A DNA stretch of 64,000 bases from Falsiroseomonas tokyonensis (lineage in GTDB: Bacteria; Pseudomonadota; Alphaproteobacteria; Acetobacterales; Acetobacteraceae): NCBI RefSeq assembly GCF_019024325.1, contig NZ_JAFNJS010000012.1, positions 1 through 64,000 on the forward strand, in the 5' to 3' direction. The first letter of the stretch is position 1; the number at the start of each line of letters is the position of its first letter. This document shows positions 1 through 64,000 of this stretch, piece by piece. The notes under the pieces were generated by a model that was not told the origin of the DNA, did no database searches, and saw only the letters and a list, made by a program, of their open reading frames with translations. Both the position numbers and the translations under genes were made by a program.

Positions 1-73
<73 letters not shown>

Positions 74-87
74 CCCAAACACAACAC

Positions 88-125
88 CCGAAAGCCCATC
101 GGCATATCTGCCGATGGGCTTTCGG
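88..125 (+). terminator. Strong hairpin terminator after the tRNA
   Basis: A perfect 17-base inverted repeat (left arm 88-104, right arm 109-125) with a 4-base TATC loop, followed by CGTTT. Its position 15 bases after the tRNA suggests it ends the tRNA transcript. There is no long T run, so it may depend on stem strength. Confidence 0.8.
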
Positions 126-668
126 CGTTTACGCCCGCCCCGGCCGAACATGACCTTGCCTGTCAGGAGATGCTGCGGCCGTCGCTGCTCGCACAACCGT
201 CGCCGGTCGGCGCAAGCCTCTATCCGCTCGACTTCCGCCCTTAAGGCGTCCGACCGGCTGACCTCGCTTCACGCTGCATTCTGACGTGCCAGGCGACGCC
301 CATGGCCGGGATCCTTGACCCGACGGCACCAAGCTGAACATCAGCCAAGTGCCGGCGGACCGCGGGCACGACCTCATCGGCAACCCGAAACCGGCGGATG
401 CCAGCCCGGATCGCCTGGTCCGCCGCGCCCACCGCATCCAGCTCCGCGGCGGCAGTCTGCGGCGGGAGCGAACCGACGCGACAACGCCAGGCCCTTGACC
501 TGAACCGCCGACCCGCTGGAGACAGCAACTTGCGCACCGGCGCGTACGGCCCATCCCTGTCCGTCGCGCCCGTTCACATCGCCCCGCTCAGCGCCAGGCC
601 AGAACCCAGCGAATTGCGTCGGAACAGCTCCGCTCCGGTACCGGACGGTCCCATGGGCCGCTTCGTGC
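126..668. other. Non-coding stretch holding only an IS21 remnant
   Basis: No open frame in this stretch has a family match, a good ribosome site and neighbours' codon use at the same time. The only recognisable content is a C-terminal piece of IstB at 328-498. The rest looks like decayed sequence between the tRNA and the universal stress protein gene, which ends here on the minus strand. Confidence 0.5.
328..498 (+). pseudogene. IS21-family IstB C-terminal remnant
   Basis: The frame reads TKLNISQVPADRGHDLIG, then DRLVRRAHRIQLRGGSLRR, before a stop. This follows the end of IS21 IstB ATPases (..QLPVxxWHDLIGDPTxADAILDRLVHNAHRIxLKGxSLR..). The AAA+ core with Walker motifs is missing, so only about 55 residues remain. 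It probably marks an old IS21 insertion next to the tRNA. Identification rests on motif memory, not on a search. Confidence 0.55.
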
Positions 669-1514
669 TCAGTGTGACATCAGCACCGGCAGGGTCATCT
701 GCTTCAGCACCGTCCGCGTGACGCCGCCCAGCACGAATTCGCGGAAGCGGGAGTGCCCATAGCCACCCATCACCAGCAGGTCGGCGCCGAGGTCTGCCGC
801 CTCGTTCAGTAGCACCTCACCCGCGGCCACATCGCTGCCCGGGGCCAAGCGCACGGTAACCTTCAGCCCGTGCCGAGCCAGATGCGCAGCGATGTCGGCG
901 CCCGGCTGCTCGCCATGGCCGTTCATACCCAGCTCCGGCGCGACCGTCAGTACGATCACCTCCCTCATCCCTGCGAAAAGCGGCAGAGCGTCGTGCACGG
1001 CGCGCGCCGCTTCGCGTCGCGCATTCCAAGCCACAAGCGCGCGGCGTCCGAGCCGGTGCGGTGCGCCTGAATGCGGCAGCAGCAGCACGGGCCGCCCGCT
1101 CTCGAATAGCGCCGCCTGAACGGCGGCGCTTCCTGCCGGGCTCGGGGAGTCAGGTTCGGCCTGCCCCATGACGACGAGGTCCGCGTAGCGTCCATGCAGC
1201 GCGAGCTGGGACGGCAGGCTGCCCGACACCTGACGCCACTCGCCAGACAGTTCGTCCCGGCGCAACCGCTCGCGGAAGGCAGCCTCGACAGGCCGCGCCG
1301 CCACGACCGCGTCGGCCTCCATCTGCGTGATCATCTCGGCCATGACAGCGCCGCCGCCAATCTCGGCCCCTGCGAAAACGGGCAGCAGGATGTCGATGAC
1401 GTGCAAGCCGACGAGATGTGCGGCGTGCCGCAGGGCCAGATCAGCTGCGAAGTCCAGCCGCGCAGCACTTGCGGGTGCTGCGTCGAGATGGACGAGGATG
1501 TCTTTGATGGCCAT
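669..1514 (-). CDS. Universal stress protein, two UspA domains
   Basis: 281 residues with two UspA domains in tandem (about 1-150 and 155-281). The first begins MAIKDILVHLD and the second carries the nucleotide-binding style segment GGYGHSRFREFVLGGVTRTVL followed by PVLMSH, the usual UspA C-terminus. Cytoplasmic ATP/AMP-binding stress proteins of this kind are typically induced in stationary phase or low oxygen. A GGAGAG ribosome site sits just before the ATG. It is transcribed away from the DUF2267 gene at 1690. A paralogue of identical length lies at 6829-7674, so this block looks partly duplicated. Confidence 0.93.
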   Translation of the reverse strand: MAIKDILVHLDAAPASAARLDFAADLALRHAAHLVGLHVIDILLPVFAGAEIGGGAVMAEMITQMEADAVVAARPVEAAFRERLRRDELSGEWRQVSGSLPSQLALHGRYADLVVMGQAEPDSPSPAGSAAVQAALFESGRPVLLLPHSGAPHRLGRRALVAWNARREAARAVHDALPLFAGMREVIVLTVAPELGMNGHGEQPGADIAAHLARHGLKVTVRLAPGSDVAAGEVLLNEAADLGADLLVMGGYGHSRFREFVLGGVTRTVLKQMTLPVLMSH

Positions 1515-1689
1515 CGCACTCTCCCGCTTCGAGCATCGCCACCTGCCACACTAATACGGTCGTGCTCTGAAATGGCCCGGTCACGAGAGAATGATGCAAA
1601 GCTTCCCACGCCGGTAGAACGAAACGCGTGTCGCCCAGCCTCAATGCGGGCGTAGCATCGCGTCGCACCCGCCGAAGCGGAGGAGCGCC

Positions 1690-2019
1690 ATGGCTGCCAC
1701 CAGCCTCGAGGTCTGGGACAGGACCATCCAGACCACCAACGTCTGGCTCGACGAGATCATGGAGAGGATCGGCCCCGCTCGGCAGGACGCTTTGCAGCCG
1801 CCCAGAGCCGTGCTGCGCAGATTGCGGGCCCGTCTGCCGGTCGAGCTCGCCGTGCATCTCGGCGCTCAGCTGCCGCTGCTCGTGGGTGGCACCTACGACG
1901 AGCAGTGGCACATCGGCGGCGAGCGCCTGCCAAGCCGAATGATGGAAGAGTGCCTCGAGAACGTGGCTCTGCGGCTTGGTCGGGCCCACCCGATCGGGCC
2001 CGACGCCATCACGGCCTGA
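1690..2019 (+). CDS. DUF2267 protein, C-terminally truncated copy
   Basis: 109 residues, clearly paralogous to the 145-residue gene at 6181: both have the pattern EVWDRTIQTTNVWLDEIM followed by LPVELAVHLGAQLPLLV. DUF2267 proteins are small, mostly helical, of unknown function, and often sit next to Usp, CBS and BON genes. This copy stops shortly after the conserved YDEQWHIGGE part and lacks the last third of the family (the FATLARHVDPGQ..VLSALP region). It may be a decaying duplicate or a short functional form. The CBS-BON gene follows 76 bases downstream on the same strand. Confidence 0.75.
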   Translation: MAATSLEVWDRTIQTTNVWLDEIMERIGPARQDALQPPRAVLRRLRARLPVELAVHLGAQLPLLVGGTYDEQWHIGGERLPSRMMEECLENVALRLGRAHPIGPDAITA

Positions 2020-2095
2020 TCTTGGACGGGCCCCCCGCCCCCTCGCACCGTCTAGCCCGTCCCACTTCAACCCCTCGCGCGATGGGAGTTGGCTT

Positions 2096-2797
2096 ATGAG
2101 GATCAAGGAGCTGATGACCCCCGATCCTGTCGTCGTACCACCCGACATGCGGGTGGAGGCGCTGGTGCGGCTGCTCGCCGACCGGCACCTGTCCGGCGTC
2201 TTCGTGGTGGATGCGGTGGGCGCGCCACTCGGCGTGGTCACCGAAGCCGATCTCGTGCGGCGCCTCGCGCCAGAGGATGAGGAAGGCCACAATTGGCTCG
2301 CCCGCCTCGTCGTGAACGCCGACCGTGCCGCCAGCGACTACGCGCGCGCCCATGGCCGGTGCGCGCGCGACGTGATGAGCCCGACACTCGTATCGGTGGA
2401 GGAGGACGCGCCGGCAGCCGAAGCCGCGCAGCTGATGCGCGAGCGGCGCATCCGGCGTGTCGCGGTGATGCGCGGGGGCCGCCTGGTCGGCGTGGTTTCG
2501 CGCGCCGACCTCCTGAAGGCCGTGGCAGCGAAGCCCGATCGCCTCGCCACCGAGACCGACGATGCACGGATTCACCGGGCCATTGTCACGGAGATGCGCC
2601 GCCAGCCTTGGGCCGACACGGAGTTGACGGCGGTGATGGTGACAGGCGGCGTGGTGTCATTTGAGGGGTACTGCCGTTCGGACGAGGCGCGCCGTGCCCT
2701 GCGCGTGCTGGCCGAGCGTGTCGAAGGCGTGCAGAGGGTGGAGGACCAACTCAAGGTCGGAGTGCCCCCGACCGGCGCCATGTTTCCGGGCATCTAG
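2096..2797 (+). CDS. CBS-CBS-BON domain protein
   Basis: 233 residues. Two CBS motifs (MRIKELMTPDPVVV at 1-60 and CARDVMSPTLVSV at about 88-145) form a Bateman module that usually senses adenine nucleotides; a BON domain follows at about 165-225 (TAVMVTGGVVSFEGYC..VEGVQRVEDQLKV). BON domains often bind membranes or other proteins. I chose the ATG at 2096, preceded by GGGAG, rather than an upstream in-frame ATG that would add a 40-residue low-complexity extension. CBS proteins of this kind accompany Usp and Hsp20 genes in hypoxia regulons. Confidence 0.92.
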   Translation: MRIKELMTPDPVVVPPDMRVEALVRLLADRHLSGVFVVDAVGAPLGVVTEADLVRRLAPEDEEGHNWLARLVVNADRAASDYARAHGRCARDVMSPTLVSVEEDAPAAEAAQLMRERRIRRVAVMRGGRLVGVVSRADLLKAVAAKPDRLATETDDARIHRAIVTEMRRQPWADTELTAVMVTGGVVSFEGYCRSDEARRALRVLAERVEGVQRVEDQLKVGVPPTGAMFPGI

Positions 2798-2800
2798 GGC

Positions 2801-2980
2801 ATGCCGGGCAGCATGGTCCCGCAGATGGGTGAGGGACACCGGAACGGCGACGGCCAGGACGCCGATCAACGCTCGCATTGGCAGCGCTGGGGCTGGCGTT
2901 CAGTCAGGTTCCACCTCGTCCTGTGGATCGCCGTGGCGGCGCTCCTGCTGCTGTGGCTCTGGCCCGATCGCGCCAGATGA
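2801..2980 (+). CDS. Small single-pass membrane protein
   Basis: 59 residues from the ATG at 2801, three bases after the CBS-BON stop, so probably translationally linked. The N-terminal half is polar (GEGHRNGDGQDADQRSHWQ); the C-terminal half is one hydrophobic helix (FHLVLWIAVAALLLLWLW) ending PDRAR. The arrangement suggests a cytoplasmic head and a C-terminal membrane anchor. I recognise no family. The position between the CBS-BON gene and the ferric-reductase-like gene hints at a small membrane partner, but function is unknown. Confidence 0.65.
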   Translation: MPGSMVPQMGEGHRNGDGQDADQRSHWQRWGWRSVRFHLVLWIAVAALLLLWLWPDRAR

Positions 2981-3115
2981 CCGGCCACGTGCAGAACCTC
3001 GGGACGGGAACTGTGACCGCCACGCTGCGAGGCATGCCTTTCGCGGAACATGATCGACCGCTGCGCCTCGGTGAGTGATGTCGTTCACCCTGGCTGCAGC
3101 CGCGGGAAGGGCACA

Positions 3116-4474
3116 ATGGCAGCGATGCATCCTGTCCTCAGGAAGATCAAGAGGCAGGCCGCCATAGGCCTGCTGGCAGTCGGCGTCATCCTCCCTCTCA
3201 TGTTGGGTTGGCTCCTCGTCGGCCCCATTCGGCCCTGGACCGACGAGATCGCCGGCGCAGCCGCGCTGATTGGCTTCGCGGCCCTGCTCTGGAGCTTCGT
3301 GCTTTCGGGCCGGTTTCGCGCCATAACGGACGTGGTCGGCATGGACCGCACCATGCGCTGGCACCAGGCCACCGGACTTGCGGTGTCGCTTCTTCTGCTA
3401 CTGGGCCATCCCTTCCTCTACACCCTGCCCGACGGGCCAGCGTTCATGCGCCCCGACGACCTGACGCACGCTCATGTGCTGGGCCTGGGCGGCGCATCCA
3501 TCGTGACCGGGGTACTCGCCTGGCTGCTGCTTGGGCTGCTTACGCTAACGGCAATCGGACGCGATCAGCTTCCCTTTCGCTATGAGGCCTGGCGAGCCGG
3601 CCATGGCGCGCTCGCCATCTCCGTCGTGCTGCTCGGGTTGCATCATGCGCTGTCGGCGGGGCGCTACAGCGCATCACCCGTGGTGGCAGGGACATGGCTC
3701 TTGCTGGCCGACATGGCGGCCGCAACCTTGCTCTGGGTCTGGCTGATCCGCCCGATCGGCCTTGCCCGACGGCCCTGGCGCATCGCAAGCCTTCGCCCCG
3801 CGGCGCTGCGGACCTGGGAGCTGGTGCTGGAGCCTGTGGGTCATGACGGCCTTCGGTTCCAGGCCGGGCAATTCGCCTGGCTGAAGCTCGACCGCGCCCC
3901 TTTCGCACGACGCGAGCACCCCTTCTCGATCGCATCGCCGCCATCCGAGGCCGGGCGCCTGCGCTTCCTGATCAAGGAGGCCGGCGACTTCACACGCAGC
4001 ATCGGCGCGCTGCCACCCGGTGCGCGCGCCTTCGTCGACGGTCCGCACGGCCATCTCGTGGTGGATGACCGCCCCGAGCCCGGGCTCGCCTTCCTTTGCG
4101 GCGGCGTGGGCGTCGCGCCAGCACTGGCGATCCTATGCGAGGAGGCGCGGCGACCGAACCCGCGCCCGATGCTGCTGGTCTATGGCAACCGGCTCGCCGG
4201 TCAGATCCTCGCACGTGAGGAGCTGGAAAGGCTATGTGCCGCCAGCCGGCTCGAGGTCGTGCATGTGATCGGCGAGCCCTCGCCGGACTGGATCGGTGAG
4301 ACCGGTCAGCTGGACACCGCGGTGATTGCGCGGCACTGCGAAGTGGCTGCCAGGGAGGGCTGGCTCTTCGTGCTCTGCGGCCCGCCTCCGATGCTGCGCG
4401 AGGCGCGCAGAACGCTGAGGGCGCTCGGTGTGTCGCGAAAGCGCATCCTCGAGGAGCGTTTCACCTATGGATAA
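3116..4474 (+). CDS. Ferric-reductase-like flavocytochrome
   Basis: 452 residues. The N-terminal half is a ferric-reductase-type membrane domain with about six helices and paired histidines (RWHQATG, LLGHPFLY, GHGALAISVVLLGLHHAL) that would hold haem. The C-terminal half is a ferredoxin-reductase fold: FAD motif REHPFSIAS, and NAD(P) motifs CGGVGVAPALA and CGPPPML. Such proteins pass electrons from NAD(P)H across the membrane to iron, oxygen or another acceptor. Start chosen at 3116 after GGGAAGG. The next gene remnant begins in the stop codon (TAATG). Confidence 0.88.
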   Translation: MAAMHPVLRKIKRQAAIGLLAVGVILPLMLGWLLVGPIRPWTDEIAGAAALIGFAALLWSFVLSGRFRAITDVVGMDRTMRWHQATGLAVSLLLLLGHPFLYTLPDGPAFMRPDDLTHAHVLGLGGASIVTGVLAWLLLGLLTLTAIGRDQLPFRYEAWRAGHGALAISVVLLGLHHALSAGRYSASPVVAGTWLLLADMAAATLLWVWLIRPIGLARRPWRIASLRPAALRTWELVLEPVGHDGLRFQAGQFAWLKLDRAPFARREHPFSIASPPSEAGRLRFLIKEAGDFTRSIGALPPGARAFVDGPHGHLVVDDRPEPGLAFLCGGVGVAPALAILCEEARRPNPRPMLLVYGNRLAGQILAREELERLCAASRLEVVHVIGEPSPDWIGETGQLDTAVIARHCEVAAREGWLFVLCGPPPMLREARRTLRALGVSRKRILEERFTYG

Positions 4475-4837
4475 TGCGTGCGGATCGCGTTCTGAAAGCC
4501 ATTGAATCGTGGTGCGAAACTGGATGGCACGGCGTCCGTGTTATCCGGTGGCCCTGTACCGAAGAGAGCGACCGGGGCCCCCTACCGATCGAGCCGCGCA
4601 CGGATCCGCACCAAGAGGCCAAACGTGCCTTCGCTGGCCAATTGGCGGAGGGCCTGGCGAAGGCGGCGACAGAGGGCAGCTCCGGGCGCCTCATTCTGGT
4701 CGCGCCCGCGTCCTTCCCCGGTGAGCTGCGCGCAGCCCTGCTCGACCGCGCGCGAGGTGGGGAGCCGTGACAAGGACCTCACGCGCATCCTGCTGGCCAA
4801 GATGGTGGAACATCTCGAACTCATCCGGACCGAGTGA
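4474..4837 (+). pseudogene. Broken host-attachment (baeRF-like) gene
   Basis: Compare the intact gene at 38670: the segment IEPRTDPHRAAKVDFAARLG matches IEPRTDPHQEAKRAFAGQLA here, LLLVAPPTFLGNLRASL matches LILVAPASFPGELRAAL, then the reading shifts frame and DKDLTRILLAKMVEHLELI matches the end of the intact copy (DKDLTQLPLAELAERL). The N-terminal third (VANAGRARLFER) is lost and one frameshift lies near 4750. Family members resemble eRF1-like domains and were named as needed for host attachment in Agrobacterium-type bacteria; the actual role is unclear. Confidence 0.8.
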
Positions 4838-4918
4838 GCTGAAGGTGCATCGCCGCGGCCGAGCCCGGCGCTGCCGGAGGAGGAGGAACGTGCCGGGCGC
4901 GCCGACAGCCGTGGCGAC

Positions 4919-6037
4919 TCATCGGGCGAGCGCCTGCTCCAGCGGCGATGCGGCCTGCCCGAGACTTGCCGCCACGGCGGGATGAACGATGCGACCGGCA
5001 TGCACGTTGATGCCATGCGCGAGGTGAGGGTCCTCCACCGCTGCGCGGCGCCACCCCCTGTTGGCGAGCGAAAGGACAAAGGGGAGCGTCGCGTTGTTGA
5101 GCGCGACCGCCGCGGTGCGGGCCACGGCACCCGGCATGTTCGTGACACAGTAATGTACCACGCCCTCCTCCAGGTAGGTGGGATCCGCGTGCGTCGTGGG
5201 GCGCGATGTCTCCAAGCAGCCGCCCTGATCGATGGCGACGTCAACCACCACGCTGCCGGGGCGCATGCGGCGCAGCATGTCGCGCGTGACGAGGCGCGGC
5301 GCCGCGCCGCCAGGCACCAGCACCGCGCCGATCACGAGGTCCGCCTCCAGCACCGCGCGCTCGATCGAGGCGCGCGTGGCGAACAGCGTCTCCACCATGC
5401 CTTTGAACTCCACGTCGAGCGCGAGCAGCGCCGGCGCCGCCCGGTCGAGGACGGTGACGCGCGCGCGCATGCCGTGCGCGATGCGCGCCGCGTTGGCGCC
5501 GACCACCCCGCCGCCGAGGATGACGACCTGCGCGCCCGGCACGCCGGGCACGCCGCTGAGCAGAATGCCGGCGCCGCCCATCTCCTTCTCCAGGCAGCGG
5601 GCGCCCACCTGGATGGCCATGCGGCCAGCCACTTCGCTCATCGGCGCGAGCAGGGGCAGGCCGCCGCGCGCATCCGTCACGGTCTCGTAGGCGATGGCGG
5701 TGGCGCCGCTCGCCATCAACGCCCTGGCCAGGGCCGGATCGGGCGCGAGGTGAAGGTAGGTGAACAGCAATTGGCCTGGGCGGAGCCGGGCCAGTTCGGG
5801 GGGCTGCGGCTCCTTCACCTTCACGACGAGGTCGGCGATGGCGAAAATCTCGGCCGCGTCCGCGGTGATGTCTGCCCCTGCGGCGCGGTAGGCATCGTCG
5901 CCGAAGCCGATGCTGGCACCCGCGCCCGCCTCGACGAGCACGCCGTGGCCGTGCGCCACAAGCTCGCGCACCGCGCCAGGCACCAGGCCCACGCGATACT
6001 CATGCACCTTCACCTCACGCGGAACACCGATGCGCAT
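4919..6037 (-). CDS. ald: Alanine dehydrogenase
   Basis: 372 residues, the normal family length. It converts L-alanine and NAD+ to pyruvate, ammonia and NADH, or runs in reverse to re-oxidise NADH when respiration fails. Seen: N-terminus [36 protein letters not shown], the substrate region [10 protein letters not shown], the Rossmann motif [15 protein letters not shown] and the C-terminal half with [20 protein letters not shown]. Start at 6037 follows AGGAAGG; a longer upstream frame lacks family support. A FixK-type box lies 66 bases upstream (6097-6110), shared with the divergent DUF2267 gene. Ald is a hypoxia-induced enzyme in mycobacteria. Confidence 0.96.
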
Positions 6038-6096
6038 CGTCGCCGCCTTCCTGCGAAGAACCGGCGGCAGCAAAGCATGTGCAAAGCGACCCCAGC

Positions 6097-6110
6097 TTGA
6101 TCCAGCGCAA
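6097..6110. promoter_or_regulatory. FixK/FNR-type box between ald and DUF2267
   Basis: TTGA-TCCAGC-GCAA, fitting the FixK2 consensus TTG(A/C)-N6-(T/G)CAA. The centre is about 66 bases from the ald start and 77 bases from the DUF2267 start, so one site could activate both divergent genes from about -41. Confidence 0.6.
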
Positions 6111-6180
6111 GGACCGACCGCGCCCGGTCGGTCCAAGCTTCGGAAACAGCGCATGGCGCGCTGATGCGGGGAGACCAGCC

Positions 6181-6618
6181 ATGGCCACCACCGGCCTCCA
6201 GGTCTGGGACAAGACCGTTCAGACCACCAATATCTGGCTTGATGAGATCATGGACGCGATCGGCCCGGACCGGCAATTCGCCTGGCACGTGCTGGGCGCC
6301 GTGCTGCGAACGCTGCGCGATCGCCTGCCGATCGAAATCGCCGTGCATCTCGGGGCGCAGTTGCCGCTTCTGGTGCGTGGTGCCTACTACGAGCAGTGGC
6401 ACGTCGGCGGCGAGCATCCGACGGGGCGCGGCATGGAGGAGTTCCTCGGCAGGGTCGCCGCCAGTCTTGGCGACACGCGTTCGGTCGCCCCGGCAGAGGC
6501 GACGGCGGCGGTGTTCGCGACGCTGGCGCGCCATGTCGATCCGGGGCAAGTGGCCAAGGTGCTCTCCGCCCTTCCAGAGGGCATCCGTCGCCCGTTGCGC
6601 GACGCCACGGCCCTCTGA
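6181..6618 (+). CDS. DUF2267 family protein
   Basis: 145 residues, full family length. Starts MATTGLQVWDKTVQTTNIWL, has the conserved AVHLGAQLPLLVRGAYYEQW and the C-terminal segment VFATLARHVDPGQVAKVLSALPEG that the copy at 1690 lacks. Helical, cytoplasmic, function unknown. GGGAGA precedes the ATG. It is divergent from ald across a region with a FixK-type box and is followed by a universal stress protein gene 210 bases later, repeating in altered order the Usp/DUF2267 pairing at 669-2019. Confidence 0.88.
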   Translation: MATTGLQVWDKTVQTTNIWLDEIMDAIGPDRQFAWHVLGAVLRTLRDRLPIEIAVHLGAQLPLLVRGAYYEQWHVGGEHPTGRGMEEFLGRVAASLGDTRSVAPAEATAAVFATLARHVDPGQVAKVLSALPEGIRRPLRDATAL

Positions 6619-6828
6619 TGAAGTCGATCGATCGGCGCCCTGCGACGAACGGAACGCGGCCATGCAGGGTGCCAGCCTGTCGCGACGACCGGCACCGGAT
6701 CGTGATGCCGCAGGGGGCCATGAGCCGTGTCTTGCGGTCCGACGCGGCGCTCAAGGCCGAGGCGCAGCAGTGGCTTCCCGCGCCCGTGGGTGCCGAAGCG
6801 CGCGCAGGTTTGGCGAACGGGGGTAGCC

Positions 6829-7674
6829 ATGCATATCACTGACATCCTCGTGCACCTCGACGCGACGGCGCAAGGACGACAACGGTTGCGGCTTGCTGCC
6901 GATCTCGCGCGGCGTCACCAAGCGCATCTGACCGGTCTGCACGTCTACGACATACTGATGCCGCTTGTCGTCGGCGATGCCGGCGGCAGCGCTGCATTGC
7001 TTGGTGAAATCATGGAACGCATGCGCCAGGACGCGCTGGCAGCGGCAACCGAGGTCGAGGCGGCGTTCCGCGAAAGGCTGCGGCAGGACGCATTGGCGGG
7101 CGAGTGGCGACTCGTCGAGGGCGCCGCGCCCGAGCAGGTCGCGCTGCACGGGCGCTACGCCGATCTGCTGGTGGTGGGCCAGGAGGATGGCGAGGGCGCG
7201 GCGACCAATGACGGCGCGGTCATCGCGGCCGCGCTCTTTTCCTCTGGCCGTCCGGTGCTGATCATGCCGCATTCGGGTCGTTTCGACACCATCGGGCGGC
7301 GGGTGCTGATCGGTTGGAATGCCGGCCGGGAGGCTGCGCGCGCCGTGCACGACGCGCTGCCGCTGATGGCCGGGGCCGAGAGCGTGACGGTGCTGGCCGT
7401 GAATCCGCGCACCGGCATCGGCAGGCATGGCGAGGAGCCGGGCGCGGACATTGCGCGGCACCTCGCGCGCCATGGGCTTCCGGTCACGGTGGAGCGCTGC
7501 GATGCGGCGGAGATCGGCGTCGGCGACATCCTGCTCAACCGCGCGGCCGACCTCGGCACAGACCTGATCGTGGTCGGCGCCTATGGCCATGCGCGCATCC
7601 GCGAGTTGGTGCTGGGCGGCGTGACGCGCACGCTGCTGCGCCAGATGACTGTGCCGGTCCTGATGTCCCATTGA
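6829..7674 (+). CDS. Universal stress protein, two UspA domains
   Basis: 281 residues, same length and design as the protein encoded at 669-1514: first domain from MHITDILVHLD, second ending GAYGHARIRELVLGGVTRTLL and PVLMSH. The two share long stretches such as EAAFRERLRQD and GREAARAVHDALPL, so they are paralogues. I placed the start at 6829, where the family begins, rather than at an in-frame ATG 102 bases upstream. The phosphoribosyltransferase gene follows after 34 bases, suggesting co-transcription. Confidence 0.93.
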   Translation: MHITDILVHLDATAQGRQRLRLAADLARRHQAHLTGLHVYDILMPLVVGDAGGSAALLGEIMERMRQDALAAATEVEAAFRERLRQDALAGEWRLVEGAAPEQVALHGRYADLLVVGQEDGEGAATNDGAVIAAALFSSGRPVLIMPHSGRFDTIGRRVLIGWNAGREAARAVHDALPLMAGAESVTVLAVNPRTGIGRHGEEPGADIARHLARHGLPVTVERCDAAEIGVGDILLNRAADLGTDLIVVGAYGHARIRELVLGGVTRTLLRQMTVPVLMSH

Positions 7675-7708
7675 GTCCGCCCCGCTCGACCTGTCCCGGA
7701 AGCAACCC

Positions 7709-8413
7709 GTGTTCCGCAGAGAGCCCCCCCTCTTCGCCAACCGCACCGAGGCCGGCCGTTTGCTTGCACGGCCCGTGCAGGCGCTCGGGCTCCGCGATCC
7801 GGTCGTCTATGCGCTGCCGCGCGGCGGCGTGCCGGTGGCCGTCGAGGTCGCGGCCGCACTCGGCGCTCCGCTGGACCTTGTGCTGGTGCGCAAGCTCGGC
7901 GCGCCGGGCCAGCCGGAACTGGCGATCGGCGCCGTGGCGGAGGGGGTAGGGACCGAGCCGGTGCTGAACGCCGAAATCGTCGCGGCGACCGGCGCGAGCG
8001 AGGCCTACATCGCCGCGGCCCGCGATCGCGAGATGGCCGAGATCGCGCGGCGGCGCGCACGCTACATGTCCGGACGCGCGGCGGTCGATCCGAAGGGGCG
8101 CACGGCGGTGGTGATCGATGACGGGCTGGCCACCGGCGCCACCGCCCGTGCCGCGCTGCATGCGCTTCGCCGGCGCGGCGCCGCGCGGATCGTGCTCGCC
8201 GTGCCGGTGGCCGCGGCCGAAGCGCTGGCTGCGATGCAGGGTGAAGCGGATGAGATGGTGTGCCTGGTGAAGACCAAGCTGTTCTCGGGCATCGGGGCCT
8301 TCTACCGTGACTTCCACCAACTGAGCGACGCGGAGGTCATCGCCGCGCTGGCCAGTCCAGAGCCCCCGGCCCAGGGCCGGCGCGTGCCCCGGCCCGGCGG
8401 CCGTACCGGGTGA
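7709..8413 (+). CDS. Phosphoribosyltransferase family protein
   Basis: 234 residues starting at GTG after GGAAG. Type I PRTase fold: the PRPP loop is TAVVIDDGLATGATARAAL, and an N-terminal motif VVYALPRGGVPVAVEVA and VLVRKLGAPGQPELAIGAVAEG mark the subfamily found beside stress genes and fused or linked to dienelactone hydrolase or erythromycin-esterase domains (for example Rv0571c in the DosR regulon). No base-binding partner domain is present, so the nucleobase substrate cannot be named. Confidence 0.88.
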   Translation: MFRREPPLFANRTEAGRLLARPVQALGLRDPVVYALPRGGVPVAVEVAAALGAPLDLVLVRKLGAPGQPELAIGAVAEGVGTEPVLNAEIVAATGASEAYIAAARDREMAEIARRRARYMSGRAAVDPKGRTAVVIDDGLATGATARAALHALRRRGAARIVLAVPVAAAEALAAMQGEADEMVCLVKTKLFSGIGAFYRDFHQLSDAEVIAALASPEPPAQGRRVPRPGGRTG

Positions 8414-8785
8414 AGCGGGGCGCGCTATTTGGTGCAGGAGCCGACGACGCCGCGCGCCGCTCGGGCGGGCGGTTCCCAAGCCGCGTCAACCTGCGAGCAT
8501 GTGTCGGAACGGGAGGTGGGAAAGGTCTGCTCTCAGGTGATCCTCGCCGACATCCGAAATACTGAATTGCGCGAGACGGCTGAACCGACTTGGCGCTCGC
8601 CGCGAGCAGCAACCGCGCTTGCGTTGAGGCCGCTAGCCGGCGACGCGGCGCGATCAGCGTTCCGTGATGCCGCGGCGGCTACATGCTTGACCTGCGTCAA
8701 CGCGGATGTGGCCACTCCGCGATTACGCTTCGGGCAGGCCGCCTCACGGGCATGTCTTGGACGCTAGCCAGAGGAGATCTGCGTC
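8414..8785. other. Intergenic region with hsp20 control site
   Basis: 372 bases with no supported gene; a 112-residue frame on the plus strand has no domain features. The only signal is the FixK-type palindrome at 8687-8700. AGAGGAG just before 8786 is the ribosome site of hsp20. Confidence 0.5.
8687..8700. promoter_or_regulatory. Perfect FixK/FNR palindrome before hsp20-groEL
   Basis: TTGA-CCTGCG-TCAA, an exact match to TTGA-N6-TCAA with matching fifth bases (TTGAC/GTCAA). Its centre is 92 bases before the hsp20 ATG. If used as a class II activator site (centre near -41), transcription would start near 8735 and leave a leader of about 50 bases. Confidence 0.65.
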
Positions 8786-9337
8786 ATGCGCGAACCCCAG
8801 AGCGTAACGAATTCGGAACAGAAGCCGGCGCAAGTGGGCGCTGTCCGAGCGGAGAGCCTCTTGCAGCCATTCGCGGCGCTGCGGAGCGAGATGGATCGGC
8901 TGTTCGACAGCTTCTGGCGCGGGATCGGGGCGGGCGGCGCGGCACGCCGCGCCGAGGCCGATCCGCAGCCGCTCTGGGGATTCGAAAGCGGCTTCGGCCT
9001 CGCGGTTCCGGCCATCGACGTGCTGGAGGCGGAGAAGGAATTCCGTATCAAGGCGGAGTTGCCGGGAATGGATGCCAACGACGTGGAACTCGCGCTTTCG
9101 GACGGCGTGCTGACGATCAAGGGAGAAAAGAAGGACGAGCACGAGGAGAAGACCGAGAACTATCGTTTCGCAGAGCGCCGCTTCGGTTCCTTCCGTCGTT
9201 CCTTCCAGCTTCCTCGTGGCATCGACCACGCGCGCGTCGCGGCGAGCTTCGACAAGGGCGTGCTGACGGTGACGCTGCCCAAGACGGCGGACGCAGCCGC
9301 GCAGCAGCGCAGGATCGACATCAAGCAAGGTCCGTGA
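8786..9337 (+). CDS. Hsp20/alpha-crystallin small heat-shock protein
   Basis: 183 residues, longer than usual because of a 75-residue N-terminal arm ([19 protein letters not shown] is typical of bacterial class A Hsp20). The alpha-crystallin domain runs from [21 protein letters not shown] to GVLTVTLPK. It is an ATP-independent holdase that keeps denatured proteins soluble. It sits 43 bases before a groEL paralogue, which could refold its clients, and behind a FixK-type box. HspX in the DosR regulon is the mycobacterial counterpart in role. Confidence 0.94.
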
Positions 9338-9380
9338 TCACCGGCCACCAGGCAGGAACAACATTCGAACGGAGGTGGTC

Positions 9381-11000
9381 GTGCCAGCCAAGCAGGTTCT
9401 GTTCCGCTCCGCGGCGCGGGAGAAAATCCTGCATGGCGCGGGGGCGCTGGCCGATGCCATCCGGGTGACGCTCGGGCCGCGGTCGAAATCCGTGCTGATC
9501 CAGAAGCACTGGGGCTCACCCATCATCTGCAACGATGGTGTGACCATCGCCAAGGAGTTCGAGCTGAAGGACGCCGAGGAGAATCTCGGCGCGCAGATGC
9601 TCCGGCAGGCCGCCGAGAGGACCGGCGATGCGGTGGGCGACGGGACGAGCACTGCGACCGTGCTGGCCCATGCCATCCTGGCCGACGGCATCCGCAACGT
9701 CGTCGCCGGGGCTAGCGCCGTGGAGTTGAAGCGCGGACTGGATCGAGCGACACGCGCGGCAGTCGAAGCGCTTCAGAGCCTGTCTCGTCCCGTCAAGACC
9801 CGCCGCGAGAAGGCACAGGTCGCCACCATCTCCGCCCATAACGACCCGGCGATCGGCGAGCTGGTGGCCGATGCGATGGAGCGGGTCGGCAATGAGGGCG
9901 TCATCACCGTCGAGGAGTCGAAGACGACGGAGACGACGCTCGAAGTCGTGGAGGGCATGCAGTTCGACCGTGGCTTCGTCTCGCCCTACTTCGTCAGCAA
10001 TGCCGAGCGCATGGAGGCTGAGCTCGAAGACGCGTTCGTGCTGCTCGCCGACCAGAAGATCCGCACCCTGACCGACCTGCTGCCGGTGCTGGACCAGGTG
10101 GTGAAGGCGGCCCGCCCGTTGCTCGTGGTGGCGGAGGATGTGGAGGCCGAGGCGCTGGCGACGCTGATCGTCAACCAGCTGCGCGGCGGGCTGAAGAGCT
10201 GCGCCGTGAAGTCGCCCGGCTTCGGGGACCGCCGCAAGGCGATGCTGCAGGACATCGCAGTGCTGACCGGCGGCATGGTGATTGCCGAGGAGATCGGCCT
10301 GAAGCTGGACGCCGTGCGCCTGCCGCAACTCGGCCGCGCGAAGCGCATCGTGGTGGACAAGGAAAACACGACCATCATCGGCGGCGCCGGCGACCGCGCA
10401 GCGATCGAGGCCCGCACGAAGGAGATTCGCCGCGAGATCGAGAAGGCGACCAGCGACTACGACCGCGAGAAGCTGCATGAGCGCCTCGCAAAGCTGGCGG
10501 GCGGCGTAGCGGTGATCCGCGTCGGCGCGCCGGCGGAGCCCGAGATGAAGGCAAAGGAGGCGCTGGACGACGCGATCAGCGCCACCAAGGCGGCGGTGGC
10601 AGAAGGCATCGTCCCCGGCGGTGGGCTGGCCCTGCTGCGCTGCATCGAGGCGCTGGCACCGGTGGAAGCCGAATGCCAGGGGGACGAGCGCACTGGCGTG
10701 CAGATCCTGCGCCGCGCGCTGGAGGCGCCGGCGCGCCAGATCGCCGAGAACTCCGCGGCCGACGGCGGTGTGGTGGTGGCCCGCATGCTGGAGGGCGCCG
10801 GCAACCGCGGCTTCGACGCAGCGCGCAAGGAATATGTGGATCTGGTCGAGGCCGGCATCATTGACCCGACCAAGGTGGTGCGGGTGGCGCTTGAGAATGC
10901 CGTCTCCGTCGCGAGCGTGCTGCTGCTGACCGAGGCCACGATGACCGAGTTGCCCGAGCCGCCCAAGGTGCGCCGCGAGCAGCCCGACCTGCCGCTGTGA
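9381..11000 (+). CDS. groL: GroEL-type chaperonin paralogue, no GroES neighbour
   Basis: 539 residues from GTG at 9381, six bases after GGAGG. Chaperonin landmarks present: [46 protein letters not shown] and the ATPase segment [23 protein letters not shown]. It is clearly GroEL but differs from housekeeping forms ([19 protein letters not shown] at the start; [12 protein letters not shown]) and its C-terminus ends [15 protein letters not shown], without the Gly-Gly-Met tail that lines the cavity. No groES lies nearby. Probably an accessory, stress-specific chaperonin working with the adjacent Hsp20. Confidence 0.95.
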
Positions 11001-11660
11001 CCGCACGCCGCCGCGTGCTGATCCTCGGCGCGGCGGGGCGCGACCCCCAGGACTTCAACCTGCTCTATCGCGACGATCCGGCCGTGGCGGTCGTGGCCTT
11101 CACCGCCGCGCAGAGCCTCGGCCATCGCTGCCCGCGTTGCTCCAGCACGGCGTGGACCAGGTGGTGTTCGCCTGCAGCGACGTCTCGCAGGCGCATGTCA
11201 TGCGACGCCCCGCGGTGGCGCTGACCGCCGGGCGCATTTCGCGCTGCTCGGGTCGCGGCGCACCATGCCGCCCGCGCGCCTGCCCGTGATCGCGGTCTGC
11301 GCGGGGCGAAGCGACCGAGGCAAGTCGCAGACCATGCGCTGGATCGCGGAACGGCGGCGCGCGCACGGCTTGCGCCTCGGCGTGGTCGGCACCCGCTGCC
11401 CTTTGACGACCTCGCGCGCCAGGCCGTGCAGTGATCCGCCAGCCTGGCAGAGGTGGATGCGCAGCGCCGATATCGTCCTCGTCGCCAAGGCCAATGCGGC
11501 GCCAGAGGCGGATGTGTGGCGGGTGATGGCGGCGGCGCGCCAGCTCGACCCGGTCGCCGCGCTGCTGCGAACTGCCTCCCGCGTGACGCTGCCCGATGCC
11601 GAAGCGGTGGCCCGACCAGCCGGCGCACGCTTGATCTGCATCATGGCAGCGACGCGCTGA
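10997..11660 (+). pseudogene. Broken cyclic 2,3-diphosphoglycerate synthetase-like GTPase
   Basis: The ATG overlaps the groEL stop. The first frame gives [39 protein letters not shown], then shifts; a second frame continues HGVDQVVFACSDVSQAHVM; a third gives LPVIAVCAGRSDRGKSQTMRW and later DIVLVAKANAAPEADVWRV. Read together they follow the order of cDPG-synthetase-like P-loop proteins, with the P-loop Gly replaced (SDRGKSQT) and large central deletions. Several frameshifts mean no full protein can be made. Confidence 0.8.
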
Positions 11661-11700
11661 CGCTGTGAAGCTGCACGAACCGAGGGGGGAGCCAGCAGCC

Positions 11701-13512
11701 ATGAACCCGCCCGTGCCTTCCCCGTCCGGCAATGCGGCACCGCTTGGCGGGCATGCCCGGATCGTGAAGCCCGTCGCGGGGGGGCGGGTTCCGCCGAACC
11801 TCGCCGACTATGCCGCCACCTGTCGTGACTTCAATTGGCCGGCCGCCCGCGCCCTGCTGGACGGGCTGCCGGGCGGGCGCGGCCTCAACATCGCGCATGA
11901 GGCGGTTGACCGCCATGCCGCGGGCCCGCGCGCCGACCGCGCTGCGCTGCGCTGGATCGGGCGTGGGCGGCATCGCGTCTTCACCTGGCGTGAGTTGCGT
12001 GACGAGACCAATCGCGTCGCCAACATGCTGCAGGTGCTCGGGCTCGAACACGGCGCGCGGGTCTTCGTGCTGGCTGGGCGGATCCCGGAACTCTACCTCG
12101 CGGTATTGGGCGCGCTGAAGGCGCGCTGCGTGGTCTGCCCGCTCTTCTCCGCCTTCGGACCGGAGCCGATCGCCATGCGGCTCGAGATCGGCGAGGCCGA
12201 CCTGCTGATCACCACCGAGGCACTCTACCGCCGCAAGGTGGAGGCGCTGCGCCACCGGCTGCCGCGGCTGCGGCATGTGGTGCTGGTCGGGGAGGCGGGC
12301 GCCACGACCGAGCTGCCCGGCACGCTCGACTGGCAGCGCCTGATGCAGGCAGCGGGCACGGCGTTCACCATCCCGCCCACCGACCCCGAGGACATGGCGC
12401 TTCTGCACTTCACCAGCGGCACGACCGGCCGGCCCAAGGGCGCCGTTCATGCGCATCAGGCGGTGGTGATGCACCATGTCACCGGCCGCTACGCGCTGGA
12501 CCTCCACCCTGACGACATCTTCTGGTGCACCGCCGATCCCGGCTGGGTCACCGGCACCAGCTACGGGATCATCGCGCCGCTGACCAACGGCGTGACCAAT
12601 CTGGTGGTGGAGGCCGAGTTCGACGCCGAGACCTGGTACGAGGTGCTGGAGCGCGAGCGCGTCAGCGTCTGGTACACGGCGCCGACTGCAATCCGCATGA
12701 TGATGAAGCTCGGTCGCGCGGCGCTGGCTGGCCGCGACCTCTCGGCACTGCGCTTCATGGCGAGCGTCGGCGAGCCGCTGAACCCCGAGGCGGTGCTCTG
12801 GGGCGTCGAGGCTTTCGGCATGCCTTTCCACGACAATTGGTGGCAGACCGAGACAGGCGGCATCATGATCGCCAATTACGCGGCGATGGATGTGAAGCCC
12901 GGCTCGATGGGCCGGCCGCTGCCCGGCATCACAGCCGCCATCCTGCGCCGCGACGAAGCCGGCGGGGTCGACGAGGTAACGCGGCCGATGATCGAGGGCG
13001 AGCTGGCGCTGAAGGCCGGTTGGCCCTCGATGATGCGCGGCTACCTCCGGGAGGAGGCGCGCTACCGCAAATGCTTCGCGGGCGAATGGTACCTCACCGG
13101 CGACCTCGCGATGCGAGACGAGGATGGCTATTTCTGGTTCATCGGGCGCGCCGACGATGTCATCAAATCCTCTGGCCACCTGATCGGCCCCTTCGAGGTC
13201 GAGAGCGCCCTCATGGAGCATCCGGCGGTGGCGGAGGCCGCCGTGATCGGCAAGCCCGATCCGATCGCCGGCGAGATCGTCAAGGCCTTCGTCGCGCTGA
13301 AGCCGGGCCATGAGGCGAACGAGGCGATGCGCCGCCAATTGCTCGGCCATGCGCGCACGCGGCTCGGCGCCGCCGTGGCGCCGAAGGAAATCGACTTCCG
13401 CGCCAACCTGCCCAGGACACGCAGCGGCAAGATCATGCGCCGGCTGCTGAAGGCCCGCGAGCTTGGCCTGCCCGAGGGCGACATCTCCACCCTCGAAAGC
13501 GACGAGCGATGA
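11701..13512 (+). CDS. Acetyl-CoA synthetase-like AMP-forming acyl-CoA ligase
   Basis: 603 residues. ANL-superfamily landmarks: [13 protein letters not shown] (ATP loop), [40 protein letters not shown] and the C-terminal catalytic lysine region [11 protein letters not shown]. It activates acetate or a related short acid to acyl-CoA through an acyl-adenylate. The WWQTETGG motif favours acetate or propionate. The gene overlaps the E1alpha gene by ATGA, so it leads a five-gene operon (ligase, E1alpha, E1beta, E2, acyl carrier protein). I start at 11701 after a G-rich site; an upstream GTG at 11665 is possible. Confidence 0.92.
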
Positions 13513-14495
13513 GCACGAAGGTCCATCTCGACCGTGCGCACGGTCTGCTTCTGCTGCACCAGATGCTGCGGATACGCCGCTTCGAGGCGAAGTGCGCTGA
13601 GCTCTACCAGGCGCAGAAGATCCGCGGCTTCCTGCATCTCTATGACGGGCAGGAAGCCGTCTCGGTCGGCGTGATGCAGGCGCTCGGCCCGGCGGACGCG
13701 ATCGTCGGCACATATCGCGAGCATGGCCAGGCGCTCGCCCGCGGCGTGCCGATGGGCCCGCTGTTGGCCGAGATGTTCGGCAAGCTGGAAGGCTGCTGCC
13801 GCGGACGCGGCGGCTCGATGCACATCTTCGATCGGGCGCGGCGCTTCCTCGGCGGCAACGCCATTGTCGGCGGGGCGATTCCGCTCGCGCTTGGCGTCGC
13901 GCTGGCCGATCGAATGCAGGACCGCCCTGCGGTGAGCGCCTGCTTCTTCGGCGAGGGCGCGGCCGATGAGGGCGAGTTCCACGAGAGCATGAACCTCGCC
14001 GCCCTCTGGCGCCTGCCGGTGCTCTTCGTCTGCGAGAACAACCTCTACTCGATGGGCACGCCGGTTGGGATCGCGGAGGCGGAAACTGCCATCTGGCACA
14101 AGGCCGCCGCCTACCGCATGGCGGGTGAGGCGGTGGACGGCATGGACCCGGTGGCGGTGGAGGTCGCCGCCCGCCGCGCGGTTGAACGCATCCGCGCCGA
14201 GTGCGCGCCCTACCTGCTGGAATGCCGCACCTACCGCTTCCGCGCGCATTCGATGTTCGACGCGCAGCTCTACCGCACCAAGGAGGAGATCGAGGCCTGG
14301 CGCGCGAAGGATCCGATCCTGCGCTTCCGCGACTGGCTGGAGCGCGCCGGCCACCTGCATTCCGGCGATATGGCGCGCCTGGAGACGGAGGTGGAGGCGG
14401 AGGTCGCCGCCGCCGTCGCCTTCGCCGAGGCCGGCACCCTGGAGCCGGTCGAGGATCTTGAGCGCTTCGTGACCATGGAGGAGGTGCCGCAATGA
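13509..14495 (+). CDS. pdhA: 2-oxoacid dehydrogenase E1 alpha (pyruvate/acetoin type)
   Basis: 328 residues, as in two-subunit E1 enzymes. Seen: [21 protein letters not shown], the substrate/TPP region [13 protein letters not shown] and [10 protein letters not shown], and the TPP motif beginning [17 protein letters not shown] and ending NN (GEG replaces the more usual GDG). It decarboxylates a 2-oxo acid and with E1beta loads the acyl group on E2 lipoate. The sequence fits both pyruvate and acetoin dehydrogenases; the ligase and ACP neighbours favour pyruvate/acetyl metabolism. ATGA overlaps on both sides. Confidence 0.92.
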
Positions 14496-15486
14496 GCACC
14501 ACCGCGCCGCCGCGCACCACCTATCGCGAGGCCTGCCGCCAGGCGATCCGCGCGGCCATCCTCGCCGATCCGCGCGTCTTCCTGATGGGCGAGGATGTCG
14601 GCCGCTACGGCGGCTGCTACGCGGTGACCAAGGGCCTGCTGGAGGAGCTGGGCGAGGCACGGATCCGCGATACTCCGCTTTCCGAAAGCGCCTTCGTCGG
14701 CGCGGGCATCGGCGCGGCGATCGCCGGGATGCGCCCGATCGTCGAGGTCATGACCTGCAATTTCAGCCTGCTCGCGCTCGACCAGATCATGAACAACGCC
14801 GCGACCATCCCGCACATGTCGGGCGGCCAGTTCGCCGTGCCGCTGGTGATCCGCATGGCGACCGGTGCCGGCCGCCAACTGGCGGCGCAGCACTCGCACA
14901 GCCTGGAGGGCTGGTACGCGCACATCCCCGGCCTGCGCATCCTGGCGCCAGCGACCATTGAGGATGCGCGCCACATGCTGGCCGCCGCGCTGGACGACCC
15001 CAACCCCGTTCTGATCTTCGAGCACATCATGCTGTACAACATGGAGGGCGAGCTCGATCCCGCCGTGCAGGGCGTGGACATCGCGAAGGCGCGGCTGCGC
15101 CGGCCCGGCCACGACGTTACGCTGGTCACTTATGGCGGCAGCCTATTCAAGACGATGGCGGCCGCCGAGACGCTGGCCGCGGAAGGCATCGAGGCGGAGG
15201 TGATAGACCTGCGCGTGCTCCGTCCGCTGGACACCGCGACCATCATCGAGAGTGTCGGCCGCACCCGCCGGGTGGTGATCGTGGATGAGGGCTGGCGCGC
15301 CGGCTCGCTTGCTGCCGAGGTGGCGATGCGCATCATGGAGGAAGCCTTCTTCGAGCTGGACGCGCCGATCCGCCGCGTCTGCTCGCGAGAGGTCCCGATC
15401 CCCTACGCCGCCCATCTGGAACAGGCGGCCCTGCCGCAGCCGGAGACGATCGCCGCCGCGGCGCGCGGGCTGGTGAGGCCGTCAGC

Positions 15487-15490
<4 letters not shown>
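14492..15490 (+). CDS. pdhB: 2-oxoacid dehydrogenase E1 beta
   Basis: 332 residues. Typical E1beta features: [62 protein letters not shown] and the C-terminal transketolase domain [15 protein letters not shown] and [12 protein letters not shown]. It pairs with E1alpha to form the TPP-binding heterotetramer. It shows no N-terminal lipoyl extension of the kind some alphaproteobacterial PdhB proteins carry, which separates it from the likely housekeeping enzyme. Overlaps both neighbours by four bases. Confidence 0.94.
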
Positions 15491-16634
<1,144 letters not shown>

Positions 16635-16638
<4 letters not shown>

Positions 16639-16880
16639 CGCGGGACGAAATTCTGGCGCTGGTCGCCGACATCCTGGGCGGCATCGCACCGGAAGCCGAT
16701 ATCGCGACGGTTCCGGGCGATGCGGACCTGCGCGATGCGCTGGACCTGGATTCCATGGACATCCTGAACTTCGTCGCCGCCTTGCACGAGCGAACCCGAC
16801 GCCCCATTCCCGAGGCGGACACGCCGCGGCTGGTGACCCTGAATGGCGTGGTCGCCTACTTCCAGACTGCCGGGCCCTGA
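16635..16880 (+). CDS. Acyl carrier protein
   Basis: 81 residues, start overlapping the E2 stop (ATGA). The phosphopantetheine site is ALDLDSMDILNF (S40). Length and acidity fit the ACP family. Being the last gene of a ligase-E1-E2 operon is unusual: it suggests that acetyl or another short acyl group made by the complex is moved to a dedicated carrier. It could also be a carrier for the upstream ligase. No ketosynthase or phosphopantetheinyl transferase is nearby. Confidence 0.88.
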
Positions 16881-17369
16881 CGCGGAGCGTGCCATGCCCA
16901 TGCACCGGACTGCGCGGTCGCATGAGGGCTTCGACACGCGGCCGCCCCGAGCCGGCCGCGGGAGGCCTGCGGCAGCCATGTCCGGCACTCTACCTGCCGG
17001 GCGCCTTCATCCTGGCAGACCTGGCCGAGTTCGTCTGGTCCGCGAGCCAGCAAGGCGCGACGCCGGCCCAGCCGAAATCCTGCAATGCTTCAGCGTCACA
17101 CCGCGACGCCGTCGTGCCCGCCGGTATCAAGGCCCCGCGGCCCCGCCGACATGGTCCCCGTCGCCCCGCCCGCGCCCGCCGCAGCTGGCTCCAATCCGCT
17201 CGTCGGGCTCGTCCCGCATCTCGCGGTTCGAAGACCAGGCGCGCCTTCGGCCTGAACCATGGCTGGATCTGACGATGGCCACGCCGACGCGACTGCGCGG
17301 TAGCCGCCGCACATCCGACGGGAATTCTCGCCGCGCGTCAGTAAAGCGTGGCAAGCTGCCGCCGCCCCG
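16881..17369. other. 489-base gap, no supported gene
   Basis: Open frames on both strands are arginine- and proline-rich, have no recognisable domain and overlap one another. I see no tRNA, palindrome or insertion end. It separates the PDH-type operon from the ABC transporter operon and probably holds the latter's promoter. Confidence 0.5.
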
Positions 17370-18131
17370 ATGACGAGGATGGATGGCGCAGTGCCCTCGG
17401 CCGGCGATCCCCCTGCAACCGGCGGCGCGCCGCCGATCTTCGTCGCGCGCGCGCTCTGCAAGAGCTATGGCAGCGGCGAGGCCGCCGTGCATGCGCTGCG
17501 CGACCTCGACCTCGACATCCTGCAGGGCGAGTTCGTGGTCCTGATCGGCCCCTCCGGATCCGGCAAGTCGACCCTGCTGAACATCCTCGGCGGGCTCGAC
17601 ACGCCGAGTTCCGGCCGCGCGGCCTGGCGCGACCATGAGCTGGCCGGGGCGGACGAGGCGGCGCTGACCGCCTATCGCCGCGAGCATGTCGGCTTCGTCT
17701 TCCAATCCTACAACCTGATCCCGAGCCTGACCGCGCGCGAGAATGTCGAGCTGGTGGCCGAGATCGCGCGTGACCCGATGCGCGCCGAGGAGGCGCTGGC
17801 GCTGGTCGGCCTTTCGCACCGGCTCGGGCATTTCCCCGGCCAGCTCTCGGGTGGCGAGCAGCAGCGTGTCGCGGTTGCGCGCGCCATCGTGAAGCGTCCG
17901 GACGCGCTGCTCTGCGACGAACCGACCGGCGCGCTCGACGTCGAGACCGGCAAGCTCGTGCTCTCGGCCATCTCGCGGGCCAACCGCGAGGTGGGCGCGA
18001 CGACGGTGGTCATCACCCACAATGCGGCGATCGCGGGTATGGCCGACCGTGTGCTGCACATGGGGGGCGGGCGCATCGTGGCGATCGAGGCCAACCGCCG
18101 GCGCCTATCGCCCGAGGAGCTGGTCTGGTGA
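17370..18131 (+). CDS. ABC transporter ATPase, LolD/MacB type
   Basis: 253 residues. Walker [16 protein letters not shown] loop [14 protein letters not shown], signature [15 protein letters not shown], Walker [13 protein letters not shown] and the H-loop VVITHN are all intact. The length and the [11 protein letters not shown] pattern place it with LolD/MacB/DevA ATPases that power FtsX-like permeases. It overlaps the permease gene by four bases (GTGA). The set ATPase, permease, membrane fusion protein is a tripartite exporter. Confidence 0.94.
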
Positions 18132-20488
18132 GCATGCTGGACCGCAAGATGCTGCGCGACGTCCTGGCGCTGCGCGGCCAGGTCCTCACCATCGCGCTGC
18201 TCATCGGCGCCGGCGTCGCGGTGCTGGTGATGTCGGTCGGCACCTTCCTCTCACTGCGTGGGGCGCAGCAGACCTTCTATGCGCAGAGCCACTTCGCCGA
18301 GGTGTTTGCCGAGGTGAAGCGGGCACCACGCACGCTGCTGCCGCAGATCGCCGAGATCCCGGGCGTGGCTATCGTCGAGGGGCGCGTGACCGGCGAGGCG
18401 CGCGTGGACTGGCCGGGTGCTGAGGTGCCGGTCGCCGGCCGCATTGTCTCCCTGCCCTTGGCCGGCGGGCAACCGGCGTTGAACAGGCTGCGGCTGCTGG
18501 TCGGACGCCTGCCGGAGCCGACACGGCACGAGGAGGCGGTGATCCACGCCGCCTTCGCGGAAGCCCGGCGCGTGCGTCCGGGGGAGGAGATCGCCGTGAT
18601 CCTGAACGGAAGGCGCCAGAGCTTCCGCATTGTCGGCATCGCCCATTCGCCGGAATTCGTCTTCACCTCCCGCCCCGGCAGCCCGCTGCCGGACGACCGC
18701 GGCTATGTGCTGCTGTTCGTCAACGAGACTGCGGTGGCACGCGCCTTCGACATGCAGGGTGCCTTCAGCGAGCTGGTGCTGACGCTGGCCCCAGGTGCCT
18801 CGGAACCCGCGGTGATCGCCGAGCTGGACCGGCTGCTGCAGCCCTGGGGCGGCCGCGGCGCCCATGGCCGGCGCGACCAGCCCTCCCACCGCTTCCTCGA
18901 GGATGAACTGGCCGAGCAGCGCACCTTGGCGGTGACCGTGCCGCTGATCTTCTTCGGCATCGCCGCCTTCCTGCTCAACGTGGTGCTCGGCCGGATGGTG
19001 GAGGCGCAGCGCGAGCAGGTGGCTGCGCTGAAGGCGCTCGGCTATCCATCGTTCCCGATCGCGGCGCATTACGCGAAGTTCGTCGCCGTGGTCTGCGGGC
19101 TCGGCGCGGCGCTTGGCGTCGCGGCTGGCGCCTGGATGGGCGAGGGGATGCTCGGCAACTACCGCCCCTTCTTCCGCTTCCCCGAGATGCCCTATCTGCT
19201 GCCGGCCTGGCTGCCGCTGCTGGCGGCGGCGGCAAGCTTCGCCTTCGCGCTGCTCGGCGTGCTGGCGGCGCTGCGGCGGATCCTGCGCCTGCCCGCCGCC
19301 GAGGGGTTGCGCCCGCCGCGCCCGGCCGCGCTCGGCGCCGGGGCGCTCGGCAGCGTCGGCGGCAGGCTCAGCGCCCGGGCGAAGATCCCGCTGCGCGGCC
19401 TGCTCGGCCGCCCGATCCGCACCGGTCTCACCATGCTTGGCATCGCGCTGGCGGTGCCGATGGTGGTGCTCGGCCTGTTCTGGTGGGACGCGCTGGACAG
19501 CATGGTCGCGCTGCAATTCGACCGGATCGAGCGCGGCGACGCCTTCGTGGCGCTGACCGACCCGCGGCCCGCCCGCGCCGTGCGGGAGATGGCGCGCCTG
19601 CCCGGCGTGCTCGCCGTCGAGGGCCAGCGCATCGTGCCGGTGCGGCTGCGCGCGGCGCAGCGCAGCCACCTGCTCGCCCTGAGCGGCCTGCCGGAGGGGG
19701 CCACGCTGCGGGTGCCGCGCGACGCCGACCTCCGCCCGGTGCAGATCCCGCGGGAGGGGGTGGCGCTCAGCCGCCGGCTGGCCGAGCGGCTCGGCGTGCG
19801 GGAGGGCGACCGGGTGCAGGTCGAGGTGCTGGAAGGCGCGCGCCGCAGCCACGACCTGCCCGTGGTGGCGCTGGTCGAGGACATCATCGGACTCACCGCC
19901 CTGATGGAGATCGGCGCGCTCAACCGGCTGCTGCGCGAGGATGATCTGATCTCGCATGTCGCGCTGCGCGTGGACCCCCTCGCGGCGCAGGCGCTGTGGC
20001 AGCTTCTGGCGGAGCGGCCGCGCGTCGCGGCCACCAGCGTGAAGGCGGTGTGGCTGCGGGTGTTCGACGAGGTGATCGCCCGCATGGTGCTGACCAGCGC
20101 GGTAATCCTGACCGGCTTCGGGATCATCATCGCGGTCGGCGTGGTGTACAACAGCGCCCGCGTGGCGCTGCAGGAGCGGGGCTGGGAGATGGCGAGCCTG
20201 AGGGTCCTCGGCTTCACGCGGCAGGAGGTGGCGCGCCTCCTGCTGGGCGAACTGGCGGTCGCGGTCCTGATCGCGGTGCCGCTCGGCCTGGCGCTGGCGC
20301 AGGGCTTCGTCGCGCTGATACTCGGCGCACGCAACAATGAGAGCTTCGACATCCCGGCGACGATCAGCCCGGCGACCTTCGCCACGGCGGCCCTAGTGGT
20401 GCTGGGCGCCGCGGCGGCCAGCGCCATTGTCGTGCGGCGGAGGATCGACCGGCTCGACCTCGTCGCCGCCCTGAAGGCGAGGGAGTGA
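18128..20488 (+). CDS. FtsX-family ABC permease, duplicated
   Basis: 786 residues from GTG at 18128, preceded by GAGGAG. Two FtsX-like halves: a helix near residue 20, a periplasmic domain, three helices near 270-430, a second periplasmic domain at about 460-650 and three helices to the end ([20 protein letters not shown]..). It ends VAALKARE, a common terminus in this family. Likely moves a hydrophobic or peptide substrate from the inner membrane to the periplasm in a mechanotransmission style. The substrate is unknown. Confidence 0.9.
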
Positions 20489-20490
20489 GG

Positions 20491-21687
20491 ATGCGGAAAC
20501 TGCTCCGCCGCGCGCTGCTCGCGCTGTTCCTGCTGCTCGCCGCGGGCGGCGGCCTGTTCCTGGCCTTCCGCCCGGTGCCGGTGCCTGTCGAGACGGAGAC
20601 GGTCACGCGCGGCCGCTTCGAGGCCGTGGTGGAGGAGGATGGACGCACCCGGGTCCGCGCACGCTACATCCTGTCGGCTCCCGTCGCCGGGCGGGTCATG
20701 CGGCTCGGCCTGCGCGCCGGCGACACGGTGGCGCGGGACAGCCTGGTGGCGGAGATTCTGGCCGCGCCCTCGGCACTGCTCGCCCCCCGCGCGCGACGCG
20801 AGGCGGAGGAGCGCGTCGGCGTGGCGGAGGCCATGCTGCAGCAGGCCAGCATCCTGGTGGAGCGGGCCGCCGCCCAGCAGGTCCAGGCCGAGGCGGACGC
20901 CGCAAGGATGCGCGCCCTGCAGGCACGCGGCGCGGCGCCGTTGCAGCAGCTTGAGCGCGCCGAACTGGCGGAGCGAACGGCCGCGCGGGACATGCTGGCG
21001 GCCGAACGCAGCCGCCACGCGGCCGAGCACGAGCTGGACCAGGCGCGCGCCCTGCTCGCCTCCGCCGATGTGCCGCCGGATTTCCCAGAGCGCCACGAGG
21101 TGCGCGCGCCGGTGGCCGGGCGCGTGCTGCGCGTGCTCCAGGAGAGCGAGGCGGTGGTCGCCACTGGCACGCCGCTGCTCGAACTCGGCGACCCGGCGGA
21201 GCTGGAGGTTGTGGTGGACGTTCTGACCATCGAGGCGGTCGGCATCGCCCCGGGCGCCCGGGTGATCATCGAGCGCTGGGGTGGGCCGGAGCCCCTGGAG
21301 GGCCGCGTCCGGCTGGTCGAGCCGGGAGCCTTCACCCGGGTCTCCGCCCTTGGCGTCGAGGAGCAGCGGGTGTGGGTGGTGATCGACCTGCTGGACCCGC
21401 AAGAGCGCCGGGCCGCGCTCGGCGACGGGTTCCGCGTGGATGCGCGGATCACGGTGGAAGCGGTGGACGACGCTCTGCTGGCACCGGTGAGCGCGCTGTT
21501 CCGGCGCGGCGAGGGCTGGGCCGTCTTCGTCGTGCAGGATGGGAGGGCGCGCGAGCGCCCGGTCGAGGTCGCCAGGCGCGGCGCCCGCAGTGCCATGATC
21601 GCCGCCGGCCTCGCAGCCGGGGAGAGCGTGGTGCTGTTTCCGCCGAGCTCGTTGCGTGAGGGGACGCGCATCGCCCGGGCGCAATAG
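20491..21687 (+). CDS. HlyD-type membrane fusion protein
   Basis: 398 residues. One N-terminal membrane anchor (LLRRALLALFLLLAAGGGLFLAF), a split biotinyl-lipoyl domain (RARYILSAPVAGRVMRLGL and VRAPVAGRVLRVLQ), a coiled-coil hairpin rich in Ala/Glu/Arg at about 100-200 and a beta-barrel domain. It links the permease to an outer-membrane channel, none of which is encoded nearby. The ATG at 20491 follows the permease stop by two bases. Confidence 0.9.
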   Translation: MRKLLRRALLALFLLLAAGGGLFLAFRPVPVPVETETVTRGRFEAVVEEDGRTRVRARYILSAPVAGRVMRLGLRAGDTVARDSLVAEILAAPSALLAPRARREAEERVGVAEAMLQQASILVERAAAQQVQAEADAARMRALQARGAAPLQQLERAELAERTAARDMLAAERSRHAAEHELDQARALLASADVPPDFPERHEVRAPVAGRVLRVLQESEAVVATGTPLLELGDPAELEVVVDVLTIEAVGIAPGARVIIERWGGPEPLEGRVRLVEPGAFTRVSALGVEEQRVWVVIDLLDPQERRAALGDGFRVDARITVEAVDDALLAPVSALFRRGEGWAVFVVQDGRARERPVEVARRGARSAMIAAGLAAGESVVLFPPSSLREGTRIARAQ

Positions 21688-22051
21688 GCCGCGTTCGCGC
21701 TGCTGCTCGAGATCGACCGGGCGCACCGCGAGCGTGCCGGACGCGACGAACTGCGGCGCATCGCGCCGAAGGGCTTCAATCCCTCCGGCGCGGCCTCGCT
21801 GCCCGTATTGCACACGCGCTGAGGCGACTGGCACCTCACCGCGCTGCGCTCCAACACCGCGCTCGCCCACCGGCCGGGGCAAGGTGGAGGACTGGATCGT
21901 CATCTACTTCCACCGCGAGGATAGGCCCGAAGGCCGCCGCACTGTCGTGACCGAGACGCGCGGCGCGATGCGCGGGCGGCGCGTGGTGCGCGGGCGCGAA
22001 GCCGAATGCGATGCCGCAATACCGCGCATGGGGACGACGGATGCATCATGA
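21688..22051 (+). pseudogene. C-terminal remnant of a PolX-like/HhH DNA-binding protein
   Basis: Starting just after the fusion-protein stop, the frame reads FALLLEIDRAHRERAG, LRRIAPKGFNPSGAASLPVLHT, then a stop, GDWHLTALRSNTALAH, a frameshift, and KVEDWIVIYFHREDRPEG, RRTVVTETRGAMRGRRVVRG. That is the C-terminal domain found after helix-hairpin-helix units in X-family-polymerase-like proteins. The polymerase/HhH part is gone. No gene is supported between here and 22328. Confidence 0.65.
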
Positions 22052-22328
22052 CGCGCGATGCGGATCGCCGCGCCCGCATCCGAGCCGCCATCGGGTCCGC
22101 GCCGCGCATGCGCCCCGCCGGCGGTTCGATCCGTCTCGCCTGCTCGGCCGCAGCCTGGCAGAGCGCAACGGTCTCCCGCTGTCGAGCGGCCAGGGTTTCG
22201 GTACGCCGGCCTGGCCAACGCCGGTCTCCTCCGCCCAGCGGTCTGTCCGAACAACCGCATGCGCGTCACAGCGCGCATCGTCAGCGCCGCGAAGATGGAC
22301 CTCGCTTCCGTGCCGCTCCGGGTGCAGG

Positions 22329-22991
22329 TCACGAAGAGGCGCTTGCCCTGACCAGCATCTGCCGCCTGCCGAGGACCAGGAAGGCCGTTGCAGGGAGCCC
22401 GCCCAAGAGCAGCAGCCAATCCTGCGGTACCGCCAGCAGCACGGCCGCCGAGCCACCGATGACCGCCCACAGCGCCGGGATCACCAGCAGCCACCACGGA
22501 ACGGGTGCGGACGTCAGCAAGAGCATTCCGAAGGTGAAGATCGTCAACGGGCAGGGCGTGACGCCGAAGGCCGGGATCTCCGCCCAGGGATGCCCGATGA
22601 AGCGGCCGAGTAGCGGATAGAGCACGGCCGAACAGATGATCAGGAGCAGGCCGAAGAAACGCTGAATGCCGGCCACGCACGGTGCGAATACCAAGTCACG
22701 GCCCCGCGCCGAGGCGGCAACGAAGGCGGTGCCCTGCACGAGGAAGGCCACTCCGAACAGCCACGCCGCCCGGTTGATCGCGGTGAAGTGCAGCAGGTGG
22801 TATGCCACGCCCGTCCAAAGCCACATCGCAGCCAGCACCGCCGCAACCACTTGGCCGGCCAGTGCTCCACCGCGCAGCGCGAACACCAGCGAACCGATGC
22901 CGAGTGCGTATGCGGCGAGTTGCGCCGGCCAGATGCCAGCGTTGTAGGACGCGAAAAGCCCGAAGAACTGCACAGTGGTGAAGGGCACCAT
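22329..22991 (-). CDS. DUF6064 family membrane protein
   Basis: 220 residues, about seven hydrophobic helices. The start MVPFTTVQFFGLFASYNAGIWP is the family pattern, which is why I prefer 22991 to the in-frame ATG 24 bases upstream. Other features: LYPLLGRFIGHPWAEIPAFGVTPCPLTIFTFG with conserved Pro and Cys, and a last helix pair. Inner-membrane protein of unknown function. A FixK-type box is centred 67 bases before the start, the same distance seen for ald and the phasin-like gene, so it is a likely member of the low-oxygen regulon. Confidence 0.85.
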   Translation of the reverse strand: MVPFTTVQFFGLFASYNAGIWPAQLAAYALGIGSLVFALRGGALAGQVVAAVLAAMWLWTGVAYHLLHFTAINRAAWLFGVAFLVQGTAFVAASARGRDLVFAPCVAGIQRFFGLLLIICSAVLYPLLGRFIGHPWAEIPAFGVTPCPLTIFTFGMLLLTSAPVPWWLLVIPALWAVIGGSAAVLLAVPQDWLLLLGGLPATAFLVLGRRQMLVRASASS

Positions 22992-23051
22992 GCCGGAGCA
23001 CACCCTCGGGGCCAAGAAGCCGGAGGCTGCGCCGATTGCCCGACCCTGGGC

Positions 23052-23065
23052 ATGATCTGCGTCAA
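23052..23065. promoter_or_regulatory. FixK/FNR-type box before DUF6064
   Basis: On the minus strand TTGA-CGCAGA-TCAT, one mismatch from TTGA-N6-TCAA. The centre is 67 bases upstream of the DUF6064 start codon, ideal for a class II site with a leader of about 25 bases. Confidence 0.55.
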
Positions 23066-23069
23066 GGGA

Positions 23070-23300
23070 TCAGCACGGCCACTGCGGATATCGATCGTCA
23101 ATGACCTCGGCATGACGGCGGCCGGTCGCGGGATGTGGGTGCTTCGGCGCGACGCCGACATGATCGTGGTCCACGCCCGCCGGGTCATACCGCGACCAGA
23201 GTGCCGCCATCGCGCCGAACTCCGCCATTGCCAGCGAAGTCATCACCAGAAAAGCGGGCCCGAGCCCGATCGTCGCGGCGGGTCTGACGGCAAGGCAACC
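23070..23300 (-). pseudogene. Possible MFS transporter C-terminal remnant
   Basis: The minus-strand frame reads AATIGLGPAFLVMTSLAMAEF then DHDHVGVAPKHPHPATGRRHAEVIDDRYPQWP and stops at 23070. A last hydrophobic helix followed by a His/Pro-rich tail ending in IDD..WP resembles the tail of certain major-facilitator permeases found near stress genes. There is no intact upstream part and the preceding frame is low-complexity. Identification is tentative. Confidence 0.35.
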
Positions 23301-23537
23301 ACGGAGCGGAAGGTCCGGGCGCCCGCCTTTCCGAATTTCCGGCCTCCGTAAGTGGTGGCTTGGTGTTTCGATCGTGAGACGGCGCGCCAGCATGGCTGAA
23401 GTGCCGTCCTGCTGAACAAGGCCGCGCACGGCGGCGCTGGCATGAGCGTAATGGCGGCCATGGTTATTCCCGGCTGCGCGGACTCGTTCCAGGCCGCGTG
23501 ACACGCCGTTTTCTGGCGCAGATCACCGTGCAGCGCC

Positions 23538-23810
23538 TCATGTCCCACCGATCACGGCTTCATCGTCCGACAGCCCTCGAACAGCCTCGGCCGGCAGGTC
23601 CGCGATGTCGTAGCCGTTCGTCGGGTGCCGGATGGTGTTGCTCGTCACGGCCCTGGCTTCGCCGCTCTCCCGCAACGCGGCCCCGGCCTGGCGCAGCCGC
23701 AGCACGGTCTCCGCCATGCCAGCAGGATGCGCGCAGCCGGCGTATGGGGTAGGTACTTCGATCCCGTGACCGTTCCGACGCCGCCCAGAAACGTCAGAAT
23801 GGTACCTTCC
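23538..23810 (-). pseudogene. Fused remnants: metallo-beta-lactamase start and PRPP-synthetase end
   Basis: Reading the minus strand: TILTFLGGVGTVTGSKYL then AARILL is the start of a beta-CASP-type metallo-hydrolase. The sequence then breaks, and another frame gives RAVTSNTIRHPTNGYDIADL, which resembles the last strand and loop of ribose-phosphate pyrophosphokinases (..TNTIPHPTN.ID..PLLA), ending at a stop at 23538. The middle of both genes is deleted. An intact relative of the first is at 39691. Confidence 0.45.
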
Positions 23811-24173
23811 TGCGCCTGCCGCCTCCGTTGCCGCCGCGGCCGGGTCATGCGGCGGCCATCCGGCTTCGCCCGGCTATTCCGAGTCTGCCCATTCCACGTC
23901 GGCCCGTTCCAGGTCTGCCGCGGCCCTTGCGTTGCCGGGGAAAGACCAAGAGCTGGAGGTGCATCCGCCTGTCTCACTGCCACCGCGGCCCTGCCATGCT
24001 GCTGCACCTAGGGGCGAGCATCCGCATGTCAGCTTGCCAGCCGCTCCACCATAGCGGAAGGCCGGCACACCCGGCCGCACCTGCCTTGATGCCGAAGCCG
24101 CCCGCTGCACATTCGATGTCGCAACCCGAAACGGGCGGCGTATGATGCTGCCGGCCGGGCAGCCAGGGAGTGC
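23811..24173. other. Decayed DNA without a readable gene
   Basis: Frames on both strands are short, Arg/Pro-rich and overlap. It contains an oddly repetitive stretch (repeats of the pattern GGCCCGTTCC / GTCGGCCCGTTCCAGG near 23895-23925) but no convincing coding or RNA feature. It lies between two gene remnants and is best seen as part of the same decay zone. Confidence 0.4.
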
Positions 24174-24873
24174 GTGATGCCGCACCGCGGGCGTTTCATC
24201 CAACCCGCCGTCGTCGCGGGCCTTGTCTCGCGGTCCAGGCCGCACCGGCCTTCGACCTGCACGCGACCCCGCGCTCCGACGGCCGGCGGTAGGGTGTGGA
24301 GCGTCATCGCGCGCCGACCGACACGGGTCTCGCCCTTGTTCCGGGCCATTCCCGGGTGCCAGAGCACGCGCACCCAATTCAACGGCGCGCCGCGCTCGAG
24401 GCGACCGTGGCCGACGATACCATGGCAATGTCGCTGCTGACCGAACGCCAGCGCATCGAGCGCGCCGTGGAACACGTCCTGGCGGGCAACATCGCGCAGA
24501 TGACGGATCCGGCGTTCATGCGCGAGATGAACGCCGGATCCGCTTCTCCGAGTACGCGGCTGTCGCGCCTCGCGGCGGACTGTTCGCGGCCTTGTCCGGC
24601 AACCCCACCCTGCCTGACTCGCTCGGGCGCTTCGCCCTCGACCTCGTCGTCGCGGCGCGGCGTGAGAGCGCAAGGCTGGCCGCGCCTATCCGCTCCTCCG
24701 GCGGCGTGGCGGTGTTTGTGCCGCGGGCCGACGACCCCGCCCACTGGGTGGAGGCCGGCCGCGCCTGCCGGCGTTGGGGCACCGGCGGCCGCCGCCCCAG
24801 CCGGGCGCTCATCGGCCAGGGACCGGCGCTGCCGCCCTCGCTCCGCCGGCCCGTCAGACAGGTCCTGGCATGA
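24174..24873 (+). pseudogene. Broken Acg-type nitroreductase-like gene
   Basis: Pieces in three frames fit Acg-family FMN proteins in order: LFRAIPGCQSTRTQFNGAP; SLLTERQRIERAVEHVLAGN, IAQMTDPAFMREMNA; then after a shift GLFAALSGNPTLPDSLGR, RSSGGVAVFVPRADDPAHW, VEAGRACRR and RPSRALIGQGPALPPSLRRP. The loss of frame at about 24540 and earlier makes it nonfunctional. Acg (Rv2032) and relatives are core members of the mycobacterial DosR regulon, so this fossil supports the dormancy-like character of the island. Confidence 0.75.
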
Positions 24874-24894
24874 CGCCGCCGGGGCGCGCCTTTC

Positions 24895-25338
24895 GTGACC
24901 GCGGCGCTGCAGGCCGGCTTCTGCTACTTCGCTGTGGCCTTCGCGGTCGGCTTCGTGCTCGGCACCCTCCGGGTTCTCGCCATCGCGCCCACGCTTGGCG
25001 AGGTTGCGTCCGTGGCGCTCGAGCTGCCCGCAATGCTGGCGGTCTCCTGGGTCGCGTGCCGGTGGCTTGTTCGCCGCTTCGCGGTGCCGGCCCGCCCGGG
25101 TCCACGCCTCGCCATGGGCAGCATCGCCTTCGCGCTGCTGATGCTGGCCGAGCTCGGCGTGTCGATCTTCGCCTTCGGCCGCTCCGCGGCGGAGCATGTC
25201 GCCACCTACCGCAATGCCGCGGCGCAGCTTGGGCTGGCTGCCCAGCTTGGCTTCGCGCTACTGCCGCTCGGCCAGGCCCTGCTGCGGCGCTTCGCGCTGC
25301 TGCCGCTCGGCCAGGCCCTGCTGCGGCGAGCGCGATGA
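24895..25338 (+). CDS. Four-helix membrane protein, unknown function
   Basis: 147 residues from a GTG at 24895. Helices at about 5-27, 33-55, 73-95 and 105-125, with charged loops (RWLVRRFAVPARPGPR). I recognise it only as a small membrane protein that occurs next to acg-like and P-type ATPase genes. The C-terminus carries a 39-base tandem duplication that repeats FALLPLGQALLRR, so the original protein was 13 residues shorter. Its stop overlaps the ATPase start (ATGA), so the two are translationally coupled. Confidence 0.75.
   Translation: MTAALQAGFCYFAVAFAVGFVLGTLRVLAIAPTLGEVASVALELPAMLAVSWVACRWLVRRFAVPARPGPRLAMGSIAFALLMLAELGVSIFAFGRSAAEHVATYRNAAAQLGLAAQLGFALLPLGQALLRRFALLPLGQALLRRAR
25251..25328 (+). 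repeat. 39-base tandem duplication inside the membrane-protein gene
   Basis: Copies 25251-25289 and 25290-25328 differ at a single base (A/G at the tenth position). The unit is a multiple of three, so frame is kept and the peptide FALLPLGQALLRR appears twice. Confidence 0.95.
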
Positions 25339-27881
25339 ACGGCGACGTTGTGGAGCCAGCGCCCCCCCTGAACGGGCTGAGCAGCGTGGAGGCGAGGGCG
25401 CGCCTGATCCGCGACGGGCCCAACGAGTTGCCGCACGGTGGGCGGCGATCGGTGCTGCGCATCGTGCTCGACACGGCGCGCGAGCCGATGTTCGCGCTGC
25501 TGCTCGGCGCGGGCGTGCTCTACGCGATGCTGGGTGAGCCGGCCGAGGCAGCGCTGCTGATCGGCTTTGCCGGTCTCTCCGTCACCATCGCCGTGGTGCA
25601 GGAAGCCCGGGCCGAGCGCGCGCTCGACGCGTTGCGCGACCTGTCCAGCCCGCGCGCCCTGGTGCTGCGCGATGGCGAACGCCGCCGCATCCCGGGCCGC
25701 GAGGTCGTCGTCGGCGACCTGCTCTTGCTCGCCGAGGGCGACCGCGTGGCCGCCGATGCGATGCTGCTGCGGGCGACGGCGCTGGAGGCGGACGAATCCC
25801 TCCTTACCGGCGAATCCCTGCCCACCCGCAAGGCGCCTGTCCCGGCAGGCGCACCGCCGCCTGACGACAATGCCCATCTGGTGCATTCCGGCACGGTGAT
25901 CGTGCGTGGCGAGGGGCTGGCCCGGGTGGCCGCGACCGGGGCCGCGAGCGAGCTTGGCCGGATCGGTCGGGCGCTCGGCGGCATCGAGCGCGAACCGCCG
26001 CGGCTGCGCGTGGAAACGACGCGGCTCGTGCGCATCGTCGCCGCCCTCGGCATCGCGATCAGCCTGCTGGCGGCGCTGCTCTACGGCCTGGTGCTTGGCG
26101 ACTGGGTGGAGGCGGCACTCGGCGGTATCGCTCTGGCAATGGCGATGCTGCCGGAGGAGTTCCCGCTGGTGCTCACCGTGTTCACCGTCATGGGCGCGCG
26201 GCGCATCGCGCGGGTGGGCGTTCTCACGCGCAGCGCGGCCGCGATCGAGACGCTTGGTGCAACGACGGTGCTCTGCACCGACAAGACGGGTACGCTGACG
26301 CAGAACCGCATGGCAGTGGCCGAGATACGGGAGGCCGGCGGCGCGGCGCTGCGGCTCGAGGCGGGGGCGACCGGGAGCAGTCTGCCCGCCTGGACCGCAT
26401 CACTCGCGACGCTGGCCGCACGGGCGAGCGGGGATGCGGCATTCGACCCGATGGAGCGTGCCCTGCACGACCTGGCCACGGCGGGCATCGCGACGGGGGG
26501 CGCTGGTATCGCCTTGCGGGAGTACCCGCTTGAGACGGGCCGGCCGGCGATGGGGCGTCTGTGGCTCTCGGAAAGGGGGGAGGGCGGGACGGTCCTGGCC
26601 GTGAAGGGGGCGCCGGAGGCGGTCGTGCGCCTGTGCCGCCTCCCACCCACGGCAGCCGGCGCGGCAATGGCCGCGGCGGCGGAGATGGCGGGCCAGGGGC
26701 TGCGCGTGTTGGCCCTCGCCGAGGCGCGGCTCGCGCCCGGCGAGCCCCCGCCCATGAAGCTGGAGGAGGCAGCGCTCACATTCCGCGGCCTCGTCGCTCT
26801 GGCGGACCCACTGCGGCCTTCGGTGCCGGAGGCCGTGCGGCTATGCCGCAGTGCCGGCATCCGCATCGTGATGATCACCGGCGACCACCCTGCCACCGCG
26901 GCTGCCATCGCCGGCGCGGCCGGGCTGGACGCGGCGCCGCTGGCCACGGGGCCGGAGATCGCCGCCCTCGACGATGCCGCCTTCGCCGCCCGCGTGCGGG
27001 ACATTGCGGTCTTCGCGCGGATCCGGCCCGAGCAGAAGCTGCGCATCGTCGAGGCGCTGAAGGCGGCAGGCGAGATCGTGGCGATGACCGGCGACGGGGT
27101 GAATGACGCGCCGGCCCTGAAGGCGGCCCACATCGGCGTGGCGATGGGCCAGCGCGGCACGGATGTGGCGCGCGAGGCGGCCGCGGTGGTCCTGCTCGAT
27201 GACGATTTCGGCGATATCGTGCGGACGGTCGGCGCGGGGCGGCGAATCTTCGACAACCTGCGCAAGGCCATGAGCTTCGTTCTGGCGGTCCACCTGCCGA
27301 CCGCGGGCCTGGCCTTCCTGCCACTGCTGCTTGGCCTGCCGCCGCTGCTCGGGCCGGTCCACATCGCTTTCCTCGAACTGGTGATCGACCCGGTCTGCTC
27401 GCTGGCCTTCGAGGCCGAGCCCCAGGAGGCGGAGGCGATGGCCCGGCCGCCGCGCGATCCGTCCTCGCCCTTGCTCTCCGGCCGCCTGCTGGCCTGGAGC
27501 GTCGTGCAGGGCCTCGTGGCCTTGGCCGCACCGGGCGGCGTCTATGTCGCTTTCGCCTGGCAGGGCATGCCGCAGGACGAATTGCGCTCGCTTGTCTTCG
27601 CGACGCTGGTGCTGACCGCGGTGGCGCTGACGCTGGTGAACAGGACGTTCTCAGCCTCACCGCTGGCGGGGTTGCGCCGCCCGAACCCCACCCTTGTCGC
27701 GGTGCTGTTCGGGGCGGCCGCCATACTCGCCGGCGCGCTGCTGACCCCACTGTCAGCCCTGTTCCGCTTCGGCCCGCTGCACCCTGCTGACCTGGCCATG
27801 GCGATCGGTGCGGCCCTCGCCGTATTGCTCACGCTCGAGGCGCTGAAGCCGGCGATCGCTTCGCGCGCCCTCACGCATTGA
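25335..27881 (+). CDS. P-type cation ATPase (P2-like, CtpF type)
   Basis: 848 residues. N-terminal cation-ATPase domain (GLSSVEARARLIRDGPNELP), actuator motif LLTGESLPT, membrane motif AMLPEEFPLVL, phosphorylation motif LCTDKTGTLTQNRM, nucleotide-binding domain with VKGAPEAVV, and hinge TGDGVNDAPALK, with C-terminal helices (HIAFLELVIDPVCSLAFEAEP). PEEFP in M4 and the overall layout fit calcium/manganese-type or CtpF-like pumps, exporting divalent cations. Start chosen where the ATG overlaps the upstream stop; the frame stays open further upstream but that part has no homology. CtpF is in the DosR regulon. Confidence 0.93.
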   Translation: MNGDVVEPAPPLNGLSSVEARARLIRDGPNELPHGGRRSVLRIVLDTAREPMFALLLGAGVLYAMLGEPAEAALLIGFAGLSVTIAVVQEARAERALDALRDLSSPRALVLRDGERRRIPGREVVVGDLLLLAEGDRVAADAMLLRATALEADESLLTGESLPTRKAPVPAGAPPPDDNAHLVHSGTVIVRGEGLARVAATGAASELGRIGRALGGIEREPPRLRVETTRLVRIVAALGIAISLLAALLYGLVLGDWVEAALGGIALAMAMLPEEFPLVLTVFTVMGARRIARVGVLTRSAAAIETLGATTVLCTDKTGTLTQNRMAVAEIREAGGAALRLEAGATGSSLPAWTASLATLAARASGDAAFDPMERALHDLATAGIATGGAGIALREYPLETGRPAMGRLWLSERGEGGTVLAVKGAPEAVVRLCRLPPTAAGAAMAAAAEMAGQGLRVLALAEARLAPGEPPPMKLEEAALTFRGLVALADPLRPSVPEAVRLCRSAGIRIVMITGDHPATAAAIAGAAGLDAAPLATGPEIAALDDAAFAARVRDIAVFARIRPEQKLRIVEALKAAGEIVAMTGDGVNDAPALKAAHIGVAMGQRGTDVAREAAAVVLLDDDFGDIVRTVGAGRRIFDNLRKAMSFVLAVHLPTAGLAFLPLLLGLPPLLGPVHIAFLELVIDPVCSLAFEAEPQEAEAMARPPRDPSSPLLSGRLLAWSVVQGLVALAAPGGVYVAFAWQGMPQDELRSLVFATLVLTAVALTLVNRTFSASPLAGLRRPNPTLVAVLFGAAAILAGALLTPLSALFRFGPLHPADLAMAIGAALAVLLTLEALKPAIASRALTH

Positions 27882-28044
27882 TCACGCGCCCGGCCTCGAG
27901 ACGTTCTAGAACGTCGTTGACGCACGACAACGGGCCGGTCGTCGTCGTGGCCCGGACCTTGCCTTCCGCGGCGGAAGCAATCGCCCCGGCGAGATCGCGC
28001 CGCGTGCCGGCGATGGAACCCCGGACAGTGATGCGCTTCAGCAC
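27871..28044 (-). pseudogene. C-terminal stub of a Zn alcohol dehydrogenase
   Basis: The minus frame reads LKRITVRGSIAGTRRDLAGA, IASAAEGKVRATTTTGPL, then NDVLERLEAGRVINA and a stop at 27871. It matches the end of AdhA-type alcohol dehydrogenases (TVRGSIVGTRxDLxEAL..EGKVxAT..NxVxxRLxxGxI). Everything upstream of residue about 270 is missing, cut by the IS3 fragment that follows. AdhA is an Anr/FNR-controlled gene in Pseudomonas. Confidence 0.75.
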
Positions 28045-28054
28045 CTGACGATGT

Positions 28055-28530
28055 CGCACTGAGCGAGGCCTTGGTGTCGCTGGCGGCGAAGCATGGCCGC
28101 TACGGCCATCGCCGCATCACCGCGTTGCTGCGGGCCGAGCGCTGGCGGGTGAGCGCCAAGCGTTTGGATCGCATCTGGCAGCGCGAGGGGCCCAAGGCGC
28201 CGCGGCGGCAGCCGAAGCCGGGCGGCCGTGGCTGAACGATGGCTGTTGCGTGCGTCTGTGGCCATGCTGGACGGGACATGGCTGGGCGTATGACTTCGTC
28301 CAGGACCGGACGCATGGCGGCAGGCGGTTCCGCATGCTGACGGTGATCGACGCGTACACGCGGGAGTGCCTGGCGATCGTGGTGGAGCTGCGGCTGACTT
28401 CCGACGACGCGCTGCAGGTGCGGTAGATCTGTTCATCGGGCGGGGTCCGCCTGGGCCTATCCGCCGTGACAACAGGCCGGTGTCCGCGGCGAAGGTGTTG
28501 CGCGGCTGGCTCGGTCGGCTTGGGGGCACG
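28055..28530 (+). mobile_element. IS3-family transposase (OrfB) remnant
   Basis: Broken frames give AAKHGRYGHRRITALLRAE, then WAYDFVQDRTHGGRRFRMLTVI, DAYTRECLAIVVE, DDALQV, a stop, and DLFIGRGPPGPIRRDN, SAAKVLRGWLGRLG. These follow IS3 (IS407/IS51-like group) OrfB, including the first catalytic Asp area (VIDAYTRE) and the second (RRDN, from RSDNGPEF). Stops and shifts make it dead; the end with the last Glu is missing. Confidence 0.8.
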
Positions 28531-28658
28531 CCACCGTCCTTGCGCGCGCCGCCATCGCGCTCGGCTTGGCGGAGCCATTTCCAGATCCGCTGCGCCGTCG
28601 GCTCGAACTCCCCGGCAAGCTCCTCGGGGGTTCGGCCTGGTCGGACCGACTCCACCAT
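28530..28658 (-). mobile_element. Inverted IS3 OrfA fragment
   Basis: On the minus strand MVESVRPGRTPEELAGEFEP then TAQRIWKWLRQAERDGGARKDGG follows the helix-turn-helix OrfA of IS3 elements. It meets the OrfB fragment tail to tail at about 28530, so either an inversion or two insertions occurred. Confidence 0.75.
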
Positions 28659-28930
28659 CTGGCGCTTGTGGACAGCGTCGTTGTCGCGGATCAGGTGCAG
28701 GTCAAACTCGGCCGGGTCTGCCTGTGGATCAGCCGCAGCGATCGGATGAACTCGGCGGCGCGGTGGCGAAGCATGCGCTGGCTGATCACCCTGTTCGCCT
28801 TTACTTCGAGGGCGGCGAACAGCGTGGTTGTGCCGTGGCGCTTGGTCTTAGGTCATGGTCGTGCAACGGACGCACTTCATCGGAAGCTCTGGCCGAGTGT
28901 GCTCGGGCCAGACCGATCAATCAAGCCAGG
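28659..28930 (-). mobile_element. IS630-family transposase remnant joined to the IS3 OrfA
   Basis: Minus-strand pieces: ALDRSGPSTLGQS.., KTKRHGTTTLFAALEVKANR, VISQRMLRHRAAEFIRSLR, then after a shift EFDLHLIRDNDAVHKRQ, which is the IS630 catalytic block (..LHLIVDNYATHK..). At KRQ the reading passes straight into the IS3 OrfA start (RQMVES..), so two unrelated elements were joined by recombination. Confidence 0.75.
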
Positions 28931-29279
28931 CAAGAACAGTTGCCCCACCGCATCCATTATGATTGGCTGGCGCGCGCTGACGACCTGTGTGTTGATCCAT
29001 GCCGCTTCAGGCTCGACAAGTATTCGTCGGGCGTGATTCCGGCTGACCGCGCAGGATCGAATTTATAATGATGTCTGGCAGGTGTCACATGGCATCAGCT
29101 GCCACACCCAAATGTAGCGATCAAACCCTTCATTTCGAATCTGCCGATAATATGATGACGAAGATCGCAAGATCATAGCCAATCCATTAGAATATTACAG
29201 AGTCGATTGTATTCGGATATGGTTTGGCTTCTGTGGAGATCCCGATATCGGCCACGACGCGCCCTGAGAGGGGAGACAG
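28931..29279. other. A+T-richer strip upstream of fixJ
   Basis: From about 29060 the base composition becomes clearly richer in A+T (for example AATATGATGACGAAGATCG and TTAGAATATTACAGAG) than the surrounding island. No gene is supported. It presumably carries the fixJ promoter; I see no FixK palindrome in it. The shift follows directly after the IS remnants, so it may be imported DNA or simply a promoter. Confidence 0.5.
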
Positions 29280-29966
29280 ATGGTTGACCGGACAGCCTGC
29301 CCGCTCATCGTTCATTTGATCGACGACGATGCCGACGTTCGCTGGGGTATCGAGACGCTTCTCTCCTCAGCCGGCTTCAAGACGCAAAGCTGGCCCGACG
29401 CAGCATCGTTTCTGAATGCCCTACCTGAAATAAACCAGGCTCAGATCGGTTGCGTACTGACCGATGTGCGGATGCCCGAGATGGATGGGCTGGATCTGTT
29501 GCGTCGACTCACTCAATTGCGATTTGCACGGCCCGTCCTGCTCGCGACGGGTCAAAGTGACATTGCTCTGGCTGTTCGTGCCATGAAGGCAGGGGCCTTC
29601 GATTTCATCGAGAAGCCGTTCGAGGAGAATGCCCTTCTTACGGCCATTGCCGAGGCTTTCGCCTTGGCGGGCACTGTGCGCCCGCCTCCACGACATGACA
29701 TCGTGGATGCGGCAAGGCGGATCGCCTTGCTGTCGCCGCGCGAACGCGAGGTGTTAGACCTCGCGATGACAGGCATGCCCAGCAAAGTCATTGCGCATGA
29801 GCTGAACATCAGCCCACGCACGGTCGAGGTGCACCGCCTGCGGCTCATGGCCCGGCTGGGTGTCGGAAGCCTTGCAGAGGCCGTGCGGTTGTCCGTCCTG
29901 GCCGAACTTGGTGACGGCGGAGCGGCCAGCCGCATATCGCCGCCTGATCAAGAGCGTGAAGGCTGA
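29280..29966 (+). CDS. fixJ: FixJ-type two-component response regulator
   Basis: 228 residues. Receiver domain with acidic triad DDD (15-17), phospho-acceptor D62 in CVLTDVRMPEMDG, T90 and K112 (FIEKPFEENAL), the FixJ/NtrC-like pattern. LuxR-type helix-turn-helix at about 150-210: LLSPREREVLDLAMTG, ELNISPRTVEVHRLRLMARLG. In rhizobia FixJ, phosphorylated by the oxygen sensor FixL, activates fixK. Good GAGGGGAGA ribosome site. fixL (31681) and a fixK-like gene (35246) are downstream on the same strand. Confidence 0.9.
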   Translation: MVDRTACPLIVHLIDDDADVRWGIETLLSSAGFKTQSWPDAASFLNALPEINQAQIGCVLTDVRMPEMDGLDLLRRLTQLRFARPVLLATGQSDIALAVRAMKAGAFDFIEKPFEENALLTAIAEAFALAGTVRPPPRHDIVDAARRIALLSPREREVLDLAMTGMPSKVIAHELNISPRTVEVHRLRLMARLGVGSLAEAVRLSVLAELGDGGAASRISPPDQEREG

Positions 29967-30067
29967 TCGCGGTTCTGCCGGGATTCCCACGCTCTGCTGA
30001 TCCAGCGCAATGCAGCCGTGTCTTTGCCCCGCATCATGCGCGCTGGTCTGAAGCGCGGAGGCCCATC

Positions 30068-31183
30068 TTGGCAGTTGATCAGCAGGGCAAGCAGTCTGAC
30101 ATGTCGTCCGACGTCGTATCGGCCCCGGATGGCCAAGCTTGCACCCTGCAGGACACATGCTGTGCATCGCCCGACGGCGCGTCAGCCGCCTTTGAGCATG
30201 TGCTCGAATGCTGTTCCTCCCTAGCCGGCGGCTTGGTTACTCTCTGGCTAAGCCCTCAGGCCGCCTCACGCGGTCCCCCATGCGCTGCCGCCCATCGGAC
30301 GCCCGAGCTGGTTCGCAATGCCGTGCGGCGCGCCAGGCTGCTTCAGCACGCCGGCTGGGCCCCGACACTTCTGTCGCTGCCCCTGCGGGGGAATGGTAGT
30401 CCCCTCATTTCCTGCGCCGCGGTGCGGTTGGAATGCAGTAACGGCGAAATGTGGGGGTTGATGGTCGTGACCCGCCCGGCCGGCATGGCGGATTCCATAG
30501 CTGGCCGCAGCAGGCTCATCTCCGCGGCGAGACTCCTGGCCGACCGTCTGCAGGTCGAAGACATCTGCTGTGCCCTTCGCAGCGAGCTCCGCCTGCGGGA
30601 CAGCAATGCGATCGAGGCGGTGGTGCGGCGACAGGAAGCCAATCACCGGATCAAGAATCAGCTGCAGATCGTTGCCTCGGCCCTGCTGCTGCAAGCCAGA
30701 TCGGAGGTGGCCATTGGCGATGGCCGGGCCCAGTTGTTGCTCGCAGCGCAACGTGTTCATGCGATCGCGGAGATCCACAAGCTGCTTCAGGATACGGATG
30801 TGCCGGACATGTCCGATCCCGAGCCGTATCTGCGCAGCCTCGTCGCGAATATCAGCCTGGCCACTACGGCGGCCGGCACGCGGCCGGTGCAGATAGACGT
30901 CGAGCCAGGGCTTCGGATGATTGCGCCGCGTCTGTTGAGTCTTGGTCTCGTCACCACCGAGTTCCTCACCAATGCGCTGAAGCATGGCGTCGGCGCGATC
31001 CGGGTGGAGGTTCGCGCGGCGGGGCGGCACGCGCGCCTGTCCGTGGCCAGCGAGATTTTGTCGGATGCAAACCCGACACCGCGCATGGGCGGCCTCGGCC
31101 TGTCCCTGGTCCGCTCCCTCTCGATCGCGACCGGCCACCGCCGCCTCGGCGAACGCGACCTTGAGTTCAGTGCCATACTTTGA
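30068..31183 (+). CDS. HisKA_2/HWE-type sensor histidine kinase
   Basis: 371 residues from TTG at 30068, six to seven bases after GGAGG; ATG at 30101 is the alternative. N-terminal 180 residues resemble a GAF-like sensor without a membrane helix and contain paired cysteines (CTLQDTCCAS, LECCSS). The kinase core has EANHRIKNQLQIVASALLLQ (H-box of HisKA_2 kinases), then the ATPase region LVTTEFLTNALKHG and GGLGLSLVRSL. Located between fixJ and fixL, it may feed a second signal, perhaps redox, into the same circuit or into the degenerate receiver at 34510. Confidence 0.85.
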   Translation: MAVDQQGKQSDMSSDVVSAPDGQACTLQDTCCASPDGASAAFEHVLECCSSLAGGLVTLWLSPQAASRGPPCAAAHRTPELVRNAVRRARLLQHAGWAPTLLSLPLRGNGSPLISCAAVRLECSNGEMWGLMVVTRPAGMADSIAGRSRLISAARLLADRLQVEDICCALRSELRLRDSNAIEAVVRRQEANHRIKNQLQIVASALLLQARSEVAIGDGRAQLLLAAQRVHAIAEIHKLLQDTDVPDMSDPEPYLRSLVANISLATTAAGTRPVQIDVEPGLRMIAPRLLSLGLVTTEFLTNALKHGVGAIRVEVRAAGRHARLSVASEILSDANPTPRMGGLGLSLVRSLSIATGHRRLGERDLEFSAIL

Positions 31184-31680
31184 ATGTCGCATATCGCACG
31201 TCTGGATGACCTACGCGCTGGCTGCGTCTCGAACCCTATCGGCTCGCGACGCGTCGCATGTCCGCGAGCCAACGGTGGATCAGTGGCGGCGAGCGATCTG
31301 GGAAGGCTCGCCCTGCGGCAGCGGGTTTCGCTTTGAGTGAACCATGTGACAGTCAATCGCGGACTTTGCCCCTGCGCGTCCTAGAGAAGGCCAAGGCTGC
31401 ATTCACCATTCTGCGGCGGATCAACCGGACGTGCGTCGACAGACCAATCCGTCTGGCGTCTTGTTTCGCGGTGTCCGGGTCAGCCAGCCCGGGATACGCC
31501 AGTCGCGCACCTGCGCGCCCTGCAAGGGCACGGGGCGTTCCGCGCCTTGCCGTCGCACCAATCGGCCGAAGCCGCGCAGCAGGGCTCAGCGGGCTTACTG
31601 AGGACACGTTGTACCTACTCGCATGACCGCTCAGGGGATCGTAGGCTAGTCCAGAACCGCCACCCTTACAGGAATGCACC
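31184..31680. other. Gap between the HisKA_2 kinase and fixL
   Basis: About 500 bases without a supported gene. A 122-residue plus-strand frame exists but has no domain and poor codon pattern. No clear FixK site. It should contain the fixL promoter; a short AGGA precedes the TTG start of fixL. Confidence 0.5.
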
Positions 31681-34407
31681 TTGGCTGGTTTGACGGACGG
31701 CGCTCACGGGGTATCCGGGCCTGGGAAGGCGGAATTACCGATCCTCCGTCGCTTTCGCACACGCCTCGCGCATCTGCTCATCGCCATATTCCTGCCGCTG
31801 ATCGTGCTTTCTGCCGGGCTTGGCGTGATGATGGCGGTTGGCCAGCGCAACGACGCGCTACGACGCCTGAGCGAGACGTCACGTGTCCTGCATGTCGCGG
31901 TGAATCGAGAATTTGCCCTGATGATCGCGACGCTCGAAGCGCTCGCGACCTCGCCATCTGTCGACGACGCTCTGGCGGCTGGACCCGGAGCGCCGGGGAC
32001 CTTGGCCTTCCACGAGCAGGCGACGGCGATGGTGACCAACGGCCATGGGGTACCCTTCGTAGTCTGGCTGCTGCCGGCACAGGGGGCGCGGCCTGTCGTC
32101 AACACCCTTCTGCCGGCGACAGCGGTGCCTCCGCCCCTGGCGGATCTACACTTTCCGGCGCGGCCCATCGGGGAGCCCCCGGCGCCCGACATCGCCTACC
32201 GCCAGGTGCTGGCGACCGGCGAACCCTACATCGGTGATCTCGTGCAAGGACCCGGTGATGGGTTCGCCGTCATCGTGAGTGTGCCGGTGCGCCGCGCAGG
32301 GCGCGTGGCGGCGGTGCTGGGCGCCGGCCTGAAGCCTGCCGCATTGGGGCTGGCGATGAGCCGACAATTGCCCGACGGGCCAGGCATCGCCGTGCTCGTG
32401 GACCGCGGCGGCGTGATCGTGGCGCGGAGCCACGATGAGGACCGCTTCGTCGGCAAAGCCGCCAGCGCCGAGACCGTCGCGCGCCTGTCAGATCCGCAGG
32501 CGCGATCGGGGACGGTCGCGGTTGCCTCATGGGAAGGTACCCCATTCTACGCGTCCTTCCGCCGGCTCAACTTGGCCGGTTTCACCGTGGGCTTCGGAGA
32601 GGCAAAATCCGTCGTCGACGCGCCGCTTTTGCGCGTAACGTGGCTGGCCGGTACAGGTGCGGCGCTCGCCTTGGTCCTTGCCGTCGGTGCGGCGCTCTGG
32701 CTGGGCCGTCGCCTGGGCCGCGAGATCGAGGCGCTCGGCCAGGACGCCGCGCTGCTTGTTTTGCGCAAGCCGGTTCCGGTGCGGGACGAACCGGTTGTCC
32801 AGGAAGTTGCCGCGGCACGCCGGGCGCTCGTCGAGGCGGTTACCGCCGCGATCGAGAGCGAGGCACAGTTGCGTCTCTTTATCGCCCGGGCGCCGGCGGC
32901 CATCGCCATGTTCGACAATCAGATGTCGTATCTCGCGGCAAGCCAGCGCTACTTGCTTGACTACGATATCGCGGTGGCGGGGCCAGAGGCTCTGCTGGGA
33001 CGCAGCCATTACGAGGTATTTCCGGATATCCCGGAACACTGGCGGGCCATCCATCGGCGCGTCCTGGCGGGCGAGACGCTGGACGCCGCCGAGGACCGGT
33101 TTCCACGTGCCGATGGCCGCGTCGACAGCGTCCGCTGGGAAATGACGCCCTGGCACCATCCAGACGGATCGATCGGGGGGGCGGTGCTTTTCTCCGAGGT
33201 GGTGACCGAGCGGAACAGGGCGAACCAGGCGCTACGGGAGAGCGAAGCGCGGCTGCGCTCCATCCTGGCGACGGTACCCTCCGCCATGATCATCATCGAC
33301 GACCAAGGCACCATTGAATCCTTCAGCGTCACGGCGGAGCGCATGTTCGGCTGCACGGCGGCGTATGCGGTCGGCCGAAACATCTCGATGCTCATGCCCG
33401 AGCCGGACCGGACGAGGCACGACTCGTATCTCGCCCGCTACCGCGAAACCGGCAAACGCCACATCATCGGCACCGTGCGAACCCTGATGGGACGAAGGCT
33501 GGACGGCTCGGAGTTTCCGATGGAGCTTTCAGTCGGCGAGGTCGAAGTTTCCGGGCGCCGGCTCTTCACGGGATTCATCCAGGACCAGACGGAGCGCGAA
33601 GGGGCTCAGCGCCAGTTGCAGACGGTCCAGGATGAGCTTCTGCATGTCTCGCGCCTGAGCGCGGCTGGCGAGATGGCCTCGACGCTTGCGCATGAACTGC
33701 ATCAGCCACTGACTGCCATTGCGACATCCATCGGTGCGGCCAAGCGGCTGTTGGCCGGCACGTCCTTCGGCAGCGGCGAGGACGGGCCTGTTCAACGGAA
33801 GGTTCTTGAGGCCCTGGAGCGGGCCGCGGCGCAGTCGCTGCGCGGCGGCCAGATCATTCGGCGCCTTCGTGAATTCGTTGCCAAGGGCGAGTCAGAGCAC
33901 CTGCCCGAAGACATCGGCCGCCTGATCGAGGAAACTCGGCCGCTGATTCTGGCCGGCGTTCGGTCCGGCCGGGTGCAGGTCTCCTTCCATCTTGAACCGG
34001 GGCTGAAGCCGGTCCTGATCGACAGGATCCAGATCCAGCAGGTGATCCTGAACCTTACCCGGAACGCCGCGGAGTCCATGGACGAGGGTGGGGCGCTGAG
34101 CCCCATGAGAAACGAGGTCCGGGTCGGCACTCGGACGCCGGAAGAAGGCTGGGTGGAAGTCAGCGTGGCAGACCGGGGCCCCGGCCTCGCGCCCGAAGTG
34201 GCCACGAAGCTGTTCACCGCCTTCGTATCGACCAAGGCGGGCGGGATGGGGGTGGGCCTGTCGATCTGCCGGACGATCGTCGAAGCCCATGGCGGCCGCA
34301 TCTGGGCCATGCCCAACCCGGATGGCGGTACGGTATTTCGCTTTACATTGCCGACCATGCCGCCCGAGACATGCGCCAATGTCGATCGCATAACCGGGCT
34401 TGCCTGA
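31681..34407 (+). CDS. fixL: FixL-type haem-PAS oxygen sensor kinase with extra sensor domains
   Basis: 908 residues. Order: membrane helix (33-54), Cache-like extracytoplasmic domain (60-310), second helix (318-341), PAS at about 395-510, haem PAS at about 520-640, HisKA with H671 (GEMASTLAHELHQPLTA), HATPase to the end (GMGVGLSICRTIVEAHGG). Haem pocket residues known in Bradyrhizobium FixL are kept at matching spacing: proximal His (RHDSY, H580), R586, H594 (RHIIG), R600 and L616; I238 of Bradyrhizobium is V here. Without O2 it should phosphorylate FixJ. TTG start inferred from AGGA. The periplasmic Cache part is extra compared with rhizobial FixL. Confidence 0.92.
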   Translation: MAGLTDGAHGVSGPGKAELPILRRFRTRLAHLLIAIFLPLIVLSAGLGVMMAVGQRNDALRRLSETSRVLHVAVNREFALMIATLEALATSPSVDDALAAGPGAPGTLAFHEQATAMVTNGHGVPFVVWLLPAQGARPVVNTLLPATAVPPPLADLHFPARPIGEPPAPDIAYRQVLATGEPYIGDLVQGPGDGFAVIVSVPVRRAGRVAAVLGAGLKPAALGLAMSRQLPDGPGIAVLVDRGGVIVARSHDEDRFVGKAASAETVARLSDPQARSGTVAVASWEGTPFYASFRRLNLAGFTVGFGEAKSVVDAPLLRVTWLAGTGAALALVLAVGAALWLGRRLGREIEALGQDAALLVLRKPVPVRDEPVVQEVAAARRALVEAVTAAIESEAQLRLFIARAPAAIAMFDNQMSYLAASQRYLLDYDIAVAGPEALLGRSHYEVFPDIPEHWRAIHRRVLAGETLDAAEDRFPRADGRVDSVRWEMTPWHHPDGSIGGAVLFSEVVTERNRANQALRESEARLRSILATVPSAMIIIDDQGTIESFSVTAERMFGCTAAYAVGRNISMLMPEPDRTRHDSYLARYRETGKRHIIGTVRTLMGRRLDGSEFPMELSVGEVEVSGRRLFTGFIQDQTEREGAQRQLQTVQDELLHVSRLSAAGEMASTLAHELHQPLTAIATSIGAAKRLLAGTSFGSGEDGPVQRKVLEALERAAAQSLRGGQIIRRLREFVAKGESEHLPEDIGRLIEETRPLILAGVRSGRVQVSFHLEPGLKPVLIDRIQIQQVILNLTRNAAESMDEGGALSPMRNEVRVGTRTPEEGWVEVSVADRGPGLAPEVATKLFTAFVSTKAGGMGVGLSICRTIVEAHGGRIWAMPNPDGGTVFRFTLPTMPPETCANVDRITGLA

Positions 34408-34509
34408 GATCGTGGCAGACTGCGTGACACGTTGGTCGACCGCATCCGATACGGGCACTGGCTGCCCGCTTTCCTCAATCCAGCCATTGATGAGCTCTGG
34501 CCACGCGAC

Positions 34510-34890
34510 CTAGGCGAGCAAAGCCGTTCTGATGGCAGCCAGGATCTCATCGACCCGGAACGGGTCGACCTGAACCAGGGTCAGCGATGACTGCTCCGCG
34601 CGCCGACGGGGCCGGTGCGCCTCGGCCGCGAGGACCACGACCGTCACGGGTCCGTCGCCCTGTACCAGATGCTCCGTCAGCCGTGCATAACTGGCTTGGT
34701 CGCGGTGCGTCGGGTCGAGCAGCACGCAATGCGGCTGGCCGCGCAAGACCGTCCCGGTCGCGGCCGGAAACTCCCATACCGACGTGAAGGCGCGCGACGT
34801 AATGCCTTCCGATTCCATCAGCAGCAGCAGTGCTTGGCGGACTGCCACATCCGCGCTGATGATCGAAACCTGCGGTTTCGCGGGGCCCAT
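34510..34890 (-). CDS. Degenerate single-domain receiver
   Basis: 126 residues covering one receiver fold: VSIISADVAVRQALLLLMESEGITSRAFTS, the Asp in HCVLLDPTHRD, then TVVVLAAEA and VQVDPFRVDEILAAIRTAL. The lysine that normally precedes Pro-Phe is Asp (VDPF for KPF), and only one acidic residue remains of the usual pair. No output domain. It may act as a phosphate sink, a decoy for FixL or the HisKA_2 kinase, or be decaying. It faces fixL and shares an upstream region with fixK that holds a FixK-type box. Confidence 0.7.
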   Translation of the reverse strand: MGPAKPQVSIISADVAVRQALLLLMESEGITSRAFTSVWEFPAATGTVLRGQPHCVLLDPTHRDQASYARLTEHLVQGDGPVTVVVLAAEAHRPRRRAEQSSLTLVQVDPFRVDEILAAIRTALLA

Positions 34891-34896
34891 CGGTCT

Positions 34897-35109
34897 TCAG
34901 CAAGGTTGGCGGAAGACTCGGGCGCAGCATTTGGCAAATGCTGGCCTGCCCTCCGCGCTCATACCGATGGATGCGTGCGGCGCGGCGGCGTGGACGCTGG
35001 TTACCGTCAGCAGATCCATGACGAGGGCCTCCTCCGGCGTCAGGCGATGCCGTACTGCCGTGCTGGCGCACGGCGCCGGAGGAGCCTCGCGCATGCTGCC
35101 AAAAGGCAT
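34897..35109 (-). CDS. Small hypothetical protein upstream of the receiver
   Basis: 70-residue frame ending seven bases before the receiver start. Contains VRHRLTPEEALVMDLLTVTSV and a Cys-containing end (AKCCARVFRQPC). I recognise no family. No good ribosome site is visible, and a FixK-type box overlaps its immediate upstream bases, so it may be leader sequence rather than a gene. Confidence 0.3.
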   Translation of the reverse strand: MPFGSMREAPPAPCASTAVRHRLTPEEALVMDLLTVTSVHAAAPHASIGMSAEGRPAFAKCCARVFRQPC

Positions 35110-35110
35110 C

Positions 35111-35124
35111 TTGATTCAGATCAG
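35111..35124. promoter_or_regulatory. FixK/FNR-type box between receiver and fixK
   Basis: TTGA-TTCAGA-TCAG on the plus strand (one mismatch to TTGA-N6-TCAA; in FNR form TTGAT-N4-ATCAG). It lies 122 bases before fixK and about 220 bases before the receiver. It could mediate FixK autoregulation. Confidence 0.55.
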
Positions 35125-35245
35125 CAGCGCGGCGCACATCGCTGAGCGCGGGGAGGACTACGTAGTTCTACGAGCAGGAAATTCCCGGAATAGGGCGCGC
35201 AGTCAGTCATTGCTAACCATGTTGGTGCCTTGAGGAGCATCGACC

Positions 35246-35971
35246 ATGCAAACGGTGTCGCTGGCCCGCAGCCCTGCTATCGGCTTCCCGTTCCCCGTCG
35301 CCAGCCGGTCGGGACACACCACCTCGCCAGCACAGCTTTCCGGGCGGCCGATGCGCTGCGCACGGGGGACGTTGATCTATGCCGAGGGGGATAGCGTGCA
35401 GGATCTGTACAAGGTCGTCTCGGGCAGCATCCGCACCTACCGGACCCTGTCGGACGGACGCCGGCTAATCGCCTCCTTCGCGCTGCCGGGAGAACTCTTC
35501 GGCCTGGACGGCATCGGAACGCATCGTTGCGCGGCGGAGGCCGTGACGGATGCGGTGATGATCGCTTTTGCGCGGAAGGAGATCGAGGCTTGTGTTGAGC
35601 GTGATCCGCTCGCAGCCAAATGCTTCCAGATGTTCGCGCTGGAGAAGCTGATCTCCGAGCAGGATCGCTGCGTGCTGCTCGGACGCAAGACGGCCAGCGA
35701 GCGCGTCGCGTGTTTTCTTCTGGACCTGGCGGACCGCAGCGAGGGCCATCCGCACCTGATCGACCTGCCGATGTCCCGCTACGATATCGGGGACTATCTG
35801 GGGTTGAGCACCGAGACCGTCAGCCGGTCTCTCACCTGCTTTCGCAAGCGCGGCATCCTTGCAGACCGGGGCCCGCACCGCGTCGAAGTTCTGGATCGCG
35901 ATGCGCTGGAAGATGCGGCCTCCGGTATCGAGACGCCTGCGACCGACTGCGCCTGCCTACGACCCGTCTGA
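35246..35971 (+). CDS. fixK: CRP/FNR-family regulator, FixK-like
   Basis: 241 residues. Cyclic-nucleotide-binding fold at about 40-130 (GTLIYAEGDSVQDLYKVVSGSI), dimer helix and C-terminal winged helix with recognition segment LGLSTETVSRSLTCFRKRGIL. Glu190, Ser193 and Arg194 match the E..SR set that reads TTGA/TCAA in FNR and FixK proteins. There is no N-terminal iron-sulphur cysteine cluster, so it should not sense oxygen itself but be controlled by FixLJ. Two nearby sites (35111, 36049) fit its expected target. Start preceded by GAGGAG. Confidence 0.88.
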   Translation: MQTVSLARSPAIGFPFPVASRSGHTTSPAQLSGRPMRCARGTLIYAEGDSVQDLYKVVSGSIRTYRTLSDGRRLIASFALPGELFGLDGIGTHRCAAEAVTDAVMIAFARKEIEACVERDPLAAKCFQMFALEKLISEQDRCVLLGRKTASERVACFLLDLADRSEGHPHLIDLPMSRYDIGDYLGLSTETVSRSLTCFRKRGILADRGPHRVEVLDRDALEDAASGIETPATDCACLRPV

Positions 35972-36048
35972 GCGAACGGCCAGTCTGCCCTGCAGGACAC
36001 GCCACCGCATGGCTGATGGCTAGCCGGGTTGCAGGAAGTGGCGTGCCG

Positions 36049-36062
36049 TTGACCTGGCTCAA
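36049..36062. promoter_or_regulatory. Perfect FixK box before the phasin-like gene
   Basis: TTGA-CCTGGC-TCAA, exact match to the consensus. The centre is about 65 bases before the ATG at 36121, so with a class II position transcription would begin about 24 bases before the start codon. Confidence 0.65.
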
Positions 36063-36120
36063 TGCGCCACGAAGCGCCTGGGTTGCGTGATGCTCCGTTG
36101 AAGACTGAGGAGATGTGACA

Positions 36121-36515
36121 TGGCTGATTCCGTCGAATTTCCATTTCCGGCGCTGCGTCCCGAGGTGGCGCTGTCACATGCGCAGATCGGGCTGACCAGC
36201 CTGTCCCAGGCCTATGCGCGTGTTACGCACAGCCTTATGTCGGCCAGCATGGCGCAGATGGAGCTGATGCGTTCGCTCTGCGCCTATGGCCCGACGGACT
36301 GGCAGCGCACGCTGAATCCCGTTCCGCCGCACCTGGCCGCCCGGCAGTGGCTGAAGGATATCAAATACCAGTTCGGTTCCGTGACGCGGCAGGGGCGCCA
36401 GATCAGCGACGACCTGGCCGCCGGACTGTTTGGTGCCGCGGAGGGACTGATAGAGGACATGGCACGCCTTGGCACCGAAGACGGGCCCGACAAGCGCGCT
36501 CAACCGATGCCCTGA
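36121..36515 (+). CDS. Phasin-like helical protein
   Basis: 131 residues, almost wholly helical and amphipathic, without signal peptide. The central part (SLSQAYARVTHSLMSASMAQMELM) and a second helix pair resemble phasins, which coat polyhydroxybutyrate granules. A stub of an acetoacetyl-CoA reductase gene follows at 36595, which supports a storage-polymer link. The family call is tentative since phasins are poorly conserved. The gene has a perfect FixK box at the right distance and a good GAGGAGATG leader. Confidence 0.6.
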
Positions 36516-36594
36516 TCGCCGCCGGCGATTCCATGACACCGTCCGTGCGACGACACGTGGCTCGCTCCCAGGGTGGCCAGGGAGGACCGCCGGC

Positions 36595-36680
36595 ATGGTC
36601 CGCGTTGCGCTGAAAGCCGGCGGCACCGAGGGGATTGGTGCCGCCACCGCCGAGGCGCTGCTCCGCGCAGGCATGAAGCC
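36595..36680 (+). pseudogene. N-terminal stub of an acetoacetyl-CoA reductase (phaB-like)
   Basis: After GGAGG the frame reads MVRVALKAGGTEGIGAATAE then ALLRAGM. PhaB proteins start with a GGTRGIGxAIAxAL Rossmann motif, here KAGGTEGIG. The match ends after about 28 residues and the rest of the frame is unrelated. Most of the gene has been deleted. Confidence 0.6.
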
Positions 36681-36694
36681 CGGTCCGCCGCGGC

Positions 36695-36928
36695 TCAGTC
36701 CAGGCCTCGGTGGTGGCGTTCATCGAACGCTTGCGTTGCAAGCGGGACCATGGACAGCAGGGGAAGGCCTGCATGGGTCAGCCCTGCCAGAACCGCTCCC
36801 TCGCCCTCGTTGCGCGCGGCTCCCGCGGCCTCGGCTTCCGCGACATGTTGCATCAGCCGCCATTCGAGACGCAGCGCGGCGGCGATGGCCAAGGAGGCGA
36901 GGGCCAGGGTCTCGCGATTGAGGCTCAT
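36695..36928 (-). CDS. Hypothetical 77-residue protein
   Basis: Frame MSLNRETLALASLAIAAALR, LEWRLMQHVAEAEAAGAARN continues as an alanine-rich helix. A weak AGGGG precedes the ATG. An overlapping frame upstream (MDTDTILPDDAVETTVRAHLLRARLAG) might be its displaced start after a frameshift. No family recognised; could be a remnant. Confidence 0.3.
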   Translation of the reverse strand: MSLNRETLALASLAIAAALRLEWRLMQHVAEAEAAGAARNEGEGAVLAGLTHAGLPLLSMVPLATQAFDERHHRGLD

Positions 36929-37614
36929 CGGCCCCTGCCAGCCTGGCTCTCAGCAGGTGTGCGCGGACGGTCGTCTCCACTGCGTCATCTGGCAGGATCG
37001 TGTCGGTGTCCATGATCGCGTCCTCCCACGGCGTCTAAACCGTGCGGGCGCGTGCGATCCGCGAACCGCGGTCCGAGGTGGCCGTCACATGCTGATCAAT
37101 GTCAGCGTTCGCCCTTCGACGCGGCGCAGCCAGCGGTTCATGCTCAGCCGCGACAATGTCTCGGCCCGGCCTCGCTGCGCGCCTTTCGGCCGGCGTCCCC
37201 ACTCAAACCCGTCCTGACACGCAGGCACGTCGTCGACCTCGGCATGGCGCCCTGTCGCGCGATGCCAAGCTGGGCCGATGGCAGGCACATCCTGCCGCAG
37301 AAGCCGCAGCACGGACGCACGGAACCTTGCGATGCCGAGGTCCATCTGGTCTGGCACAGCGCGGTGAAGGCCGTACTCTGCGGTGCCCGCACGGGACTGC
37401 CAGCACGCGTGCCCCGCCGCCACGCCTCTCTCGCCGAGCGGCCGGCAGTCCAGAGCAGACAACATGCCTCGACGCGCCGTGGCGGTTTCCTGCTGGAGCG
37501 CCCAGACTGGCGTCAGTTTCAGACGCTGCGCGACGAGTTGCCTGGCGCTAGATCGATCCAGCAGATCACGCCGACGTGGCGACCGTGCCCGTAGCTCCGT
37601 GATAGCATTCCACG
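36929..37614. other. Stretch without a supported gene
   Basis: About 690 bases before the alcohol dehydrogenase gene. Frames of 100-180 residues on both strands are Arg/Pro/Cys-rich and lack domains. I see no palindrome of the FixK type and no insertion end. Likely decayed DNA with the promoter of the dehydrogenase gene at its right end. Confidence 0.45.
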
Positions 37615-38598
37615 ATGCGTGCGATGGTCCTGAACCGGGCGTCCAGGCGCCTTGTCTGCACGACGGTGCCGGAGCCTCACCCCGATGAGGGTGAGGTTCT
37701 GCTCCGCATCCACGCCTGTGCGGTATGCCGGACCGACCTGCACGTCGTGGATGGTGAACTGCCGAACGCCAAGCCGGATCTTGTTCCGGGCCATGAGGCC
37801 ATCGGCCGCGTCGTCGCAGCCGGCACCGGCGTGACGCGCTTCCGCGCCGACGATCGGCTCGGCGTTCCGTGGCTTGGATTCGCCTGTGGCGCCTGCCGCT
37901 TCTGCCGGACGGGACGCGAGAATCTGTGCCCGAAAGCGCGCTTCACCGGCTACCAGATCGATGGCGGCTATGCGGAGTTCGCCGTCGCGGATGCGCGATT
38001 CTGCTTTCCCATTCCGGATGCCTATACGGACGCCGAGGCTGCCCCGCTGCTCTGCGCCTGGCTGATCGGGCACCGCGCCTTGCGAATGACGCGGGATGCG
38101 CGGCGCATCGGTCTCTATGGCTTCGGCGCGGCTGCCCATATCGTTGCGCAGATCGCCCGGCATGAGGGGCGGCAGGTCTTCGCCTTCACCAGGCCCGGCG
38201 ACATGGCGGCGCAGGATTTCGCGCGCGAACTCGGTGCCGCCTGGGCGGGCTCATCGGACGAGGTTCCGCCGGAGCCGCTGGAGGCAGCCATCCTGTTCGC
38301 GCCGGTTGGCGCGCTGGTGCCGGCGGCGTTGCGCGCGGTCGAAGCCGGCGGCACGGTTGTCTGTGCGGGCATCCACATGAGCGATATTCCGTCATTTCCC
38401 TATGCGCTTCTCTGGGGCGAGCGGATGCTCCGCTCCGTCGCCAACCTCACCCGTGCCGATGGCGAGGCCTTCCTTGCGCTGGCCCCGCGGGTCCCGGTCA
38501 AGACCGAGGTGCACACACTCGCACCCGAACGCGCCAACGAAGCCCTGGACCGCCTGCGCACCGGGGAGGTGCGCGGCGCCCTTGTTCTCGTGCCCTGA
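37615..38598 (+). CDS. Zinc-dependent alcohol dehydrogenase
   Basis: 327 residues, MDR superfamily. Catalytic Zn ligands: Cys in HACAVCRTDLH and the GHE of LVPGHEAIGRV; structural Zn cysteines in GFACGACRFCRTGRENLC. NAD region GLYGFGAAAHIVAQIA. This subclass (AdhA-like) oxidises or reduces short alcohols and aldehydes and helps dispose of reductant under low oxygen. A dead relative lies at 27871. No FixK box in the 100 bases upstream. Confidence 0.9.
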   Translation: MRAMVLNRASRRLVCTTVPEPHPDEGEVLLRIHACAVCRTDLHVVDGELPNAKPDLVPGHEAIGRVVAAGTGVTRFRADDRLGVPWLGFACGACRFCRTGRENLCPKARFTGYQIDGGYAEFAVADARFCFPIPDAYTDAEAAPLLCAWLIGHRALRMTRDARRIGLYGFGAAAHIVAQIARHEGRQVFAFTRPGDMAAQDFARELGAAWAGSSDEVPPEPLEAAILFAPVGALVPAALRAVEAGGTVVCAGIHMSDIPSFPYALLWGERMLRSVANLTRADGEAFLALAPRVPVKTEVHTLAPERANEALDRLRTGEVRGALVLVP

Positions 38599-38669
38599 TG
38601 GGAGGCCGGACGCGCGCCGCGGCGTCCGGCACTCCGGGCAACCGATCGGCGGCGATGGAGGAGACCGTC

Positions 38670-39113
38670 ATGCCGCCAGGCATCGAATGGGCACTTGTGG
38701 CCAATGCAGGCCGCGCCCGGTTGTTCGAGCGCCGCATCCCCGCCGGCCCGTGGCGGGAACGTGTCGAGGACGCGGTCGAAGCCGAGAACCCGCCAGCGCG
38801 GGAACGCGGCACGGACCGGCCCGGGCGCGTGCACGAGAGTGCCACCACGGCACGCCACGCGATCGAGCCACGCACCGACCCGCATCGGGCCGCGAAGGTC
38901 GATTTCGCCGCACGCCTCGGGACCTGGCTTGATACGGCGGCGGCCTCCTATCAACGCCTTCTGCTGGTCGCGCCGCCGACCTTTCTGGGCAATCTGCGTG
39001 CGTCGCTGGGGCATGCGGCGCGCGGCAAGCTGCACGGGACGCTGGACAAGGACCTCACCCAGCTGCCGCTCGCTGAACTGGCGGAACGCCTGGGGGAGGC
39101 TCGCGCGGAGTGA
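38670..39113 (+). CDS. Host-attachment (baeRF-like) family protein
   Basis: 147 residues, intact. Starts MPPGIEWALVANAGRARLFE, has the family's central TARHAIEPRTDPHRAAKVDF and the C-terminal LDKDLTQLPLAELAERL. Such proteins were named for attachment of agrobacteria to plants, but structure predictions relate them to eRF1-like ribosome-acting folds. GGAGGAG precedes the ATG at 38670; an in-frame ATG 72 bases earlier would add a non-homologous tail. The broken copy at 4474 shows an earlier duplication. Confidence 0.85.
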   Translation: MPPGIEWALVANAGRARLFERRIPAGPWRERVEDAVEAENPPARERGTDRPGRVHESATTARHAIEPRTDPHRAAKVDFAARLGTWLDTAAASYQRLLLVAPPTFLGNLRASLGHAARGKLHGTLDKDLTQLPLAELAERLGEARAE

Positions 39114-39690
39114 GGCTTCCGGGCGGCCCGAGACAGACAGCATTCCGTAGACAGGGGGGGTGGTGGTCCCCAGGCTGGCCGCCCTTGATGAAGACCAACG
39201 GGAAGCCGGACGCGCCGCGCCAGGCTTTAGACGGCCGCAGGCTCACCGGATTTAGACGCTCTGGCAGCCCTTGGCTGCAGCTCGGCACGAGATCGGAGCC
39301 GAGGAGGAATTCGGAGAACTACCATCTCGGGGAGCGCCGCGTCGGGACGCCTCTGCCGCTTGTCGTTCGGGGAAGGAGATGTTCGTATCCGCTAGGCGGA
39401 TGCTGCGCGAAGCGGATCGACAATGCCATCGTTGGCCCCAGCACCGCCTCTCGTAGCGATCCGATGCGCGAGACCAAATGGCGTACCGGGTTCAGGTGGA
39501 TGCGCGCCATTGGTTTTCTTTCTCAGTGCTGGCGCCGCCTGCGAGGATGGGTCTGTTGCCACGCGCGTGTCGCGGACAAAGGTGCAGGGCCCGGGCCAGC
39601 AGCCTGAGCGGCGGCAGCGCGAATCCTCCTGCTTGGCAGAGTGCTGGTGGACAACGCCGGCCACTGTGCGCGAAGGCTCAGCCGTGGCAC
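39114..39690. other. Stretch without a supported gene
   Basis: 577 bases between the convergent host-attachment and metallo-hydrolase genes. Frames present are fragmented and lack domains. I see no hairpin strong enough to call a terminator. Confidence 0.45.
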
Positions 39691-41289
39691 TCAGCGGTCC
39701 TCCAGCGCGCGCCGGAGACGTTGCAAGAGCGCGGCGCGGGAGCGGTCGTCCCGCGCTTGCTCGATCGCCTCCTCAATTCCGAGCAACAGCGCCGCGCGCT
39801 CATTGTGCCAGTCCGGGCGCCCGACGCGCTCGGGTTGCTCGCGGCGACGGCCGGAAGCCCCGGCATCGCGCTCGGGTGCGCGGCCGGGCGAAAGACGGAA
39901 GGCCTCGTCCAGCACGGGCTTTACCAGACCGGCCTCCGGTACGATGCCGCGGCCGAGTACGCGCTTCGCCAAGCCCTCGATCGCAGTTTCCTCCCCATGA
40001 ACCAGAAAGACGCCGCCGCGCACTGGTCCGCGGGCGACGATCCAGCGGCCGAGTTCCGGTCCGTCGGCGTGGCCAGAATAGCCCTCCACCATCGCAATAC
40101 GTGCGGCGACCTTCACCATCTCGCCCCGGATCCGGACCTGGGCGGCGCCGTCCTGCAGCAGCCGCCCCAGCGTGCCCATGGCCTGAAAGCCGACCAGCGC
40201 AACCACGGTCCGCGGATCCCAGAGCTTCGCCTGAAGGTGCGCTCGGATGCGCCCCGCCTCGCACATGCCGCTGCCGGCGAGCACAATCCGGAACCCCTCC
40301 TGCCGCGCGAGCCGCATGCTCTGCTGCGCGTCCTCCACCTCGTGCAGCCGCGGGTCGGCGAGCGCTGCGAGCAGCGCGGCCCCGTTCTCCAGCATCGCCG
40401 CATGCTGTGCGAAGACACGCGTGGCGCGGTTGGACAGCGGACTGTCGAGGTGGATATCCGCCTTCGGCACCTGGCCGGTCCGCATCAACGTGACGAGGTC
40501 CAGCATCACCTCCTGCGCCCGCTCCACCGCGAACACGGGAACCAGCATCGTCCCGCCCTGCCGCGCCGCGCTGCGCGCCAACTCCCCCAGCGCAGCCCGG
40601 CGCTCCGCCGGCGCGATGGCGGGGCGGTCTTCGTCGCCATAGGTGCTCTCGACGATGAGGTGGTCGATGCCGCCCGTGGGTCCCTCCGGATCGCGCTGCA
40701 TGGGTCCGAGGTCGGGGCCGATGTCGCCGGAGACGAGCACGCGCACAGGGCCGTCCCCGTTGTCGAACTCCAGTTCGATGGACGCCGAGCCAAGCATGTG
40801 CCCCGCGTTCCAGAACCGCGCGCGAATGCCCTCTGCCGGGTTGATCCACTCGCCATAGCTCACCGGGTCGAATGACCGCAGTGCACGCTCCGCGTCCTGC
40901 GCGGTGTAGATCGGTGCGACCGGCTCGCGCCCGCGACGGCGGTTGCGGCGGTTAAGCTGCTCAACCTCCATCTCCTGGATGTGGCCGGCATCGGGCAAGA
41001 GGCAGGAGCAGAGGTCCCGCGTCGCCTCCGTGCAGTGGATGCGGCCGCGGAAGCCTGTCTTGACCAGGCGCGGCAGCAGGCCGCTGTGGTCGATATGCGC
41101 GTGCGTCAGCAGTACGGCATCAATGGCTCCAGGTTCGAAGGGGAAGGGCTCATAGTTCAGGGCCTTCAGCGTCTTGGGTCCCTGGAACATGCCGCAATCC
41201 ACCAGGATGCGCGCCCCCGGCGCCTCGAACAGCAGGCAGAGCCCGGTCACCGTGCGGGCCGCGCCACAGACCTTCAGGCCGATTGCCAA
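39691..41289 (-). CDS. Metallo-beta-lactamase/beta-CASP RNA-processing hydrolase
   Basis: 532 residues, TTG start after GGGAGGG. Metallo motifs: LVDCGMFQGPK, TAHxHxDH as LLTHAHIDHSGLLPRL, WNAGHMLGSASI and VSGDIG; the beta-CASP part and the RNA-specificity end GSGMCEAGRIRAHL and GYSGHADGPEL are complete. Family members are zinc nucleases acting on RNA. The last 60 residues form an extra charged helical tail (EQARDDRSRAALLQRLRRAL). Such genes recur near Usp and CBS genes in hypoxia-linked clusters. Confidence 0.93.
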   Translation of the reverse strand: MAIGLKVCGAARTVTGLCLLFEAPGARILVDCGMFQGPKTLKALNYEPFPFEPGAIDAVLLTHAHIDHSGLLPRLVKTGFRGRIHCTEATRDLCSCLLPDAGHIQEMEVEQLNRRNRRRGREPVAPIYTAQDAERALRSFDPVSYGEWINPAEGIRARFWNAGHMLGSASIELEFDNGDGPVRVLVSGDIGPDLGPMQRDPEGPTGGIDHLIVESTYGDEDRPAIAPAERRAALGELARSAARQGGTMLVPVFAVERAQEVMLDLVTLMRTGQVPKADIHLDSPLSNRATRVFAQHAAMLENGAALLAALADPRLHEVEDAQQSMRLARQEGFRIVLAGSGMCEAGRIRAHLQAKLWDPRTVVALVGFQAMGTLGRLLQDGAAQVRIRGEMVKVAARIAMVEGYSGHADGPELGRWIVARGPVRGGVFLVHGEETAIEGLAKRVLGRGIVPEAGLVKPVLDEAFRLSPGRAPERDAGASGRRREQPERVGRPDWHNERAALLLGIEEAIEQARDDRSRAALLQRLRRALEDR

Positions 41290-41379
41290 GACACCCTCCC
41301 GCAGCTTCCCATCCGGTGCCAGTATAGGCGTGGGCGCGGGCGCCGGTCTTCACCGCGCCGACAGGAGGAGCGTCAGGAG

Positions 41380-42143
41380 CCGCCATCGTCGCCCCGCACG
41401 GGACCCGGCGACGTCGCCGGCCTGTCGGCTGGCGCGGTTCGATCGCGACTTCCTGCTGAGCCCCACCATGCGGGGCGTGCGGCTGCGGGTGGAATCCACC
41501 AAGGCAGCTGAGGCGCTGCGCGCTTGGGTCGTACGCTCCACCCTTGCGGTCTTCGGCAGCTTGCGGGTGCGGGAGCATGGGCCGGGCCGCCAGACCGTCT
41601 GGTACGAGGAGGCGCGGCGCTTTGGCCGTATCGCTCCGAGCGAGGCGGGGCGCTGCGGCCCGTGGCGGGCGTGCGGGACAACGTGATCGCGACGGGCGGT
41701 GGGCCCGGGATCGTGGAAGCGGCCTGTCGCGGGGCCTGGGAGGCCGGCGCACCTTGCATCGGCTTCAACCTCTGCCTGCCACGGGAGCAACAGCCCAACC
41801 CCTGCACCACGCCGGAGCTGACCGTCCAGTTCCACTACTTCGCGATCGGCAAGCTGCACAAGGCGATGCGCGCGCGGGCGCCCGGGGTATTCCCCGGCGG
41901 CTTCGGCACGCTGGACGAATTGTTCGAACTGCTGGCCCTGCGCCAGACCGGCCGCGTCGGCGGGCTGCCGATCCTGCTGGTGGACGAAGCCTTCTGGCGC
42001 GGCCTGATCCGCTGGGACGTGCTGGTGGAGTCGGGCATGGTAGAGCCGGCTGATTTGGACCGGCTGACCTTCGCCGCCGTGCGGAGGATGCCGGGACCCT
42101 GCCAAAGGGGGCGGGCCCGGGCCGGATCACCTAGGCGTGCCTC
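41380..42143 (+). pseudogene. Frameshifted LOG-family (TIGR00730) gene
   Basis: First frame: LARFDRDFLLSPTMRGVRLR, STKAAEALRAWVVRSTLAVF, VWYEEARRFGRIA; then a shift near 41645 into RDNVIATGGGPGIVEAACRG, AWEAGAPCIGFNLCLP, and the signature PGGFGTLDELFELL. The extreme N- and C-termini are also out of frame. The intact family hydrolyses cytokinin or purine nucleotide monophosphates (GGGxGxM and PGGxGTxxE motifs); GIM is GIV here. Sequencing error is possible for the one central shift but three shifts argue for decay. Confidence 0.78.
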
Positions 42144-42155
42144 GCCCAAGGCGGT

Positions 42156-43691
42156 TCAGCAGCGGCCAAACATATCCTCGAGCCGGACGATGTCGTCTTC
42201 CCCGAGATAGGCCCCCAGCTGGACCTCGATGATCGCCAGCGGAATCCTCCCGGGGTTCGAAAGCCGGTGCACGCAGCCCAGCGGCAGGTGGATCGCCTGG
42301 TTCTCGGTCAACAGGATCTCCTCGGCATCGCGCGTGACCAGGGCAGATCCCTGCACCACCACCCAATGCTCCGCACGATGAAAGTGCTTCTGCAGGCTCA
42401 GCTTCTGCCCCGGCTGGACCACGATGTGCTTGACCTGGAAACGGCCCTCGATGCTGAGCGTCTCGTAATAGCCCCAAGGCCGGTGGCAGCGGCTGTGCTG
42501 CGATGCCTGCTTCCGGCCCATTTCCTTCAGGCGCTTCACAACCCGCCTGACGTCCTGCGCCTGGTCGCGATGCACGGCGAGCACTGCATCGCCAGTCGCC
42601 ACCACCACCACATCCTCAAGCCCGACGACCGCGGTCACCACGCCGTCCTCGCTGCGAACATAGCAGTCGCGCGAGCCGACCAGTAGCGCATCGCCCGATG
42701 CGGCATTGCCCGCGGCATCCTTGCGCCCGACCTGCCAGAGCGCATCCCAGCTGCCGACATCGCTCCAACGCAGTTCGGCCGGAACCACGGCGCCGAGCGC
42801 AGTGTGCTCGGCCACGGCATGGTCCAGGCTCAGACTGGGGCAGGCGGTGAAGCTGACCTCATCCAGGCGGATGAAATCGGGATCCTGCCGCCGCAGGCGA
42901 ATCGCCTCCGTCGCATGAGCCAGCAGTTCCGGGGCATGCAGCGCCATCTCGCGCAGCAGGCCGCGCGCGGTGAACAGGTACATCCCGGAATTCCAGAGAT
43001 ACCGGCCCGAAGCCACGAAGCCGGCCGCGACATCCGCCTTCGGCTTCTCCACGAAGCGGGTGATGGCGTGGGCGCCGGCCGCGGCGTCCAGCGGCGGGCC
43101 GACCTCGATATAGCCATAGCCCGCCTCCGCCGATGTCGGACGGATGCCGAAGGTGACGATGCGGCCATCGCGGGCCGCCTCGGCGCCGGTCCGCAGCAGC
43201 CGGTGCAGCGCCGGCGTATCCTCGACCAGTGCATCCGCGGCCTTCATCCAGATCAGCGCATCGGGATCCTCCTCCGCCACGAGCAGCGCCGCCGCGCAGA
43301 TCGCCGGCGCGCTGCTCCGGCCAATCGGCTCGAGCAGGATGCGGCGATCGGCGATGCCGAGCTCGGAGAGCTGCGCGGCGGCCAGGAAGCGGTGTTCCTG
43401 GTTACAGACGATGATCGGTGCGGCGAAGTCCGGCCCCTCCGGCCCGCAGCCCTGCGCCCGCAATACCGTCTCCTGCAGCATGGTCCGCTGGGAGGTCAGC
43501 GCCAGGAACTGCTTCGGCAGGCTCTCCCGCGACAGCGGCCAGAGCCTGCTGCCGCTGCCCCCCGACAGGATCACCGGCACGATACGCGAGGGCGCTGCCG
43601 TCCTGGCCAGCGGCGCAACGCCGGGGGCGCCGGCCAGCTCCGAAGCGGTGGCATCCACGGACAGCCCCGGGTGGAGGACGTTCAGGTCCAT
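42156..43691 (-). CDS. manC: Mannose-1-phosphate guanylyltransferase / mannose-6-phosphate isomerase
   Basis: 511 residues, bifunctional type II enzyme. N-terminal nucleotidyl-transferase domain with PVILSGGSGSRLWPLSRESL and FVEKPKAD; C-terminal cupin isomerase with QKLSLQKHFHRAEHWVVVQG and ENQAIHLPLGCVHRLSNPG. It makes GDP-mannose for exopolysaccharide. A 35-residue N-terminal extension precedes the usual start. It is the last gene of the minus-strand polysaccharide block from 47355 down to 42156. Confidence 0.93.
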   Translation of the reverse strand: MDLNVLHPGLSVDATASELAGAPGVAPLARTAAPSRIVPVILSGGSGSRLWPLSRESLPKQFLALTSQRTMLQETVLRAQGCGPEGPDFAAPIIVCNQEHRFLAAAQLSELGIADRRILLEPIGRSSAPAICAAALLVAEEDPDALIWMKAADALVEDTPALHRLLRTGAEAARDGRIVTFGIRPTSAEAGYGYIEVGPPLDAAAGAHAITRFVEKPKADVAAGFVASGRYLWNSGMYLFTARGLLREMALHAPELLAHATEAIRLRRQDPDFIRLDEVSFTACPSLSLDHAVAEHTALGAVVPAELRWSDVGSWDALWQVGRKDAAGNAASGDALLVGSRDCYVRSEDGVVTAVVGLEDVVVVATGDAVLAVHRDQAQDVRRVVKRLKEMGRKQASQHSRCHRPWGYYETLSIEGRFQVKHIVVQPGQKLSLQKHFHRAEHWVVVQGSALVTRDAEEILLTENQAIHLPLGCVHRLSNPGRIPLAIIEVQLGAYLGEDDIVRLEDMFGRC

Positions 43692-43717
43692 CTGGATGAT
43701 CCTTCTGATCGATGCGC

Positions 43718-44701
43718 TTAGCCGACGGAATCGCTGATGCCGGCGGAGGCAGGCTGGGCCATCCGGTCGGCGAAGTAGGCAATGGTCCGGCGCAGCCCTT
43801 CATCCAGCGACACCCTCGGCTCCCAGTTCAGCAACTGCCGGGCTCGCGAGATGTCCGGGCAGCGCTGCGTCGGATCGTTCTGCGGCAGCGGCTTGCGGAC
43901 CAGGCGCGACCTGGCGCCGGTCAGGGCGATGATCCTGCTGGCCAGGGTGAGCACCGAGATCTCGTGCGGATTGCCGATGTTGATGGGGCCGGGGACATCC
44001 TCGTCGGCACCCATCATTGCCACCATCCCGTCGATCAGGTCGTCGACGTAGCAGAAGGCGCGCGTCTGGCTGCCGTCGCCATAGATGGTGATGTCCTCGC
44101 CGCGCAGCGCCTGGACAATGAAGTTGGAAACCACGCGGCCGTCGCTGTCATGCAGACGCGGACCGTAGGTGTTGAAGATGCGGATGACGCGGATCTGGAC
44201 GTTGTGCCGGCGGGAGTAGTCGAAGAACAGCGTCTCCGCGCACCGCTTGCCTTCATCGTAGCAGGCGCGCGGACCGAGCGGATTGACGTTGCCGCAATAG
44301 TCCTCCGTCTGCGGATGAACCGACGGATCGCCATAGATCTCGCTGGTCGAGGCCTGCAGGATCCGCGCGCCGACACGCTTGGCCAGGCCGAGCATGTTGA
44401 TGCTGCCCAATACGCTGACCTTGGTCGTCTGCACCGGGTCGAACTGGTAATGCACCGGAGAGGCAGGGCAGGCCAGGTTGTAGATCTCATCAACTTCGAC
44501 ATAGAGCGGGAAGGTGATGTCGTGGCGCATCACCTCGAAGTTGGGCCGGTTCATCAGATGCAGGATGTTCTCCTTGCGCCCGGTAAAGTAGTTGTCGACG
44601 CAGAGAACGTCGTGGCCCTGTCCCACGAGCCGGTCGCAAAGATGCGAGCCCAGGAAGCCGGCGCCGCCGGTGACAAGGATCCGCTTGCGGTTCTTTGGCA
44701 T
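43718..44701 (-). CDS. UDP-glucuronate decarboxylase-like NAD-dependent epimerase
   Basis: 327 residues. SDR-extended fold: [18 protein letters not shown], the active-site Tyr and Lys in YDEGKR (YxxxK) and Thr/Ser region [10 protein letters not shown], plus [10 protein letters not shown]. The strong match to UDP-xylose synthase ([20 protein letters not shown]) suggests that it converts UDP-glucuronate to UDP-xylose. I start at the ATG preceded by GAGGGCTCGTG. Part of the polysaccharide block. Confidence 0.88.
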
Positions 44702-44774
44702 CACGAGCCCTCGGATGGAGTTGTAGAATGTCGTTTCTGAGGTGAGCGTTTCGCGATCAGGCGACGTGCGCGTC

Positions 44775-46241
44775 TCAGCGTGCGCCGCGCGCGCAGAGCA
44801 CGGCGGGAAGCGTCTTGAGCACGATGTAGAGGTCGAGCCAGAGGGACCAGTTCTGGATGTAGAATGTGTCGAGCGCTTCCTGCCGGCGAAGGTCCGCGTT
44901 GCTGCGTTCCGCGATCTGCCACAGGCCCGTGACGCCCGGCTTCACGCTCATGCGCAGCTGCTGGAACTCGCTGCCGAAGCGCGCGACGTGGTAGTCCGGG
45001 AAGGGACGCGGGCCGATCAGGCTGAGATCGCCGCGCAGCACGTTCCAGAGCTGCGGCAGCTCGTCCAGGCTGCTGCGGCGGAGGAAGTCCCCGATGCCCG
45101 GCAGCACGCGCGGATCCCGCGCCAGCTTCATGTAGCGGTCCCACTCCTCGCGGGCGGCCGGATCGCGCGCCAGCAGATCCGCCAGCAGGCGTTCCGCGTC
45201 GGTATGCATGGTGCGCAGCTTCAGCACCGCCACCGGCCTGCCATGCAGCCCCACGCGGCGTTGGACATAGATGGCGGGGCCGGGGCTGATCATCTTGATC
45301 AGCACGACCAGCACGCCGATCACGGGCAGTGCGACCATGAAGACAGGGATGGTGATCAGCAACTCCAGTACGCGCTTCAGGCGCCGCTGCAGTACCGCCT
45401 GAGAGAGGTTGGAAACCTCCAGCCCCAGATCGCCGCCGAGGCTGCGAAAGTTCACGCGGAGCGTCGGAAGATTGCCGGATTCCGGCACGGCGATGACGCG
45501 GTGAAAGGGCAGGCGCGCGATCTCGCCGCTGGCCACCTCGCCCGACATCGCGACGACGGCGACAGCCTTGCTGCCGTGCAGGCGCGCCGCTTCCGCCACC
45601 GTGCCCAGGTTCGCGAGCGGCATGGCGACTTCGCCCGAGATGCGGTCTGCTGCAAAGCCGATGGGACGAAGGCCGAGTTCGGGCTGCCGCAGCAGTCGTT
45701 CCGCCAGGCCGGCCGCCGCCGGTCCTGAGCCCACGACCAGTGCCGGCGAGCCCCAGGCGCCGTGCCGGATCAGCACCGGACAGACCAGGGCCTCGAGCAG
45801 CAGGCCGACCGCACCGGCCGTCGCACAGGCCAGAATGATGACCGGCAGCGCGGGCGTCGCAGCAACAGAGAAGGCGGCGAGGATCGTGACCGTGACGCAG
45901 GGCGCGACGACGGCCCCGATGACGCGCAGCCTGAGCCGCTCGAGCGCGCCGTGGCCCGCCGTGTCATAGAGCCCGAGAATCCGGTGGCATGCGAGCATCG
46001 CGGCACCGAGCGCGGAGGCCAGCGGCAGGTCCCAGTTCAGCGGTGCTTCGCCCGCATCGTGCAGCGCGGGCAGCGCCGTGAGAGCAAACAGGATGCCGAT
46101 CTGCGCCGCCAGGATGTCCAGCGCCGGGAGGGCCAACGAATGCAGCGTCCATCGCCACGCACTCCGCAGCCGCTGACCGCTACCCAAGCCGCCCTGCCTC
46201 GGTGCAAAGCCAGCAAGGGCATCCGGGACCATGTCACTCAT
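44775..46241 (-). CDS. Polyprenyl-phosphate glycosyl-1-phosphate transferase
   Basis: 488 residues. Four N-terminal helices, a Rossmann-like middle ([19 protein letters not shown]), a re-entrant helix and the catalytic C-terminal domain of the bacterial sugar transferase family: [39 protein letters not shown] and PGVTGLWQI. It loads the first sugar on undecaprenyl phosphate. Start at 46241 has GGAG eight bases upstream; a 44-residue in-frame extension is unlikely. Confidence 0.93.
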
Positions 46242-46551
46242 GCGATCTGCTCCAGCGACCTGTGGATGGGCATGGCGAGTGGCGACTGCGGCGATGACGA
46301 CATCGCAGTGAGGAAAACGTGAAACGGCATCGCGGAGCGGCCCGTAGAGCGGCCTGCGGAGCGCGCGGCGCAATGCCCTGCCGCGTCACGCTTCACCGCC
46401 ACGCCGTCGGCCTTGATGTGGCACGACAATGCGAAGCGCCCTTCGGCCATGCCACCGCCCCTGTCCCTGGCCGGTCATCCGTGATCGGCCTGCAAGGCAG
46501 AAGGTATAGGTGAAGGCCGTGGTGCCGCGGCCGGGGCAATGGGAGTATGCC
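46242..46551. other. 310-base gap in the polysaccharide block
   Basis: No gene supported. Only Arg-rich shadow frames are present. Likely carries the promoter of the glycosylphosphotransferase gene and the end of the upstream glycosyltransferase transcript. Confidence 0.45.
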
Positions 46552-47355
46552 CTACGGAGCCATCCTGTCCGCACGGCGCGTCCGCGACATCCCATGATGG
46601 CGCAGCAGCTGCGCCAATGCGCGCAGCATGAAGGCGGGATTGTTGCGGAAGTACCGCCCCGCGAGCCGACGCGGTTCGCTCGCCAAGCGGAACGCCCATT
46701 CAAGGCCGTTGCGCTGCATCCAGCGCGGTGCCTGCTGCTTCTCGCCAGCCGCGAAATCGAAGGCGGCCCCGACGCCGACGAGCACGGATGCATTCAGCCG
46801 GTCGACATGGCTTGCCATCCAGCGCTCCTGCTTCGGCGTGCTGAGGCCGACCCAGACGATCTGCGCACCGGATGCATTGATCTGTGCGATCACTGCCTCA
46901 TCCTCCTCGGGTGTCAACGGGCGAAAGGGCGGGGCGAAGCTCCCCACCACCTGCAGCCCGGGGTGGCGGCGCGTGAGCGCGGCCGTGAGCTTGCCGAGCG
47001 TTTCCGGTGTGCTGCCATAGAAGAAGTGCCGGTAGCCCTTCAGGGCCGAGATCCGGCACATCTCCTGCAGCAGGTCCGGCCCATAGACACGCTCGACCTC
47101 CGGATGCCCCAGCCAGTGCGACATCCAGACCATGGGCACGCCGTCCGGAGTCACCAGTCCGGCCGCATTGTGGATGGCCATCAGCTCGGGGTCGCGCTGA
47201 CTTTCCATCACGCCATGTACGCCGGTGATGCAGACGTAGTGACGTTCTCCGTTACGGATCCAGTTTTCCATCGTCGCCGTTGCGCGCTGCATCGTCAGGA
47301 TGCTGACGTGGACCCCAAGGATGCTGAGGCGTCCCGATTCCGAAAGCTTGTTCAT
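46552..47355 (-). CDS. WecG/TagA/CpsF-family glycosyltransferase
   Basis: 267 residues from the ATG at 47355 (a TTG three codons earlier is possible). Family motifs: TGVHGVMESQRDPEL, NAAGLVTPDGVPMVW, YGPDLLQEMC, HFFYGSTPET, and VWVGLSTPKQERWM with GVGAAFDFAAGEKQQAP. These membrane-associated enzymes transfer the second sugar (ManNAcA-type) onto the polyprenyl carrier. It acts after the glycosylphosphotransferase encoded next to it. Confidence 0.92.
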   Translation of the reverse strand: MNKLSESGRLSILGVHVSILTMQRATATMENWIRNGERHYVCITGVHGVMESQRDPELMAIHNAAGLVTPDGVPMVWMSHWLGHPEVERVYGPDLLQEMCRISALKGYRHFFYGSTPETLGKLTAALTRRHPGLQVVGSFAPPFRPLTPEEDEAVIAQINASGAQIVWVGLSTPKQERWMASHVDRLNASVLVGVGAAFDFAAGEKQQAPRWMQRNGLEWAFRLASEPRRLAGRYFRNNPAFMLRALAQLLRHHGMSRTRRADRMAP

Positions 47356-47645
47356 GACAGGCAATTCCGCTGCTGTTTACCTGCGCGTCTTAGCCGAGGG
47401 CGTGGTGCCGTGGCAGCGCGAAGTCCCTAGCCACCTTGGACCGGCCAGCTTCCAGGCGAACGCGTCCTGCGGCCAGATGGACTACTCCTCAATGGTTCTT
47501 CGGCGTGGCGTGCGGCCGCCGCATGATGACGCTGTGCATCGCGAGGAAGCTGGTCGATGCTGCATCAGGTGCTGCATCAGGTGCTGCACCGGGTACTGCA
47601 TCGCGGGGCGATCCTCCGGCCACCCGAATTGGAGAAGCCCCCCCT

Positions 47646-49925
47646 GTGGACAGCGCCCCCTACGCGATGCTGCTTGACCACAAGCGGCCCGACGTCTCGC
47701 TCGCGGGCCATCGCGAGCGGGTCGCCGCGAACACCTTCATGTCCATCTGGCGGCGTCGCTACATCATCGTCCTGGTGGTCCTGCTCGCGCTCGGCGCGGC
47801 GGCTGCCGCGCTGATGCTGATGCCGCGGGTCTATTCCAGCGAGGCGGTGATCCAGCTGGAGTTGGCGCACCGCACCAGCGCGCGGCCGGCGAGCGCCGGC
47901 GCGCCGGCCGTCGTGCTGGAGCCAGCCGCCCTGGTCCAGAACGAGGCGCGGATCCTGCGGGGTCGCCCGCTCATGCGCACCGTGGTCGAGGAACTCGGGC
48001 TTGCCGAGCAGGCTGCCGCGCCAAACCGCCTGGCCGCCCTGCTCAACTTCCTTCCGGCGCATGTGGCAGACCGGGTCAGGCAGCTGGGCGAGCGCCTGCA
48101 GCCCAGCCCGGCTGCGATGGAAGCCGCGGAGCTGCGGCGCGACCAGGCCATGCGTGACATCCTCTCCCGCCTCTCGGTGACGACCGACAACCGCTCCTAC
48201 CTGGTGTCCATCGGCTATCGTGCGAATGATCCCGAGCTGGCAGCCAGGGTCGCCAATGCCGTGGCCGCAGCCTATCTCCGCCGGGAGGTGGAAGAGCGGC
48301 GGGAGTCGGCGGAGCGCAGGACGGCGTGGATCGACGACCAGATCCAGCAGACATCGGCGGACCTCGAAAAGGTACGGGCCGAGATCACGCAGTTCCGCCA
48401 GCGCACCAACATCCTGGAACCTGGCCGCGGTGGTGCCGCCGGGGATGCGGAGAACGTCGCACAGCAGCAGTTGCGGACCCTCACGTCGCAGCTCAACGCG
48501 GCGATCCTCGCGCGCATGAACGAGGAGCGCCGGCTGTCGCGAGTGCAGGAGATTGTGTCCGCTGGCGGAACGCCCTCGGCATCCGACGTGCAGGGCCAGC
48601 CGCTGATCTCCGCGCTGCTCGAGCGCGAACTGGTGGCGCGGCGCGACCTCGGGCAGATGCAGACCCGTCTCGGCAGCCAGCATCCGCGCGTGGCGGAAGC
48701 GGCGGCTGGCCTGGCGGAGGTTCGCGGCCGCCTCGCGGCCGAATCCCGCCGCGCCATCGACATCGCCCGCGCCGATCTCACCGCCGCCCGGCGGACGGAG
48801 GCCGAGCTCACCGCGGCGCTGCAGACCCTGCAACGCGGGATGATCGAGGCGAAGCCGGACGAGGTCGCGCTGCAGTCCCTGCAGACCGGCGCGCAGGAGA
48901 CGCAGGAGCGCCTGGCAGCGCTGATCCGCAGCCGGCAGCAGACACTGGCCGATGCCGCCATAGCGCCAGCCAGCGCCTTCCTGGTCATGCCTGCGGAGCC
49001 TATGCGCGCCGCCGCTTCGCCGCGCCCGATGATCGTCATGCTGATCGGCCTGGCCGGCGGCGGGATCCTTGGCATCGGCCTCGGCCTGCTGCTGGAGCGT
49101 CGCGATCTGGGTGTCCGCACGAGTGGCGACATCGAGGAGGCCGGCGGACCGCGCTGCCTGGGCATGGTGCCCTCGCTGCCGTCGCGCGACGTCGCGGCCA
49201 TGGCGAAAGAGGCGGAGCACAAGGTCTCCGATATGCCGATCTTCCAGGAGGCCATCCGTTCGGTCGGCGCCAGCGTCGGGCTGTTCGACGCGGCGAGGGG
49301 TTGCCGGCTGGTGCTGGTGACGTCCGCGATGCCGGGCGAGGGGAAGTCCACCGTCTGCGCCGCGCTGGCCTGTGCGCTTGCGGCCTCCGGACGGCGCGTG
49401 ATGCTGATCGACGGTGTTCCGGGGCGGCGCGACGTTCAGCCGGTGGAGCCCGCGGAGTTCGGCGACGGAAACCAGGTGGTGCCCGGTAGCCAGACCGACA
49501 GTGCGGCACAGAACACCATGGTCGTCATCCGCCGGCGCGCCAGCCTGCGCGCGGGCGCCGACGTGTTCGGCACCGACCGGTTTCGCGCGCTGATCGAAGA
49601 AGCCAGCAAGCAGTTCGATGTCATCATCATCGAAGGCGCGCCCGTGATGCTCGTCGCCGACTCGCTCGTCCTCGGGCGTCTGGTGGATACGGTCATCCAG
49701 GTCGTGCGCTGGGCCGACACGAAGAAAGCGATCCTGAGCGCGTCGCTGGAGCGCATGCGCGACCACGGCGTGGCCGTGGACGGCATCGTGGTGACGCGGG
49801 TGAACCTGCGCCGTCACGCGGCGCTGCGTTTCATGGATCAGTGTTCCTTCTATGTGAAGGAAAGGCGGTTCTATGATCGCCTGGCAGGCAATGGCCGGGC
49901 GTCCCGCAGGGCGCGCGCGATCTAG
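47646..49925 (+). CDS. Wzc-like polysaccharide co-polymerase with P-loop domain
   Basis: 759 residues from GTG at 47646 (GGAGAAG upstream); the frame is open back to 47436. Wzz domain with two helices (RRRYIIVLVVLLALGAAAAALMLM and a second near 540), long coiled-coil in between, then a cytoplasmic P-loop: VTSAMPGEGKSTVCAALA. The Walker A' is LIDGVPGRR and Walker B FDVIIIEGAP, both altered from the usual DADLRRP and DTPP. No C-terminal tyrosine cluster. It sets chain length and gates export with the Wza-like protein. Confidence 0.88.
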   Translation: MDSAPYAMLLDHKRPDVSLAGHRERVAANTFMSIWRRRYIIVLVVLLALGAAAAALMLMPRVYSSEAVIQLELAHRTSARPASAGAPAVVLEPAALVQNEARILRGRPLMRTVVEELGLAEQAAAPNRLAALLNFLPAHVADRVRQLGERLQPSPAAMEAAELRRDQAMRDILSRLSVTTDNRSYLVSIGYRANDPELAARVANAVAAAYLRREVEERRESAERRTAWIDDQIQQTSADLEKVRAEITQFRQRTNILEPGRGGAAGDAENVAQQQLRTLTSQLNAAILARMNEERRLSRVQEIVSAGGTPSASDVQGQPLISALLERELVARRDLGQMQTRLGSQHPRVAEAAAGLAEVRGRLAAESRRAIDIARADLTAARRTEAELTAALQTLQRGMIEAKPDEVALQSLQTGAQETQERLAALIRSRQQTLADAAIAPASAFLVMPAEPMRAAASPRPMIVMLIGLAGGGILGIGLGLLLERRDLGVRTSGDIEEAGGPRCLGMVPSLPSRDVAAMAKEAEHKVSDMPIFQEAIRSVGASVGLFDAARGCRLVLVTSAMPGEGKSTVCAALACALAASGRRVMLIDGVPGRRDVQPVEPAEFGDGNQVVPGSQTDSAAQNTMVVIRRRASLRAGADVFGTDRFRALIEEASKQFDVIIIEGAPVMLVADSLVLGRLVDTVIQVVRWADTKKAILSASLERMRDHGVAVDGIVVTRVNLRRHAALRFMDQCSFYVKERRFYDRLAGNGRASRRARAI

Positions 49926-50120
49926 TTCCATGGACCGGTCCGCCGACCGATCCAGGGCGTGAGTACCGCCCGGCGCCTATGCGACGGGGCCGAGGAAGGC
50001 GGATGGTTCCGCCCTGCATTGAGGGCGGCCCAGGGCGGTCACGCGACAGGGCCATGGGTGCAAGGGGCGGTGCGTTAGACTGCCCTGAACCGGCAAAGCT
50101 CGCATGACGCCGGACAGCAG

Positions 50121-50150
50121 AAAGCCCTGGCCGGGGACGGTCAGGGCTTT
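50121..50150. terminator. Hairpin between convergent genes
   Basis: AAAGCCCTG (50121-50129) pairs with CAGGGCTTT (50142-50150) around a 12-base loop; a T follows on the plus side and A-rich bases on the other. It lies between the ends of the Wzc-like gene and the Wza-like gene, so it can stop both transcripts. Confidence 0.75.
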
Positions 50151-50184
50151 TCCGCCGGGCGGACGGACCGGTTGCCGTCGCCGG

Positions 50185-50796
50185 TCAGAGAGTGCGCTCG
50201 AAGACGTTCACGACATCGCCGGGCAGCAGCAGGGACTGGCGGGTGCCGCGAAATTCGCGCGCGCGGCCATCCTCCGTGATCCGGGAGATCCCGACGTAGT
50301 CGGTCACCGCGCGGTAGTTGAAGCCGCCGACCACCGCGACCGCGGAGAGCACGGTCATCCCCGGCTGGTACGGCGTCTGCCCGCCGCGTTCGACCATGCC
50401 GAGGACGAAGATCGGACGGTAGGTGACGACCTCGACCGCGACGGAAGGCTCGTTGTACAGCTCGCGCTGGATCATCGCCTGTTCGATGGCGGTGGCCGCC
50501 TGTTCGGTCGTGCGGCCCGCGATCGGGATGGAGCCGACCATCGGCATGGCGATGGCCCCCGTGTCGCTCACCCGGAACTCGCGGGTCAGCTCCGGATCAT
50601 TGGCCACGATGACGCGCAGCTGATCGCCCGGCCCGAGCCGGTAGGCGCCGCCCGTATGTTCGGACAGGATCGGCAGGTTGGCACCCGGAGAGGTGCACGC
50701 CGAGAGCAGGCCCGCCAGAACCGGCGCCGCCAGCAAGACATGCCGGCGTCCAGGCATGGCCTGGTTTCGGATATCTATTTGTGGAGTATATGTCAT
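50185..50796 (-). CDS. Wza-like polysaccharide export lipoprotein
   Basis: 203 residues. Lipoprotein signal with lipobox LLSACTSPG, then the polysaccharide export (poly_export) domain YRLGPGDQLRVIVANDPELTREFRVSDTG and a SLBB-like part PIFVLGMVERGGQTPYQPGM. Shorter than full Wza, so it is the one-domain class that relies on a separate barrel. The outer-membrane barrel gene at 50912 is likely its partner. Confidence 0.9.
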   Translation of the reverse strand: MTYTPQIDIRNQAMPGRRHVLLAAPVLAGLLSACTSPGANLPILSEHTGGAYRLGPGDQLRVIVANDPELTREFRVSDTGAIAMPMVGSIPIAGRTTEQAATAIEQAMIQRELYNEPSVAVEVVTYRPIFVLGMVERGGQTPYQPGMTVLSAVAVVGGFNYRAVTDYVGISRITEDGRAREFRGTRQSLLLPGDVVNVFERTL

Positions 50797-50911
50797 TGCC
50801 AGGACAGCCTCCTGATAAATTTGGGCGCTGCGGGGTATTAGGCAGGACTGAAATATCCAGCCGACCTCCCTTACGGTCTAATAATGGTTTATGGGCCGTC
50901 GAAAAGCAATC

Positions 50912-52267
50912 TTAGATGGCGAGCCGGAGGCGAAGGTGGAACAGGTTTCGATCAAATTCCTGAAATCCCGCCGGCGCATCCAGGCTGCGCACATGGCGGT
51001 AACTTGCGATGACGGAGGCGTTTCGGTTCAATAGCCAGCGCATGGTGACGGTGGCGACGCCTTGCCGCGCGGTCGCATCTGGTTCCTTGTATTCGAGCTG
51101 TTCCGCGCGCAGCTCGCCGCTGAGAATGACGTTGCGCCGCAGCTCGTAATCCGCCTGGAACCGACCGGAGGTGAGCACGTAGCTCACATTGCTGCTGCGC
51201 AGCGATTCCTCGATCGTGCGCTGCGCGCCGATCGTCAGACTGAGAAGCTGCGACGGCAGTAGAACAAGCTGCCCCTCGAAGGCGGGGCCGGAGATGTTGC
51301 GGAGCGCGGGATCGTCGAATTCGCGCCGCCGATAGCCGATGCCGAAGCTGGCATAGACCAGCGAGGTGATGTCGTAGCGCGCACCGGCGAGCACTTCCCA
51401 GGTGAATGAGTCACGGCCCCGCTGGTCGGCCCGATCGTAGGTGATCTCGCTCAGCCGCGTCGTCAGCATCACGCTGCGGCCGGGCAGGAAAGCATAGGAG
51501 GCCCCTGCCTCACCGGTCAGCCTGGTGTAGTCGTTCGCTGCGGCGCTGCCGCCGCGGAAGCCGGGGTCACTCTGTTCCTGGAAGCTGAAGCTGCTGCTTT
51601 CCAGTGCGCCGGTCAGGCTGACGCGATTGAGCGCTGCCACGCCGTTCGCGCGGAACGTCTCCACGTCGTAGCGGAGCGGTCTGGTCAGCGCGCCCTGCTG
51701 CACCTCGAAGCTGGTGATTTCGATGTGGTTGCGCGACCGGCCGTATGCGACGCCGACCGAGGAGGCCCGCCCTATGTCGTAGCGGGCGAAGGCATCCAGG
51801 CTGTAGTCGTTCCAGCCGTAGTCGTCATCGCCGAAGTAGCGGCGCGTGGCCTGTGAGGCGTTCAGGCCGAAGGCGTGCCGGGTCTGGGTGCTGGTGAGGT
51901 TCAGGGTGATCTGTTCCTCGAGGAACGCACTGGACTTGTCGCTGCCGCTGTTGGGCGCCGTGTTGTCGTCGTAGCCGCCGCCGAGGTCGATGGCCGCATC
52001 CAGGCGGAAGCCGGGCAGCCGAACGCCGAGCGGATCATAGGCCGGGCGGGGGCGGGTGAGCACGGTGACGCCCCGGGCCAGTTCCGCCGGGTTGCTTGGC
52101 TGCGCCGCGGCAGGCCCCGCACCCGACAGCACGGCCCCCGCAGAGAGCAGGGCCACGCAGGCACCCCGCAGAGGCACGGCCCCCACAGGTCCAGTGGCGC
52201 GGTTTCCGGGCCGGTCGGCGAGGCGGGGTGGCGGGCGGAAGTCCGGCGGTGGCTGCGTTGCGGTCAT
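50912..52267 (-). CDS. Outer-membrane beta-barrel protein (exopolysaccharide type)
   Basis: 451 residues. N-terminal segment with a hydrophobic export region (VALLSAGAVLSGAGPAAAQ), then alternating strands such as LDAAIDLGGGYDDNTAPNSGS, FARYDIGRASSVGVAYG and a final strand FHLRLRLAI ending in Ile. This is the VpsM/BBP2-like class that forms the outer pore with one-domain export lipoproteins. The first 30 residues may be a start-site overcall; no better start with a ribosome site is obvious. Confidence 0.82.
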   Translation of the reverse strand: MTATQPPPDFRPPPRLADRPGNRATGPVGAVPLRGACVALLSAGAVLSGAGPAAAQPSNPAELARGVTVLTRPRPAYDPLGVRLPGFRLDAAIDLGGGYDDNTAPNSGSDKSSAFLEEQITLNLTSTQTRHAFGLNASQATRRYFGDDDYGWNDYSLDAFARYDIGRASSVGVAYGRSRNHIEITSFEVQQGALTRPLRYDVETFRANGVAALNRVSLTGALESSSFSFQEQSDPGFRGGSAAANDYTRLTGEAGASYAFLPGRSVMLTTRLSEITYDRADQRGRDSFTWEVLAGARYDITSLVYASFGIGYRRREFDDPALRNISGPAFEGQLVLLPSQLLSLTIGAQRTIEESLRSSNVSYVLTSGRFQADYELRRNVILSGELRAEQLEYKEPDATARQGVATVTMRWLLNRNASVIASYRHVRSLDAPAGFQEFDRNLFHLRLRLAI

Positions 52268-52894
52268 GCGCGAGCTCCCGTGAGCGCCTCAATGGTCCTG
52301 CACCACGGCGGTCGAGGTCAGGATCCTGCACGGCGCCGTGTCGACGGCGCAATGTTAATGCAAGATGCTAGACCGTCGGCAGCGCTTGCCGATGCGGTTT
52401 TGGAACAAGAACCCGTTACTTTCCCGTTCCGACGCGGCCGGGGCAGCTCCCTGGCCTGTTCTGCGCGCCGAGGCGCGGGGATGTGCGCCAAGTGCCCGAT
52501 GCGGGAGCCTGGACCGGCTCCACATCGGCCGAGCCGTCCAACTCTTCCGGGGCATCCAGCCGTCCCCATCGGGTAGCGCCTGGAAATTGTGAGGGAGGCC
52601 GCCGGGAGCGCGGGTCCCAAACCCGTCGAGAGGCCGGGAAAGATGCACGCGATTGAAGTGGGCTATCGGAAATTTCGTTGTTTTTTCTCTTATGCTTATC
52701 CCGATTCAATGTATTTAAAAATCTATCCAGAAAATTCTCGTTGTCATTTTTTTTGCCACAACTAATATCGATGCGGCAACCATGTCTTAGAGGGAAGGTC
52801 GGCGGCTTCTGAATTAATGTGTCGCGCAAGATAATCAACCCACAAATGTTTCCTGATTTCCGTTGAAGCCGCAGCCAGAGAAAGGATTCGTCTC
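52268..52894. other. Divergent intergenic region with an A+T-rich core
   Basis: 627 bases between the barrel gene and the LuxR gene. From about 52,660 to 52,790 it is very A+T-rich (runs such as TTGTTTTTTCTCTTATG and CATTTTTTTTGCC), unlike everything around. Likely a promoter or silencer-binding area. No gene supported. Confidence 0.6.
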
Positions 52895-53749
52895 ATGAGC
52901 CGTCGAGAAGGTGATGGGCTGGATGCGTCCGGTTCGATCCACACGATTATTATCGACACCCAGCGGCTTTTCCGGGATGCCCTGCGGCGCCTGCTGGAGG
53001 CATCGTCCGTCGACGTTGTCGGCGAGGGTCGTGATGTCGAGGAGGCGCTTCGGTCGATCCCGACCAACACATCGCTCCACCTCGCCATCTGCAGCTTCCT
53101 GTCCGAAGCGGACGCGCTGCGCGATCTTCCTCGCGCCGCCGAGCTTCGCCGGTTTCACCCGGGATTGAAGCTGGTCGTCCTGGCCGACCTGCAACAGCAC
53201 AACATCCTTCTCGGCTCGCTCCAGGCCGGTGTCGAGGCGCTGCTCTCGCGGGATATCTCGAGCGATGTGCTCCAGAGAGCGCTGGAGTTGGTGCAACTTG
53301 GCCAACGCGTGATGCCGGCGGAACTGGTCCAGCTTCTGCGGGACCCTGCCTGCAGGCCGACCTCCAGGACAGCGCAGCAGGAGCCTGCCGTCGCAGCCTC
53401 GGACCTCAGCCGGGCGGCGTCCCTGACGCCGCGCGAGTGCCAGATCCTGCAGTGCCTGATGGACGGGCGCTCCAACAAGGAAATCGCCCGCGACCTCCGG
53501 CTCACCGAGGCGACGGTGAAGGCGCATGTGAAGGCGCTGCTGCGCAAGACCCACATGACCAACAGGACGCAGGCCGCGATCTGGGCGATCACCCACAATT
53601 TCCAGATCAACGACGTTCACGCGCCGGAGCCCTGTCGCGTGAAGGCGCAGCCGGATTTTGCTATGCCGCCGCTGCACATGCTGCCTGCGAATGGCAGCCT
53701 GGTCGGCGGCTCACTGCCGGTCGAGGAAGGGGTGCTGGTCAGGGAGTAG
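52895..53749 (+). CDS. LuxR-type response regulator with atypical receiver
   Basis: 284 residues. The N-terminal 130 residues look like a receiver (IHTIIIDTQRLFRDALRRLLEAS), but the strand that should end in the phospho-Asp reads LHLAICSFLSE, so the acceptor is missing, and the lysine before the last loop is replaced (LLSRDISSDVL). C-terminal HTH: SLTPRECQILQCLMDGRSNKEIARDLRLTEATVKAHVKALLRK. It probably works without phosphorylation. Divergent from the barrel gene and flanking the polysaccharide block, it is a likely regulator of that block. Confidence 0.85.
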   Translation: MSRREGDGLDASGSIHTIIIDTQRLFRDALRRLLEASSVDVVGEGRDVEEALRSIPTNTSLHLAICSFLSEADALRDLPRAAELRRFHPGLKLVVLADLQQHNILLGSLQAGVEALLSRDISSDVLQRALELVQLGQRVMPAELVQLLRDPACRPTSRTAQQEPAVAASDLSRAASLTPRECQILQCLMDGRSNKEIARDLRLTEATVKAHVKALLRKTHMTNRTQAAIWAITHNFQINDVHAPEPCRVKAQPDFAMPPLHMLPANGSLVGGSLPVEEGVLVRE

Positions 53750-53929
53750 GTCTGGCAGGCTCGGCCGAAGGCGAGGCCGGACCGCACCGGCAGTCATTTG
53801 TCCGCGCCCGGATGATCCTGCGCCGGACCATCCGGGGTAGCCCATGGGGGCTGGCTCGGAACCCTTCATAGTCCAAGCTGCAACGCCTCTCGCCACCTAG
53901 CCTCTTCCCGCTGGCGTTCCAAAAGCGCT

Positions 53930-54891
53930 GACTCGTGTCGAAGCAAGGATTGGCAAAAGAGCAGCGCACCGATTTCGGTCGCCGATGTGGCATCGGTGGT
54001 CGAGGATGCGAGCCTGGTGGCGAACGGCAATGTGCTATGGAATGACAGCGACGCCGATGGCGATACGCTCAGCGTCACCGCCGTCAACGGCCAGGCCGCC
54101 GGCGTCGGCGCCACCATCCTCGGCATCTACGGCACGCTGCTGCTCGGCGCCGACGGCCAGTACAGCTACACGCTGGCCAATGACCAGGCGAACGTCCGGG
54201 CGCTGGCCGCGGGGCAGACCGTCACCGAGACGTTCCGCTATACCCTGTCCGACGGCCAGCCGCACTTCGTGCCGCGCCCTTCGCCCTGGCAGAACCTGAT
54301 CAGCCAGTCGCAGGCCTTCGACAACGCTGCGTGGAGCCGCTTTTCCGTGCCCGGAACGCTGCCCGCCGTCGCCGCCCATGTCGCTGCGGATCCCTTCGGC
54401 ACCAATCTCGGCGCCGACCGGCTGGCGCTCGCCGGCATCGCCTCAGGCATCTACTACACGCGGCCGTCACCGGGCAGCACAGCTTCAGCGTCTGGATGCG
54501 CCTGGTCAGTGGCAGCGGCGCGTTCAGCTTCAACTACTACGACGGCGTCGCCAAGGCCCTGCGATCCACCACCGCCACCGGCGAATGGCAGCGCTTCACC
54601 GGGACCCTCGCCGGCAACGTTGCCCTGGTGCACGACTTCAATCAGGCCGCGACGGGCGTTTTCGAGATCTGGGGCGCACAGCTGAACGCCGGTCCCGCCG
54701 CGCAGGACGACCTGCCCACCAGCGGCGCGCCCGCCACCATCACCGACCCCGCACCAACCGAGCTCACCATCGCTTCCACACGGACCATCTCCATCCAGGG
54801 CAACAGCGACAGCACCCTGCTGGACCTCGCCGCCTGTGCATCGCGACGTCTGGCGCCGGCACGCCGAAGCGCGATGCACGACGAGGGCTGA
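53930..54891 (+). pseudogene. Adhesin (VCBS/cadherin-like) fragment, frameshifted
   Basis: Opens with APISVADVASVVEDASLVAN, GNVLWNDSDADGDTLSVTAV and YTLANDQANVRALAAGQTVT, a VCBS/cadherin-like repeat typical of giant RTX adhesins. It continues NLISQSQAFDNAAWSRFSVP, shifts frame near 54470 and goes on HSFSVWMRLVSGSGAFSF, FEIWGAQLNAG, a carbohydrate-binding-like sandwich. Both ends are missing: no signal peptide, no RTX export signal. Confidence 0.7.
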
Positions 54892-54894
54892 ACG

Positions 54895-55908
54895 CTACCC
54901 GCGACCGTAGCGGAAGGCGATCACGCTGGCCGGATGTTCCGAGACGCGGCACTGGTCGCGCGATCGGCTGAGGTTGGCATCAGGGTCGGCAACACCCATC
55001 ACGAAGCGGCCCTCGGGGTTCTGCTCATGGCTCTGCCGCAGCATGGCCAGCATCAGGTACCAGGACGCGCCCTCGTTGTCGGCTGGCGCGGCGCCTTCCA
55101 GGTAGTAGGTATTGCCACCGAAATGAATGCCCGAGAACATGGCCAGTGTCTGGCCACACACCCCGACCGTGGCGATGAAGGCCTGGCGCCGCCAGATCAG
55201 CGCGCGCAGGAAGGCGCGCATCCATTGCCTCGGCATGTTGAACCGTAACTTCTTGCGACGGCACATCGCACCGCGCAGCCGGGTCAGCAGCTGGACCTTG
55301 CCCAGCATGTCGAGGCCTTCGTGGATGGTCAGCACGATGTCCGGATGGCACTGCGCCGCCTTCTTTGCGTTTCGGCGCGCGTTGTTGCTGACGGCGGACA
55401 GGTACTGGTCCCAGCTGGCCCAGCGCGCGAAATCGACCGCCTGCACCGCCAGGCACGCGACATGGTCGATCGACACGCCAGCCAGGTCCCGCAGGTCCTG
55501 GTCGCGGCTGCGCTCAAGGCTCCACGTCGATCCGTATCGGTAGGTCCCCGGTCCGAGCGCGCGGAGCACCGCCGCCATGGCGCCTGTCCAGCAGTCCTGG
55601 TGGCCCGGCAGCAGTTGCAGACTGTCGAGAAACCGGCGGGACCTGGGGCCGATGGCAACGGCGCATTGCCCGATCTTGCTGCACCACGAATCACCGGACC
55701 GGAATACCTCGAAGAGCTCGACGCGGCAGAAGATCCGCCAGAAGCGGATGTGCCCCATCGCGCAGTGATGCGAGGCGCCGCAGCGGCCGGCGAAATCCTC
55801 CCAGTCGCGCACCGAGCTGCTGGCGAGCCGAACCCGCCGGACCGTCACGGCCGGTGCCAGGTCCTCCCGGCGCAACTCCAGGGCCGCAGACCCTGACATG
55901 TGGTTCAT
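54895..55908 (-). CDS. GNAT/FemAB-like (CelD-type) protein
   Basis: 337 residues. The middle contains YLSAVSNNARRNAKKAAQ followed by the TRLRGAMCRRKKLRF and AFIATVGVCGQTLAMFSGIHFGGNTYYLEGAAP segments, the pattern of BioF2-like acetyltransferases (CelD group) involved in polysaccharide biosynthesis. Likely N- or O-acylates a sugar or peptide in the cytoplasm. AGGA upstream of the ATG. The next gene upstream, another acyltransferase, is on the same strand. Confidence 0.72.
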   Translation of the reverse strand: MNHMSGSAALELRREDLAPAVTVRRVRLASSSVRDWEDFAGRCGASHHCAMGHIRFWRIFCRVELFEVFRSGDSWCSKIGQCAVAIGPRSRRFLDSLQLLPGHQDCWTGAMAAVLRALGPGTYRYGSTWSLERSRDQDLRDLAGVSIDHVACLAVQAVDFARWASWDQYLSAVSNNARRNAKKAAQCHPDIVLTIHEGLDMLGKVQLLTRLRGAMCRRKKLRFNMPRQWMRAFLRALIWRRQAFIATVGVCGQTLAMFSGIHFGGNTYYLEGAAPADNEGASWYLMLAMLRQSHEQNPEGRFVMGVADPDANLSRSRDQCRVSEHPASVIAFRYGRG

Positions 55909-55959
55909 CCGGCAGGTCCTTTGCGGGCGATCCTGGCAGCAGGTGCTGCCTGGCCTCGT

Positions 55960-56640
55960 TCAGCCTTCCCTGAATTCCTCGAAGCGCCTGCGCTTCACAA
56001 GGTTGAGGAGGAACCGGTTCTCGGTCCGCACCAGGTACGGTGAGAAGCCGGATTTCCTGCAGCCGCGGAGCGAAGGGACGTTGTCGCGTTCGACGAAGGT
56101 GATGACGTAGCGGCATCCGAGATCGACGGCGCGCTCCGCGATGAGGGCCATGGCCGCGGACATGATGCCGTTGCCGCGATAGGCCACCGGCGTGTAGGCA
56201 TTCTCCAGCAGCGCCTCGTTCTCCTGCAGCACCGGGAACCACTGCGCCGGGAAAAAGGACTGGATCTTCGCATTCTGGCTTGGCCCCATGAGCCACTGGA
56301 AATAGCAGGGCGATCCGGTGGTCTCGTCGACGGCGACGTAGCAGGTCGGGATCGCTGCCTCGTGATGCGCGCGGCGGGTACGGATCTCGACCATCTCCTT
56401 GCGGGCCAGCCCGGGCTGGTTTTCATCCAGCAGCACGGGCAGGTCGGATTCCTCGAAGGCGCGGATCCGGATCGGGATCTTCGCCTTCGGTGCGATCAGC
56501 GGAATCTCCAGGTCGCGGCGCAGCCCCAGGGCCACGCGCTGGTCGTAGATGAGGCCCATGCAGCGTCTGGCGAAGTCGGCGTATCGCCGTTCTGCCAGCA
56601 GTTCCAGCGCCACATTCACGGAGTTCGGTGCCAGTTTCAT
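55960..56640 (-). CDS. GNAT-family N-acetyltransferase
   Basis: 226 residues. GNAT core at about 55-215: IRAFEESDLPVLLDENQPG, YVAVDETTGSPCYFQWLM and acetyl-CoA loop VAYRGNGIMSAAMALIAERAVDLGC (RxxGxG/A type), then the last strand ITFVERDNVPSLRGCRKSGF. An N-terminal 50-residue arm is extra. Substrate unknown; with the adjacent CelD-like gene it probably modifies a polysaccharide building block. Confidence 0.82.
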   Translation of the reverse strand: MKLAPNSVNVALELLAERRYADFARRCMGLIYDQRVALGLRRDLEIPLIAPKAKIPIRIRAFEESDLPVLLDENQPGLARKEMVEIRTRRAHHEAAIPTCYVAVDETTGSPCYFQWLMGPSQNAKIQSFFPAQWFPVLQENEALLENAYTPVAYRGNGIMSAAMALIAERAVDLGCRYVITFVERDNVPSLRGCRKSGFSPYLVRTENRFLLNLVKRRRFEEFREG

Positions 56641-56794
56641 GGTCTCGGTTCCTCCCGCCTTTCGCGGCTGGGCAGCAGCCCGTGCCGCCGCCTGCCACAG
56701 GCGCCGCCGGCCATCATTTTTCGTTGGTGGGAATTTAGTAGGATCTGCGATACCGCCGCGCGAACCACAGCTTGCCCGCGATATTGTAACCGGG

Positions 56795-57580
56795 TCAAAA
56801 TATCTTTGTATCTACCCCGAGTGGAGCAATGCAGCGGTCCTCGCCCGGGTTGAGGAGGCTCACTGGAAGCCTGCCGGTGCCGCGCCAGTCCACGATCGCC
56901 CAGCCGCGCTCGTGCGCCACGCGCCGCAGGGTGGCGGTGGGATCCACCGCGACGGCGCTGCCAGCCGCCGCCAGAAGCGGGATGTCGCTTTCATGGTCGG
57001 AATAGGCGACGAAGTCGCGCGCCGTGGGAAAGCGTTTTGCCAGCAGCGCGCGCACCGCCGCGAGCTTCGGTGCACCGCGCAGGTTGTCGCCATCGAGCGA
57101 TCCCGCCAGCCGGTCCTCCGCGGTCCAGGCGACGCGCGTTGAGACCACGGCATCGAAGCCGAGCCGCGCCGCGATGGGCTCGACATAGAGATCAAGGCTG
57201 GCCGAGGCGAGCAGCAGCGCGTCCCCGGCCTGGCGGTGCCGCTGCATCGCCTGCAGGGCGGCGGGCTTCAGCTCGTGCGCCAGCCTGTGCGCGGCGAAGT
57301 CGGCGGCCAGCGCCGCAAGCGCGCTGCGTGGCCGGCCGCCGAGGATGGCGTCGAGGTAGGCCGCCTTCAGATCGCTGTTGGTGATCGCGCGCAGGCCGAA
57401 GCGTAGCGTGTGCAGCGGCAGCAGCGCGGTGCGCAGCTTCCGTGCCGGCCCCAGGCGTCGCGCGGCCTGCATCAGGAAGACCAGGAACAGGTCGCGCCGC
57501 GAGATCGTTCCGTCCAGGTCGAATACTGCAACGCGCACCGGCGCCTCGCGCCTGCCGCCGTCGCTCATCGCGCCATCCAT
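56795..57580 (-). CDS. HAD-IB-type phosphatase
   Basis: 261 residues from the ATG at 57580, ten bases after GGAG. HAD motifs: VAVFDLDGTISRRD (I), LLLASASLD (II), and AYSDHESDIPLLAAAG (III). It is a SerB-like, single-domain enzyme. Its divergent neighbour at 57743 is a UbiA prenyltransferase; in mycobacteria an analogous pair (UbiA and a phosphatase) makes and dephosphorylates decaprenyl-phosphoribose phosphate, so the same role is plausible here. Confidence 0.85.
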   Translation of the reverse strand: MDGAMSDGGRREAPVRVAVFDLDGTISRRDLFLVFLMQAARRLGPARKLRTALLPLHTLRFGLRAITNSDLKAAYLDAILGGRPRSALAALAADFAAHRLAHELKPAALQAMQRHRQAGDALLLASASLDLYVEPIAARLGFDAVVSTRVAWTAEDRLAGSLDGDNLRGAPKLAAVRALLAKRFPTARDFVAYSDHESDIPLLAAAGSAVAVDPTATLRRVAHERGWAIVDWRGTGRLPVSLLNPGEDRCIAPLGVDTKIF

Positions 57581-57742
57581 CGAACATCCACTCCGCGGTT
57601 GCGGGCGATGATGCGCCGCCATGCGGGACGGGCAGAAGCGCCCAGTTGGACTAGCCCTCCTGAGACAGGCGCCATCCCGAAGAGAAGATGACCCGTACGA
57701 TTCCCCATCGCACTGTCCGGGTGGCATCAGCAGGGTAAAGCC

Positions 57743-58774
57743 ATGAAGCCTTCAGACCGCGACAGTGCCGGCGGCCAAGTGGCCTCCGCCAAGGGCGCGA
57801 CCATGCCTCGGGTGACCGGGGATGCGGTATTCGGCCTGGCCTACCGGCTGCCGGCGCGTACGACGGCAGCGGAGGCCTGGGCGCAGCTGCGGGCGCTGCT
57901 GGAATGCGCGCGGCCCCATCAATGGGCGAAGAACCTGCTGGTTTTCGTGCCGGCGGTGCTGAGCGGCACGATCACCGACGTGAACCGGGTGCTGGCGGTG
58001 GCACTGGCCTTCGTGGCACTTTGCTTGATCGCTTCGGGTACATACCTGCTGAACGATATCCTGGACCGCGAGGATGACCGGCTGCACTGGTCGAAGTGCA
58101 AGCGCCCGCTGCCGTCCGGCCGGCTTTCGGTCGGCGTGGCGATGGTGGCGGCCCCGGTCGCCATCGTGCTTGGCCTGCTGCTGGCGCTGGCGGTGGGCGT
58201 CATGGCCGCCCTGGCGGCGGCCTGCTACCTCGGGATGACGCTCGCCTATTCCCTGGCGTTCAAGCGCATCCCCATCCTCGATGTCAGCGTCCTGGCCGGG
58301 CTGTTCACGCTTCGCCTCGTGCTTGGAATCGCGGCCGCGCAGGTCTTCGCCTCGCCTTGGCTGCTGGTCTTCTCGATGTTCCTGTTCTCCTCGCTATGTT
58401 TCGCCAAGCGGTATGTCGAGCTGGTGCGGGCCGGGCAGCGCGGCACGGCTGCGCTGGCGCATCGCGGCTACAAGGGCGCCGATGGCCCGCTGCTGCTGGT
58501 GCTCGGTCCCTCGGCCGGCATGGGCGCGGTCGTAACGTTGATCCTCTACGTCATCTTCGACGCCTTCCGGCAGACCTTCTACGGCAACACTGCCTGGCTC
58601 TGGGCCTTTCCGCTGATCCTGTTCCTGTGGGTCTCGCGCATCTGGCTGATGGCTGCGCGCGGCGAACTGGATGACGACCCCGTCGCCTTCGCCGTGCGGG
58701 ACGCGCCCAGCATCCTGCTCGGCGCGGTCATGCTCTGCGCCTTCGTGCTGGCCTGGTCCGGCCTGTTCGGATGA
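57743..58774 (+). CDS. UbiA-type prenyltransferase (decaprenyl-phosphoribose synthase class)
   Basis: 343 residues with nine likely helices. First Asp-rich motif YLLNDILDREDDRLHWSKCKRPLPSG and second conserved loop YSLAFKRIPILDV. These match the decaprenyl-phosphate phosphoribosyltransferase branch (CARPHQWAKNLLVFVP) rather than ubiquinone UbiA. It would transfer ribose 5-phosphate from PRPP to a polyprenyl phosphate, feeding pentose-containing glycans. ATGA overlap with the GtrA gene downstream. Confidence 0.88.
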   Translation: MKPSDRDSAGGQVASAKGATMPRVTGDAVFGLAYRLPARTTAAEAWAQLRALLECARPHQWAKNLLVFVPAVLSGTITDVNRVLAVALAFVALCLIASGTYLLNDILDREDDRLHWSKCKRPLPSGRLSVGVAMVAAPVAIVLGLLLALAVGVMAALAAACYLGMTLAYSLAFKRIPILDVSVLAGLFTLRLVLGIAAAQVFASPWLLVFSMFLFSSLCFAKRYVELVRAGQRGTAALAHRGYKGADGPLLLVLGPSAGMGAVVTLILYVIFDAFRQTFYGNTAWLWAFPLILFLWVSRIWLMAARGELDDDPVAFAVRDAPSILLGAVMLCAFVLAWSGLFG

Positions 58775-59223
58775 ACCGCACGGCATGGGGCCTGCTGCGC
58801 GGGCTGCCGCAGCCCGTCCGCTTCCTGCTGGCCGGCGGTGGCGCCGCCGCCGTCAACTGGCTTGTGCGCTTTCCCCTCTCGGCGGTCATGCCCTTCCTCG
58901 CCGCTGTGCTGGTGGCGGCGGTGATCGGGATGCTGGTCGGCTTCGTCCTCTACCGGGGCTTCGTGTTCCCGGCATCGGCGCGTCCGGTGCTGCTGCAGGC
59001 GCGCGACTTCTTCCTGGTCAACCTGCTGACCTCGGGCCTCGTGGCGCTGCTTGCATTGCTGTTCGTCGCGCTGGCCGTGCGGTTCGGCATGGGCACCGTG
59101 CTGGCGGAGGCGGTGGCGCATGCGGGCGCCATCGCTGCCGGTGCGCTGCTGAACTACCTGGGCCACAGCCTCGTCACCTTCGGGCCACGCGGCGCCGGGA
59201 TGCGGGCCTGGCACCGCGTCTGA
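58771..59223 (+). CDS. GtrA-family membrane protein
   Basis: 150 residues, four helices. Features: VRFLLAGGGAAAVNWLVRF, GFVLYRGFVFP and the last helix with LNYLGHSLVTF, the normal GtrA landmarks. GtrA proteins are thought to flip polyprenyl-linked sugars across the inner membrane. Translation coupled to the UbiA-type gene. Confidence 0.88.
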   Translation: MNRTAWGLLRGLPQPVRFLLAGGGAAAVNWLVRFPLSAVMPFLAAVLVAAVIGMLVGFVLYRGFVFPASARPVLLQARDFFLVNLLTSGLVALLALLFVALAVRFGMGTVLAEAVAHAGAIAAGALLNYLGHSLVTFGPRGAGMRAWHRV

Positions 59224-59244
59224 AGCATGAGGAGAAGCCTTGCC

Positions 59245-60486
59245 ATGATCGACTCCACAGCGGTGCGCGCCGCGCGGCGGCAGGCGCTGGTCCTCACCGG
59301 CTTGTTGCTTGCGGTGGGCGGCCTCTATCTCGGGCTGCTGGGCTGGCGAAGCACGGATGTGGATTGGTGGTTCGTGCCCTGGATGGAGCACATCATCCAG
59401 CACGGCGCGCGGGCGTCGCTCGCCGAGCCGATCGAGATCCAGGTCGCAGGCGCACAGGGTTTCGCAAATTACACGCCGCCCTATCTGTACCTGCTGATCC
59501 TGGCAGGATTCGCGTCGGACGTGCTGTCCTCCTTCGCGCTTGTGAAGCTGGTGGCGGTCGGTGGCGCGGTGTTCTGTGCAGGCTGCGTCTTTTATCTTCT
59601 GCGGGCGCTGGTGCCCCCGGGCGTGGCGCTGCTCGGTGCCGCCGGCGTGCTGCTTCTGCCGACCGTCGCGCTGAACGGCGCGGCCTGGGGCCAGACGGAT
59701 ACGATCTGGTCCGGGCTGGCGGTGCTCGTGGTGGCCTTCGCGCTGCGGGAGCGCTGGGCCGCGATGCTGATCACCTTCGGCGTCGCGCTGGCCTTCAAGC
59801 TCCAGGCGATCTTCATCGCGCCCTTCATCCTCCACATCATCCTCTCCCGCCGCGTCGGGCTGCGCTACTGGCCGCTGCCGCTGCTGGCCTATGCGGCGAT
59901 GATGCTGCCGGCCTGGCTTGCGGGCCGCCCCGCCTGGGATCTGGCGAGGGTGTATCTCGACCAGGCCGGAACCTATCGCTGGCTGTCGATGAACGCGCCC
60001 AATCCCTGGTCCTTCGTGCAGTATCTGCGGCTGGTGCCCTACGAGACCGGCGTCATCATCGGGACACTCGCCACCATCCTGGCCGCGCTGCTGCTGGGCG
60101 GGCTGTCGGTCCTCTGGCGGCGGCTGGAACGGGTTGACCTGCTGTTGCTGGCGGTCGTGGTGGCGGGCAGCATGCCCTACCTGCTGCCCAAGATGCACGA
60201 CCGCTACTTCTTCCTGGCCGATGTGCTGGCCTACGCGCTCGCGATCAGCCGGCCTCGCCCGTGGACGATCGGCGTGGCGGTTGCGATCCAGCTCGGCTCG
60301 CTGGGCGCCTATGCGGCCCACATGCTCGACTTCGCCCCGGGGAAATACCTCGGCGCGCTGCTCATCGGCGCGGCGCTGGTGGTGGCCCTTGGCCAGCTGC
60401 TGCGGGCCTTGCGGCGGCCGGGTGCCGGGCTGTCGCGCCACGCTTCGCTCTGGCCGGCCAGGGCCGGCGCCCGGTCGGTTGGTTGA
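59245..60486 (+). CDS. Polytopic membrane glycosyltransferase (GT-C type)
   Basis: 413 residues from the ATG at 59245 (GGAGAAG upstream). About ten helices. The first loop contains VDWWFVPWMEHI followed by NYTPPYLYLLILAG, and later WGQTDTIWSGLAVLVVA and MPYLLPKMHDRYFF, features of GT87/GT39-like lipid-linked-sugar glycosyltransferases (mannosyl or arabinosyl). It likely uses the polyprenyl sugar made and flipped by its neighbours to decorate a surface glycan. Confidence 0.82.
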   Translation: MIDSTAVRAARRQALVLTGLLLAVGGLYLGLLGWRSTDVDWWFVPWMEHIIQHGARASLAEPIEIQVAGAQGFANYTPPYLYLLILAGFASDVLSSFALVKLVAVGGAVFCAGCVFYLLRALVPPGVALLGAAGVLLLPTVALNGAAWGQTDTIWSGLAVLVVAFALRERWAAMLITFGVALAFKLQAIFIAPFILHIILSRRVGLRYWPLPLLAYAAMMLPAWLAGRPAWDLARVYLDQAGTYRWLSMNAPNPWSFVQYLRLVPYETGVIIGTLATILAALLLGGLSVLWRRLERVDLLLLAVVVAGSMPYLLPKMHDRYFFLADVLAYALAISRPRPWTIGVAVAIQLGSLGAYAAHMLDFAPGKYLGALLIGAALVVALGQLLRALRRPGAGLSRHASLWPARAGARSVG

Positions 60487-60491
60487 GGGGG

Positions 60492-61697
60492 ATGACGATG
60501 CCCGCCAACGCAGGACCTGCCTCCGGGCATCGCACCGATTCCCTCGATGTCGGCCGCGGCATCTGCTCGGTGCTCGTGCTGCTGTTCCATGGCCTGCTGG
60601 TGCTGCGGATCGACGGCGTCGACAATCCCCACCTGTTGCCGGTCGATGTTTCGGATCCCTGGCTGCTGGCGCAGCATCTGCTGCTCGGCCTGGCCAATGG
60701 GCCGGCCTACGTCACCTTCTTCTTCGTCCTCAGCGGCACCGTGCTGGCGCTGTCGCTGGACCGCGACCCGCCCGCCCATGCGGGTGCCGTTCTGGGCTAC
60801 CTGGTGCGGCGCGGCTTCCGGCTGTATCCGCTGCTCATCGTCAGCGCGGGCATCGCGGCGCTGCTGCATCTGTACTATTTCGAGCTGCGCGACTGGCCGC
60901 AGGCGACCAGCTGGTTCAACGACAGCTTCAAGATCGACCCGGCCGAGCTTCCGGCGGAGTTCCTGGCGAATGCGCAGGGCCGCAGCGCCACGCTCAATGG
61001 GCCGGCCTGGTCGATCAAGGTGGAGATCCTGGCCTCCGCGGCCTTCCCCGTGCTGTACCTGCTCTCGCTGACCGCGCGCCGCGCCGTGCCGGCGGCGCTG
61101 GTGCTGTGCGCCGCGATGTTCCTGCTGCCGGGCAGCGCCGCACGATGGCACCACATGAACGTCTTCCTGTTCTGCTTCTTCCTGGGCGCGCTGTTGCCGC
61201 GATGGGGGCGGCCCGTCGCGACCTGGCTGCTGCGGCTCGGCCGCTGGCCGCGGATGGCGGTGCTGGCGCTGCTGACGCTGGTCTTCCTGTTCTCGCGCAG
61301 GCTGCTGGCCCCCGATGCCTTCGCGCCGCCCGGCGCCGTGTTGCTGGAGGCGCTGTGCGCCGCGGTGGCCGTCGTGCTGCTGCTGCACGGGCGCGACCGC
61401 GTCTTCTTTCATGCCGCACCCATGCGCCTACTGGCCCGGCTGTCCTTCGGCCTCTATCTGCTGCATATGATCGTGCTCAGCGTCATCGGCCATGCGGTGC
61501 TGCCATGGCTGCCGGTGCAGCTCGGGCCGGTGGCGGCGCTGGGCTGGGGCCTGCTGCTGACGCTGTTGGCCTTCTGCATCACGCTGCCCCTCGCCTGGGT
61601 GCTGCACGCCCTGGTGGAGCGCCCGATGCAGCAGCTCGGCCGCGTCATCGCGACGCGCCTGGCGAGGCGCCCGAGCCCGCTGCAGCGCGCCGCCTGA
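60492..61697 (+). CDS. Acyltransferase-3 family membrane protein
   Basis: 401 residues. Starts SLDVGRGICSVLVLLFHGLLV with the family Arg/His (RG and FH) and has TFFFVLSGTVLALSLDR, YLVRRGFRLYPLL, and a C-terminal LARLSFGLYLLHMIVLSVIGH. Ten helices. OafA/NodX-type enzymes O-acetylate polysaccharides, periplasmic side. The ATG at 60492 follows GAGGGG; an upstream frame start is not supported. Confidence 0.92.
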   Translation: MTMPANAGPASGHRTDSLDVGRGICSVLVLLFHGLLVLRIDGVDNPHLLPVDVSDPWLLAQHLLLGLANGPAYVTFFFVLSGTVLALSLDRDPPAHAGAVLGYLVRRGFRLYPLLIVSAGIAALLHLYYFELRDWPQATSWFNDSFKIDPAELPAEFLANAQGRSATLNGPAWSIKVEILASAAFPVLYLLSLTARRAVPAALVLCAAMFLLPGSAARWHHMNVFLFCFFLGALLPRWGRPVATWLLRLGRWPRMAVLALLTLVFLFSRRLLAPDAFAPPGAVLLEALCAAVAVVLLLHGRDRVFFHAAPMRLLARLSFGLYLLHMIVLSVIGHAVLPWLPVQLGPVAALGWGLLLTLLAFCITLPLAWVLHALVERPMQQLGRVIATRLARRPSPLQRAA

Positions 61698-62004
61698 TGC
61701 CGACGGCGCCTTGGCAGGACCGCTTCCAGGCCCATCGAAGGCCGGGAGGAGATCTTCGACCTCCATGGCTTCAGGGCAGTGCGGTGAACGGGCCTGCTGC
61801 GTGACGCAGAAGCGGCGGGCCGGCTTCCCTTCGCAGCGGCGCCGCGCGCAGGCCGATCCACGGGAATGAGGCGACCCGCCGCGACAGGCCCAGGCGCCAA
61901 GCGGCAGGACACCAGGCCGCACGGCCTTGTCTCATCGTGCGGTTCCATGGCAGATCGGCCATGTCCTCGCTGCAGGTCGGTGCAACACGGCGCGTGGCGA
62001 AGCT
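61698..62004. other. Gap between acyltransferase and ligase
   Basis: 307 bases between convergent genes. No supported gene and no obvious hairpin. Confidence 0.45.
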
Positions 62005-63453
62005 TCAGCCTGGCCGGTCCGGGCCGTCCCCATCCGCAGCGCGCCGCTGCAGCACGCGGCGCGGCATCGATGCCGCGCCGCCCCGCGATTGCGCCCGGTA
62101 GATCATCGCACTTCCGCTGCCCAGGCCGAGCAGCACCCAGAACCAGATCCCAAGCATCGGCCCCTCGATCGCGACATCGAAGGACGCGTTCACCAGGATG
62201 GAAGCCAGGTAGCAGGCGAGGAAGAGAAACAGCCGGAACCAGGCCGGCTCGCCACGCTGCCGCGCCAGCAGCATGCTGCGTCCCATCATGCCGAACCACG
62301 AGGCCAGCATCGCCAGCCACAGGACCAGGCCCGGCACCCCGGTGCGTGCCAGGATGGTCATGTGGGCGTTGTGCGGGCTGCGCAGGATCGGCGTGCCGGG
62401 CACCACAGTGCCCTGATACCCATCCGATTCCGCCAGCGAGATGCCGAAACCCTTGCCGGTCCAGAAATATTGGCCGTGCACGGTGTAGCCCAGGATGTCG
62501 TCCCACCAGCGCAGGCGCCAGAGCTTGGTCCCGTCGAGCCCCGCCTCCGAGGTGTCGCTGAAGATGCTGAGCACGTTCAGCATGATCTGTTCGAGGCTCA
62601 CCTCGCGGGTTGTGGCGCCGAGTTCGAGCCCGTCCGCCGCCACGGATGCGGCACCCGCCAGCACCAGAGCGACGCCGAGCGCCTTCAGCGCATCGAGGGT
62701 CTTGCCTGAAGCCAGGATTGCGCAGCCGACCGGCAGGGCGATCGCCAACATCCCGCCCCGGCTCTGGCCGGCCGTCATTCCGATCCCCGCCAGCAGCAGC
62801 AGCAGCCAGAGCCAGTTGACGCGCTGGAAGAACAGCAGGGCGAAGACCGTGGCGCCCGCCAGGTGCACCGCCACCTCCCCGGGCCGCAGCAGGACCAGCG
62901 GGAGGCCGGAGCCCGGCCAGGTGGGGACCAGCTGCGGGACCAGGGCCAGCGCATAGGGCACCAGGGCATAGCTGCCGAAGATCAGCGCGAATGTGCTGAA
63001 CAGGCCGAGAATGAGGGGCAGCCGGCCCGGTCGCTGCAGCAGCAGCCCGCAGGCGATGAAGGCGAAGGCGCCATACAGCAGCAGCACGCTGTCCCGCAGC
63101 GCATCGATGCCGTGGATGCCGATATAGGGCACCGTCCGGATCACCCCCCAGAGGCACAGCACCGCCAGCAGCAGGTTCGGCAGGTTGGTCAGCGTGCCGT
63201 AGAGGCAGCCGCTGAACAGCAGCACCAGCACGCCCAGGCCGAGCAGGATTTCGCCGATATAGAGCGGCGCCAGTCCGAGATAGGCGAAGCCCTTGCCGAA
63301 GATCGCATAGCCGCACAGGCTCACGGCGAGGGCCATGAGATAGCGATCGCCAAGGCTCTGGCGCACGGCCGGGCGCGGCACGCGCCGCATCGCGGCGCCC
63401 GGGAGGGGCACGGGTTTCGGCCCGGGAAGGGGCAGGGCGTCAGGATGCCTCAT
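62005..63453 (-). CDS. O-antigen ligase / Wzy-like polymerase
   Basis: 482 residues from the ATG at 63453 that overlaps the upstream stop (ATGA). About twelve helices and a large periplasmic loop with WRLRWWDDILGYTVHGQYFW and LRSPHNAHMTILARTGVPGL, the O-antigen ligase (Wzy_C) signature (H.H region as PHNAHM). It ligates or polymerises polyprenyl-linked glycans in the periplasm. A 31-residue in-frame extension is rejected. Confidence 0.88.
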   Translation of the reverse strand: MRHPDALPLPGPKPVPLPGAAMRRVPRPAVRQSLGDRYLMALAVSLCGYAIFGKGFAYLGLAPLYIGEILLGLGVLVLLFSGCLYGTLTNLPNLLLAVLCLWGVIRTVPYIGIHGIDALRDSVLLLYGAFAFIACGLLLQRPGRLPLILGLFSTFALIFGSYALVPYALALVPQLVPTWPGSGLPLVLLRPGEVAVHLAGATVFALLFFQRVNWLWLLLLLAGIGMTAGQSRGGMLAIALPVGCAILASGKTLDALKALGVALVLAGAASVAADGLELGATTREVSLEQIMLNVLSIFSDTSEAGLDGTKLWRLRWWDDILGYTVHGQYFWTGKGFGISLAESDGYQGTVVPGTPILRSPHNAHMTILARTGVPGLVLWLAMLASWFGMMGRSMLLARQRGEPAWFRLFLFLACYLASILVNASFDVAIEGPMLGIWFWVLLGLGSGSAMIYRAQSRGGAASMPRRVLQRRAADGDGPDRPG

Positions 63454-64000
63454 GGCAGGCAGCACCGGCGCAGACGGGCCGCGATCTCGGTCCAGTCGCC
63501 GTGGCGCAGCACCAGCGCATGGGCGGCGGCGGCGCGCGCCTGCCATTCGGCGGGCGTCAGCGCCTCGGCCGCGTGCAGCGCCGCGGCGACCGCGGCGGCG
63601 GAATGCTCCGCGATGGGCAGCCCGGCCTGCTCCGCCACCACCGCCGCGCGCAGGCCGGTGCCCGCCGTGACGATCAGCGGCAGGCCGAGCAGCCCGGCCT
63701 CCAGCGCCGCAAGCGGAACGCCCTCATAGCGTGAGGCCATGACGAAGTAGTCGCATTCCCGCAGCACGGCATCGCGCATGTCGCCGAAATGCGGCCCCAG
63801 GATGGTGACGCGCCCAGCGATGCCGAGCCGCGACGCCATCCGCGCCAGCTCCGCCTGCGCCGGACCGCTGCCCAGCATCGTCAGCCGCCCGGCCCCGCCG
63901 GCGCTGGCATAGGCAGCGAAGCCTTCGAGCAGCAGGTCGAGGCCCTTGTGGGCGATGGCGTAGCGGCCGCAATAGGCGAAATGCGGAAACGCCGCGGAGG
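63450..64000 (-). CDS. Glycosyltransferase (GT4-like), C-terminal part
   Basis: Runs off the right edge; about 180 residues are visible. Features: FAYCGRYAIAHKGLDLLLEGF, LTMLGSGPAQAELARM, VTILGPHFGDMRDAVL and the donor-binding motif SRYEGVPLAALEAGLLGLPLI (E-x7-E type). Typical GT-B retaining glycosyltransferase. Stop overlaps the ligase start. Confidence 0.85.
   Translation of the reverse strand, partial: SAAFPHFAYCGRYAIAHKGLDLLLEGFAAYASAGGAGRLTMLGSGPAQAELARMASRLGIAGRVTILGPHFGDMRDAVLRECDYFVMASRYEGVPLAALEAGLLGLPLIVTAGTGLRAAVVAEQAGLPIAEHSAAAVAAALHAAEALTPAEWQARAAAAHALVLRHGDWTEIAARLRRCCLP

Follow-up and report, generated by a model that had tools for sequence, protein, structure and literature searches.

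In Caulobacter crescentus, a FixLJ-FixK cascade is described in a non-nitrogen-fixing alphaproteobacterium, where the proposal is that the transferred cascade took the place of FnrN and took over FnrN sites, including those of cco (PMC2908626, PMC4999443, PMC7078487). FixK is defined as a CRP/FNR protein without Fe-S cysteines and with an E..SR helix (PMC2908626). FixLJ of Burkholderia dolosa is likewise described as inducing fixK at low oxygen outside nitrogen fixation; the fixK locus tag is distant from those of fixLJ, and the system has effects on biofilm, on motility and on persistence during infection (PMC5234846). These precedents (PMC4999443 and PMC2908626 for Caulobacter, PMC5234846 for B. 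dolosa) run against the view in the sequence-only reading that FixLJ-K is normally described in nitrogen fixation or denitrification. Low-oxygen gene blocks are known as well. The lxa locus of Burkholderia cenocepacia (BCAM0275-0323) is a block of about 50 genes tied to anoxic persistence (PMC6127331, PMC9733578, PMC9104464). The DosR (DevR) system of M. tuberculosis and the OsdR system of Streptomyces coelicolor each keep an oxygen-sensing kinase, a response regulator and a core regulon close together, with Usp and zinc dehydrogenases among the genes (PMC5069765). In Rhodospirillales, a 2016 survey recorded FnrN only.

We analysed a window of 64,000 nt (positions 1 to 64,000 of contig NZ_JAFNJS010000012.1), about 1% of the genome of Falsiroseomonas tokyonensis, an organism related to Roseomonas. 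The window holds an lxa-like low-oxygen island with its own FixLJ-FixK, in the order for which that survey recorded FnrN only. We give a probability of about 70% to the reading that this is a low-oxygen survival island akin to lxa and DosR, which uses the widespread FNR/FixK box type and is equipped with its own oxygen-sensor cascade, in which the boxes are older than FixLJK and a transferred Roseomonas-type FixLJK took over as their reader. The island genes are as follows.

4919..6037, minus strand: ald, alanine dehydrogenase (Pfam AlaDh_PNT N and C, E 2e-48 and 5e-82; start ATG 6037 picked by eye)
6181..6618, plus strand: DUF2267 gene (PF10025, E 8e-32)
6829..7674, plus strand: universal stress protein (PF00582; start approximate)
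7709..8413, plus strand: phosphoribosyltransferase (PF00156)
8786..9337, plus strand: hsp20 (PF00011)
9375..11000, plus strand: groEL (PF00118; above the NCBIfam GroEL cut-off)
11701..13512, plus strand: acsA, AMP-forming acetate--CoA ligase (NF003313, 910 bits, cut-off 729)
13509..14495, plus strand: pdhA, E1 alpha (TIGR03182, 424 bits, cut-off 394)
14492..15490, plus strand: pdhB, E1 beta (ORF; homologues 74-93% identical within the same operon elsewhere)
15487..16638, plus strand: E2 dihydrolipoamide acyltransferase (PF00198, PF00364, PF02817)
16635..16880, plus strand: acyl carrier protein (ACP), 3' of E2 (PF00550, 25.2 bits, cut-off 20.8)
22329..22991, minus strand: DUF6064 membrane protein (PF19540, E 1e-51; start picked by eye)
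36120..36515, plus strand: 131-aa protein, family not assigned (homologues 41% and 35%)
37615..38598, plus strand: zinc alcohol dehydrogenase (TIGR02822, 337 bits, cut-off 283)
38598..39113, plus strand: Host_attach / baeRF12 protein (PF10116)
39691..41289, minus strand: MBL-beta-CASP hydrolase (PF10996, PF07521)

The 131-aa protein had been called phasin-like, a label that found no support: no phasin model matched it in Pfam (up to E 5) or NCBIfam (up to E 1). Usp, Hsp20, BON/CBS, zinc ADH and MBL genes, which belong to the lxa gene list in PMC6127331, were all present. The lxa locus itself is described with six Usp, an alpha-crystallin, a BON protein and a zinc ADH adjoining an MBL protein (PMC6127331, PMC9733578, PMC9104464). 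However, neither BCAM0049, the regulator proposed for it, nor the fixLJ homologues BCAL2210/2211 are encoded within the locus, whereas the window encodes its own fixLJK. In the DosR and OsdR systems the kinase, the regulator and the site all differ from those of the window, and the account in PMC5069765 describes no CRP/FNR step.

The regulatory cassette lies between the DUF6064 gene and the 131-aa gene.

29280..29966, plus strand: fixJ, response regulator with receiver and HTH (best PDB match FixJ 5xso, E 2e-47, residues 11-208)
30068..31183, plus strand: HisKA_2/HWE-type histidine kinase, between fixJ and fixL (PF07568, E 2e-11)
31681..34407, plus strand: fixL, with Cache-like, PAS_4, haem PAS, HisKA and HATPase domains (domain matches)
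34510..34890, minus strand: receiver-like single-domain protein, between fixL and fixK (FixJ model, E 7e-4)
35246..35971, plus strand: fixK, with HTH_Crp_2 and cNMP_binding (best PDB match FixK2 4i2o, E 3e-40)

The claim that fixJ, a haem-PAS fixL and a fixK-like gene with an E..SR helix lie within 7 kb was confirmed by the gene coordinates; all three genes are on the plus strand and span 6.7 kb. The FixL PAS domain aligned end to end with Bradyrhizobium FixL 1dp6 (E 9e-43). Residues H200, R206, H214 and R220, which we take to be the haem-pocket positions of FixL, are all present in the window protein. A PAS of haem-binding type, which has the proximal His and the pocket Arg, stands ahead of HisKA and HATPase, an order that suggests that the protein would bind haem. 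None of the three proteins reached its NCBIfam equivalog cut-off: FixL scored 466.7 bits against 850, with a match confined to residues 455-893, FixJ 219.9 against 255, and the Caulobacter FixK model 175.9 against 300, yet this was the top score of the library. Inspection of the FixK protein sequence revealed the helix TETVSR and no CX2CX7C motif, and FixK was the sole CRP/FNR protein with an ETxSR helix identified in the genome. The receiver-like protein had no Pfam match; its AlphaFold model (pLDDT 78) resembles receiver domains, and homologues lie between fixJ and fixK in loci L105 and L106.

Six boxes of the TTGA-N6-TCAA type were placed in the window, listed without strand. Spacings from box centre to gene start were computed from coordinates, with starts chosen by eye or homology.

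6097..6110: TTGATCCAGCGCAA, 66.5 bp before ald and 77.5 bp before DUF2267; found by the ccoN-derived pattern
8687..8700: TTGACCTGCGTCAA, exact, 92.5 bp before hsp20
11631..11644: TTGATCTGCATCAT, 63.5 bp before acsA
23052..23065: ATGATCTGCGTCAA, 67.5 bp before DUF6064
35111..35124: TTGATTCAGATCAG, 128.5 bp before fixK, a candidate for autoregulation
36049..36062: TTGACCTGGCTCAA, exact, 64.5 bp before the 131-aa gene

The sequence-only reading had listed all but the box at 11631. Its five boxes were found where it had placed them, outside every gene of our gene list; two are exact, with 0.17 expected in shuffles. The spacing of 65-67 bases that it saw at ald, DUF6064 and the 131-aa gene also stood, and the spacings at DUF2267, hsp20 and fixK differ from it. 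A box rule stricter than that of the reading missed the 6097 box and gave no box before fixJ, fixL or the universal stress genes.

The box sites are concentrated in the window. The genome contains 18 exact sites, compared with 6 for the reversed control, and two of them fall in this 1% of the genome (P 0.013). An independent pattern, TTGATSYKSATCAA with up to 2 mismatches, was derived from ccoN promoters only; it was picked after the window sites had been seen, so that it is independent in its letters and not fully blind. This pattern recovered all five boxes and the sixth at 11631, and matched 364 times genome-wide against 46 for the control. The window had 15 matches at 13 distinct places, compared with 2.25 in shuffles and with the 3.66 that the density in the remaining genome predicts (P 7e-6 for matches, 1e-4 for places). 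In the non-coding DNA of the window there were 7 matches, namely the five boxes, 35230 and 39185, against 0.42 in 60 simulated runs. It might be argued that FixLJK and stress genes are simply neighbours and the boxes coincidental, since sites with one mismatch are not rare (14 in the window against 5.6 expected) and called genes contain 6 of the 13 pattern places. However, the enrichment, together with the conservation of boxes at acsA and at hsp20/groEL among sister species and in other genera, makes chance clustering very improbable.

The regulon is not self-contained, as had been proposed, because boxes of the same type also stand upstream of ccoN, hemN and a CBS-BON gene in other parts of the genome. 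Among the 16 exact sites outside the window, only the sites at these three genes and at an 88-aa gene had promoter-like placing, and most of the others fall within called genes; ccoN, ccoO and hemN scored above NCBIfam cut-offs. The ccoN and hemN boxes would suit an ordinary FixK regulon like those of Bradyrhizobium and Caulobacter, in which there is no special island and targets happen to adjoin their regulator. The micro-oxia/FixK2 set induced in Bradyrhizobium diazoefficiens, as tabulated in PMC6515984, includes Usp, Hsp20, GroEL2, a phasin, CBS, host-attachment and MBL proteins, cbb3 oxidase and hemN2. That species is a symbiotic nitrogen fixer, whereas a nifH profile gave no match above cut-off in our genome. 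The placing of 15 of 364 pattern matches within 1% of the genome and the similar gene set around acsA on several plasmids both argue against such an ordinary regulon, which we regard as improbable.

Returning to the island reading, several promoter boxes are conserved in relatives, at acsA, hsp20/groEL, ccoN and the 131-aa gene, as would be expected of an FNR/FixK regulon. Boxes at hsp20/groEL were present in G004, G008, G085 and G097, including TTGACCTGAGTCAA before hsp20 in sister species G004 and TTGACCTGGGTCAA before groEL in sister species G008. In sister species G014, TTGATCTGCGTCAT lies 64.5 bp before acsA. A box with at most 1 mismatch was found 60-90 bp before the acsA start in 10 of 22 proteobacterial loci, compared with about 0.2 expected from background; the other 12 had none in this interval, some of them with an uncertain start or with acsA behind another gene. 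Two of the four homologues found for the 131-aa gene (G099 and G069) carry TTGATCTGGATCAG and TTGACTCACATCAG upstream. Similar degenerate sites were seen by eye before fixK in L104, L109 and L093. The stricter rule gave no box in the loci of four FixK relatives (L104, L107, L108, L109) or in the whole 30.6-kb R. rosea contig.

The promoter of fixK carries, in addition, a site of the FixJ type.

35159..35172, plus strand: FixJ-type site TACGTAGTTCTACG upstream of fixK (alignment of fixK upstream regions)

The alignment covered 12 of the 15 fixK upstream regions; in it TAC and T were invariant and the G between them nearly so. It did not include the other three: inspected by eye, L113 shows TACGTA, and L115 and G099 have no clear FixJ-type site. 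The window site resembles the SELEX motifs GTAGTTTCCC and GTAMGTAG given in PMC4999443. By its sequence, then, the fixK promoter of the window and of related loci appears to contain a FixJ site. The box enrichment in the window, the footprints that some sister species and other genera show at acsA and at hsp20/groEL, and this site together indicate that the FixL-FixJ-FixK circuit and the boxes plausibly form one unit. With likely regulator sites concentrated in the island and several conserved in relatives, the island is probably switched on when oxygen runs low.

The distribution of FixK differs from that of the boxes. In the FixK tree, the window protein fell in a Roseomonas-group clade (99/98), apart from the same-genus FnrN (100/100); the best FixK match in 14 same-genus genomes reached 37%. 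In all eight Roseomonas-group relatives (52-59% identity), homologues of fixL and fixJ lie no more than about 5 kb from fixK. The acsA operon and island boxes also occur in three sister species that have no close FixLJK, and two of these have the Fe-S protein FnrN, which suggests that FixLJK probably replaced a native reader. Neither FixK nor FnrN was found in G008, although it has island boxes. FixLJ-FixK is common to all four Caulobacterales studied, whereas here it occurs in one species whose genus relatives include FnrN carriers, and unlike that of Caulobacter it sits inside a stress island (PMC2908626, PMC4999443, PMC7078487).

A different reader could be the CRP/FNR paralogue C1:198168 (helix VEHANR), a ccoN companion in the genus; the boxes would then be real FNR-type sites and FixK would control other things or little. 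An exact box precedes ccoN in our genome and in all 13 same-genus genomes with ccoN, and all of these have a match of C1:198168 strength, while G009, without ccoN, has none. The VEHANR-type helix itself was read in our genome, G001, G002, G006, G008 and G011. Boxes before ccoN are also retained in genomes that yielded neither FixK nor FnrN. Nevertheless, the paralogue has N where the E..SR helix has S, and FixK has the canonical helix and is encoded inside the island. We consider the paralogue an unlikely main reader.

In the preferred reading, with FixK as reader, oxygen would leave the FixL haem and FixL would phosphorylate FixJ. Phosphorylated FixJ would bind the TACGTAG-TTCTACG site and turn on fixK. 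FixK dimers would then bind the TTGA-N6-TCAA boxes, which are often some 65 bp upstream of start codons; a leader of about 25 nt would put them near -41.5. Within the island the dimers would activate ald/DUF2267, hsp20-groEL, acsA-pdhABC-acp, DUF6064 and the 131-aa gene; beyond it, they would activate ccoN, hemN and the CBS-BON gene. The boxes would predate FixLJK, with sister species most likely reading them through FnrN or another CRP/FNR protein; the Roseomonas-type FixLJK, probably gained by transfer, would have taken over as box reader in this species.

The island is patchy in its distribution, and its acsA-pdhA-pdhB-E2-ACP operon is often carried on plasmids. The operon was found in Alpha- and Betaproteobacteria and in Actinobacteria, where acsA-pdh-ACP also occurs on Streptomyces and Rhodococcus plasmids; Gammaproteobacteria gave a ligase match only. 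The ACP gene lies 3' of E2 in all nine annotated plasmid copies. A wider view, which we hold only tentatively, is that the window is one case of a horizontally mobile, modular low-oxygen energy-survival island of several Proteobacteria classes and Actinobacteria with this little-studied operon as its core. Pyruvate oxidation would supply acetyl groups, which AcsA, working in reverse, would release as acetate, yielding ATP from AMP and pyrophosphate. The island would owe its portability to its use of any oxygen regulator already present in a host (FnrN, another CRP/FNR protein or a DosR-like one). Here it would have captured a full FixL-FixJ-FixK cassette, which then took over the host ccoN and hemN sites.

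Taken together, the locus points to a likely regulator swap inside one bacterial genus, in which the sites stay and the reader shifts from the direct Fe-S sensor FnrN to the haem-sensor cascade FixLJK. Such a swap has been proposed for Caulobacterales (PMC4999443); here, sister species with and without FixLJK would allow a direct comparison. The acsA-PDH-ACP operon is tied to oxygen-type boxes in several genera, and is therefore a candidate energy-saving route by which aerobes may outlive anoxia.

A sequence-only reading had placed fixJ, a haem-PAS fixL and fixK together, and these genes were found in a row at 29280-35971. The window covers bases 1-64000 of contig C4 in a 6.16-Mb genome of 59 contigs, and its genes were called by means of ORF lists, GC3 and searches against Pfam and NCBIfam. 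The row contains:

29280-29966, fixJ, best structure match FixJ 5xso
30068-31183, histidine kinase of the HWE/HisKA_2 type
31681-34407, fixL, with a Cache-like region, PAS_4, a second PAS, HisKA and HATPase
34510-34890, minus strand (opposite to the circuit genes), small receiver-like gene
35246-35971, fixK, best structure match FixK2 4i2o

The second PAS domain of FixL aligned over its full length to Bradyrhizobium FixL (1dp6, E 9e-43), and the Cache-like region scored below the Pfam cut-off. The residues kept in this PAS are, in the numbering we presume, H200, R206, H214 and R220. FixK lacked the Fe-S motif CX2CX7C and carried the helix TETVSR. None of FixL, FixJ and FixK reached an NCBIfam equivalog cut-off. 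The G+C content was 65.2% in 28000-36600 versus 70.6% in 1-22000. Between the P-type ATPase gene and fixJ, 28038-28658 (minus strand) appeared by eye to be an IS3-type transposase fragment, and its product had no match in the Pfam scan. In most fetched relatives fixL and fixJ were adjacent, whereas here the HWE/HisKA_2 kinase stands between them. The 34510-34890 product is a single-domain receiver-like protein, with a receiver fold predicted by AlphaFold and Foldseek, and its homologues lie between fixJ and fixK in relative loci L105 and L106. This protein, from which the 4-Cys motif was absent, could be a FixT-like FixL inhibitor, as FixT is described in excerpts of PMC7078487.

The five TTGA-N6-TCAA-type boxes reported in that reading (6097, 8687, 23052, 35111 and 36049) were all recovered, every one outside our gene list. 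The overall observation was confirmed and extended. The consensus TTGAYCYRSRTCAA, built partly from window sites, was circular and was set aside. To lessen this circularity, the pattern TTGATSYKSATCAA (up to two mismatches) was taken solely from ccoN promoters of this and related genomes, although it was not fully blind, as the window sites had already been seen. It matched the genome 364 times, against 46 in the reversed control. The window held 15 matches at 13 places, with 3.7 predicted from the rest of the genome (Poisson P 7e-6). Since a place can match on both strands, and such paired matches depend on each other, we also counted by places against the same 3.7 (P 1e-4). Six of the 13 places fell within called genes. 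Non-coding matches numbered 7, compared with 0.42 in 60 simulations; five were the boxes reported before, and the other two lay at 35230 and 39185. An additional box absent from the earlier list, TTGATCTGCATCAT at 11631, stood 63.5 bp upstream of acsA. Though inside a called gene, it would in our view not be truly coding, because 10997-11660 looks like a broken gene remnant. The remnant apparently derives from a 464-aa gene whose frame remains open in the sister species G014, where an exact box, TTGACCTGGGTCAA, lies upstream of it. A stricter box rule, which also misses the 6097 box, found none before the Usp genes, fixJ or fixL of the window. The 131-aa gene at 36120-36515 (plus strand) had been called phasin-like, a label for which Pfam and NCBIfam searches gave no support.

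Exact boxes also preceded genes on contigs other than that of the window: ccoN (TIGR00780 above cut-off; about 91.5 bp before a start conserved in relatives), hemN (TIGR00538 above cut-off; 67-70 bp), a CBS-BON gene (71.5 bp) and an 88-aa gene without known family (63.5 bp). The box is therefore common to the island and the ordinary FNR/FixK core, and the regulon is not self-contained as had been proposed. A ccoN spacing of 67 bp was dropped in favor of the relative-conserved start, which puts ccoN outside the 65-bp group. Twelve other exact sites outside the window had no promoter-like placing, and most were inside called genes.

The fixK upstream regions had their own conserved element. Fifteen regions were printed and 12 aligned, leaving out L113, L115 and G099. 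Common in outline to the 12 was TACGTAG-TTCTACG, followed about 11 bp on by TTCCCGGAATA; TAC and T did not vary, and the intervening G hardly varied. By eye, L113 had TACGTA, and L115 and G099 had no clear site. In sequence, the element resembles the FixJ SELEX motifs GTAGTTTCCC and GTAMGTAG and the CSNAATWT element near -33, as these appear in excerpts of PMC4999443. Across the genome, the FixJ-site pattern matched 5 times and its reversed control 4 times, which leaves the fixK site as the sole credible FixJ target. The 35111 box lay 48 bp upstream of the FixJ-type site of the window (35159-35172), with degenerate counterparts seen by eye in L104, L109 and L093, an arrangement that would fit fixK autoregulation.

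Relatives were compared at ccoN, acsA, hsp20/groEL and the 131-aa gene. The exact ccoN box occurred in this genome, in all 13 other same-genus genomes having ccoN, and in the family members G017 and G019; G018 had an exact site further off, and G016 only a one-mismatch site further off. Among five other class members, G026 had a distant exact site and G031 a one-mismatch site, G034 had no box, and G023 and G025 yielded no anchor. Among 100 family genomes, 6 had an acsA orthologue (E 1e-150 or better), as did 4 of the 15 genomes of the genus, our own counted in both. We compared 22 proteobacterial acsA loci (the window, five other genera, three sister species scanned with a slightly stricter rule, and 13 plasmid records). 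Ten of them had a box, exact or with one mismatch, 60-90 bp before the start, where about 0.2 would be expected in this band (background density 0.112 per 330 bp). Several starts are not certain, and other choices change some of the following distances.

Distance from box to acsA start in the ten loci
Window 63.5 bp; sister species G014 64.5 bp
Other genera: G044 63.5, G085 60.5, G097 73.5, G068 72.5 bp
Plasmids: Sulfitobacter 69.5, Tropicibacter 62.5, Burkholderia savannae 66.5, Paraburkholderia phymatum 89.5 bp

The other 12 loci had no box in this band. In G095 a box lay about 0.8 kb upstream, ahead of another gene. In the sister species G008 and G004, acsA sits behind another gene and the boxes precede groEL or hsp20. 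Two Leisingera loci had only a two-mismatch site, and the rest were Methylocystis, Azospirillum, Photobacterium, Ciceribacter and three Cupriavidus (boxes further upstream). Boxes at hsp20/groEL were found in G004, G008, G085 and G097. Four further genomes among the 100 of the family had a homologue of the 131-aa gene, and both of those examined (G099 and G069) had a box upstream. Counting against the proposed regulon, the stricter rule found no box at the loci of four FixK relatives or on the full R. rosea contig NZ_FQZF01000042.1. On the Roseomonas mucosa plasmid pTT14-2 (L093, 20001-20498), a FixK homologue, which gave its match in two parts and bears only the annotation of a cyclic nucleotide-binding protein, adjoins Usp and CBS genes, and a box lies 68 bp before a CBS gene.

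By Pfam and NCBIfam, the island comprises the following genes:

Usp, DUF2267, CBS-BON, ferric reductase-like, ald, phosphoribosyltransferase
hsp20, groEL, acsA-pdh-acp, ABC/FtsX/HlyD, DUF6064
P-type ATPase, zinc ADH, baeRF12, MBL

This set recalls the lxa locus (in excerpts of PMC6127331) and the B. diazoefficiens micro-oxia table (in excerpts of PMC6515984). A putative exopolysaccharide gene cluster, judged by eye from its translations, adjoins the island at 42156-63878. A megablast search for near-identical plasmid copies of 23000-40000 returned P-type ATPase fragments only. The AcsA ligase was encoded on 42 plasmid records (E 1e-100), of which 15 were fetched; all nine annotated ones carried acsA-pdhA-E2-ACP, and in four Roseobacteraceae the two E1 subunits, alpha and beta, seem to be fused. 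The neighbors mostly included some of Usp, Hsp20, CBS, DUF2267, ppsA, phosphofructokinase, zinc ADH and MBL, and a 60-kb Leisingera plasmid had its own Crp/Fnr gene. The same acsA-pdhA-pdhB-E2-ACP operon was seen in Actinobacteria, on a Streptomyces plasmid (L208, beside Usp genes) and a Rhodococcus plasmid (L209, beside ppsA and phosphofructokinase), with no FNR-type box ahead of acsA in either. In the Sulfitobacter sp. SK012 plasmid (L198, 5791-18291), an operon for F-type ATP synthase lies beside acsA-pdh, as do genes for acetate kinase and phosphate acetyltransferase. These neighbors agree with an energy-survival role. AcsA, we infer, might run backwards to make ATP.

Which regulator reads the boxes was considered across the genus. 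The best FixK match in 14 same-genus genomes was 37%. Among the matches listed, the best same-genus FixL match was in G009 (42% over residues 455-902; 48% in the kinase-only stretch), far below the 53% of the family member G017 (E 5e-142). Six same-genus genomes (G004, G005, G010, G012, G013 and G014) encoded FnrN with CX2CX7C and LETVSR, and G003 had a candidate of similar match strength. G006 and G008 had another type, with TPETLSR, and G008 also one with RRETVSR. In a 36-row tree, whose bootstrap was not fully settled, the window FixK grouped with Roseomonas-group sequences (clade support 99/98), separate from the FnrN proteins of its own genus (100/100). The CRP/FNR proteins identified in our genome were FixK, a VEHANR paralogue and a third, CRP-like protein that has no E..SR. 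Two other HTH matches, weaker but still above the Pfam cut-off (C45:413111 and C1:288787), had no FixK match at E 0.001. The VEHANR paralogue (C1:198168-198761) retains CAAC as the sole remnant of the cysteine cluster; matches of its strength go with ccoN, in this genome and 13 same-genus genomes, and are missing in G009, which is without ccoN.

The sister species G014, G008 and G004 keep the acsA operon and boxes without a close FixLJK. In G008 neither FixK nor FnrN was found, yet boxes are kept, a point against the proposed regulon. On the simplest reading, the boxes would predate FixLJK, which was gained and took the place of their earlier reader. The same FnrN-to-FixLJK replacement is proposed for Caulobacterales in excerpts of PMC4999443, and displacement of FNR by FixK in Caulobacter in those of PMC2908626.

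No nifH above cut-off was found in our genome. At C57:164745-182757, two matches to the NifH family scored about 200 bits, below that cut-off; they are probably bacteriochlorophyll reductase subunits, and the host could therefore be an aerobic phototroph.

A literature search on Roseomonas FixL/FixJ/FixK returned, among the matches listed, none centered on Roseomonas by title, and another found nothing joining Usp, phosphoenolpyruvate synthase, Hsp20, FNR, gene cluster and horizontal gene transfer. The novelty of the acsA operon and of the proposed reader swap is claimed only as far as these searches reach. Overall, the proposal of a stress regulon linked to FixLJ-FixK probably stands, and the rarity of such a circuit outside nitrogen fixation had been overstated. 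The 50 genomes of PMC4999443, as excerpted, place FixLJ in Caulobacterales and Rhizobiales and give Rhodospirillales FnrN only. With fixL and fixJ homologues near fixK in 8 of 8 Roseomonas-group loci, our results extend this reported range of FixLJ.
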